Below are positions 1-36,991 of a stretch of DNA of 36,991 bases, one piece after another. Position 1 is the first letter of the stretch; the number at the start of each line of letters is the position of its first letter. Position numbers and translations under genes: made by a program. The notes under the pieces were generated by a model. It was not told the origin of the DNA. It was given only the letters and a program-made list of their open reading frames with translations, and did no database searches. Source of the DNA: Bacteroidaceae bacterium (GTDB taxonomy: Bacteria; Bacteroidota; Bacteroidia; Bacteroidales; Bacteroidaceae). The stretch is from contig JAFZWK010000031.1 of NCBI GenBank assembly GCA_017617335.1, positions 1 to 36,991 on the forward strand, in the 5' to 3' direction.

Positions 1-521
1 ATTGTCTTGCCTACGAACAGATCGTAGTCGCGAATGGGCTGCACGTCGATTTGAGAACCGGGCAAGAATGCCTCGATGCCAAATACGTCAACAATCATAC
101 CGCCCTTAGTGCGGCACTTAACGAATCCCTTAACGATTTCTTCATTCTCCAGAGCTTGGTTAACACGATCCCAAGAACGGCTTGCACGAGCCTTCTTGTG
201 AGAGAGGATCAACTGCCCCTTCTTGTCTTCCTGATTCTCGATGTAAACCTCAACGGTGTCACCTACCTTCAGGTCGGGATTGTAGCGGAATTCGCTGGTG
301 GGAATGATACCGTCGCTCTTAAAGCCGATGTTGACTACAACCTCGCGCTTGTTCATTGCAATTACGGTACCGTCGACCACATCATGGTCGCTGATTTTGT
401 TCAGAGAACCCTCATAGGCCTCTGTCTGAGCCTCGCGGCTCTGATCTGCGTTGCTGTCGCCATTAGCGTATGCTTCCCAATCGAAGTCTTCCAATGGAGC
501 AACATTTTTGAAATCTGCCAT
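1..521 (-). CDS. rpsA: 30S ribosomal protein S1, N-terminal part (runs off the window)
   Basis: Read on the minus strand from the ATG at 521, the protein begins MADFKNVAPLEDFDWEAYAN and continues open for 173 codons to the window edge, so the C-terminal two-thirds is missing. Two S1-type OB-fold repeats are visible: residues about 45-115 (DGTVIAMNKREVVVNIGFKS, then a PDLKVGDTVEVYI-like strand and LILSHKKA) and a second beginning near residue 135 (VKGFVKCRTKGGMIVDV, FGIEAFLPGS). S1 binds mRNA on the 30S subunit and helps initiation, which matters in Bacteroidota because strong Shine-Dalgarno sites are rare there. The acidic N-terminal leader before the first OB fold is usual for the phylum. 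It has its own promoter and is divergent from pfkA. Identification is secure although the gene is cut. Confidence 0.95.
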   Translation of the reverse strand, partial: MADFKNVAPLEDFDWEAYANGDSNADQSREAQTEAYEGSLNKISDHDVVDGTVIAMNKREVVVNIGFKSDGIIPTSEFRYNPDLKVGDTVEVYIENQEDKKGQLILSHKKARASRSWDRVNQALENEEIVKGFVKCRTKGGMIVDVFGIEAFLPGSQIDVQPIRDYDLFVGKT

Positions 522-566
522 ACAGATTAATTAATGGTTAGTAAATAAAATTAATAAACTCGGGCG

Positions 567-598
567 CAAAGGTACAACTTTCCGATGAACTGACCAAA
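567..598 (-). promoter_or_regulatory. Bacteroidota-type promoter of rpsA
   Basis: On the minus strand TTTG (598-595) is followed after 20 bases by TACCTTTG (574-567), a full match to the -33 TTTG / -7 TAnnTTTG consensus of Bacteroidota housekeeping promoters. It would start transcription near 560, leaving a leader of about 40 bases before the rpsA ATG at 521. Confidence 0.75.
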
Positions 599-701
599 TC
601 TTTCCCTCTACTTTTTTAAGAAAAAAGTTGCCTCCTGCCGCTTCTTTATTTCTCTGGTGCAAAATCTGAGCATAATAGACTCTTGTTTTAGAAAAAAATT
701 G

Positions 702-709
702 TATCTTTG
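702..709 (+). promoter_or_regulatory. Probable -7 element of the pfkA promoter
   Basis: TATCTTTG matches the -7 consensus TAnnTTTG and lies 28 bases before the pfkA ATG. A -33 TTTG at the usual spacing is not clear; the nearest TTG (683-685) is only 16 bases upstream, so the upstream half is weak. Confidence 0.55.
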
Positions 710-737
710 CAGGGCAGATGATAAATGAAGTAAAGCG

Positions 738-1715
738 ATGAGAAAAATTAATTGCATAGGTATACTTACCAGTGGGGGCGATGCTCCAGGTATGAATGCG
801 GCGATTCGTGCAGTCACCCGTGCCGCCATAGCAAATGACTTCCGCGTGATGGCCATCTATCGTGGCTACGAAGGATTGATCAACGATGAGATAAAGGAGT
901 TTACCACAGAGAATGTGAGCAACATCATCCAGCGCGGAGGCACAATCCTCAAGACTGCCCGCAGCAAGGAATTCATGACACCTGAGGGGCGTCAGAAGGC
1001 TTACGACAACATGCAGAAGCGTGGTATCGATGCCTTGGTCGTGATAGGAGGAAACGGTTCCCTGGCCGGCGCACGCGAGTTCGCTCAGGAGTACGATATC
1101 CCCTGCATAGGCCTTCCTGGCACTATTGACAACGATCTGAATGGGACGGACAGCACCATCGGATACGACACCACCCTTAACACCATCATGGAATGTGTCG
1201 ACAAGATTCGCGATACAGCCACCAGCCACGAGCGTATCTTCTTTGTGGAAGTGATGGGACGCGACGCAGGCTTCCTGGCCCAGAACAGCGCCATAGCTGC
1301 AGGTGCCGAAGCAGCCATCATCCCCGAGGACACGATGGGAGCCGATCAGTTGGAGCACTTCATCGGAAGAGGTATTCGCAAGAGCAAATCCAGCAGTATC
1401 GTGCTGGTGAGCGAGAGTCCCAAGTGTGGTGCCATGTACTATGCTGAACGGGTGAGAAAGGAATATCCTGAGTATGACGTGCGCGTATCCATCCTTGGAC
1501 ACTTGCAACGCGGCGGAAGCCCCAGCGCAGGTGATCGTATCTTGGCAAGTCGCTTGGGCATGGGAGCCATCAATGCCATTCTGGAAGGGCAACGCAACGT
1601 GATGATTGGCATCAAGAACGACGAGGTTGTCTACGTCCCCTTCAGTAATGCCATCAAGAGCGACAAGCCCGTGAAGAAGGAACTTATCGACCTGTTGGCT
1701 GTATTAAGTATTTAG
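738..1715 (+). CDS. pfkA: 6-phosphofructokinase, ATP-type
   Basis: The 325-aa product has the usual length of bacterial PfkA, which phosphorylates fructose 6-phosphate to fructose 1,6-bisphosphate in glycolysis. Visible family motifs are the nucleotide loop [10 protein letters not shown] (residues 12-21), [10 protein letters not shown] around 103-112, the catalytic PGTIDND with Asp131, MGRDAG near 170-175, and [15 protein letters not shown] in the C-terminal half. The Gly after Asn106 and the Gly in PGTIDND are the residues that mark ATP rather than pyrophosphate use (PPi enzymes have Asp and Lys there). One oddity is Asn106 where E. coli has Asp103 (GGDGS). The gene has its own promoter and meets the regulator gene at 1814 tail to tail across a hairpin. 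Confidence 0.95.
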
Positions 1716-1791
1716 AGATTCTGTTATGCGCTTGAATTTGGGGCAGAAGAGGACGTTCCTTTCCCCTTCTCCCCCAGATTCGTTTCGCATT

Positions 1792-1811
1792 CCGATAGAT
1801 TATCTTATCGG
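1792..1811. terminator. Hairpin between convergent pfkA and regulator genes
   Basis: CCGATA (1792-1797) and TATCGG (1806-1811) form a perfect 6-bp stem with an 8-nt loop, followed on the plus strand by a short T-rich run (TTTCATTTC). It sits 77 bases past the pfkA stop and just past the stop of the opposing gene, so it could end both transcripts. The stem is short, so this is tentative. Confidence 0.45.
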
Positions 1812-1813
1812 TT

Positions 1814-2101
1814 TCATTTCACTTCCAAATAGCTCCGCAGGGCTTCCACGTATTGCTCGAAGGCTTGACGGCCTTGGGGCGTGAGACGGCAAAGGGTACA
1901 GGGACGACGACCCTTGAACGTCTTTTCTACCTCGATGTATCCTGCCGTGGTGAGCTTGTCAATCTGTACGCTCAGGTTGCCCGCCGTGGCTCCCGTCTGC
2001 TCCTTAATGTAAGGGAACTCGGCTTCGTCGGCACTAATAAGTAGCGACATGATGGCAAGCCGCAACTCGGAGTGCAGGAGAGGATCTAATGGCTGGAACA
2101 T
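1814..2101 (-). CDS. Small winged-helix transcriptional regulator
   Basis: The 95-aa product is almost entirely one winged-helix DNA-binding domain of the ArsR/MarR-like type (short 'winged helix DNA-binding' proteins, PF13601-like). LDPLLHSELRLAIMSLL forms the first helix, TGATAGNLSVQIDKLTTAGY is the recognition helix-turn-helix, and IEVEKTFKGRRPCTLCRLT is the wing. No ligand domain or clear metal-binding cysteine cluster is present. It is the second gene of a unit with the membrane protein at 2114-2752 (12-base gap) and is preceded by an unusually good ribosome-binding site. Such regulator/membrane-protein pairs are common in Bacteroidales. Control of its own operon is a reasonable guess, but no operator was identified. 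Confidence 0.75.
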   Translation of the reverse strand: MFQPLDPLLHSELRLAIMSLLISADEAEFPYIKEQTGATAGNLSVQIDKLTTAGYIEVEKTFKGRRPCTLCRLTPQGRQAFEQYVEALRSYLEVK

Positions 2102-2107
2102 AGGAAT

Positions 2108-2113
2108 CCTCCT
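2108..2113 (-). promoter_or_regulatory. Strong Shine-Dalgarno site of the regulator gene
   Basis: On the minus strand AGGAGG lies six bases before the regulator ATG and directly after the stop codon of the upstream membrane-protein gene. A perfect AGGAGG is uncommon in Bacteroidota and supports both the start at 2101 and translation from a shared mRNA. Confidence 0.6.
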
Positions 2114-2752
2114 TTATTTTTGATTCTGAAAATAGATGACTAATCCTGGTACGATAAGACCAATGAAGGCTACCGCTGCCATTACATAGAGCTGCTCCGA
2201 CCAGGGGTATTGCAGGGCAACGAAGAAACCACCCAGTCCAGCGATGAATCCACAGACCTGCACGATACGGTTCTTTAAGATGAAGCCTGTTATCGTCGAT
2301 GCAATACCGAAGCATAACGAGATGATGCTGGTGAGGTTCACGTAGAGGTGAGCATTGAAGTGGTCACCCGATACCGTAAATGCCACAGGTAACAATCCGC
2401 AACCAGCCAGACCAAAGATAAAGCCGATGACACCCATGAACATGCCGAAGGTCGCCCATACTTGCCCTATAGTGTTGCTGACAAAATTCTTCGGAACGGG
2501 TTGCTTGTTCTTACTGATAAACCATTCACCCACATAGCCGAGTATCCACATTACTCCCCACAGGGCATTCCATGCAGGGCCTCCATGATTTTTCCAAAGG
2601 TAGGCAATCAGCAAGGCGAATACGAATACGCAAGTGCCCCAGCAAATGAGTGAACACGACGAGTTACTAGTAATATTGCGGCGACTACGCTCTATTTGTT
2701 CCGTGATGATCTCCAGACTGCGCTCGGCAGTCAAATTTTTGTTCTCTTCCAT
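2114..2752 (-). CDS. Polytopic inner-membrane protein of unknown function
   Basis: The 212-aa product has a charged cytoplasmic N-terminus of about 30 residues (MEENKNLTAERSLEIITEQI and on) followed by about six hydrophobic segments, at roughly residues 31-50, 58-75, 90-115, 128-150, 155-175 and 185-207, ending in a short polar tail. No catalytic motif or named domain was recognised. It is the first gene of a two-gene unit with the winged-helix regulator and has its own good promoter with a leader of about 105 bases. A membrane protein paired with a small regulator suggests a stress- or signal-responsive role, but the sequence alone does not show it. Confidence 0.7.
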   Translation of the reverse strand: MEENKNLTAERSLEIITEQIERSRRNITSNSSCSLICWGTCVFVFALLIAYLWKNHGGPAWNALWGVMWILGYVGEWFISKNKQPVPKNFVSNTIGQVWATFGMFMGVIGFIFGLAGCGLLPVAFTVSGDHFNAHLYVNLTSIISLCFGIASTITGFILKNRIVQVCGFIAGLGGFFVALQYPWSEQLYVMAAVAFIGLIVPGLVIYFQNQK

Positions 2753-2862
2753 TGTTTTGCTACATAATTTAATTCGTTATTGAACTTTTTTACTTGCTCT
2801 CTGGCTTCGTCCAAGCTCCTGCAGAAAGCCTGTTCTCAGCCTTTTGTGTTCGAATCACGATG

Positions 2863-2894
2863 CAAAGATAAATAAGTTTACAATATAAACCAAA
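2863..2894 (-). promoter_or_regulatory. Bacteroidota-type promoter of the membrane-protein/regulator unit
   Basis: On the minus strand TTTG (2894-2891) is followed after exactly 20 bases by TATCTTTG (2870-2863), a full consensus match. The start point should be near 2857, giving a leader of about 105 bases before the ATG at 2752. Confidence 0.7.
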
Positions 2895-3018
2895 TTATTT
2901 TGCAAATTTTTTTAATGAAAATGCAATTTTTTTCAGATTGTGCCTTTTTTCCCCTTATTTTGTCTTCTTTTCCCCATCATTTCAGCCCCTCAATCATTTC
3001 TCGTCCTTGCGTTCAGGA

Positions 3019-3084
3019 CAACGTGTTGTCTTTGCAATCTCAACGTGTTGTCTTTGAGGTTTCAACGTGTTGTTCCGATGTTGC
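3019..3084. repeat. 22-bp phased repeat array, locus A (3 units)
   Basis: Units begin at 3019, 3041 and 3063, exactly 22 bp apart. The first two share CAACGTGTTGTCTTTG; the third keeps CAACGTGTTGT and then diverges. The core ACAAC-GT-GTTGT is a palindrome interrupted by two central bases. The array sits 22 bases beyond the stop codon of the minus-strand gene at 3107-3955. The same unit recurs at about 7.6 and 36.0 kb. Confidence 0.85.
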
Positions 3085-3106
3085 CAAAAAGATGTCTTGG
3101 TTCGCT

Positions 3107-3955
3107 CTATCTGTTTCCGTTGGCTATCTGGCTGCTGATGATGCGGCTCATGAGGGTTTGGCCATCGTTCACCCGCTCCATTATCTGCCAGCTGGAGGTG
3201 TTCTCTTTGCGCATTTCCATAGCGGCAACGTCCTTAGAGATCCACTTGACGGCATGCGTCTCATTGCCCAGCGTGAGGGAGTTCTTGTCTGTGCAGCCTC
3301 CTTTCATGACTTGGCCACCGGCATTCTTATCCACAAGGACATAGACGATGCTCGAGGGAGCGATGGTAAAGTATCTTCCCGCGTATTTGCTCGTTTCGTA
3401 ATTGGCCTTCAGGGTCTTCACTTGCTTCTTTGCTCCTTTCAGTTCATCCAGCATGCCGAGTATGCGCCAGGTGCCGAGCAAGGGGTTGCTGGAGTCGATG
3501 CTGGGTGTGGTGGTCAGGGCCTCGAAGACGGGTCGCGCCTCACTTGAGTATTTGTCAGCCTCGTATTTCTCTGTGCACCAGTTGTTCTCAGGGAAAATGA
3601 GGTGGTTGGAAAACTTGCTCCACCACTTCATGGAGAAATGATGTGAATCGCTGTCGAAGATCTTGATGCTCTGGTCGTTTTCATCCGTGGGCTCTTCGCC
3701 TGTATAGTTGAAAATCTTGCCTTTGTCGTTGTCGTGGAGGGAGAAGTTGCCGGTTCGCTGCATGAAGAGAGAGAGAGTCACTTCGTCCGTACATATTTTA
3801 TATTGGTCAAAGGGAGCGTTCACTTCGCCCGCTCTGCCTATGATGGTCATCAGTTTGTAGATGCCTCGCGGATTCTCCGTCTGGGCGCTGGCTGCAAGTG
3901 AAAGGGTGACAAGCGCGATTGCTGCCAGTTGTTTCAATAGAGATGTCTTTTTCAT
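3107..3955 (-). CDS. Exported two-domain lipocalin-like (DUF4488-type) protein
   Basis: The start at 3955 is chosen because it gives a clean signal peptide (MKKTSLLKQLAAIALVTLSL, then AASAQ); the open frame extends further upstream but that part has no such signal. The 282-aa product seems to contain two related halves of about 110 residues, 25-140 (RGIYKLMTIIGRAGE...) and 160-275 (LLGTWRILGMLDELKG...). Each opens with a G-(I/T)-(Y/W) strand and ends in a strand of the WQIMERV type, a pattern resembling DUF4488 or lipocalin-like beta-barrels of Bacteroidales. No catalytic residues are evident; ligand binding in the periplasm is a guess. It is divergent from the metalloprotease-like gene at 4082, and the 22-bp repeat array follows its stop. 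The family assignment is moderate. Confidence 0.6.
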   Translation of the reverse strand: MKKTSLLKQLAAIALVTLSLAASAQTENPRGIYKLMTIIGRAGEVNAPFDQYKICTDEVTLSLFMQRTGNFSLHDNDKGKIFNYTGEEPTDENDQSIKIFDSDSHHFSMKWWSKFSNHLIFPENNWCTEKYEADKYSSEARPVFEALTTTPSIDSSNPLLGTWRILGMLDELKGAKKQVKTLKANYETSKYAGRYFTIAPSSIVYVLVDKNAGGQVMKGGCTDKNSLTLGNETHAVKWISKDVAAMEMRKENTSSWQIMERVNDGQTLMSRIISSQIANGNR

Positions 3956-3993
3956 AATCAACGCTTTTAGGTTAGTATTTGTTGTTTTGGGAG

Positions 3994-4001
3994 CAAATAT
4001 A
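3994..4001 (-). promoter_or_regulatory. -7 element upstream of the lipocalin-like gene
   Basis: On the minus strand TATATTTG matches TAnnTTTG about 39 bases before the ATG at 3955. No clear TTTG was found at -33, so this is a half-site call. Confidence 0.4.
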
Positions 4002-4054
4002 TGCATTTTTCTGCTGATTCTTGGAAGGATGGAGGGAAATATAATTAAAATGTG

Positions 4055-4062
4055 TAATTTTG
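4055..4062 (+). promoter_or_regulatory. -7 element upstream of the 1152-aa protein gene
   Basis: TAATTTTG fits TAnnTTTG and lies 19 bases before the ATG at 4082, followed by GC as at most start sites in this window. No good -33 partner is visible. Confidence 0.45.
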
Positions 4063-4081
4063 CAGAAAAATAGGACGCTAT

Positions 4082-7000
4082 ATGAAGAAAACAAGCATGA
4101 TGCTTTTGCTCCTGGCAATGGGCCTGATGAACATCAAGGCGCAGCAGGACGTGACGAAATACTATCTGGTAAACTACGGCTTCGACGAAGGTTTCAACTA
4201 TAAGGCTGGGCAGACGACAGCGGTGGCTCAGGAGATTCTGGAGATAGATGGATGGACGCAAGGTTTCACCCACGACTATACCATCGCCGGCATTTATGAA
4301 TTCGGCTTTCGAGGCACATTCAACGGCGCTCGTGTGCCTACCCAGGGCTACGATGGCGAGGCAGGAGGCGGACTGGCTCTCTCGACAGGTTGGGGCATGG
4401 AGTTTGCCTATTCTCAGGAAGTGACTTTGCCTGCTGGAACCTACACGATCAATGTACCTACCTACAACGGTTGCGACAAGACGGCATCCTCTTCTCTGCT
4501 GGCTTGGAAACCCTCGTCAGGTGCTACTGTGAAGTCCACGTTAAGCAGCTACAAGGCGAACGCATGGACGCTGGACAAGATTTCTTTCCGCCTGACAAAG
4601 ACGACCAAGGGACAGATCTGCATCGGAATGAAGGCGGCAGAGAACGGAAGTGCCAACTCGGCGAAGCTGGTGATTGACTACGTGCAGATCATCGGGCAGG
4701 ATATGGCTGTGGACAAGGGAACCTTAGAGGCTGACCTCACGACGGCAAACAAGCTTTATGGCGATGGGACGGGTAACGATGCGGAAGCTTTAAAGGCTGC
4801 CATCGAGACGGCTCAGGAGACGATGAACGACGAGGCTGCCCAGGTGATGGAGGTGCTGGAGGCTCAATACGTTCTCGAGCAAGCCATCAATCAGTATCGA
4901 CAGAAGAATGCGTCAGCGGACAACCCTCTGGACCGCACGGAATACATCCGAAATGCCTCGTTCGAGATGAATAATTTCACAGGTTGGACAAGCGCGAGCT
5001 TCTCTTTGCAGAACAATACTTCTTTCGCTCGCAAGAAAGGTTCGTACTATATCGAGAAATGGGTGAACCAGGGCACGAAGGTGGGGAATGCAAGCGTGCG
5101 TCAGACTTTGAAGAATCTGCCAAACGGGAAGTACCGCTTGACGGTGGCTGCCCAGAATCTCAACCAGCAATCGACATCATCGCGTTGCAAAGGTGCCTAC
5201 ATCTTCGCAGGTGATCAGCAAAAGCCTGTCTATACGCCTTCTGATTATTCTGTCGACTTCACCAGCATCTCAGGTGAGGTGGAGATAGGTTTCGTGGCTG
5301 AGAACGCCACAGGTAACTGGCTGGCATGCGACAACTTCCGGCTCTATCTGATAGGTTATGTCGACCAGCAGGCGATGATAGACGAGTTGGCACGTCTCAT
5401 AGTCAATGCTGAGGAGTTGACGGGTGGATTGATGTCGGCTGAGGCAAACGAGGCTCTGGCAGCAGCTTTGGAAACGGCTCGCTCGATGAGCATAGAGAGC
5501 AGCGAGTCAGACATCAGGACAGCCACCATGACCTTGACTTCTGCCATCTGGAAAGCGCAGCAGAGTAGGGAGCGATGTGATCTTCTGCAAAGCGAGACAG
5601 CTACCGCTCAAGCCCTCTTGAGCAAGCACATGGGTAAGGCTGCAGAGGAAGCCTTGCAAAGTGCGATTGGCCAGGCAAATGCCATCAATTCCACCACTAA
5701 AGAGGCTGTCATCAATTCCACCATTACAGCCCTCGAGAAGGCTACGGAGGACGCGCAGGCAAGCATCGCCATTTACTTGGCTCTCGAGAAGGAGATAGCA
5801 GCGGCGAACAAGATCTACAACGAAACGCTGAATGGCGCAGAAGACTTGATGGCTGAGATTACCAAGGCTCAGGAAATCTACGACACGTGCCAGGCAACAG
5901 ACGTTGAGGTTGAGGCCGAAACGGCTTCACTCTCGCGTGCCCAACTCGCCTTCAATCTCGCCAATGCGACACCTGGAAGCGGAGCGGCTCCCCAAGTGAA
6001 GAGTACAAACCACTACGTGCCGACAGGTGCCACGCAAGCCTTGATGAGAGCCACGTTCAGCGGTTCAAACATCTTGGAGCGAGGCATTTGCTGGAGCACG
6101 GAACACGATCCTACCGTCCTAGATTCTCGAACCACGTCGTACTATTCCGTGAGTGGCCAGATCTACCATCTGACGGGACTTGATCCCGCCACCGTTTACT
6201 ACCTGCGGCCCTACGTGATGAACCGCACCTATCAAGTGGCTTACGGAGATGAGGTGAAGATTGTCACGCACCCCAAGGGAAACTGCTCATGGTCTTGGGA
6301 TAATGGTGCTCCAACAGCCGAAGCGAATGAGCGTTGCAGCAACGCCATAAAGGAAACCATCGATTATTTCAACGAATGGACAGGCATCAGGGGATTTACC
6401 CTGAGTGGTCATTATGGAAGCGGAACGCCCACGGCTGATTGCAGCTATGGAGGCTACATGCGCATTGGACCCAATGCAGCCTATCAGGCTATCGGAACGG
6501 TTATTCACGAGACAGGTCACGGCGTGGGAGTAGGAACCCATTGGCGCTGGTATTCATGCAGCGACACACGTGAGAACACTACCTACGGCAAGTGGCTTGG
6601 CAGAGAGGCAAACCAGATGCTTCAGTTCCTCGAGAATAAGGAAGGGAATTCCAATTGTTACATGCTGGGTGATGGAGTGCATGGATGGGGTCACGAAGCC
6701 ACCTACGACTGGTTCGTCAACGGAGCTGACAAGGACATGCATTTGCCCATCCAGTACATCGGAGGATGTTGTCTCCTCTATGCCCTCTTCATCGACGGCT
6801 TGTGTCCAACGTCCAGCTACCAGAATGGATTGGCAGGCTATACTTACAACTTCGATAGCAACACGAAATACTATCTCATGCCCAAGAGCGAAGAATGTGG
6901 ATTGGGCGACGCACTTCTCTGTCAGCGTTCATCGTCGATAGTCGCCTGGCAACCCATGATCCTGTCAGGTGAGGAGATAGGCGACGAGGCGGCATGGTAC

Positions 7001-7540
7001 ATCGATTACCTTCCCTCTCAGGGTTATTACACTTTCCGTAATGCGGCGACAGGAAAATATCTGACCCATTCGACGAGTAGCCAGAACGTGTCGCTCAAGA
7101 CGGTTCCTAATGGGCGGAATGTGGTCGCGACGGAATATTTCCAATTAATGCCTGATCGCACAGACGTCACTTTGGGAACAGGTTCAGAGACCATCAAGAC
7201 GCACGGATATTGGTTCACCTGGAGCAGCAACGGAAACAAAGCTATGCATGCAGTCGCGTCATCGGCCTCAGACGGTGGGCTGGTCAATCAGGCAACGTTC
7301 GACTACTCGGACAAAGCCACCGCCCAGCAATGGATAATCTTTTCCGAGGAAGAACTCAAAGCCTATCAGGCACGTGTTACAGCTATCGGCCAGATCCGCA
7401 TGACTGATGACGAGCAGTCTGACTCACTCGATCCGGAAGCCGTTTATTCCATCGATGGCAAGCGTCTCTCACGTCCCCAGAAGGGCTTCAACATCATTCG
7501 TCATAAGAACGGAAAAGTGAGCAAGAACCTCGTCCCATGA
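4082..7540 (+). CDS. Secreted multidomain HExxH metallopeptidase-like protein with beta-trefoil and sorting-type tail
   Basis: The 1152-aa product begins with a signal peptide (MKKTSMMLLLLAMGLMNIKA). By eye the order is: a carbohydrate-binding-like beta domain (about 25-205), a FIVAR-type helical segment (213-275), a second beta domain opening with NASFEMNNFTGW (285-430), alanine/glutamate-rich FIVAR-like helices (435-630), an Fn3-like domain (637-735), a catalytic-looking domain (740-960), a ricin-type beta-trefoil (968-1100) and a C-terminal tail with YSIDGKRL (1118-1152). The central domain carries HETGHGVGVGTH (His809, Glu810, His813, His820), a zinc-site motif like metzincins but with the third His one residue later than HExxHxxGxxH. 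Cleavage of host or plant glycoproteins at the cell surface is plausible. The peptidase family was not identified. Confidence 0.7.
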   Translation: MKKTSMMLLLLAMGLMNIKAQQDVTKYYLVNYGFDEGFNYKAGQTTAVAQEILEIDGWTQGFTHDYTIAGIYEFGFRGTFNGARVPTQGYDGEAGGGLALSTGWGMEFAYSQEVTLPAGTYTINVPTYNGCDKTASSSLLAWKPSSGATVKSTLSSYKANAWTLDKISFRLTKTTKGQICIGMKAAENGSANSAKLVIDYVQIIGQDMAVDKGTLEADLTTANKLYGDGTGNDAEALKAAIETAQETMNDEAAQVMEVLEAQYVLEQAINQYRQKNASADNPLDRTEYIRNASFEMNNFTGWTSASFSLQNNTSFARKKGSYYIEKWVNQGTKVGNASVRQTLKNLPNGKYRLTVAAQNLNQQSTSSRCKGAYIFAGDQQKPVYTPSDYSVDFTSISGEVEIGFVAENATGNWLACDNFRLYLIGYVDQQAMIDELARLIVNAEELTGGLMSAEANEALAAALETARSMSIESSESDIRTATMTLTSAIWKAQQSRERCDLLQSETATAQALLSKHMGKAAEEALQSAIGQANAINSTTKEAVINSTITALEKATEDAQASIAIYLALEKEIAAANKIYNETLNGAEDLMAEITKAQEIYDTCQATDVEVEAETASLSRAQLAFNLANATPGSGAAPQVKSTNHYVPTGATQALMRATFSGSNILERGICWSTEHDPTVLDSRTTSYYSVSGQIYHLTGLDPATVYYLRPYVMNRTYQVAYGDEVKIVTHPKGNCSWSWDNGAPTAEANERCSNAIKETIDYFNEWTGIRGFTLSGHYGSGTPTADCSYGGYMRIGPNAAYQAIGTVIHETGHGVGVGTHWRWYSCSDTRENTTYGKWLGREANQMLQFLENKEGNSNCYMLGDGVHGWGHEATYDWFVNGADKDMHLPIQYIGGCCLLYALFIDGLCPTSSYQNGLAGYTYNFDSNTKYYLMPKSEECGLGDALLCQRSSSIVAWQPMILSGEEIGDEAAWYIDYLPSQGYYTFRNAATGKYLTHSTSSQNVSLKTVPNGRNVVATEYFQLMPDRTDVTLGTGSETIKTHGYWFTWSSNGNKAMHAVASSASDGGLVNQATFDYSDKATAQQWIIFSEEELKAYQARVTAIGQIRMTDDEQSDSLDPEAVYSIDGKRLSRPQKGFNIIRHKNGKVSKNLVP

Positions 7541-7554
7541 TGGAAGCAAAAACA

Positions 7555-7642
7555 CAACGTGTTGTCTTTCCAATCACAACGTGTTGTCTTTCCCAACTCA
7601 ACGTGTTGTCTTTCCCAACTCAACGTGTCGCCTCCTTACATA
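7555..7642. repeat. 22-bp phased repeat array, locus B (4 units)
   Basis: Units start at 7555, 7577, 7599 and 7621, each exactly 22 bp apart and in the same orientation. The first three share CAACGTGTTGTCTTTCC; the last is degenerate (CAACGTGTCGCCTCC). The array begins 15 bases after the stop of the 1152-aa protein gene and ends about 60 bases before the -33 element of the tRNA promoter. Confidence 0.9.
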
Positions 7643-7702
7643 TAAAAAATAAGGTAAGGAAAAGGGACGGAATGAAAATTTTGAAAAAAAACGAGGAAAT
7701 GT

Positions 7703-7733
7703 TTTGCGGGGAATAAAAAAAGCCTTACCTTTG
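7703..7733 (+). promoter_or_regulatory. Promoter of the five-gene tRNA cluster
   Basis: TTTG (7703-7706), a 19-base spacer and TACCTTTG (7726-7733) match the Bacteroidota promoter consensus. The sequence after it, TTTGCACTCGC, is repeated at the promoter of the second tRNA-Asp gene (11249-11259). The first tRNA starts about 50 bases downstream. Confidence 0.75.
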
Positions 7734-7786
7734 CACTCGCAAAACGAAAAAAGATGGTTCTGGCGTGATTCATCTGTCTTGCGAAG

Positions 7787-7861
7787 GGGCGTTTAGCTCA
7801 GCTGGTTCAGAGCATCTGCCTTACAAGCAGAGGGTCGGCGGTTCGAATCCGTCAACGCCCA
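7787..7861 (+). tRNA. tRNA-Val (anticodon TAC)
   Basis: Acceptor arms GGGCGTT and AACGCCC pair fully, the D stem is GCTC/GAGC, and the anticodon arm TCTGC-CTTACAA-GCAGA carries TAC. The T arm GGCGG-TTCGAAT-CCGTC closes with one G-T pair. Discriminator A; CCA is not encoded. It is the first of five co-directional tRNA genes. Confidence 0.95.
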
Positions 7862-7877
7862 CGTATTTGTTGAGAAT

Positions 7878-7951
7878 GGCTCCTTAGCTCAACTGAATAG
7901 AGCATTTGACTACGGATCAAAAGGTTGTGGGTTTGAATCCCGCAGGAGTCA
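7878..7951 (+). tRNA. tRNA-Arg (anticodon ACG)
   Basis: Acceptor arms GGCTCCT and AGGAGTC pair with one G-T. The anticodon arm TTTGA-CTACGGA-TCAAA carries ACG, whose first base is normally deaminated to inosine to read CGN codons. The T arm contains TTTGAAT. CCA is not encoded. Confidence 0.95.
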
Positions 7952-7976
7952 CCCACCTGATGAAAGTCAGTGGTTC

Positions 7977-8059
7977 GGGTAGGTAGGTAAGTGGTTAAAA
8001 CGGGCAGACTGTAAATCTGTTGCCTCACGGCTTCGGCAGTTCGAATCTGTCCCTGCCCA
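7977..8059 (+). tRNA. tRNA-Tyr (anticodon GTA)
   Basis: This is a class II tRNA of about 83 nt with a long variable arm. Acceptor arms GGGTAGG and CCTGCCC pair with one T-G. The anticodon arm CAGA-CTGTAAA-TCTG carries GTA, and the T arm is GGCAG-TTCGAAT-CTGTC. Discriminator A; CCA is not encoded. Confidence 0.93.
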
Positions 8060-8064
8060 CAAAC

Positions 8065-8140
8065 GCGGAAATAGCTCAGTTGGTAGAGCACAACCTTGCC
8101 AAGGTTGGGGTCGCGAGTTCGAGTCTCGTTTTCCGCTCCA
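8065..8140 (+). tRNA. tRNA-Gly (anticodon GCC), CCA encoded
   Basis: Acceptor arms GCGGAAA and TTTCCGC pair perfectly, the D stem is GCTC/GAGC, and the anticodon arm CAACC-TTGCCAA-GGTTG carries GCC. Discriminator T at 8137 is followed by an encoded CCA (8138-8140), which the other tRNAs here lack. Confidence 0.95.
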
Positions 8141-8145
8141 TATAC

Positions 8146-8220
8146 GGTGCGTTAGTTCAGTCTGGTTAGAATACATGCCTGTCACGCATGGGGTCACGGG
8201 TTCGAGCCCCGTACGCACCG
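8146..8220 (+). tRNA. tRNA-Asp (anticodon GTC), copy 1
   Basis: Acceptor arms GGTGCGT and ACGCACC pair perfectly and the discriminator is G, as expected for tRNA-Asp. The anticodon arm CATGC-CTGTCAC-GCATG carries GTC. It is the last gene of the cluster and is followed at once by a terminator. A second copy lies at 11272-11345. Confidence 0.95.
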
Positions 8221-8226
8221 CAAGAG

Positions 8227-8252
8227 AGAGAGTCCAAGAGGCTCTCTTTTTT
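8227..8252 (+). terminator. Intrinsic terminator after the tRNA cluster
   Basis: AGAGAG (8227-8232) pairs with CTCTCT (8242-8247), the stem extended by CC/GG around an AAGA loop with one bulged T, followed by a T run (8247-8252). The same hairpin follows the second tRNA-Asp gene. Confidence 0.8.
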
Positions 8253-8333
8253 GTTTTCAATCATTGCTGCCTGTCCCACGTTCCTGAAAGAGGTGACGAG
8301 GAGAAAAAGGGAGTGATAAAAAGGTCTAAGGGT

Positions 8334-10181
8334 ATGAAGAAACGTACTTTCCTGTTGTGGATACTCTTCTTTGTAGGCATCGCTTCTGAAGCTAAGCGTC
8401 AGGAGCCGATTGTCTATGTGGACATGAGATACACGCTGAGGGCTGACTACAAAGACAGTTTGGCTGTAGTGGGTGTGTGGGATGATTTGCATGCCATAAG
8501 CGCATTACAGGGCATCGTGAACAGGGATGAGCCTCGCTTATATATAGAATATGTGGAAACCCACGGAACCAGTATCGATGCCTATTGGTGGAACCGTTAT
8601 CGTCGTGAGGGAGAATGGTTGGCTGGGCGCGATACGATACGTTTGCAAAGTGTGGAGGAGGCTGTTCGTCATTTCCGTCATTTTCTTCGTGGTGTGGTAG
8701 CCTATGACTCGAATGTGGCTTCCACAAGCAATGTGGCAAGCACCTTGGCTGGTTTGGAGAATCTGTTGCCCTTGCGTTGGGATGCTCGTCCAGGTTCTCT
8801 TTATCAGAGGTTGACCAGTGGCGAGGATGCCTTGGAGGTGAGGGAATGGCTGGTGAAAAGCGACGGCAGTTCTCTTTTTACAGGTAAGGGTCAGATTCCT
8901 GGCACGCAGCGGGCTTCCTCTGGAAGTAAGAAATGCGATCCCTATCTATGGGTGGTGGAGCGATACATGAAGACAGGTCGGCTGGATGGACGCTATGCAG
9001 GATTCTATCAGGATCAATTTTGGCGCAAGAAACCCCTGAACTCTTCTCCCAATCATCACACGCTTACCAATCATGACTTCTTTATCAGCCGCAGGGCTTT
9101 CTTCTTCGATCTGTCCCCTTGGGCTGATGAGGCTACTGACGAAACGAGTCAACCCGTAGGGACTGATTACCGCACTTTGTGTGAGATGCTGCAGGAAGCG
9201 CATAACCTGAGACGTGGCTCCCAGCCTTGCTACATCGGAGGTTTCCCTGAGTGGGCCTACAAATATACGAAACGTACTGGAGGCAAACATGAGGATGTGG
9301 CCACAGAATGGCAGTTTGCCGAGTTGATCAGCAGATACATGGCTTTCAAGGATGCTGACGCGATTGGATATGGTGCTTTGGCCAACGCGTCGTTCTGGCA
9401 ACATTTTCCTTTGAAGAAACGTTATACCCAACTTTGGACCACTCGAAAGAAACTGAAGAAAGCAGGTTATCTGCAAGCCGGCGGAAAAGTAGACACGAGT
9501 CGCAACTACGTGATTATCTATGTGGGTGATTATGATGCCTCGTCGTGGGTGTCACAACGTACGCCTGATTTGTGGGACAATCCCCATCGAGGAGAAATGC
9601 CCATGATGTGGTGTATCAGTCCCGTGCTGTCGGAGCGTGTACCTCATGTGTTGCACAATTTCCGAACGACTGCTAGCCCTAATGATTACTTTGCTGCAGC
9701 CGACAACGGAGCCGGTTATCTGATGCCTGGTGTCGTGGAGCAGGAGGGTGCCAAGGAAGACATGGATACTTGGAGGCGTCATTGTACCAAATATTACAGG
9801 AAATGGGGACTGAGCGTGACGGGCTTTATCATCGATGGAAATGGTCCTGCCATGAAGGAGAAAGCGTTGGATGCTTATCGAAAATTCAGCTACAATGGGA
9901 TTGTTCCTCAAAAGTGTGAAGTCATCAGCAACTATCGGGGCATGCCTGTGTTGAGGTCAGATTATGATCTCGTTTCTAACGATCCCAAGGAGGCAGCCAA
10001 GGTTTTGGTAGAACGAATTCATTTGCGTGAAGGTGTGCCTTTCCATTGGTTCCGCATCATCCTGAAGAGTCCTGAGTGGTACGTGAACCTTATAGAGGAA
10101 GCCAAGCGTCTGGATCCCAGCATCGAGTTGGTAGATATGCCTACCTTCTTTGAGTTGATGAAGGTCTATACTCAAAACTGA
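8334..10181 (+). CDS. Exported GxGYxYP-family putative glycoside hydrolase
   Basis: The ATG at 8334 is chosen because it opens a signal peptide (MKKRTFLLWILFFVGIASEA); the frame runs back into tRNA-Asp, so earlier starts are impossible in practice. The 615-aa product has an N-terminal domain (about 25-230, with SALQGIVNRDEPRLYI) and a C-terminal domain with the family signature in the form GAGYLMP at 459-465. This layout fits the GxGYxYP_N/GxGYxYP_C proteins (PF16216/PF14323), described as putative glycoside hydrolases of Bacteroidetes. Conserved Trp, Asp and His positions (for example DNGAGY and WFRIILKSPEW) suggest an active barrel, but substrate is unknown. It sits with the DUF4886 gene between two tRNA-Asp copies and is probably co-transcribed with it (56-base gap). 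Confidence 0.75.
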   Translation: MKKRTFLLWILFFVGIASEAKRQEPIVYVDMRYTLRADYKDSLAVVGVWDDLHAISALQGIVNRDEPRLYIEYVETHGTSIDAYWWNRYRREGEWLAGRDTIRLQSVEEAVRHFRHFLRGVVAYDSNVASTSNVASTLAGLENLLPLRWDARPGSLYQRLTSGEDALEVREWLVKSDGSSLFTGKGQIPGTQRASSGSKKCDPYLWVVERYMKTGRLDGRYAGFYQDQFWRKKPLNSSPNHHTLTNHDFFISRRAFFFDLSPWADEATDETSQPVGTDYRTLCEMLQEAHNLRRGSQPCYIGGFPEWAYKYTKRTGGKHEDVATEWQFAELISRYMAFKDADAIGYGALANASFWQHFPLKKRYTQLWTTRKKLKKAGYLQAGGKVDTSRNYVIIYVGDYDASSWVSQRTPDLWDNPHRGEMPMMWCISPVLSERVPHVLHNFRTTASPNDYFAAADNGAGYLMPGVVEQEGAKEDMDTWRRHCTKYYRKWGLSVTGFIIDGNGPAMKEKALDAYRKFSYNGIVPQKCEVISNYRGMPVLRSDYDLVSNDPKEAAKVLVERIHLREGVPFHWFRIILKSPEWYVNLIEEAKRLDPSIELVDMPTFFELMKVYTQN

Positions 10182-10237
10182 TTCTTGCGAGAAAGAGAAG
10201 TAAAATAAAGTCCATATTAAGAAAAAAAGGAGATAAT

Positions 10238-11155
10238 ATGAAGAAGAGGATATTGACCCTGTTAATGGCATCTATGTTGACATTTGTGTTCGCGTGGGCT
10301 GCCGATGCTCCTCATGTGCGAGTTTTGTCGATAGGTAACTCATTCAGCAGAGATGCTTTCAGCTATGTGCCGTTTCTCATCGAGGAACTGGTGCCAGGAG
10401 CTGAGGTTGATTTTGGAATCCTGTATATTGGCGGCTGCCGACTGAGTCTTCATTACAGCAATCTGATAGAAGAGAAACCTGCCTATGAGTTTGATCGTTA
10501 TCACACAGGCGACGGGCATTGGACCATGACTCGTGACGTTAGCATCCAACAGGGCTTAGCCAGCGAAGATTGGGATATCGTGATCCTGCAACAGCAAAGT
10601 GGAGATTCCCGTTACTATTACACCTATCAACCCTATCTGAATGACTTGCTCGAGTACATCCATACTCAGAAACCAAATGCCACCCTGGCTTGGCTTCTTA
10701 CACAAGCTTATGGAACAGGACACAAACCTTTGGGCGACATGACTTCTGACGAGATGTGGGCTCGCACGGATGAGGCCAGCCAGCGCGTTCTGGACGAAAC
10801 CATCGTGAGTCTGTTGATTCCTGCAGGTACGGCTATCCAGAATGCCCGCTATACCATTCTGGATCATTTCGGAAAAGCACAGCATCTGACGAACGATGGC
10901 TATCACTTGCATGAAGGCATTCCTCCATTGATAGAAGGTTTGGTGACGACGGAGGGCATCATGAGCGTGTATGGTGTAGATGTGGATGTCGAGAAGAGTC
11001 AATTGAAGATTACTCATGATTGGTGGATCGACAAGAAGACACCTCAGCCTAATGGTAAACCAGAGGAAGCCACAGACGAAGAATACGCGATAGCAAGACG
11101 TTGTGCAAAATGGGCATTAGAACATCCCTATCAAATCAGCGTAGTGGAAGAATAA
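10238..11155 (+). CDS. Exported DUF4886 SGNH-like hydrolase
   Basis: The 305-aa product has a signal peptide (MKKRILTLLMASMLTFVFAW, then AA). Its first motif, SIGNSFSRD with Ser35 or Ser37 after Gly33-Asn34, and its late motif DGYHL with Asp220 and His223, match the Ser and Asp-x-x-His positions of SGNH/GDSL-type esterases; WDIVILQQQSGD supplies the middle block. This is the pattern of DUF4886 (PF16227). A deacetylase or esterase acting on acetylated polysaccharide is the likely role. The ATG has an AGGAG five bases upstream. It follows the GxGYxYP gene by 56 bases, and the pair lies between two tRNA-Asp genes, so the two enzymes may act on the same glycan. Confidence 0.75.
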   Translation: MKKRILTLLMASMLTFVFAWAADAPHVRVLSIGNSFSRDAFSYVPFLIEELVPGAEVDFGILYIGGCRLSLHYSNLIEEKPAYEFDRYHTGDGHWTMTRDVSIQQGLASEDWDIVILQQQSGDSRYYYTYQPYLNDLLEYIHTQKPNATLAWLLTQAYGTGHKPLGDMTSDEMWARTDEASQRVLDETIVSLLIPAGTAIQNARYTILDHFGKAQHLTNDGYHLHEGIPPLIEGLVTTEGIMSVYGVDVDVEKSQLKITHDWWIDKKTPQPNGKPEEATDEEYAIARRCAKWALEHPYQISVVEE

Positions 11156-11220
11156 GCGGTATAGAGAACCTATTATTGAGGTATAAAATTGCTATAAGCT
11201 GAGAAATTCTTGTATAAAAG

Positions 11221-11252
11221 TTTGTATGTGTCAAGGAAAAGAAGTATCTTTG
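11221..11252 (+). promoter_or_regulatory. Promoter of the second tRNA-Asp gene
   Basis: TTTG (11221-11224), 20 bases, then TATCTTTG (11245-11252) match the consensus. The TTTGCACTCGC that follows is identical to that at the tRNA-cluster promoter (7730-7740), suggesting the promoter was copied together with the tRNA. Confidence 0.75.
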
Positions 11253-11271
11253 CACTCGCTTAACGCAAGAA

Positions 11272-11345
11272 GGTGTGTTAGTTCAGCTGGTTAGAATACA
11301 TGCCTGTCACGCATGGGGTCACGGGTTCGAGTCCCGTACACACCG
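11272..11345 (+). tRNA. tRNA-Asp (anticodon GTC), copy 2
   Basis: It differs from copy 1 by a compensated acceptor pair (GGTGTGT/ACACACC instead of GGTGCGT/ACGCACC), one base in the T stem and a D loop one base shorter. The anticodon arm and discriminator G are unchanged, so it should be functional. It has its own promoter and the same terminator as copy 1. Confidence 0.95.
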
Positions 11346-11349
11346 CAGA

Positions 11350-11377
11350 AGAGAGTCCAAGAGGCTCTCTTTTTTTA
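11350..11377 (+). terminator. Intrinsic terminator after tRNA-Asp copy 2
   Basis: AGAGAG (11350-11355) and CTCTCT (11365-11370) with inner CC/GG and an AAGA loop, followed by seven T residues (11371-11377). It is nearly identical to the terminator at 8227-8252. Confidence 0.8.
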
Positions 11378-11387
11378 TGTGTTGTTT

Positions 11388-11419
11388 TTTGGTTGATTGC
11401 TAAAAAAAACTTATTTTTG
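11388..11419 (+). promoter_or_regulatory. Promoter of the GH16 gene
   Basis: TTTG (11388-11391), a 20-base spacer and TATTTTTG (11412-11419) fit the Bacteroidota consensus, 28 bases before the ATG at 11448. Confidence 0.7.
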
Positions 11420-11447
11420 CAAACAGAATCAATAATTTAATAAGAAA

Positions 11448-12233
11448 ATGAAGAAGATTGCATTACTGGCTATGCTGATGTTTGCCTGTGTAACTATGAT
11501 GGCAGGCAGTTATGTGCCCAAGGGATACAAGCTTGTGTGGAAAGATGAATTCAAAGGTCAGGAGTTGAGTCCTGATTGGACTATCATAGAGAAACCTGCA
11601 GGATGGGTGAACCATGAGCTTCAGAACTATGTGAGAGAAGATCCTGAAGGTATATCGCCTATACAGGTTTATGATGGCACCCTGAAGATCTCGGCCTACA
11701 GAGCCAATGATGGTAAGATATACAGCGGTAGAATAAATGCTTGCCGCCAGACTGGTTGGCAATATGGATACATGGAAGCCCGCATCAAGTTGCCTACAGG
11801 AAAAGGGACTTGGCCCGCATTCTGGATGATGCCTGTCGAAGGTGGACGCTGGCCTGCTTGTGGCGAGATAGACATCATGGAAGAGATAGGAGGTGATCCC
11901 AATATGATTCATTCTACTATTCATACCCGCAAGTATAACAACACAGGAACACCCATCGAGAATGGTCATCGTATTGTGGAGGGTGCAGAGGGTAATTTCC
12001 ATGTGTACGGTATGGAATGGACTGCCGAACACATGCTTTTCTATGTGGATGGTGAGCAATTATTGGAATATAAGAATGAAGGAACGGTAGATGCTTGGCC
12101 TTTCGATAAGCCTTTCTACACCATCCTGAACTTGGCTTGGGGTGGCGATTGGGGAGGTAGTCGTGGTGTAGACGATGAAGCATTGCCCATCACGATGGAA
12201 GTGGATTACGTACGTGTATATCAAAAGAAGTAG
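11448..12233 (+). CDS. Exported GH16 endo-beta-glucanase (laminarinase-like)
   Basis: The 261-aa product has a signal peptide (MKKIALLAMLMFACVTMMAG) and one compact GH16 domain. The catalytic motif EIDIMEEIG gives Glu140 as nucleophile, Asp142 as helper and Glu145 as acid/base. LVWKDEFKG at the N-terminus, WPAFWMMP before the active site, and ILNLAWGGDWGG with VDYVRVYQ at the end are typical of bacterial beta-1,3- or mixed-linkage glucanases (GH16_3 type). It hydrolyses internal beta-glucan linkages at the surface or in the periplasm. There is no SusCD system or binding module alongside. It has its own promoter after the tRNA-Asp terminator, and radA starts 11 bases after its stop, so radA may be read from the same transcript. 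Confidence 0.92.
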   Translation: MKKIALLAMLMFACVTMMAGSYVPKGYKLVWKDEFKGQELSPDWTIIEKPAGWVNHELQNYVREDPEGISPIQVYDGTLKISAYRANDGKIYSGRINACRQTGWQYGYMEARIKLPTGKGTWPAFWMMPVEGGRWPACGEIDIMEEIGGDPNMIHSTIHTRKYNNTGTPIENGHRIVEGAEGNFHVYGMEWTAEHMLFYVDGEQLLEYKNEGTVDAWPFDKPFYTILNLAWGGDWGGSRGVDDEALPITMEVDYVRVYQKK

Positions 12234-12244
12234 TAAGTAGCAAG

Positions 12245-13657
12245 ATGGCATCGAAGGACAAGAGTGTTTATGTCTGCGACTATTGTGGTCAGGAAAGTGT
12301 AAGATGGGTAGGGAAGTGTCCTTCCTGTGGCCGATGGAACACGATGAAGGAACTAACTATCCGTAGCGAGAAGCCTGTGAGTGGAGCAGTTCGGGCTGCC
12401 CTGAAAGCTGCTGGCGTGGAGGATGATAACCGTCCACGTCCCATTCATGTGAATGATATCCATGCCGACGAGACACCAAGAATGGATATGCATGATGTGG
12501 AGCTGAATCGTGTTCTGGGAGGTGGCTTGGTTCATGGTAGTCTGGTCTTGCTGGGTGGTGAGCCTGGAATCGGGAAAAGCACTTTGATTCTGCAGACAGT
12601 ACTGAACCTGAGGGGCAAAAAGATTCTTTATGTAAGTGGGGAGGAGAGTGCCCGTCAATTGAAGTTGAGAGCTGACAGACTAAAGAAAGGGAAAAAAGAC
12701 AATGTCGAGGCAGAAAGTGATCTGTTGGTTCTTTGTGAGACCAATTTGGAACAAATCTTTCTGCAAATTGAGGAAACGCAGCCTGATTTGGTGGTGATAG
12801 ATTCTATTCAAACTATTCAGACGGATAGTGTGGAGTCCAGCCCAGGCAGTCTCACGCAGATACGTGAATGTGCTGCCAGCTTGTTGAAATATGCTAAAGG
12901 CGGGGGCGTGTCGATTCTGTTGATTGGACATATCAACAAAGAAGGTTCCTTGGCAGGTCCAAAGGTGTTGGAACACATTGTGGATACTGTGCTGCAGTTT
13001 GAGGGCGATCAGCACTACATGTATCGTATTCTGAGGAGTATAAAAAACAGATTTGGAAGCACCAGCGAATTGGGTATTTATGAGATGCGTCACGATGGCT
13101 TGCGTCAGGTCTCGAATCCCAGCGAGTTGCTTTTGACGGATAATCGGGAAGGTCTGTCAGGTGTTGCTATTGCTGGTGCAATCGAGGGTGTTCGTCCTTT
13201 CCTGATAGAGACTCAGGCTTTAGTCAGTACGGCAGCTTATGGAACAGCTCAAAGAAGTACGACAGGTTTCGATGGACGAAGGTTGAACATGCTGTTGGCT
13301 GTTCTGGAGAAGAGGGTGGGATTCAAGCTGGCTCAGAAGGATGTCTTCCTGAACATTGCTGGCGGTTTACGCGTGACAGACCCAGCCATTGACTTGAGTG
13401 TAATAGCTGCCGTATTGAGCAGCAATGTTGATACTCCTATCGATAGTGATGTCTGCTTGGCAGGCGAAGTGGGACTGAGTGGCGAGATACGTCCTGTAGC
13501 CAGAATAGAGCAAAGAATAGCGGAAGCTCAGAAACTGGGTTTCCGACGGATTGTTCTCCCTTCCAGAAACCTGTATGGTATAGATCCCAGACAATATAGT
13601 ATAGAATTGGTGCCAGTAAAGAAGGTAGCGGATGCTGTACGTGAATTATTTGGCTAA
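12245..13657 (+). CDS. radA: DNA repair protein RadA
   Basis: The 470-aa product has every RadA hallmark. These are the N-terminal four-Cys zinc motif (C11, C14, C25, C28), the Walker A GGEPGIGKST (104-113), a Walker B region LVVIDSIQTI, the RadA-specific KNRFG at 267-271, and a C-terminal Lon-like domain (about 300-470, with GLSGEIRPVARIEQRI). RadA is a DNA-dependent ATPase that drives branch migration in recombinational repair and, in other bacteria, natural transformation. It begins 11 bases after the GH16 gene, probably by read-through. Its last 12 bases overlap the end of the convergent oxidoreductase gene. Confidence 0.96.
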   Translation: MASKDKSVYVCDYCGQESVRWVGKCPSCGRWNTMKELTIRSEKPVSGAVRAALKAAGVEDDNRPRPIHVNDIHADETPRMDMHDVELNRVLGGGLVHGSLVLLGGEPGIGKSTLILQTVLNLRGKKILYVSGEESARQLKLRADRLKKGKKDNVEAESDLLVLCETNLEQIFLQIEETQPDLVVIDSIQTIQTDSVESSPGSLTQIRECAASLLKYAKGGGVSILLIGHINKEGSLAGPKVLEHIVDTVLQFEGDQHYMYRILRSIKNRFGSTSELGIYEMRHDGLRQVSNPSELLLTDNREGLSGVAIAGAIEGVRPFLIETQALVSTAAYGTAQRSTTGFDGRRLNMLLAVLEKRVGFKLAQKDVFLNIAGGLRVTDPAIDLSVIAAVLSSNVDTPIDSDVCLAGEVGLSGEIRPVARIEQRIAEAQKLGFRRIVLPSRNLYGIDPRQYSIELVPVKKVADAVRELFG

Positions 13658-15211
13658 GAAGGCTGCTGCCGCTTCGGCACAACGCTCACCATCAATTCCA
13701 GCACTAACAATCCCTCCTGCATAGCCTGCACCCTCGCCACAGGGAAAGAGTCCTTGGATAGTGACATGCTGAAGTGTTTCCTTGTCTCGCACAATGCGTA
13801 CAGGGCTACTGGTACGGGTTTCCACACCTATCACAGTGGCATCGGATGTGAGGAAACCATGCTTTTGCTTTCCCATAATGCGAAATGCTTGACGAAGCCG
13901 ATCGCTGACAAATTTTGGAATCCAGAAATGAAGAGGACTTGCAAGGAGTCCAGGCGCGTAGGAAGAAGGATTGAGGTCGGCAGAGAGGCGACCATTGACA
14001 AAATCTGTCATGCGTTGCGCTGGAGCCGTCTGCTTTTGGTTTCCTTGAAGCCAGCTTTGACGCTCCAGTTCCTCTTGGAAATACATCATGATGAGTGGGT
14101 CATCTTGTGACGTCGCAGAAGGAATGTCAACAGGATGAAGTTCAACTACCATACCTGCGTTGCTCCATTTCCCACCACGATTGCTGGGACTCATTCCATT
14201 AACAACAATCTGTTGGGGACCACTGGCGGCAGGTACAACGGAACCTCCAGGGCACATGCAGAAGCTGTATACTCCACGTCCATCCACTTGCTGAACCATG
14301 CTATATTCGGCGGCAGGAAGCCATTTCCCACGGCCCTGACGATTATGATACTGAATTTGATCAATCAACGATGCAGGGTGTTCCAAGCGAACACCAACGG
14401 CCAATCCCTTAGCTTCAATATGTATTTTATTCTTGGCTAGCCATCGATAAACATCACGGGCAGAATGTCCAGTAGCCAAAATGACAGCTTGGGCAGAAAT
14501 GGTGGAAAGGTGTCCACTCGATTCTACCTCGATGCCAGTCACACTGTCTTTCTCGATAAGGATGGAAGTCATTTTCGATTGGAAACGGACTTCGCCACCA
14601 CATCGCAAGATGGTGTTACGCATGTTCTCAATGATTCGAGGGAGTTTGTCAGTTCCAATATGAGGATGTGCATCCACCAATATGTTGGGACTTGCTCCAT
14701 GCTGAACGAATACATTTAGAATTTTCTCGCAGTTTCCACGTTTCTTGCTGCGCGTATAGAGTTTGCCATCGCTGTAAGCTCCAGCACCACCTTCACCAAA
14801 GGAGTAATTGCTCTCAGGATCCACGTTTTGGTCAATATGGATGCGGGCAATATCTTTCTTTCGTGTGTGAACATCCTTGCCTCGCTCTACGACAATGGGA
14901 CGATACTTCAATTCAATCAAATGCAGGGCTGCGAAGAGTCCGCCAGGGCCAGTTCCTACGACAATCACTTCAGGGCAATCGCTCACATCGTGATAAGAGG
15001 TGGGAGTATATTCCAGCTCCTCGGGTTGCTCATCCACGTAGGCACGGATGGTGAGATTCACGAAAATTGTCCTTTGCCGAGCATCGATACTGCGCTTGAT
15101 TATGCGGACAGCATTGGCTTGTAGCCCCTTTTCGCGGTCTAAATACGAGATGATGGATTGCTCGTTGTATGCCACCTCTGGTAAAACTCTAAGATTTAAT
15201 TCGTGGGTCAT
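13646..15211 (-). CDS. FAD-dependent oxidoreductase (COG2509-type)
   Basis: The 521-aa product has an N-terminal domain of about 75 residues containing RIIKRSIDARQ, then a Rossmann FAD-binding motif VIVVGTGPGGLFAALHL with G86-x-G88-x-x-G91. Further on are FGEGGAGAYSDGKLYTRS, a second dinucleotide-type block ending in AVILATGHSARD, and the C-terminal FPCGEGAGYAGGIVSAGIDG that closes on FAD. This matches the widely conserved, uncharacterised FAD-dependent dehydrogenases of COG2509. The substrate is unknown. It is a single gene with its own -7 element, divergent from thrA, and overlaps the 3' end of radA by 12 bases. Confidence 0.85.
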   Translation of the reverse strand: MTHELNLRVLPEVAYNEQSIISYLDREKGLQANAVRIIKRSIDARQRTIFVNLTIRAYVDEQPEELEYTPTSYHDVSDCPEVIVVGTGPGGLFAALHLIELKYRPIVVERGKDVHTRKKDIARIHIDQNVDPESNYSFGEGGAGAYSDGKLYTRSKKRGNCEKILNVFVQHGASPNILVDAHPHIGTDKLPRIIENMRNTILRCGGEVRFQSKMTSILIEKDSVTGIEVESSGHLSTISAQAVILATGHSARDVYRWLAKNKIHIEAKGLAVGVRLEHPASLIDQIQYHNRQGRGKWLPAAEYSMVQQVDGRGVYSFCMCPGGSVVPAASGPQQIVVNGMSPSNRGGKWSNAGMVVELHPVDIPSATSQDDPLIMMYFQEELERQSWLQGNQKQTAPAQRMTDFVNGRLSADLNPSSYAPGLLASPLHFWIPKFVSDRLRQAFRIMGKQKHGFLTSDATVIGVETRTSSPVRIVRDKETLQHVTIQGLFPCGEGAGYAGGIVSAGIDGERCAEAAAAFLAK

Positions 15212-15231
15212 GCTTTGAATGAAATACTCAG

Positions 15232-15239
15232 CAAAAGTA
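15232..15239 (-). promoter_or_regulatory. -7 element of the FAD oxidoreductase gene
   Basis: On the minus strand TACTTTTG fits TAnnTTTG, about 21 bases before the ATG at 15211. No TTTG was seen at the expected -33 distance. Confidence 0.5.
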
Positions 15240-15281
15240 CAAATAATTTTTCTTTTGGTTAGATAATTGGGATTTTATTGC

Positions 15282-15289
15282 TATTTTTG
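15282..15289 (+). promoter_or_regulatory. -7 element of the threonine operon
   Basis: TATTTTTG fits TAnnTTTG and is followed by C as at other start sites here. A TTTG at 15254-15257 is 24 bases upstream, longer than usual. The resulting leader of about 25 bases is too short for a threonine-type attenuator. Confidence 0.5.
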
Positions 15290-15321
15290 CACAAATTTTG
15301 TTGAATAGGATAGTTTGAGGG

Positions 15322-17745
15322 ATGAAAGTACTCAAGTTTGGCGGTACATCCGTAGGTTCCGTAGATAGTATTCTAAACGTAAAGAAAATCGTAGAGACTC
15401 AATCCGAGTCCCTCATTGTCGTGGTTAGTGCTTTAGGCGGCATAACAGACAAACTCATCAAGACGAGTCATATGGCTGTAGAGGGCGATCCGCTGTATCA
15501 AAAGTCCTTTGGAGAAATAGCAGAACGCCATGAGGAGATGATAAATGCTGTCATTCCTGACGGAAAGCAGAAAGACACTTTGATGGTTGTCGTGAAGAGT
15601 CTATTGGAGGAATTGCGGAGCATATATCAGGGTGTGTATCTGATTCACGACTTGAGTCCAAAGACTTTAGCCGCCATTGTTTCCTATGGTGAGCGTATCA
15701 GCAGTATCATTTTGACTACTCTGATTCGTGGTGCAGAATGGTTTGATAGCCGTAAGTTCATCAAGACGGAGACGAAGTCTGGACGTACCAGTTTGTCGAC
15801 GGAGTTGACATATAAATTGGTCAGGGAGACTTGGAAGACCATTCCGCAAATAAGTATCGTGGGTGGTTTCATTAGTACGGATGCCGTGAGTGGCGAGGTA
15901 ACCAATTTAGGTAGAGGGGGTAGTGACTATACAGCCAGTATCATTGCTGCTGCTCTTGATGCGACATCCCTGGAAATATGGACGGATGTTGATGGCTTCA
16001 TGACAGCTGATCCACGTGTAATCAGTTCAGCTTATGTGATTCCTGAATTGAGTTACGTGGAGGCGATGGAACTCTGCAATTTTGGTGCTAAAGTTGTTTA
16101 TCCTCCAACGATTTATCCTGTATGCGTGAAACACATTCCCATTCTGGTGAAGAACACTTTCAATCCGAATGCTCCAGGCTCAATCATCAAGGATGGTGTC
16201 AAAGATGATAAAAAAAGCATTAAAGGTATCTCTAGCATTAAGGGAACGACTCTGATAACGGTTGCTGGTCTATCCATGGTGGGAGTCATTGGTGTGAATC
16301 GTCGTATCTTCACCTGTTTGGCAGAAAATGGGATTTCTGTCTTTATGGTTAGCCAGGCTTCTTCGGAGAACAACACCAGTATTGGTGTGCAGGATGTGGA
16401 TGCAGATGCAGCATGCCGTGTGTTGAACGAGGAATTTGCCAAAGAGATAGAAGATGGCGCCATGTATCCTATGGCCGCAGAATCAGGTTTGGCTACTGTA
16501 GCTATCGTGGGTGAAAACATGAAGCATACGCCTGGTATTGCTGGTAAATTGTTCAACACGTTGGGGCGCAGTGGTATCAGCGTGATTGCATGTGCCCAAG
16601 GTGCCAGTGAGACCAATATTTCCTTTGTTATCGATGCAAATTACCTTCGTAAGGCACTTAATGTAATCCACGACTCCTTTTTCCTGAGTGAATATCAGGT
16701 TCTCAACCTTTTCATTTGTGGTGTGGGTACCGTAGGTGGTAGCTTGATTGAGCAGATTCATCATCAACAGGAGAAACTGAAACGAGAATTGCGCTTGAAG
16801 CTTAACGTGGTGGGTATTGCAAGTGGACACAATGCAATGTTTAATCGTGAGGGGTTTGATCTGGAAAACTATCGCGAGAAACTAAAGGCTTCCGCTCCTA
16901 GTGACATACAACGTCTACATGATGAAGTGATAGGTATGAACATATTCAACAGCGTCTTTGTGGATTGTACTGCCAGTGCAGAAGTAGCAGGTCTATATAA
17001 AGACTTCTTGGATCACAACATCAATGTGGTGGCAGCCAACAAGATAGCAGCCAGCAGTGATTATGTTAATTACAAGGAATTGAAAGAAATTGCTCAGAAG
17101 CGAGGCGTAAAATACCTTTTCGAGACCAATGTGGGTGCAGGTTTACCCATCATTCGCACCATCAATGACTTGAGGAATAGTGGAGACAAAATTCTGCGTA
17201 TCGAGGCTGTACTGAGTGGTACTCTCAATTTCATCTTCAACACCATTAGTCATGATATACCTTTTAGTAAGACGGTTGAAATGGCCAAAGCTGAGGGGTA
17301 TAGTGAACCAGATCCTCGAGTCGACTTGAGTGGACGTGATGTAATACGTAAGTTGGTAATTCTGGTTCGTGAGGCAGGTTATGAAATCAATCAGGAGGAT
17401 GTGGAGGCTAATCCTCTGATCCCTCAAGAGTTCTTTGATGGATCTATAGAGGATTTCTGGAAGAATCTGCCTTCGTTGGATGCCGGATTTGAGTCTCGTC
17501 GGCAGATATTGGAGAAAGAGGACAAGGTTTGGCGTTTCGTGGCAAAATTCATGGATGGTTATGCCAGTGTTTCCCTTGAGGAATTCGATCGTGACCATCC
17601 TTTCTATGTTTTGGAAGGCTCAAATAATATTGTTATGCTTACCACAGAGCGCTATAAAGAGTATCCAATGCTTATTCAGGGATATGGCGCAGGTGCAAGT
17701 GTAACTGCTGCTGGTGTGTTTGCTGATATCATGTCACTTGCATAG
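15322..17745 (+). CDS. thrA: Bifunctional aspartokinase / homoserine dehydrogenase
   Basis: The 807-aa product has the length of E. coli ThrA (820 aa). Residues 1-300 are the aspartokinase, opening with VLKFGGTSVGSVDSI and including GRGGSDYTASI and WTDVDGFMTADPRVI. Residues about 315-455 hold two ACT-type regulatory units (VGVIGVNRRIF and ISVIACAQGASETNIS). From about 463 is homoserine dehydrogenase, with the NAD(P) loop GVGTVGGSL at 467-475, VVAANKIA, and the catalytic region around LSGTLNFIF and YSEPDPRVDLSGRDV. It performs the first and third steps of threonine synthesis; the ACT domains suggest feedback by threonine. It is first in an operon: the next gene starts 2 bases after its stop. 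Confidence 0.96.
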   Translation: MKVLKFGGTSVGSVDSILNVKKIVETQSESLIVVVSALGGITDKLIKTSHMAVEGDPLYQKSFGEIAERHEEMINAVIPDGKQKDTLMVVVKSLLEELRSIYQGVYLIHDLSPKTLAAIVSYGERISSIILTTLIRGAEWFDSRKFIKTETKSGRTSLSTELTYKLVRETWKTIPQISIVGGFISTDAVSGEVTNLGRGGSDYTASIIAAALDATSLEIWTDVDGFMTADPRVISSAYVIPELSYVEAMELCNFGAKVVYPPTIYPVCVKHIPILVKNTFNPNAPGSIIKDGVKDDKKSIKGISSIKGTTLITVAGLSMVGVIGVNRRIFTCLAENGISVFMVSQASSENNTSIGVQDVDADAACRVLNEEFAKEIEDGAMYPMAAESGLATVAIVGENMKHTPGIAGKLFNTLGRSGISVIACAQGASETNISFVIDANYLRKALNVIHDSFFLSEYQVLNLFICGVGTVGGSLIEQIHHQQEKLKRELRLKLNVVGIASGHNAMFNREGFDLENYREKLKASAPSDIQRLHDEVIGMNIFNSVFVDCTASAEVAGLYKDFLDHNINVVAANKIAASSDYVNYKELKEIAQKRGVKYLFETNVGAGLPIIRTINDLRNSGDKILRIEAVLSGTLNFIFNTISHDIPFSKTVEMAKAEGYSEPDPRVDLSGRDVIRKLVILVREAGYEINQEDVEANPLIPQEFFDGSIEDFWKNLPSLDAGFESRRQILEKEDKVWRFVAKFMDGYASVSLEEFDRDHPFYVLEGSNNIVMLTTERYKEYPMLIQGYGAGASVTAAGVFADIMSLA

Positions 17746-17747
17746 GA

Positions 17748-18959
17748 ATGAAGCATTTGATAATCTTAGGTGATGGGATGGCAGATTGGCATTCCGAAGC
17801 ATTGGGAGGCAAAACTCTTATGCAGTACGCTGATACACCTAACTTTGACAAGTTGGCTCGTCTGGGTCGAAATGGCCTTTTGAAGACAATACCAGACGGT
17901 TTCCATCCTGGTAGTGAAGTTGCCAACAGTAGCATTCTGGGATATGACCAGCATGTGGTTTACGAAGGAAGAGGTCCTTTGGAGGCTGCCAGTATTGGTG
18001 TGGAACTGGAAGATGGAGATTTAGCTATGCGATGCAATTTGGTTTGCGTGGAAGGGGATATCTTGAAGAATCATTCTTGTGGTCGATTGGAAACCGAAGA
18101 GGGTGATGTCTTGATAAAGTATCTTCAAAAGCATCTTGGCAATGATCGGATACATTTCTACACAGGTGTGCAGTATCGTCATTTGTTGGTCTTGAAGGGA
18201 GGTGACAAGCGTTTGAAATGCACGCCTCCTCATGATATCCCAGGAAAACCATTCCGTCCCTATATGCTTCAGGCAGAATGTAGAGAGGCAGAGGAGACGG
18301 CAGCTTTGCTTACAGACTTAATATACAAGAGCCAAGAACTGCTTCTTGACCATCCTTTGAATAAACAACGTATAGCAAATGGACAAGATCCTGCCAACAG
18401 CATTTGGCCTTGGGGTGGAGGATATCGCCCTAAGATGACACCTCTGACAGTCACCTATCCCCAAATAAAAAAAGGAGCAGTAATAAGTGCTGTGGATTTG
18501 ATTCGTGGTATTGGTCATTATGCTGGCTTGCAGTTTATCGAAGTAGAAGGTGCTACAGGACTCTATGATACCAATTATGAAGGTAAGGCTCAAGCTGCCT
18601 TGGATGCACTTCGTACAGTCGATTTCGTTTATTTGCATGTGGAAGCTAGCGATGAAGCAGGACATGACGGAAATGAATCGCTGAAATTGCAGACAATCAC
18701 AGATTTTGATCACCGTCTGGTGGGTCCTATTCTGGCGGAATTGGAAAAGTGGAATGAGCCTGTGTCAGTTGCCCTTCTTCCCGACCATCCTACGCCTTGT
18801 GAGTTAAGGACTCACACGAATGAACCTGTTCCTTTCTGCATCTATTATCCAGGCATAGAAGCTGATTCTGTGCAGTCTCTTGATGAAGAATCTGCTAAGG
18901 CAGGTTCGTATGGACTTCTGGAAGGCAATCAATTTATTAACGAATTCATGAAGATTTAG
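17748..18959 (+). CDS. apgM: ApgM-family phosphoglycerate mutase homologue, probable homoserine kinase
   Basis: The 403-aa product belongs to the archaeal-type 2,3-bisphosphoglycerate-independent phosphoglycerate mutases of the alkaline-phosphatase superfamily. Visible motifs are LILGDGMADW with metal-binding Asp9, HPGSEVANSSILGYD with Ser56 nearby, HVEASDEAGHDGN, and the metal site LLPDHPTP. The context is what defines its likely job. It lies between thrA and thrC with 2-base gaps, and no classical GHMP homoserine kinase (ThrB) is in the operon. A subfamily in exactly this position has been proposed to be the missing homoserine kinase of Bacteroidetes, making O-phosphohomoserine for threonine synthase. 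That function is inferred from context here; a glycolytic mutase role is the alternative. Confidence 0.85.
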   Translation: MKHLIILGDGMADWHSEALGGKTLMQYADTPNFDKLARLGRNGLLKTIPDGFHPGSEVANSSILGYDQHVVYEGRGPLEAASIGVELEDGDLAMRCNLVCVEGDILKNHSCGRLETEEGDVLIKYLQKHLGNDRIHFYTGVQYRHLLVLKGGDKRLKCTPPHDIPGKPFRPYMLQAECREAEETAALLTDLIYKSQELLLDHPLNKQRIANGQDPANSIWPWGGGYRPKMTPLTVTYPQIKKGAVISAVDLIRGIGHYAGLQFIEVEGATGLYDTNYEGKAQAALDALRTVDFVYLHVEASDEAGHDGNESLKLQTITDFDHRLVGPILAELEKWNEPVSVALLPDHPTPCELRTHTNEPVPFCIYYPGIEADSVQSLDEESAKAGSYGLLEGNQFINEFMKI

Positions 18960-18961
18960 AT

Positions 18962-20254
18962 ATGAACTATTATTCGACCAATGGGAAAGCGCCTATAGCA
19001 ACGCTGGAAAAGGCTGTCGTGAAAGGTTTGGCCGAGGATAGAGGACTTTATATGCCGGAGCGCATTAAGAATCTACCCCAAGAGTTCTTTGACCATATTG
19101 AGGAACTTTCTTTCCAGGAGATTGCATATCAGGTAGCAGATGCTTTCTTTGGAGAAGATGTTCCGGCAGACAAACTCAAGCAGATTGTCTATGATACTTT
19201 GTCCTTTGATACTCCTGTTGTCCCTGTGAAAGAGAACATTTTTAGTTTGGAACTCTTTCATGGGCCCACGTTAGCCTTCAAGGACGTTGGCGCCCGCTTT
19301 ATGGCTCGTCTGCTGCGTTATTTCAATGGCGAAGATACTGTGAACGTCCTGGTGGCAACATCGGGTGACACGGGTTCTGCTGTAGCTAATGGTTTCTTGG
19401 GTGTAGAGGGTGTTCATGTCTATGTCCTGTATCCCAAGGGGAAGGTTAGTCTTATTCAGGAATATCAGTTCACGACGTTGGGACATAATGTTACTGCCCT
19501 GGAGGTAGATGGCGTTTTTGATGATTGTCAGGCTTTGGTAAAGAATGCTTTTATGGATGATGAGTTGAATCGGCACATGAAGCTGACGAGTGCCAACAGC
19601 ATCAATGTGGCACGTTTCCTGCCTCAGTCATTCTATTACTTCTATGCTTATTCTCAGATGAAGAAACGTGGCTTGGCAGACAATCTGGTCGTATGTGTCC
19701 CCAGTGGGAACTTTGGTAACATTTGTTCTGCTTTGTTTGGCAAAAAGATGGGATTGCCTGTCAAGCGTTTCATAGCGGCAAACAACGCGAATGATGTCTT
19801 CTATAAGTATCTGCAAACAGGTAAGTATGAACCTAAGGATAGTGTACAGACGATTGCCAATGCAATGGACGTCGGAGCCCCCAGCAATTTTGCTCGAATC
19901 CTCGACTTATACAAGGGCTCTCATGATGCTGTATGCCAGGACATCAGTGGTGCCACATACAGCGATGTCCAGATAGCTGACACTATCCGCGAGTGCCTCT
20001 CAGAGACGGGTTATCTACTGGATCCTCATGGCGCATGTGGTTACAGTGCATTAAAGGAAGGATTGAAACCTGATGAGAAAGGTGTATTCTTGGAAACGGC
20101 TCATCCTGCCAAATTCAAGGATACTGTGGAACGTATTACAGGGAAAGTGGTAGAGATTCCTCCAAGACTGGCAGCCTTCATGAAGGGAACAAAACAAAGT
20201 GTTTCAATCTCTAAAGAGTTCACAGATTTCAAGTTGTATCTTTTAAATCAATAA
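18962..20254 (+). CDS. thrC: Threonine synthase
   Basis: The 430-aa product converts O-phosphohomoserine to threonine with PLP. It opens MNYYSTNGKAPIATLEKAVV, and the PLP lysine lies in FHGPTLAFKDVGARF at Lys107. VLVATSGDTGSAVANGF is the phosphate-binding stretch, VVCVPSGNFGNI and LDPHGACGYSAL are further conserved blocks, and the length suits the E. coli/yeast-type short enzyme. It starts 2 bases after the ApgM-like gene, completing a three-gene threonine operon. The next gene begins only 7 bases after its stop on the same strand. Confidence 0.96.
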   Translation: MNYYSTNGKAPIATLEKAVVKGLAEDRGLYMPERIKNLPQEFFDHIEELSFQEIAYQVADAFFGEDVPADKLKQIVYDTLSFDTPVVPVKENIFSLELFHGPTLAFKDVGARFMARLLRYFNGEDTVNVLVATSGDTGSAVANGFLGVEGVHVYVLYPKGKVSLIQEYQFTTLGHNVTALEVDGVFDDCQALVKNAFMDDELNRHMKLTSANSINVARFLPQSFYYFYAYSQMKKRGLADNLVVCVPSGNFGNICSALFGKKMGLPVKRFIAANNANDVFYKYLQTGKYEPKDSVQTIANAMDVGAPSNFARILDLYKGSHDAVCQDISGATYSDVQIADTIRECLSETGYLLDPHGACGYSALKEGLKPDEKGVFLETAHPAKFKDTVERITGKVVEIPPRLAAFMKGTKQSVSISKEFTDFKLYLLNQ

Positions 20255-20261
20255 TCGATAT

Positions 20262-21287
20262 ATGGCAACAAATTCAATGAAACGATATTTAATCTTATCA
20301 GCAGTATTCCTGATAGTTTCAATTAGGATGTCTGGTCAAGTTCTTATAGAAAATCAGCACAAATCTTATTCTGAGATAGTTGAAGAGGCTACGAGAGACA
20401 AGAAAATGTTCAATCACATGGATCTTTCTCTCACGGCAGGAACTACAGGTGTAGGTTTTGATATAGCAATGCCGGCAGGCGACTTCCTGAGATTGCGGAC
20501 AGGAGCGGCCTTTATGCCTCATTTCAATTATAAAATGAAGTTCGACATCCAGGTAGGAGATGATCCCTCCCAGAGTGCCAAACGGTTTGAGACACTCTCA
20601 GATTATCTCAAGCAAATGACTGGATATGATGTGGATGACCATGTGGACATGATAGGCAAGCCAACACTTAATAATTTCAAGTTCATGCTGGATGTCTTGC
20701 CTCTGAAGAATAAGTATTTTCATATCACTATCGGCTTCTATGCAGGACCTTCTATGGTGGCAAAAGCAACAAATGCTGTGGAGGATATGACCTCCTTGAT
20801 GGCTGTTTCCATTTACAATAATATTTACAAGAAGGTACTCAACGAAGATGACATATTTGCAGGAGTAGAGTTCCCGCCTGCCATCAATGCAAAAATCCTC
20901 AACGCTGGTACGATGGGTATGCCTGTTGGAACGTTTGGCAGAGATATGACTTTAAATGACGGGCGGACATTCAAGGCGGGAGATACTTATATGATGTATC
21001 CCAACCACGAGAACATGATTAAGATTAAGATGAAGACCGATGTATTTAAGCCCTATTTGGGTGTGGGATACGGAGGTCCTGTCTCAAAGGATAAGAGATA
21101 TAGCCTTGCTTTCGAATGTGGATTCATGTCTTTGGGAGAAGCACCTGAAGTACTGACTCATGAGGGAGTCGATCTGGAGAGAGATTTGTCAAGTGTTGCT
21201 TCGCAGATCAAATCCTATGTAAACTTGGTAAAGCACATGAAGGTCTATCCTGTTCTGGATATTCGTGTTACTCGGAAGTTATTCTGA
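20262..21287 (+). CDS. Putative outer-membrane beta-barrel protein
   Basis: The 341-aa product has an N-terminal signal-like segment; the start could be 20262 (MATNSMKRYLIL) or 20277 (MKRYLILSAVFLIVSIRMSG), and the second gives a neater signal peptide. The mature part has alternating strands such as MDLSLTAGTTGVGFDIAMPA, FLRLRTGAAFMPHFNYKMKF and FKPYLGVGYGGPV, and ends in a strand with terminal Phe (LDIRVTRKLF), the usual closing residue of outer-membrane barrels. No named family was recognised. It begins 7 bases after thrC and may be read through from the threonine operon, but no functional link to threonine is evident. The 205-base gap after it holds only weak inverted repeats (21371-21390; 21423-21431 with 21484-21492). 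Confidence 0.6.
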   Translation: MATNSMKRYLILSAVFLIVSIRMSGQVLIENQHKSYSEIVEEATRDKKMFNHMDLSLTAGTTGVGFDIAMPAGDFLRLRTGAAFMPHFNYKMKFDIQVGDDPSQSAKRFETLSDYLKQMTGYDVDDHVDMIGKPTLNNFKFMLDVLPLKNKYFHITIGFYAGPSMVAKATNAVEDMTSLMAVSIYNNIYKKVLNEDDIFAGVEFPPAINAKILNAGTMGMPVGTFGRDMTLNDGRTFKAGDTYMMYPNHENMIKIKMKTDVFKPYLGVGYGGPVSKDKRYSLAFECGFMSLGEAPEVLTHEGVDLERDLSSVASQIKSYVNLVKHMKVYPVLDIRVTRKLF

Positions 21288-21492
21288 AGTGAAATAATGT
21301 GCTGATTTCTTTGTGCAAAAAGAAATATATCCTTTTGCAGAATGGTTGGCACGTTCATTTTCACCGTGGCAGCTTTTGTTATACAAAGCTATGTCAAGTC
21401 TACGGAGTCAAGGACCGATAGGAGTTTATTTAGGTTTCAAAGCTTGCCCAATGAGTGTTTGTCGTAAAGTTAGAAAGGACACCAAATAAACT

Positions 21493-23685
21493 TCAATAAA
21501 CGGCAATGACCGATAGGGGAGGAAGGAGAATGTTTCCGTCTTGACAACGATTCCTCTTGCCATCAGGGTGGAAAGAATACTCTTTGCCCATGAATGCTGA
21601 AGAGTGCACATTCACCTCGACATTCCTCCAGTTTACCAGGAAATGAATGGTCTTGCCGTTATGTGCGTAGGATGCACTCAGCACATCAGGTACATTGATC
21701 GCACCTGTTGCGGTGAATATTTGCGACTTCCCGCATTCGAAAGGAAGAGGATGCAATGTTCGTCCCAACTGTAGATACTCCGGACACGCTTTCCTCCATT
21801 CGGTTAGTGTCTTTATCAAGGAAAGTGAAGCCTCTCGGTTAGGTCGGTATTCTGGCGAGAAATCGCGTTGTCCCCAAGCCCACAGAATTTCTCCTTTGTC
21901 ATTGATAACGACTGTCAGGAAATCTCCGGCGAGGAATGAATATGCCAAACGATATTGGAATATTTCCAGAGTCTTGTGGCAGTTGACAAAGTAGTCTCCG
22001 CAAACATTGTTGCCCATGAAGTTGGTGACATATTCATGATAGATGTACGAGTAGAGAGGTACAGGCTGTCCTCCCCAGAAATTAAGGCCACATCGGTTGT
22101 CTGAGAAGAGGAGTTTCGGGATGAAAGGTTCTGCTGCAGCGCTTTCGCATCCGAGAACCAGCCCTGGATTTTCTTTGAGAACCTGTTCGTATATCTTGTT
22201 TGCTGCCTCACTTTCCCATTTCCCTGGTACAGCGGGGTGCCCGTGATCATGGGAGTAGCACATGTAAGGAGTTCCTCCGTGGTTTTGATCCATCATCTGG
22301 ATATAGGCCACTCCAGATGAGCGTATCTTCTTCATTTCCTCGGTAAGGGTGTTTCTTGTGAATTCGGTTGAAGGACAAAGGTCATAACCGCTTCTTTGTC
22401 CCGTGCAAATCCTGGAAGTCGGCAGGTTTCCGTCTGGAGCGATGCACATATACTTCTCAAGATGTCCGTCAATCAAGTCTTGGGATTTATCATATTCCAC
22501 CAGATTGCTCTTTTGGGTCCACCCCATCCCGCTGCAATAGACTCCCACTTCTCCTCCAATCCCGTGCATGCGGCTGACAAATTCCTTGAGGGCATCTTCT
22601 CCTCCATAGGGAGGCCAGACGTATGGAGGTGCCCAGGGAGCAGTTCCTTCCCAATGCATCAGGAGTGCCATCACGGGAGCTCCTGTCTGTTTGGTAAAGT
22701 CTTCTATTATCGGCATCGCGTTCACGTATGGGAAAAGTTTGTTGGGTGACATCTCGTCCATATCATGGTGTCCTCTGACGCAATAGGTCAGGACTACGTA
22801 AGGCTCAAAGTACCAGTTAGGCAAGGACTTGTTCTTCTCTATGCGAACAAAACCTTTGTGATGCGAATCGAAATAGTGGCGATAGATATCTGCTGCAGCA
22901 TACCAGCTGCCTTCGAAACAGCCGAGGACAGTTTCATCGCTGGAAATGTATGACCCTTTCTCTGCACCAGGATAAAGTCTGATTTGGAGATGAATTCCTT
23001 CTTCCGTCTTGCGGAAATCGACCTGTCGTGTATTGTGTGCGGGATCGTGTGCACCAAAATAAACACCTCCCTTGTGCGTTACCTGAGCGACGAAAGGAGT
23101 CAAGACCATCCCTGGATACATGCCGTAGTTACCTTGACTTGGGTACTCTGGTTCGATATATTGATGCTTGGATGCATCGCTGATGAAGGCTCCCTCGTTG
23201 TAGGGCCATAGGATACCTTCGTCCTCCGAAGATGTCTCTTTTACTGAGATGCAAGGGTACTCCATCCATTCTATCTGGTCATCCGTATCCACCTTCATCG
23301 AGAAATGGAAAAGGCCGTCTTTCCTGTTTGCTCTTACCGAAATAGATACTTGAAAATCACGGTCGGGGAAGTCCGAATAGGTAAAGGTTAGGCATTTCCC
23401 TTTTTGGACGAACATACACTTCTCGGCATCTGTTGCGGTGTATAGTTGGTTCGTTCCGTCTGCGTTCAGGAAACGGATGCGGAATAGCGGCTCGTTGCAA
23501 TCGGCGAGAAGATTCTCATCTTGGCCAAGATAAATGAGGGAACCAGTTGTCCTGTCCATTGATATGCAGTAGCCTGAATCTTTTATTGCAAGAGAAACCT
23601 CTTTTCCCTCGTTTGGGGAGTAGGCAACCATGTATAAAGCGTGGGTTACCAAAAGTATGAAGCAACCAAGTCTGGATTTTAGCAT
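21493..23685 (-). CDS. Exported DUF6259-like putative glycoside hydrolase
   Basis: The 730-aa product begins with a hydrophobic signal (MLKSRLGCFILLVTHALYMV). The N-terminal 270 residues form a beta-sandwich of the kind preceding GH-D-clan barrels (YCISMDRTTGSLIYLG and on). A TIM-barrel-like region follows (about 290-620), with MALLMHWEGTAPWAPPYVWP, IQMMDQNHGGTPYMCY, PGLVLGCESAAAEPF and FMGNNVCGDYF, and a small C-terminal beta domain ends in PPLSVIAVY. The layout resembles DUF6259 proteins, distantly like alpha-galactosidase-type enzymes. An Asp/Glu pair in MMDQNHGG and GCESAA could be catalytic; this is a guess. It is the last gene of a minus-strand unit, 62 bases after the phosphoesterase. 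Confidence 0.6.
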   Translation of the reverse strand: MLKSRLGCFILLVTHALYMVAYSPNEGKEVSLAIKDSGYCISMDRTTGSLIYLGQDENLLADCNEPLFRIRFLNADGTNQLYTATDAEKCMFVQKGKCLTFTYSDFPDRDFQVSISVRANRKDGLFHFSMKVDTDDQIEWMEYPCISVKETSSEDEGILWPYNEGAFISDASKHQYIEPEYPSQGNYGMYPGMVLTPFVAQVTHKGGVYFGAHDPAHNTRQVDFRKTEEGIHLQIRLYPGAEKGSYISSDETVLGCFEGSWYAAADIYRHYFDSHHKGFVRIEKNKSLPNWYFEPYVVLTYCVRGHHDMDEMSPNKLFPYVNAMPIIEDFTKQTGAPVMALLMHWEGTAPWAPPYVWPPYGGEDALKEFVSRMHGIGGEVGVYCSGMGWTQKSNLVEYDKSQDLIDGHLEKYMCIAPDGNLPTSRICTGQRSGYDLCPSTEFTRNTLTEEMKKIRSSGVAYIQMMDQNHGGTPYMCYSHDHGHPAVPGKWESEAANKIYEQVLKENPGLVLGCESAAAEPFIPKLLFSDNRCGLNFWGGQPVPLYSYIYHEYVTNFMGNNVCGDYFVNCHKTLEIFQYRLAYSFLAGDFLTVVINDKGEILWAWGQRDFSPEYRPNREASLSLIKTLTEWRKACPEYLQLGRTLHPLPFECGKSQIFTATGAINVPDVLSASYAHNGKTIHFLVNWRNVEVNVHSSAFMGKEYSFHPDGKRNRCQDGNILLPPLSVIAVY

Positions 23686-23747
23686 AACAATATCTTTTTA
23701 ATACTCGAGTGAGGTTCTTGGCTATCCATGAACTCTCAAAAGTTGGA

Positions 23748-24845
23748 TTAGTACGTGAATTCCAGGTCGTAATCCTTGCCTCCTGCTCCAACGCGGAAGG
23801 AATGGACCTGTTTGCTCTTCAGTTTGATGGCTATCACATCGAAGCATAGAGATGCATTCAGGTCAAAGTCGATGTGTGTCTGTCCAGGAAGCATCTGCTT
23901 GGGATCCACGAAGCCCAGCCCCTGAGTGATGTAGTAGTTCACGCCATCATCATTTATGTGCTGATTGCAATGTGTGTCACCGCATAGGAGACCTACCAGC
24001 CGACCCTTGCTGCGCTTAAAGTTCCATTCCAGTCCCAGTTCTCCACCCTTGCGACGATTCACGAAGTCGGCTAGCAGATGGCACAGCACCTCACAGGTGG
24101 GTCGCTTGGCATCCTTCACGCTCATCCAGCGTCCGATGGGGTGGGGCATGTAGTGGGACAAGGTCACAATATCTGTTCCCTCGCTCGTATTCTTCAATAC
24201 GCCGGTAAGCCACTCCAGTTGTTCATTATCGAAGGTATAGTAGTTTTCACCAAGCGTTTCCGTTCCCTCGCTGTTCAGGAAAATGACGCGGACATGTTTT
24301 TCAGGTATGTCATAGTAGCCGTATGCCTTGTCCTCTACGATATGCAGTTTGCCGCGGGAATATCGTTCGCTTGGTTTCTGGAATGTGTCCGAGAGGAACT
24401 GACTGTTGAAGTGTCGTCCGCCTCCGCCATCCCAGTCGTGGTTGCCAGGAGCGTAAATCCATATACCCGGGAAAAGTCCCATCTGTTCGCGCGTTTGCAT
24501 GACCATCTTATCTGCTGCTTCAGAACTGTTGTGCGCTTCTCCTGCATTCAAGCCGATGTCACCCAGGTTAGCCATAAAGTCGTAGCCGAAGAGACGGTCC
24601 GTGGCTGTCATATAGCCGAAATGCTTATAAGTTTCACTTCTGTCGCTACCCCATCCACAGTGTACGTCGGTAAGAATGGGGAAAACGAGAGTTTCCTCAC
24701 CGTTTTTCCAGTTGATGTAGCGCATGAATGTTTCTCGTGCCTGAGGCATCACGAAATCAGGAACGCTTTGGGCCGAACAGATTCCTGTGGAGAGGAAGAC
24801 CAATCCTGCAATCAGTTTTGACAGGGAAAAACGAATGTTAATCAT
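23748..24845 (-). CDS. Exported calcineurin-type metallophosphoesterase
   Basis: The start at 24845 is preferred because it gives MINIRFSLSKLIAGLVFLST followed by GICSAQ as a signal peptide; the frame also has an ATG 14 codons earlier. In the 365-aa product the metal-binding blocks of calcineurin-like phosphoesterases appear in order: LTDVHCGW with Asp60 and His62, LGDIG, PGNHDWDGGGG with Asn135 and His136, LSHYMPHP, and CGDTH with Asp290 and His292. Such periplasmic enzymes remove phosphate from diverse esters. It sits between two putative glycoside hydrolases in the same unit (gaps of 58 and 62 bases), which suggests a substrate such as a phosphorylated glycan, but this is inference. Confidence 0.85.
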   Translation of the reverse strand: MINIRFSLSKLIAGLVFLSTGICSAQSVPDFVMPQARETFMRYINWKNGEETLVFPILTDVHCGWGSDRSETYKHFGYMTATDRLFGYDFMANLGDIGLNAGEAHNSSEAADKMVMQTREQMGLFPGIWIYAPGNHDWDGGGGRHFNSQFLSDTFQKPSERYSRGKLHIVEDKAYGYYDIPEKHVRVIFLNSEGTETLGENYYTFDNEQLEWLTGVLKNTSEGTDIVTLSHYMPHPIGRWMSVKDAKRPTCEVLCHLLADFVNRRKGGELGLEWNFKRSKGRLVGLLCGDTHCNQHINDDGVNYYITQGLGFVDPKQMLPGQTHIDFDLNASLCFDVIAIKLKSKQVHSFRVGAGGKDYDLEFTY

Positions 24846-24903
24846 AATATCTTGTCTTTTTTGTACGTGACGTACATTTTCTAACAATCTTTCTTGTACT
24901 CAA

Positions 24904-26895
24904 CTATTTCGCGAATGTAGGTAATGGAGGTGTGTCCAAGGAAATCTCGTTGTTCATGGGAGCATCCAGAGGGGCACCTGTCAGTTTATGATTCTGAGTC
25001 ATCATTCCGAAGACAGGACCATTCCAGATGCTTACGATAGTTCCCAGACATCCACGGTCTGGCATCTGCTGAGCCAGGATACGAAGCATACGTTCATATC
25101 CGGCGATACACTTTTCACATATCTGGTTCACCTTCTTCCGATCGGTGGGAGCCACGGGGTTGTTTTTCTCATGGGGCACTTCCTTGAGTGCTAACCCATC
25201 GTGGATACAATCCAGATAGAGCTTGGAGCACAATACGCGGTTACCCAGCAGACTCAGGTATTCTTTTGCTGCTTCTGTCGTTGCGTTGTTATACAGGCTG
25301 GTGAGCATCTCTCCCACCTTCAGGAAAGCATCCGACGAGTACTGTACCTCCTCTGCCTTATAGCCGGTATGCTGGCCTTCGTTCAGCCAAAAGTCTATGG
25401 CCGCAAAACCGATATTCCCATGATGGTCCACATCAAAAGCGTGCAGCTCCTGCATCGCATGCTGCATATCCAGGAAGGCCTTTTCATCTTCTATGCCTAA
25501 GCGCTGGGCGTATTCCTTATAGAAATCATCCTGATGACGATTCTTCATGAGCGTGGCTTCTGCAGCATATCGGAAGGAGGTGCGGTTTTCAGCGGTGCGC
25601 CAGTGATTGAACAGAAGGCTGTGGTGTTGAACATCGGGTGCGGTCTCGTCCATCTGCTTTAACAGGTCATCAATTCCTTCCACATGGTTCTGTTGGATGT
25701 ACATCTGTCCATCAAACTCTACCCATGAATACAATTCCGTCCATTTCAGGTCCTCAGCGTTAGTGATGAAGTAAGGGTATGAACCTGCCACACCGCGGCT
25801 TGCATACTGCGAGAGGACTGCGATGTGATGCTCGGGAAGTATCTGGCGGGCATGCTGGAAGAGGTCACCGATACGATGGCGGAGAACACAATAGATACCG
25901 AGTTTTAGTTCTTTCACACGCCCCTGGAATGCAGGATCGGCCTCCAGAGCCTTGATGGTAGCTGCTGCGGTGTCTATCTGTTGGGTGGCGTATGGCAAGT
26001 CATCATTCCAGTCTCCCATTTCTTCCGTGATGAATTCCAGATCGTCAATGGGATAGTTGTCTGTGAGGATGTAAGCCAGCTTCTTCGTCTGTTCTACGGT
26101 AAAGTGACGATTCTCGCAGCTGAACTGCACCTTCAATCCCAGCTCCTTGGCGGTTGTTATCACCTCGCGCATCCAGTTCATAGCAAACTCGCTGCGCTTG
26201 GCCTTGTCGTTCCATACAGCCTCAGCCCCTGGGATGCAGAAGATGGAGTCGTTCGTATCCTTACACAGGTCTTTGAGGAAGTCCCATTTATCGCAGCGGT
26301 GCATCATGCCGTAGAAGAAGCTTCCTGCATAGTTCATCTCGCCTGTCACATCCTCAGCGTACCACTGGTAGGGATAGCTGTGGATGGTAAGTTTGTTGAA
26401 ACGCATGCGCACCATGTTCTCCAGATACTCGCGTACTTGAGGAATAGGATAAGAGGAGATGTCCATGCTGAAGTTGACATGCTGACGAATGCCTCGCCAC
26501 CTGACGTGAGGCGTGACGATGCTGTCAGTTTCCTCCACCTTCTCCCAATCCACACTCGCGGGCAGGATGGGACCAGTAATGTCGAAGGTAATGCCCAGCA
26601 CCTCGCAGAAGGTGTAAAGGGCGTGAAGCGTTCCCACAGCATCCGACGAGGTAAGCGTGAGCACGTGGTTCTTGTCGAACTGATAGCCGAACTGCCCCAG
26701 TTCGTCCATAGAAGGATCATACTTGTATCGTACCCTCAATGCCTTTCCTTGCAGAGGGGTAATCTTTTGCAACTCGGAGGTCCATAGCATTGCCTCCTCT
26801 TCTGCATGAGCGAAAGAGGGATCTTCTTTGAGCGCGGAACCAGAACAGGCGCACAGGAATAGAAGTGCGAGGACAGGGAAAAGGTTCTTTTTCAT
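24904..26895 (-). CDS. Putative glycoside-hydrolase lipoprotein
   Basis: The 663-aa product has a lipoprotein signal (MKKNLFPVLALLFLCACSGS) with Cys17 as the probable lipid-bearing residue. Residues about 30-125 look like the small alpha/beta domain found before the barrel in alpha-glucuronidases and GH20 enzymes (LTLTSSDAVGTLHALYTFCE). From HVRWRGIRQHVNF (130-142) a TIM-barrel-like region follows, with VRMRFNKLTIHSYPYQWY, LKVQFSCENRHF and EFITEEMGDWNDDL. The C-terminal 220 residues are helical. No family number can be assigned with confidence. It is the first gene of a three-gene unit. The upstream TATCTTTA (26936-26929, minus) is a near-consensus -7 element. A surface-anchored enzyme on a host or plant glycan is the best inference. 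Confidence 0.6.
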   Translation of the reverse strand: MKKNLFPVLALLFLCACSGSALKEDPSFAHAEEEAMLWTSELQKITPLQGKALRVRYKYDPSMDELGQFGYQFDKNHVLTLTSSDAVGTLHALYTFCEVLGITFDITGPILPASVDWEKVEETDSIVTPHVRWRGIRQHVNFSMDISSYPIPQVREYLENMVRMRFNKLTIHSYPYQWYAEDVTGEMNYAGSFFYGMMHRCDKWDFLKDLCKDTNDSIFCIPGAEAVWNDKAKRSEFAMNWMREVITTAKELGLKVQFSCENRHFTVEQTKKLAYILTDNYPIDDLEFITEEMGDWNDDLPYATQQIDTAAATIKALEADPAFQGRVKELKLGIYCVLRHRIGDLFQHARQILPEHHIAVLSQYASRGVAGSYPYFITNAEDLKWTELYSWVEFDGQMYIQQNHVEGIDDLLKQMDETAPDVQHHSLLFNHWRTAENRTSFRYAAEATLMKNRHQDDFYKEYAQRLGIEDEKAFLDMQHAMQELHAFDVDHHGNIGFAAIDFWLNEGQHTGYKAEEVQYSSDAFLKVGEMLTSLYNNATTEAAKEYLSLLGNRVLCSKLYLDCIHDGLALKEVPHEKNNPVAPTDRKKVNQICEKCIAGYERMLRILAQQMPDRGCLGTIVSIWNGPVFGMMTQNHKLTGAPLDAPMNNEISLDTPPLPTFAK

Positions 26896-27234
26896 ATCAA
26901 TATTGATTTAATGTGTTGTCTATGATAATGTAAAGATATACCGATATATAATTCAACAGTATACCAGTCCATAAGACTCCTGCAAATATACAAAAATCCT
27001 TTTAGATGAATGGCTTGCTAAACCTATAATCTTCCAATATGATACCGAAATCGTTCAGACCTATCCGAGAAATGCCTCAGACAAGCCATTTCATTGCATC
27101 GACAGGCCTTCTCCAACACGTTGAAAACGTCGTCTCTTAGGAAAGAGCGGTTCTGCAAGCGGCTGATTATCAGATGGGGGATTGAGTGGCGAGGAGCGAG
27201 GCTCTTGTCTAAATCGGACTCCGCCTGCGACTGA

Positions 27235-27318
27235 GCACTTACGGAGCGCAAGAAGCAAGCCGATGTTCAAGGTAAAATCGCTGCCCTCGAAGAGACCATC
27301 AGCAAGCTGAAGAAATAG
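27235..27318 (+). pseudogene. 3' remnant of a coiled-coil protein gene
   Basis: In one plus-strand frame the stretch reads ALTERKKQADVQGKIAALEE and then TISKLKK before a TAG at 27316, a plausible heptad-type coiled coil. It is interrupted upstream by an in-frame TGA at 27232-27234 and has no start codon, so only the tail remains. The source protein was not recognised. The strong hairpin just downstream could be the former gene's terminator. Confidence 0.35.
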
Positions 27319-27334
27319 GTTGGACATACAAGTA

Positions 27335-27377
27335 AGGGGTGTGTCAAAATGGGCACATCCTCTTTTGACACACCCCT
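27335..27377. terminator. Strong bidirectional terminator hairpin
   Basis: AGGGGTGTGTCAAAA (27335-27349) and TTTTGACACACCCCT (27363-27377) are perfect 15-base inverted arms around a 13-nt loop. A T-rich stretch follows on the plus strand. It lies 53 bases past the stop of the minus-strand cohesin-type gene and 16 bases past the plus-strand remnant, so it can serve either side. Confidence 0.75.
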
Positions 27378-27430
27378 ATTTATTTGTGCCAAATGCTATA
27401 TTGTTGCCTAAAATTAAACATCTTATTATC

Positions 27431-29581
27431 TTACATAGGTTCCTTAGAATCCTCACTTTCAGTTGTTTCTGTCTTTTTCTTGTTCATCTTACTTCCTTGT
27501 TCGCCAGAAAAACTGCCATAGAGGATTTTGTTGGCAATCATGTTGAAGTCGATTGCATCTACCTCGTTGTCACCGTTGATGTCGGCAGCCGCTCTGTTGA
27601 AATTGTCTTGGTGGTAGCCAAGAATTTTGTTGGCAATCATGTTGAAGTCAACGGCATCCACTTCTCCATCACTGTTTACATCACCCAGCAGGAAGTCAGC
27701 TATGTTGAACGTGCTTGTCAGATCTGTACCAGCATACTTGTTCACCATATCAGCCGTGCCAAGCTTGATATTCGTTATGTGTAGATTGTATTGTCCTACT
27801 GGAACGTTGGCCTTGTTCTGCAATTTGAAGGTAAAAATCTTGCCCTCACCTGCTGCTATCTCAGTATCGGAAAGCGAGTAGAAGAAGTAGCGTACAGTGT
27901 TGGCACTAATGCTGCGTTGTGATACACTTAATCCTGCGGCACGGGCAGTTGTCACAAGTTCGTTCGTGGGTTCATAGAAGTCTGATGGGTATTCCACATC
28001 GAACTGAATGCCATTGATGGCATCGTAGTTGCTCATCGCCACATCAATGCTCAAGTCTTGTGTGGATAGTACATCTTTAGCTGTAAATGACAGGTAGTTC
28101 GGCGCGAAACGGTTGCCTGTCACATTGACATTCCATAGCCGTTGCTCCGGGTCGTTTGAGTAGATTTGCATTGTTGTAGCATAGTCACCTTCTTCCGTGC
28201 TTGGATAGACCACCGTAAATGTCTGGCTGCTACTGGATGCTATCGTTAGCGGCAATGATTCTTGGATACAGAAGCCCTCCTTCTCAAAGACAATTCGGTT
28301 AATGGTCAGTGGGGCATTCCCATCGTTACTGACAGTTAATGCCTTTACCGCATCTTCAGTTACGGGTGTGGCCCCCATGCTTAATGTGCTGCTGGCACTT
28401 ATTCTCGGACTTCTAATCGTTATTGTTGCCCCATAGTCTGCTGAGCATACATTCATCACCTGATTGTCGATGGTTGCCGTGAGCAGGCACTTTGATGCCT
28501 TCAGTGTCGTGCTGTTACGTCCTTTCAGCTTTAGTTGCATGGTGGCCAATTCGCCATCTTCACCGGAGAATGGTGTGTCTGGAGATGAATAGCAGATGAT
28601 GCGCAGCACGCCATTCGATACGGAGGAAACGATGGTATGACCCTGCTTGCGGTCAGACAGCTGGAAACTGTTCGCTACGAATTCCAGTTCCGATGGCAGA
28701 GTAAACTCCAGCTGGAAACCGCTGACGGCATCCATGTTGTTCATCGTCATTGCCACTGTTACCACCTCGTCGGCGATGCCTGACGCAGGTTGCACATGCA
28801 GCTCGTTCACAGCAAAGGGCTGAGCCTTCAGAGTGATATTGTTTAGCTTCGATATGCTGTTGCAAACTACTTTTACCGTCTCGTTAATTTTGCCACGCTC
28901 CTGCGGAGCATAGGTGATATTGATACTGGCACTGCCGCCTGCATTAATGGTAATTGGGAACTGGGTTGTCGACGAGAAATCAGTGGGATAATTGTTGAAC
29001 TGAAGGCCTGTCACCTCCAAGGGCTCGTTGCCAACATTTGTCACAGTAAAGGTTCGTGTATAAGTACTGCGGATAGGCACACTACCAAAATCAATAGTCA
29101 TTGAGCTGTATTGTGCCTTGGCACAGCGAATACTCACACTGCCGTTTTGAGCACTTCCTGCAACGATTTCGCCACTTGTGTCCGTCAAGATGAGTTTTGA
29201 AGACGTGAGGGCAATTGTTGCAGGTTGGTTGCCCAATTTCAAGCGGAACGACAGGACCTCACCCTCGTTGCCTGTGAGAGCCGTGAAGTTGATGTCATAG
29301 AGCATGATGTTGAGCGTTCCGTCTTTAACTCCTGCTGTCACATTGTGGCCACTGCTGCGGCTGCTCAGTATCACCGAGCCATTCACAAATGTCAGTTCGT
29401 CGTTCAGCGGTATTGACACTTGTAGTGCGGCCACGTCGTCTGTGTTCGTCATAGAAACGCTCACGGTCACCTCCTCACCAGGAGCCCCACTCGCCGTCCC
29501 TATGGTCACCACATTGCCAGCCCTTGCTCCCATGCCGAAGTACAGGAGCAGAGCCAGTATAATATAACTCGAACGTTTCAT
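27431..29581 (-). CDS. Exported protein with three cohesin-like modules and a C-terminal dockerin-like module
   Basis: The start at 29581 is preferred since MKRSSYIILALLLYFGMGAR is a clean signal peptide (nine codons shorter than the longest frame). The 716-aa product alternates beta modules. Cohesin-like domains lie at about 22-150 (VSMTNTDDVAALQVSIPL), 255-385 (MTMNNMDAVSGFQLEFTL) and 485-625 (VAMSNYDAINGIQFDVEY); between them are two ASH-type Ig-like domains (TRTFTVTNVGNEPLEVTGL). Two calcium-binding dockerin repeats follow from Asp634: DVNSDGEVDAVDFNMIANKI and DINGDNEVDAIDFNMIANKI. A charged tail rich in K, T, E and S ends the protein, with no sorting tail. It is downstream of the subtilisin gene with a 45-base gap. 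It could act as a scaffold, holding dockerin-bearing proteins such as the protease beside it. Confidence 0.75.
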   Translation of the reverse strand: MKRSSYIILALLLYFGMGARAGNVVTIGTASGAPGEEVTVSVSMTNTDDVAALQVSIPLNDELTFVNGSVILSSRSSGHNVTAGVKDGTLNIMLYDINFTALTGNEGEVLSFRLKLGNQPATIALTSSKLILTDTSGEIVAGSAQNGSVSIRCAKAQYSSMTIDFGSVPIRSTYTRTFTVTNVGNEPLEVTGLQFNNYPTDFSSTTQFPITINAGGSASINITYAPQERGKINETVKVVCNSISKLNNITLKAQPFAVNELHVQPASGIADEVVTVAMTMNNMDAVSGFQLEFTLPSELEFVANSFQLSDRKQGHTIVSSVSNGVLRIICYSSPDTPFSGEDGELATMQLKLKGRNSTTLKASKCLLTATIDNQVMNVCSADYGATITIRSPRISASSTLSMGATPVTEDAVKALTVSNDGNAPLTINRIVFEKEGFCIQESLPLTIASSSSQTFTVVYPSTEEGDYATTMQIYSNDPEQRLWNVNVTGNRFAPNYLSFTAKDVLSTQDLSIDVAMSNYDAINGIQFDVEYPSDFYEPTNELVTTARAAGLSVSQRSISANTVRYFFYSLSDTEIAAGEGKIFTFKLQNKANVPVGQYNLHITNIKLGTADMVNKYAGTDLTSTFNIADFLLGDVNSDGEVDAVDFNMIANKILGYHQDNFNRAAADINGDNEVDAIDFNMIANKILYGSFSGEQGSKMNKKKTETTESEDSKEPM

Positions 29582-29626
29582 TGGCAACAGATAATTATCA
29601 ACTGTCAATTTTCAACTTTAAATTCA

Positions 29627-32600
29627 TTAACGGACTACTTTCTTGCCGTTGATGATATACACACCCTTGGGCAGTTGACCTTGCAGGCCACTGTCGCCTG
29701 TGATCTTGCGTCCCTGCATGTCATAGATGCCTGGCACAGTCATCACGTCTGATGCCATGCGGTTCACACGGGTTGCTTCATCACCGATGGGATCCACGTT
29801 ATGTCCATTGGCATCCGACAGGCGGATGCCACCGATTTTTGCATTGCCGATATGCAGCAGGGCGTGCTTGCCTGGTTCCAACGTCTTTCCGTTCATGTTG
29901 TAGGCCAAGAACAGATAGTCGTTGTCAGACAGCCATGCTGAGGTCTGTTCGAAGCCATTCAAGCCTTCTGCAACTCTTACTTCATCCTTCTGACTTCTTC
30001 CGTCCAGCGCCAGCTGCACCTGTACTCCAGCCAAAGCAACGGGACTCTCCACGTATAATGTCCCATTCTCGATTGTGTAGGTTGCAGTAGCCATTGCCGC
30101 ACTTGTGGCTGTTGCATCGGAAGGGAATATTTTTTTGATGATACCAATGACATCTAGGATGTCGATACTGAGGTCTGCGTTCATGTCAGCTGCTTCGAAG
30201 ATGAAGGGCTTCGGCTGCTGACCGGCAGCATAGTTCACGGTGGTGATCACGTCTGCAACATCCACGTCGCCACTACCATTGGCATCACCCAGTTCTGACG
30301 TCTGCGGTGTAACAGCTACCACGTTTGACATATCGTACTCCTGCAGGTCTGTGCTCAATACCTTATACATATAATAATAGGTGGTGCCAGGCACTACATC
30401 ATAGTCAGTATATGCTGTAGTTTCAATATCAACAATCTCCCTGTTGATGCAGATGGTATCAGCTTTGCCGGCATCATCTACAGTATATCGGTAAATGTTG
30501 AATCCCATTGCATCCTCAAAGTCATTGTTCGAGTTATTCCATGTCAGCTCTACGCGGCCAAGTCCAGCCTCGGCGGAAAAGCCTGTGGCCATTGAGCCAG
30601 CAGCCTGAATGTTGATGTTGAAGCGTGTTTTCTCGTATGGACACTCAAAGAATTCATTGTCTTCTGCCCCCTGAACATAAATGCGATTCACGCCATCGCT
30701 CATTGTTTTTCCGTTGATGGTCTTATAAGCAGTATAAATAGTTCCTTCTTCATTCCAGCTTCCATCCTCAGCTACGGAATGTTGTGTATATGGCTCTCTG
30801 ACACCAAATGAAATCTGGGGAGCCACCTCCTTATTCATCGGGCGATTGAAGTACACTTCAAACTTATGCCGTCCTACTCCAAGCGGAGCCAAGTCTTCAT
30901 ACTCATCCTGTGCATCCTTACCATTTACCACTACTTTCCATACGATGCCATGAGCTTCGGCGTAGGGACGAGATGGTAAATTGCTAAGATCAATTACTCC
31001 AAATCCACTAGATCCATTTCCCATTTCATATATGTGTGGTCGAATGAGGTCCTCTCGATTTGATCCTAAATAGGAAGGTGTTTCAGATTTTTCAATAAAT
31101 TCAGCTTTACATTGAAGAGAATATGTCCCATTTGTTGCTGAGCAATTATGATTGTTAAAATAATTGTTGCAGTTAAGAGCATTATAGGAGGGAAGAGAAA
31201 GGATATTATAACTTAATACATTATTTATAATGTTGGAGTGTTTACAAGTTTCTCTTAATCCACCGACACTAGATATAAAGCTATCATTAGAAATTAGACC
31301 AGTCCATGTATTTCTTATTCCATCCATGTAACCAGAAACAGTTTTCGCCATAATTATACAATCTTCCATATAAGGCAATGATGTGCCATCATATCCAACT
31401 CTGCAATTTTCAATCTTGCAATATGAAATAGTGTCACCGTTAGTATTGATAATCCTCCAGGGCTTATTTTCATCATGAGCAACAAATTCTATTGGTTTTT
31501 GTGGTGTTCCTCTTGCAACTAATTTTCCAAAACAACCAATTTTTTTATCATACGCAAATTCTATACGGGTTCCTGGCTCAATTGTCAGTTTCGCACCCTC
31601 CATGATACCAAGATTGTCATTGATAAGATAAACGTGATCTGCAGTGAGGGTTCGGTCTTCTGTGATGAGACCGCTAATCTTCACCATATTGTTGACCATC
31701 ACATAGACATCTTGAATAAAGCTTTCTGCGCTTTCATGGTAGCTGACCTCAAGGATAAACTTGATACGAGTGGCATCTCCAATGTTATTTGCAAATGTTA
31801 CCCTAATAGGAGTTGCTGCTTCGGCTCTACCATATGCGGAAAGGCTCTGTCCAAAAGGTACTGAAGGATTATCTATCTCCACGAAACTTGTATATACTGG
31901 ATCAACTGTTAAGTTTAATTGGATGTCTGTCGCATCTGCCCATGTATTACGTAAGACAGGAGTAAATAGAATCGTCTCACCTACATCTACTTGACCGTCT
32001 ATATAGTTGTTACCCTTGACGTTATCATCAACGCTCAATGACACCAAGTCAATCTTTGGCATTCGGGGTGTGTCATCACTATAAATTTTGGCGAAGTCTG
32101 CTTTCAGGTGAATCAAATCTCCATAGAGCACATCCTTCGACGGATAATCCTTTACCATTTGCAGGGCAGAGACAGCACCAGCGAAGAGTGGTGTTGACAT
32201 GGAAGTTCCACTCAGTTGATTATATTGGCCATTAGGTAGTGTACTATAAATGCCAACACCCGGCACTTGAACCTCGTAATTGCGTCCGTCAATACCATCT
32301 TCACTGTAGATTGGCCCATCGGGATCGTAGTTACTAAAGCTGGCTCTTTGTAATTTGGAATTACTTGCTTCTACTCCTAATACAAGATAATATGCAGCGG
32401 GATAAAGTGTTCCATAAGTTGGTCCTATATTATAATAAATATCGACTCCATTGTTTCCAGCGCTTGCCACAAGAATTGCTGTCTGATATGCTCTATCAAG
32501 AGCTTCCTTCATCGTGTTGCTCAAAGAGGGTGAACCGAAACTCATACTAAGCACATCTGCACCATTTTCAGCAGCATAAACTATACCCCGGGCTATGGTA

Positions 32601-33580
32601 GCATGGTCTCCGATTCCTTTGTCAGACATTATCTTGATAGGCATAATCAATGCCAAAGGATTGGCGCCAATAACACCGATGTTATTGTCTGCTGCTGCTG
32701 CAATACCAGCACAGTGTGTGCCGTGACCATTGCGGTCGCTCAAGTCATAATAGTCTTCAACGAAATTCCAGCCGTATTTGTCATCCACTATTCCATTATT
32801 GTCGTCATCAAAGGTAGTTTCTCCTTCAACTTCAGCTGTATTAGTCCAGATATTATCTGCCAAGTCGGGATGATTGATATCTACACCCGTATCAAGGATA
32901 GCAATAACAGGACGTTTTTTGTTGATGATGGGTTTATCCCACAAGGTATGAATATTCTGTTGGGTAATCCCATATTGCTGGGAATACAGAGGATTCTGGC
33001 TTGGGTTAAGACAGATGACGCTATCTGTCGTCTCTGTCAATACGGGTGCTTTTGCCCTTGCGCTTTGTGGAGACTGTTCCTCATAGAGTCCTTCTGGCAC
33101 ATCGGCAGTAATGTAAGCCAAGTAGTTTGGCTCGGCGTATTCCACATCAGACATGTTTCCAAGACGTTTTATCAGTTGCATGGTGGAATCTGAATTCTCG
33201 GATGTCATTTTCAGCAAGAAGATTTTATCAAGATTCTGCTCTTTTACAATTGTTCCATTAGGAGCACGCTTTGCTCTCAACTTGGCAGCAGGCTTTGCTT
33301 CCTCGGCGGGGAAAAGCTTCTCCATATCATCAACATTAAATTCCTGTAGCAATTTATCGATAGCGTTGATGCTGGCAGTGCGAAATTTCCCTTGAGCATT
33401 GCGACGTACTTTAACGCCACTCTGGTCTTTAAATTTTACCAGTACCTGCCCAGGCACAAAGTCCTGAGCAAAACGCTGATTTACTTTATTCACTCCATCC
33501 TCATTGTCATTGCTGACTTGTGCGAGCATTGGCAAAAGCAAACATAATAAACATGTCGCTAAGGTTAATAGCCGTTTCAT
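29627..33580 (-). CDS. Secreted subtilisin-family protease with dockerin-like module and sorting tail
   Basis: The 1317-aa product has a signal peptide (MKRLLTLATCLLCLLLPMLA) and a propeptide-like region with VPGQVLVKFKDQSGV (40-150). The S8 catalytic domain has all three residues in context: Asp230 in AILDTGVDINHPDL, His286 in NGHGTHCAG, and Ser460 in SGTSMSTPLFAGA. A beta-rich middle follows, including a likely beta-helix (about 640-860, GIMEGAKLTIEPGTRI), then an Fn3 domain (about 1000-1094) and a dockerin-like pair from Asp1099 (DANGSGDVDVADVITTVNYA; DMNADLSIDILDVIGIIKKI). The C-terminus has IYDMQGRKI and PKGVYIINGKKVVR, a type IX-secretion-like tail. The region from about 31.0 to 32.9 kb is visibly more AT-rich than the two ends. 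It is the first gene of a pair with the cohesin-type protein. Confidence 0.88.
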   Translation of the reverse strand: MKRLLTLATCLLCLLLPMLAQVSNDNEDGVNKVNQRFAQDFVPGQVLVKFKDQSGVKVRRNAQGKFRTASINAIDKLLQEFNVDDMEKLFPAEEAKPAAKLRAKRAPNGTIVKEQNLDKIFLLKMTSENSDSTMQLIKRLGNMSDVEYAEPNYLAYITADVPEGLYEEQSPQSARAKAPVLTETTDSVICLNPSQNPLYSQQYGITQQNIHTLWDKPIINKKRPVIAILDTGVDINHPDLADNIWTNTAEVEGETTFDDDNNGIVDDKYGWNFVEDYYDLSDRNGHGTHCAGIAAAADNNIGVIGANPLALIMPIKIMSDKGIGDHATIARGIVYAAENGADVLSMSFGSPSLSNTMKEALDRAYQTAILVASAGNNGVDIYYNIGPTYGTLYPAAYYLVLGVEASNSKLQRASFSNYDPDGPIYSEDGIDGRNYEVQVPGVGIYSTLPNGQYNQLSGTSMSTPLFAGAVSALQMVKDYPSKDVLYGDLIHLKADFAKIYSDDTPRMPKIDLVSLSVDDNVKGNNYIDGQVDVGETILFTPVLRNTWADATDIQLNLTVDPVYTSFVEIDNPSVPFGQSLSAYGRAEAATPIRVTFANNIGDATRIKFILEVSYHESAESFIQDVYVMVNNMVKISGLITEDRTLTADHVYLINDNLGIMEGAKLTIEPGTRIEFAYDKKIGCFGKLVARGTPQKPIEFVAHDENKPWRIINTNGDTISYCKIENCRVGYDGTSLPYMEDCIIMAKTVSGYMDGIRNTWTGLISNDSFISSVGGLRETCKHSNIINNVLSYNILSLPSYNALNCNNYFNNHNCSATNGTYSLQCKAEFIEKSETPSYLGSNREDLIRPHIYEMGNGSSGFGVIDLSNLPSRPYAEAHGIVWKVVVNGKDAQDEYEDLAPLGVGRHKFEVYFNRPMNKEVAPQISFGVREPYTQHSVAEDGSWNEEGTIYTAYKTINGKTMSDGVNRIYVQGAEDNEFFECPYEKTRFNINIQAAGSMATGFSAEAGLGRVELTWNNSNNDFEDAMGFNIYRYTVDDAGKADTICINREIVDIETTAYTDYDVVPGTTYYYMYKVLSTDLQEYDMSNVVAVTPQTSELGDANGSGDVDVADVITTVNYAAGQQPKPFIFEAADMNADLSIDILDVIGIIKKIFPSDATATSAAMATATYTIENGTLYVESPVALAGVQVQLALDGRSQKDEVRVAEGLNGFEQTSAWLSDNDYLFLAYNMNGKTLEPGKHALLHIGNAKIGGIRLSDANGHNVDPIGDEATRVNRMASDVMTVPGIYDMQGRKITGDSGLQGQLPKGVYIINGKKVVR

Positions 33581-33674
33581 AATAATTTATGGTATAAGTT
33601 TGATAATTCATTATGAAGCCAACGAACACCCTAAAGCTGGCAATTAGCAAATTGATATGTAAAGCTTATGATAC

Positions 33675-33944
33675 AAAAAAGGCGTAGGTGTCTGTTTCTC
33701 TGCCTATCCTCGGGACATGGGCCTTCGCATTGCCTCAACCATAAGGATAAGCAACGCAGTTTGCCCACGCCAGTACGAACTATATAAAATACGGTATATA
33801 GATACGCACCACGCAGACGTCTCGTTGCTATGCCCCGTTATGGTTTTTGAAGTTGCGAAGTTCATGTCCCAACGTGACAAACGTTCGAAAACGTCTTTCT
33901 CATATATAAGACAGCCCGCCGCCCATTGCTGAACTAACTGACTG
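33675..33944 (-). ncRNA. Rod-shaped structured RNA, probably 6S RNA (Bacteroidales-1-like)
   Basis: On the minus strand a consensus promoter is followed by about 270 bases that fold into one long imperfect hairpin. Nested complementary pairs from outside in are GGCG..GG with CC..CGCC, GGGACATG with CATGTCCC, CTTCGCA with TGCGAAG, AACCATAA with TTATGGTT, GCAACG with CGTTGC, and CTATATA with TATATAG at the tip. The 3' end is CCTACGCC followed by six T residues (33680-33675). A long rod with internal bulges and an intrinsic end is what 6S RNA looks like; in Bacteroidales this is the former Bacteroidales-1 motif. 6S RNA binds sigma-70-type RNA polymerase. The RNA itself is well supported; the 6S identity is an inference. 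An 82-codon frame across it is rejected as coding. Confidence 0.65.
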
Positions 33945-33949
33945 CGATG

Positions 33950-33979
33950 CAAAGATACAAATAATATTTGTTACGCAAA
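33950..33979 (-). promoter_or_regulatory. Promoter of the structured RNA
   Basis: On the minus strand TTTG (33979-33976), 18 bases, then TATCTTTG (33957-33950). The -7 element is a perfect match and the spacer is one or two bases short of usual. The predicted start is near 33944. Confidence 0.6.
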
Positions 33980-34079
33980 GACTTCTGCGACAAATTTTTC
34001 CTTCCTTTTCTCGTTTTTCGACGTTTTTACTTCATCAACCCTCCTGCCTCTCTGCGAAGTTTCTTATGAACTCAAAAAT

Positions 34080-34228
34080 ACTCTACACTCTACACCAGTA
34101 CCCTGTAATTCGTTGTAGAACAGTGATATACGTAGATGTAGAGTGCCTGATGACTCTACACCCACTCTACACCCTCATTTCCTGTTGGTAATTAAAGAGT
34201 TAAATGCCTCTGGTGCAGAGTGTAGAGT
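34080..34228. repeat. Cluster of ACTCTACAC motifs in both orientations
   Basis: Exact ACTCTACAC copies lie at 34080-34088, 34087-34095 (overlapping by two), 34153-34161 and 34164-34172. The reverse complement GTGTAGAGT is exact at 34220-34228, with one-mismatch copies at 34213-34221 and 34137-34145. That gives seven sites within 150 bp, in the gap between the structured RNA and the gene at 34412. The direct pairs and the later inverted pair could form a cruciform or an RNA hairpin. Confidence 0.75.
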
Positions 34229-34362
34229 GTTTTTCATTTCGTTGAAACTCACTTCACTCTCTTGACGGAGAACCATTTCCAGCCTGCTCCTTCTTGTTAG
34301 TGCGAAAAGGATGTGTTTTAAATTTTTCTTTGAAAAGTCTGTTGTTTTTCATGTTTTATTCA

Positions 34363-34370
34363 TAAATTTG
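34363..34370 (+). promoter_or_regulatory. -7 element upstream of the DUF4832-like gene
   Basis: TAAATTTG fits TAnnTTTG and lies 41 bases before the ATG at 34412. The upstream half is unclear; GTTG at 34341-34344 is 18 bases away. Confidence 0.4.
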
Positions 34371-34411
34371 TGTTCGAAACGAATCATTCTGTATCCCAAA
34401 AGCCTAAAACA

Positions 34412-35905
34412 ATGAAACACAAACTGCTAACCATCCTGCTGACGACGGTCTGTTTCGCACTCCATGCCAAGGATGTCACTACAGAAATTCAGCCCAATAC
34501 GACTCGCGTCTTGCGCAATCCGCTAAATGGCTGGGTCATGTATATGGGCAGGACGTGGGACGAGAACTTCTGGACGGAACTTGGCTACGACCAACTAAGT
34601 GTAGGAGACTCCATGGTACGCGTGTCTGACTATGCCAATACCTGTTATGTGCGCACTTCATGGAGTTCTTTGGAGCCGGAAGAGGGTCACTACGTATGGA
34701 CCGACCCTGATTCACGCATCAGCCGACTTTTCCGTAGTGTGCTGGACCGTCACATGAAGTTGGCGTTCCGTATCGTTGTCGATAGCCGTGATCAGGGGCA
34801 GAACACACCTTTGTATGTCAAGGAGGCTGGGGCGAAGGGATTCCAGGATCCCAACAATCCGAAGATATGGTCGCCCTATCCTGATGATCCCATCTTCCAG
34901 CAGAAGTATGCCAGGTTCATTGCCGCTCTGGCGACTGCCTTCAACGACCCTGACAAGGTGGACTTCATCGATGCCTACGGTCTGGGCAAGTGGGGCGAGG
35001 CTCACGGCGTCAGATACGGTGATTACAGCAAGAAAGAGGAGGTGTTCCAATGGATTACCGATGTGTACACCCGTACCTTCACTAGAATACCCCTTGTCAT
35101 CAACTACCACCGGCTGGTGGGCGACACAGTCAGTTGGGCTTCTCCCCACAGCCGCAGCCAGGCACTCCTCGAGGAAGCCATCCGCAAGGGATATAGCCTG
35201 CGCCACGATGCTTTCGGTATGACGGGCTACTACGAAACGTGGGAAAAGGACTTTGCCAGGAAATGGAACTACCGCCGTCCCATTATCATGGAGGGCGGTT
35301 GGATTACGGGTGCCCATCACCGCTATTGGCGCGATCCCAGCAACCGCTATCGTGAGGGACATCCGGAAGATGTGCGCCAGGGGGAGTATCAGGAAGCCAA
35401 GGAGGGGCACGTGAACATGATGGATCTCCGCGTAGGCGACGAGACACGCTCTTGGTTCGGTACTTCCTTCCACCTTATCAAGCAATTTGTGGCTGAAGGT
35501 GGCTATCGCCTCTACCCATCTTCTATTACTCTGCCTGACCGCCTATCAGCAAAAAAGACGGACGCTACCCTTCGCTCCGTATGGAACAACCTGGGTTGGG
35601 GCTATTGCCCAACCAACATCCCGCAATGGAACCAGAAATACAAAGTGGCTTACGCTCTGTTGCAAGGAGATTCTGTCAGGAAAGTATTCGTCGATACAAA
35701 GAGTGACCTCTCCACTTGGCTGCAGGGAAATCCTACAACATGCACGCTGCCTGTCAGCACCGAAGGACTTTCCAAAGGCACCTACCAATGGGCTGTGGCG
35801 CTGGTGGATGTGACTCGCGGCAACACCCCCGCCCTGGAGATGGCAGTCGATGAGCAGTTGCTGCAGAACTGCTGGCTGCTACTCAACAAGGTAAGGATAA
35901 AATAA
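34412..35905 (+). CDS. Exported DUF4832-like TIM-barrel protein
   Basis: The ATG at 34412 gives a signal peptide (MKHKLLTILLTTVCFALHAK); the frame extends 14 codons further up without one. In the 497-aa product, RVLRNPLNGWVMYM is followed by TSWSSLEPEEGHYVWTD, the beta-strand/helix pattern that opens GH42- and GH2-like barrels. Further barrel blocks are KLAFRIVVDSRDQG, VDFIDAYGLGKWGEAHG and PIIMEGGWITG, where GKWGEAHG has the Gly-x-Trp-Gly-Glu form of an acid/base loop (Glu in GEAHG) and EGG could supply the nucleophile. The C-terminal 130 residues look like a beta-sandwich. This matches DUF4832-type proteins, whose function is not established. A secreted glycosidase is the inference. It is convergent with the Big2 protein gene across the third repeat array. 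Confidence 0.6.
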   Translation: MKHKLLTILLTTVCFALHAKDVTTEIQPNTTRVLRNPLNGWVMYMGRTWDENFWTELGYDQLSVGDSMVRVSDYANTCYVRTSWSSLEPEEGHYVWTDPDSRISRLFRSVLDRHMKLAFRIVVDSRDQGQNTPLYVKEAGAKGFQDPNNPKIWSPYPDDPIFQQKYARFIAALATAFNDPDKVDFIDAYGLGKWGEAHGVRYGDYSKKEEVFQWITDVYTRTFTRIPLVINYHRLVGDTVSWASPHSRSQALLEEAIRKGYSLRHDAFGMTGYYETWEKDFARKWNYRRPIIMEGGWITGAHHRYWRDPSNRYREGHPEDVRQGEYQEAKEGHVNMMDLRVGDETRSWFGTSFHLIKQFVAEGGYRLYPSSITLPDRLSAKKTDATLRSVWNNLGWGYCPTNIPQWNQKYKVAYALLQGDSVRKVFVDTKSDLSTWLQGNPTTCTLPVSTEGLSKGTYQWAVALVDVTRGNTPALEMAVDEQLLQNCWLLLNKVRIK

Positions 35906-35933
35906 GCTCAAAACATTGATGTAACGCAAGAAA

Positions 35934-35975
35934 AAAGACAACACGTTGAAACCTTGAAGTCAACGTGTTGTCTTT
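35934..35975 (-). terminator. Inverted-repeat terminator made of two repeat units
   Basis: AAAGACAACACGTTGA (35934-35949) and its exact reverse complement (35960-35975) form a 16-bp stem around a 10-nt loop. On the minus strand the stem runs into a six-T stretch (35936-35931), so it should end the transcript of the Big2 protein gene. On the plus strand only three T residues follow. It overlaps the first two units of array C. Confidence 0.7.
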
Positions 35976-36026
35976 GCTATTTCAACGTGTTGTCTTTGCC
36001 ATCACAACACGTTGTGTTTTTCGACT
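35939..36026. repeat. 22-bp phased repeat array, locus C (4 units)
   Basis: Units start at 35939, 35961, 35983 and 36005, exactly 22 bp apart. The middle two share CAACGTGTTGTCTTTGC with loci A and B. The outer two have the core as CAACACGTTG: the same palindromic arms CAAC/GTTG with the central GT replaced by AC, so their core reads in the opposite orientation while the 22-bp register is kept. The array lies between two convergent secreted-protein genes. Confidence 0.85.
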
Positions 36027-36065
36027 CATTTCCTTGTTGATGAATGAGCCTTTTGGGGAAGAGAT

Positions 36066-36991
36066 CTACTTCACTACAACTTTCTTGTTGCCGATGATGT
36101 AGACACCTTTCTTTGCAGAAGAGTTGACCTTACGTCCTTGCAGGTCGTAGATGGTCTTTGCATCTTGACTTGCAGAGATGGACGAGATGGCACTTCCGTC
36201 TTTAATACTTACAATACAAACATCGCTCAGGCCGCTGCCATCTGTCGTCGAGGCAGAAACGTAGATTGTTCCTGCGTTGATAGCTGTAACAACACCATTC
36301 TCGACGGTAGCAATCGTGGGATCTGATGATCTCCATGCAATCTCTTGGTTGGTAGCGTTTGCGGGTTCGATCTTTACAACTAAGGTCGTAGTTTCACCAA
36401 TATTCATGTTTACCTGCATCTGTTCGAGTCGGATTTTAGAAACGAAGATGAAGGAAGTTGACACGTTAATGGTGCATTGAGCGGAAACCTCGCTTCCATC
36501 GGTAGCCTTGACGGTAATGGTTGCCGTTCCTTCCTTAATGGCAGTAACAGTTCCGTTTGCATCAACGGTAGCCACACTTTCATCTGAAGAAGACCACGTA
36601 AGAGTCTTATTCGTAGCATTCTCAGGCGTAACGGTTGCTGTCAACGCAAGAGTCTCACCCTCAGAAAGCGTTTGTTCTGTCACGTTGAGCGTGATGCTTT
36701 CAACGAGTACAACAGCAGCCTTGACCGTAACAACGCATGATGCGGAAGCATTGCTTCCATCCGTTGCCTTGACGGTAATGGTTGCAGTTCCTTCCTTAAC
36801 GGCAGTAACGTTTCCGTTTGCATCAACGGTGGCAACACTTTCATCTGAAGAAGTCCACGTAAGAGTCTTATTTGTGGCATTCTCAGGTGTAACGGTTGCT
36901 GTCAGCGCAAGTGTCTCGCCCTCAATAAGTGTCTGTTCTGTCACGTTGAGCGTGATGCTGTTTACGAGCACGACAGGAGCTTTGACGGTAA
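36066..36991 (-). CDS. Big2-repeat surface protein with sorting-type tail, C-terminal part
   Basis: The reading frame is open to the window edge and continues upstream, so the N-terminus is missing; an internal GTG at 36971 is not taken as the start. About 308 codons are visible. There are two near-identical bacterial Ig-like (Big2) modules of 87 residues, each with SITLNVTEQTL, TPENATNKTLTW, SSDESVATVDANG and GTATITVKATDGS. A third, diverged Big2 module (KIRLEQMQVNMNIGETTTLV) follows. The end has TIYDLQGRKVNSSAKKGVYI and GNKKVVVK, a type IX-secretion-like tail. Big2 domains are spacers or adhesion modules of surface proteins. Its terminator is probably the inverted repeat at 35934-35975. Confidence 0.85.
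   Translation of the reverse strand, partial: TVKAPVVLVNSITLNVTEQTLIEGETLALTATVTPENATNKTLTWTSSDESVATVDANGNVTAVKEGTATITVKATDGSNASASCVVTVKAAVVLVESITLNVTEQTLSEGETLALTATVTPENATNKTLTWSSSDESVATVDANGTVTAIKEGTATITVKATDGSEVSAQCTINVSTSFIFVSKIRLEQMQVNMNIGETTTLVVKIEPANATNQEIAWRSSDPTIATVENGVVTAINAGTIYVSASTTDGSGLSDVCIVSIKDGSAISSISASQDAKTIYDLQGRKVNSSAKKGVYIIGNKKVVVK
36450..36985 (-). repeat. Tandem 261-bp repeat encoding Big2 modules
   Basis: Two copies of a 261-bp unit (87 codons) lie in tandem. For example CACGTTGAGCGTGATGCT occurs at 36681 and again at 36942. Most of the unit is identical at the DNA level, including third codon positions, which points to recent duplication or gene conversion. A third, older copy at 36190-36449 is diverged. 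Confidence 0.75.

Follow-up and report, generated by a model that had tools for sequence, protein, structure and literature searches.

Phased palindromic arrays dispersed in a Bacteroidaceae genome, and HU-HIG proteins as their likely partner

What is a short palindrome, repeated every 22 bp, doing in three separate intergenic regions of a Bacteroidaceae contig? The 36,991-nt stretch that raises this question (hereafter the window, meaning the whole of the DNA analysed) contains three such arrays, A to C (Table 1). The initial annotation saw in their spacing the mark of a dimeric protein that binds cooperatively. We describe the arrays in the window, in the genome, and among relatives, and then consider which protein might read them.

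Arrays in the Window

All eleven units claimed for the window are present, in exact 22-bp phase. A motif search with up to three mismatches returned 12 matches against 1.06 expected, and none of 100 shuffles reached 12. The constant part of the unit is shorter than was annotated: the full 15-mer CAACGTGTTGTCTTT occurs in eight of the eleven units, whereas those at 3063, 7621, and 36005 retain no more than the core or a core variant, and hence TCTTT is not constant. The flip of the central dinucleotide in array C stands, its two outer units having AC instead of GT; this array is A-rich at its left end and T-rich at its right. The rule that all three loci adjoin the 3′ ends of secreted-protein genes overreaches. 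It fits the 3′-end placement of array B, 14 bp downstream of a gene with a signal-like start, and of array C, which sits between two gene 3′ ends, but not array A, which lies between divergent genes according to a gene caller that rejected the ORF at 3107–4273.

Table 1. Phased arrays of the window
Array	Positions	Strand	Cores (start positions)
A	3019..3072	+	three CAACGTGTTG (3019, 3041, 3063)
B	7555..7630	+	CAACGTGTTG (7555, 7577, 7599); CAACGTGTCG (7621)
C	35939..36014	.	CAACACGTTG (35939, 36005); CAACGTGTTG (35961, 35983)

Arrays in the Genome

The motif is enriched over chance far beyond what was first noted. The exact 10-bp core has 325 copies in the 2.37-Mb draft genome (4 for a reversed control), the exact 15-mer has 59 (control 0), and core pairs 22 bp apart number 157 (control 0). 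Spacing outside the window is equally non-random: among spacings of at most 100 bp, in 80 clusters comprising 181 exact cores, 22 bp was found 95 times, 44 bp five times, 66 bp once, and no other value. When variant cores are allowed, 71 arrays of at least two units can be listed, of which four have two units, 20 three, 32 four, 12 five, one six, and two seven; an array thus typically has 3–5 units, each a 22-bp step made of a 10-bp core and a 12-bp variable linker. Because the 325 cores fall at ~2.3 exact cores per cluster, there is very roughly one array per 15–20 kb.

Cores of the form CAACnnGTTG have AC or GT at the centre in 171 of 175 cases, AT once, and GC never, and neighbouring cores point in the same direction 133 times and in opposite directions 53 times. 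A simple home-made gene caller places 11 of the 54 classifiable arrays between divergent genes, and the median distance from an array is 55 bp to gene 3′ ends and 216 bp to starts. Array ends are often inverted (AAAAAAGA...TCTTTTTT, or GGGGG...CCCCC in JAGAAS); inspection by eye revealed such short inverted ends in many arrays and no long flanks common to them.

Conservation and Distribution among Relatives

Orthologous array pairs, for which both flanks were required, number 11. Across them, identity is 0.935 in cores (400 cells), 0.586 in linkers (348 cells), and 0.588 in flanks. As aligned, linkers drift like flanks, while cores stay conserved from one species to another, as does their phase. 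The arrays of the window illustrate this in the related genome G015: array A has three in-phase units there at the orthologous place (L241); array B has four, with a core identity of 0.98 and a linker identity of 0.25; and array C also has four, with centres AC-GT-GT-AC as in the window and CGACACGTTG as last core. In another orthologous pair (L093 and L110) the core centres are swapped with phase unchanged, and in JAGAAS the centre is the symmetric GC in 45 of 49 cores.

Bulk carriage of the core is restricted to 3 of 139 genomes of the genus, all in one clade. An old repeat of the whole order can be discarded, as the double core was found in G000 alone among 393 sampled genomes, in which its reversed control matched two genomes, 2 and 3 times. 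A phage origin was likewise rejected, with one core pair in one viral contig. Empty sites were sought by comparing arrays of this genome, G015, and CAMKMK with 17 stretches from relatives; both flanks were found in one only, and in this single alignable case, too diverged for a firm verdict, no target-site duplication was seen. At the place of one G015 array, the intergenic space is much shorter in the array-free relative G123.

HU-HIG Proteins near Arrays

Among 703 proteins predicted near arrays in several lineages, HU-HIG (Pfam PF18291) is the one family found near arrays in three genera. It emerged as a partner without prior choice, because arrays precede its genes by 36–41 bp in three other lineages. 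The initial annotation proposed a test for a co-occurring DNA-binding protein; this HU-type family lies beside arrays and has such arrays before its own genes, and we regard it as the likely partner. Its members resemble HU, some of them having a winged helix as well, and the family was reportedly defined in a 2017 paper. The candidate belongs to this family, part of the HU/IHF superfamily, by profile match: PF18291 scores are 68.8 bits for the protein of the own clade and 71.6, 68.2, 68.5, and 76.8 for L175, L189, L133, and L136 (cut-off 26.2). The C-terminal winged helix of the wHTH subgroup is found in a structure model of L175, which was used for this domain only, since its HU part is poor (mean pLDDT 48, 4 sequences); the own-clade protein has no winged helix. 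Against PDB, phmmer gave zero matches for the latter and weak HU matches for L175 (best E 0.012).

The correspondence has gaps. G122 has arrays in bulk, yet the genes that passed the Pfam search there are all canonical HU genes, with one match to the own HU-HIG protein among the matches listed (E = 6e-23); three matches in G000, G015, and G122 are ordinary canonical HU genes. The literature search found no report tying HU-HIG to phased arrays.

Private Arrays in HU-HIG Leaders

An array at its own leader is what one expects of an autoregulated DNA-binding protein. Of 123 HU-HIG leaders, 61 have a significant self-match at 21–24 bp or double that; of 82 ordinary leaders, 5 do. The p-values for this contrast are too small, since the leaders, like the genomes, share ancestry. 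By the same score the phase is absent from the other 62 HU-HIG leaders, and from 37 of 57 in one earlier set. Two of the five positive ordinary leaders belong to HU-HIG genes, and a third holds a further copy of the array that one of these two has. The 82 mixed controls came from G050, G104, G091, G021, and G123, all lacking CAAC arrays, but are not wholly array-free, as TCAC and CGAC arrays later turned up in G091; they replaced an initial control set, 30 leaders of homoserine dehydrogenase genes (one positive, at lag 21), because the latter are copies of one gene. The counts leave out L405 and L406 (leader too short), L401 (a run of N), the duplicates L271, L482, and L484 (genes of L478, L438, and L437), and the near copies L267, L278, and L294 (of L266, L277, and L293).

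Paralogs within one genome have different cores, as in 8 of 9 leaders of G531. In the own clade, HU-HIG leaders have CAAC cores in phase after TACCTTTG. Six of these leaders, copies of one another, are partly degenerate, each with one exact CAACACGTTG and variants for the rest; in the one scored (L272) the best self-match is at lag 20, from another repeat, and the lag-22 score of 29 exceeds the shuffle maximum of 27. A TAnnTTTG box within 40 bp and reading into the array accompanies 8 of the 71 arrays, several of these being HU-HIG leaders, against 44 of 1420 random positions. The box accompanies 0 of 32 arrays in JAFRTJ and 1 of 10 in G015 stretches, and a plain promoter regulon was rejected.

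Cores read from HU-HIG leaders were predicted to recur as dispersed 22-bp pairs, and this held for TCACRYGTGA in 21 of 139 genomes of the genus (control 0) and for CGACRYGTCG in 18 of 139 (control 1). The source genomes themselves hold dispersed pairs: G093 (20), G051 (8), G085 (22), and G070 (2). Leader and dispersed arrays have a common core in several genomes, and even whole linkers in G532 and G536. Of the 28 genomes that have a close homolog of the own HU-HIG protein, 17 contain TCAC arrays, compared with 4 of the 108 other genomes, at a homolog cut-off (~1e-41) set after the list was seen. Elsewhere the match fails: the dispersed CAAC-type core of G531 is in none of the 9 leaders examined (23 HU-HIG matches), the exact CGAC core of G096 in none of 6 despite 82 pairs in the genome, and the sole leader examined in G099 is not TCAC despite 40 TCAC pairs.

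Interpretation and Alternatives

We favour, as the reading with a reasonable balance of probability behind it, that the arrays of the window belong to a genome-wide set of cooperative binding arrays, or address arrays, of a self-regulating HU-HIG protein. One dimer would occupy each palindromic core. With successive cores some two helical turns apart (22 bp here, 21–24 bp in other paralogs), the dimers would all face the same way along the DNA, and so a few of them could build one nucleoprotein patch. The cooperative dimer sites proposed in the initial annotation thus gain support from comparison, through the conservation of cores and phase and the arrays before HU-type genes. The leader array of the HU-HIG gene itself, placed in the own clade right after the TAnnTTTG promoter box, probably shuts the gene down once the protein suffices. 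Dispersed arrays, often just past gene ends, may clamp or organise the chromosome or limit transcription. Paralogs and lineages would each have their own cores, and the array design seems to be shared by related bacteria, with other address sequences.

A miniature mobile element, a small inverted-repeat unit of the BrickBuilt MITE or REP/BIME sort spreading by transposition, would account for many dispersed copies with often inverted ends, for their expansion in one clade among 139 genomes, and for the shorter space in G123; HU-HIG leaders would then be just one of its landing places. It sits poorly with paralogous HU-HIG genes that have different private cores at an equal step, and with orthologous places that keep cores and phase while linkers drift, and we consider it unlikely. 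An RNA device is more doubtful still. Once transcribed, the palindromes could fold into hairpins that serve, in leaders and at 3′ ends, either to terminate transcription in both directions or as RNA bound by a protein, consistent with the proximity of arrays to gene 3′ ends, their A-run and T-run ends, and the many HU-HIG arrays within the leader. However, an RNA hairpin does not need an exact 22-bp step, stems between neighbours would favour opposite rather than agreeing cores, and intrinsic terminators are expected only downstream of transcription units, not between divergent genes.

The polar, flippable dinucleotide within a palindromic core also recalls sites of a site-specific recombinase, as do the nearly exclusive AC/GT centres and their swap between L093 and L110 with phase kept. 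But the centre is symmetric in most JAGAAS cores, and orthologous arrays keep both flanks together (although pairing required both), which makes this the most improbable of the alternatives, with very little chance of being right.

If HU-HIG address arrays are real, they might be one case of something wider, to which we give somewhat less than an even chance. Bacteroidales would have many paralogous autoregulated HU-HIG "chromatin" proteins, each with its own address of about two turns; in some lineages one such address, present at well over 100 intergenic sites, would form a sequence-coded chromatin or insulator layer, and the code would switch between species by joint change of leader and dispersed arrays. 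HU-family proteins are known mainly for bending DNA with little sequence specificity. Should the HU-HIG members recognise private phased arrays, a large, poorly characterised family of gut Bacteroidales would gain both a function and a decipherable protein–DNA code. The rules of recognition could then be learned from the paralog–array pairs, which offer dozens of naturally occurring variants in specificity. A sequence-specific intergenic chromatin layer in a bacterium would become testable, and one class of Bacteroidales intergenic repeats would be explained.

Comparison with Known Systems

The initial annotation could name no known repeat family with this unit, and our literature searches found no matching named family either, nor the 12-mer CAACGTGTTGTC in a text search, nor anything relevant on such repeats in Bacteroidetes or Prevotella. 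REP/BIME elements are dispersed intergenic palindromes, often near gene ends and in mosaic arrangement. The arrays resemble them in these respects and differ in that their step is strictly 22 bp and that they are linked to HU-HIG leaders. BrickBuilt of Porphyromonas gingivalis, a MITE or minisatellite, is similar in being from Bacteroidales, intergenic, and dispersed, with tandem units of about two turns, a variable half, and imperfect copies; in the consulted passages it has 19 copies of 1 to 22.8 units of 23 nt without spacers, with leader and tail segments of up to 285 and 318 nt (PMC4596501). The arrays do not belong to it as described in those passages, given their 22-bp step with a 10-bp core and 12-bp linker, and they have 2–7 units in their own genome. 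Nucleoid proteins are multi-copy in P. gingivalis, according to passages that do not mention arrays (PMC5771137).

If the address-array model holds, the arrays would be phased dimer sites with one set at the protein's own gene and many elsewhere. In this they would be like the MetJ met-boxes and ArgR boxes, tandem operators of autoregulated proteins, and like the sites of MatP and Noc, nucleoid proteins with dispersed sites. HU-HIG proteins differ from all these in that a genome has many paralogs, every one with a core of its own, and in that related lineages differ in core.

Repeat Units and Their Context

All eleven units described in the initial annotation lie exactly where it had placed them, but the 15-mer it took as constant is complete in only 8 of them, the other 3 having the core or a near variant alone. 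In a genome-wide search, the draft genome of the window (G000; 73 contigs totalling 2.37 Mb, completeness 62%) contains 59 exact 15-mers and 325 exact CAACGTGTTG cores, versus 0 and 4 for the reversed controls. The stretches examined hold 181 exact cores, and wherever two of these are no more than 100 bp apart the spacing is 22 bp (95 cases), 44 bp (5), or 66 bp (1), with no others. Accepting CRACRYGTYG variants with at most two mismatches, 71 arrays of at least two units were identified, four being the commonest size. Of 175 CAACnnGTTG cores, 171 have AC or GT as their central dinucleotide; adjacent cores have the same direction in 133 cases and the opposite in 53.

According to a simple gene caller, 16 of the 71 arrays are in convergent, 27 in co-directional, and 11 in divergent contexts, the others being inside predicted genes (9) or at the ends of stretches (8); 27 intergenic spaces in these stretches that have no array are 5 convergent, 13 co-directional, and 9 divergent. 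The raw median distance from an array is 55 bp to 3′ ends and 216 bp to starts, and a promoter box adjoins few arrays. A row of five tRNA genes begins ∼157 bp past array B, and the contig end carries a 261-bp tandem repeat encoding group-2 bacterial Ig-like domains.

Coordinates of arrays and other features in the window and in stretches of the genome G123
Sequence	Positions	Feature	Context
Window	3019–3072	Array A	
Window	7555–7630	Array B	
Window	7787–8221	tRNA genes (Val, Arg, Tyr, Gly, Asp)	
Window	23714–27144	Segment similar to G015	
Window	35939–36014	Array C	
Window	36481–36991	Tandem repeat	Contig end
L254	3953–4030	21-bp-phased TTCCAAACTTTGGAA array	Before D-Tyr-tRNA deacylase gene
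L255	14732–14788	21-bp-phased TTCCAAACTTTGGAA array	Before HU-HIG gene

Conservation and Distribution

Arrays of G000 were placed through both flanks on stretches of G015 (another genome of the genus) and CAMKMK, giving 15 distinct places (16 rows), and at 11 of these an array is present on the other side. This mapping gave no counterpart for the five units of stretch L049, nor for three two-unit candidates that fall inside predicted genes, of which L064 has two and L066 one. Identity in the 11 orthologous pairs is 93.5% for cores (400 cells; inflated, as some pairs were found via exact cores on both sides), 58.6% for linkers (348 cells), and 58.8% for flanks. Non-centre core positions are 93%–100% identical, and the centre is lower (78%–80%) because AC and GT occasionally swap. 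The five pairs from G015 stretches picked irrespective of arrays (those of A and B in the window and of L092, L093, and L094) have core identities of 0.90–1.00 and equal unit numbers. Locus C is kept in G015 with four units and an identical centre pattern; whole-unit differences occur in two pairs (L041/L144 and L059/L177). One segment of the window is 94% identical to G015 (L242), the neighbouring DNA being ∼82%–84% identical; its two large ORFs gave no Pfam match, and it is possibly recently exchanged DNA.

Among the 139 genomes of the genus, CAACGTGTTG cores occur in bulk only in G000, G015 (474), and G122 (296), the remaining genomes having 0–23 (control counts 0–12). Since G122 and G015 are the nearest to G000 by aspartokinase-homoserine dehydrogenase (96% and 93% identity, the next having 87%), the core expansion belongs to one clade. 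A pair of cores 22 bp apart is found in just one of 393 sampled genomes of the order, G000 itself. In the same search the reversed control GTTGYRCAAC-N12-GTTGYRCAAC matched 2 and 3 times per strand in G333 and G335, respectively, perhaps 22-bp arrays with a different core. A scan of named genomes, from which the record of G000 itself or close neighbours of it may be missing, gave at least 98 stretches, and among the matches listed the same step with an identical or almost identical core is found in other Bacteroidales MAGs (JAFRTJ, JAGAAS, CALUGY, CAMKMK, CAMYYY, DBYJ, JAFXXQ, and JAGCFO), many of them ruminant-derived and several with clearly distinct linkers.

HU-HIG Proteins and Their Leaders

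When 703 predicted proteins near arrays were compared between genera, one family was found near arrays in three genera (stretches L189, L136, L133, and L175), the array being 36–41 bp ahead of the start. Pfam names this family HU-HIG, its members combining an HU domain with wHTH, Ig, or Gly-rich parts in one protein; it was reportedly defined by Burroughs and colleagues in 2017. The structure model for L175 has a confident C-terminal winged helix, absent from the HU-HIG protein of the window clade, and an HU part that is poorly modelled but clear by profile. Excluding canonical HU genes, G015 has ten matches and G000 nine, nearly one sequence and many truncated by contig ends; the family is multi-copy and seems to break the assemblies. 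In G122, the Pfam search gave canonical HU only. Near-identical HU-HIG pieces lie at contig ends in L304, L306, L310, L312, L314, and L316 (G000) and L309, L313, and L315 (G015); L308 (G000) is a canonical HU.

Many HU-HIG leaders (the DNA before the gene start) contain an array with a step of about two helical turns, whose core varies between paralogs. Leaders of ∼220 bp were scored by the best ungapped self-match over 44 positions at lags of 12–48 against 60 shuffles, counting lags of 21–24 bp and the doubles 42, 44, 46, and 48. Significant phase is found in 61 of 123 leaders pooled from four sets without duplicates (15/20, 20/57, 15/28, and 11/18), 35 of them at 22 bp; about half have no array by this score. 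For comparison, 82 leaders of ordinary genes were taken from five relatives that lack CAAC arrays, and 5 of them are significant. Two of these (L255 and L259) precede HU-HIG genes by Pfam, and L254 of G123 has the TTCCAAACTTTGGAA core and 21-bp step of the L255 array, leaving L252 and L257. In the genome G531, 8 of 9 leaders are significant, with periods of 21–24 or a double and differing cores. The six leaders read in the window clade (three each in G000 and G015) have TACCTTTG or a close form, the −7 box known from Bacteroidetes promoters, and after it cores in phase, of which each leader has a single exact CAACACGTTG, the remainder being variants; these arrays are worn. In CAMKMK, a leader of this sort lies where a contig ends (L149).

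Dispersed Arrays Predicted from Leader Cores

Two leader cores served to predict dispersed arrays, searched as pairs at 22 bp. TCACRYGTGA, taken from leaders of HU-HIG genes in G093 and G051, gave pairs in 21 of the 139 genus genomes, the reversed control giving 0 in all; counts include G099 (40), G093 (20), G057 (19), G053 (15), G087 (14), G091 (12), G102 (12), and G051 (8), with no such pairs in G000, G015, and G122. CGACRYGTCG, from leaders of G070 and G085, gave pairs in 18 of 139 (reversed control in 1 genome): 82 in G096, 26 in G027, 22 in G085, only 2 in G070, and 1 each in G000 and G015. Among the pairs listed, some lie 82–256 bp ahead of HU-HIG genes, in G053 (contig C131), G057 (C37), G087 (C23), and G091 (C15). 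Among the leaders examined, none matched the dispersed arrays of G531, G096, and G099.

Of 28 genomes having a close homolog of the window-clade HU-HIG protein (E < about 1e-41, a cut-off chosen after the fact), 17 contain TCAC pairs, versus 4 of 108 others, these genomes being related by descent. No homolog of this protein is present at E 1e-6 in two near relatives, G050 and G089. G123 does not appear among the genomes matching it and probably accounts for the single unlisted genome that lacks a homolog, but it has other HU-HIG genes with a 21-bp core of their own.

Interpretation

From these sequences, the simplest account would be that HU-HIG proteins are self-regulating, each binding a phased array of its own. 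In some lineages, intergenic places numbering well over a hundred would have acquired the same array, with its cores and phase maintained there by selection. We infer that dispersed arrays near gene ends may have a chromatin-like or insulating role. If the arrays were instead a mobile element, an RNA device, or a recombination site, part of the observations would be explained in each case, but neither the paralog-specific cores in HU-HIG leaders nor the success of the two predictions would be. HU-HIG binding would also be compatible with dispersed copies that arose from a mobile element.

We know of no repeat or nucleoid-protein family that consists of paralogous protein-array pairs. Such pairs could be a new kind or, on a stricter view, a variant on the theme of operator arrays bound by autoregulated proteins. 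In P. gingivalis, the neighbour gene of BrickBuilt_14 is named a PF00216 DNA-binding protein (PMC4596501, Table 1), and BrickBuilt might represent a further family of HU-linked arrays.
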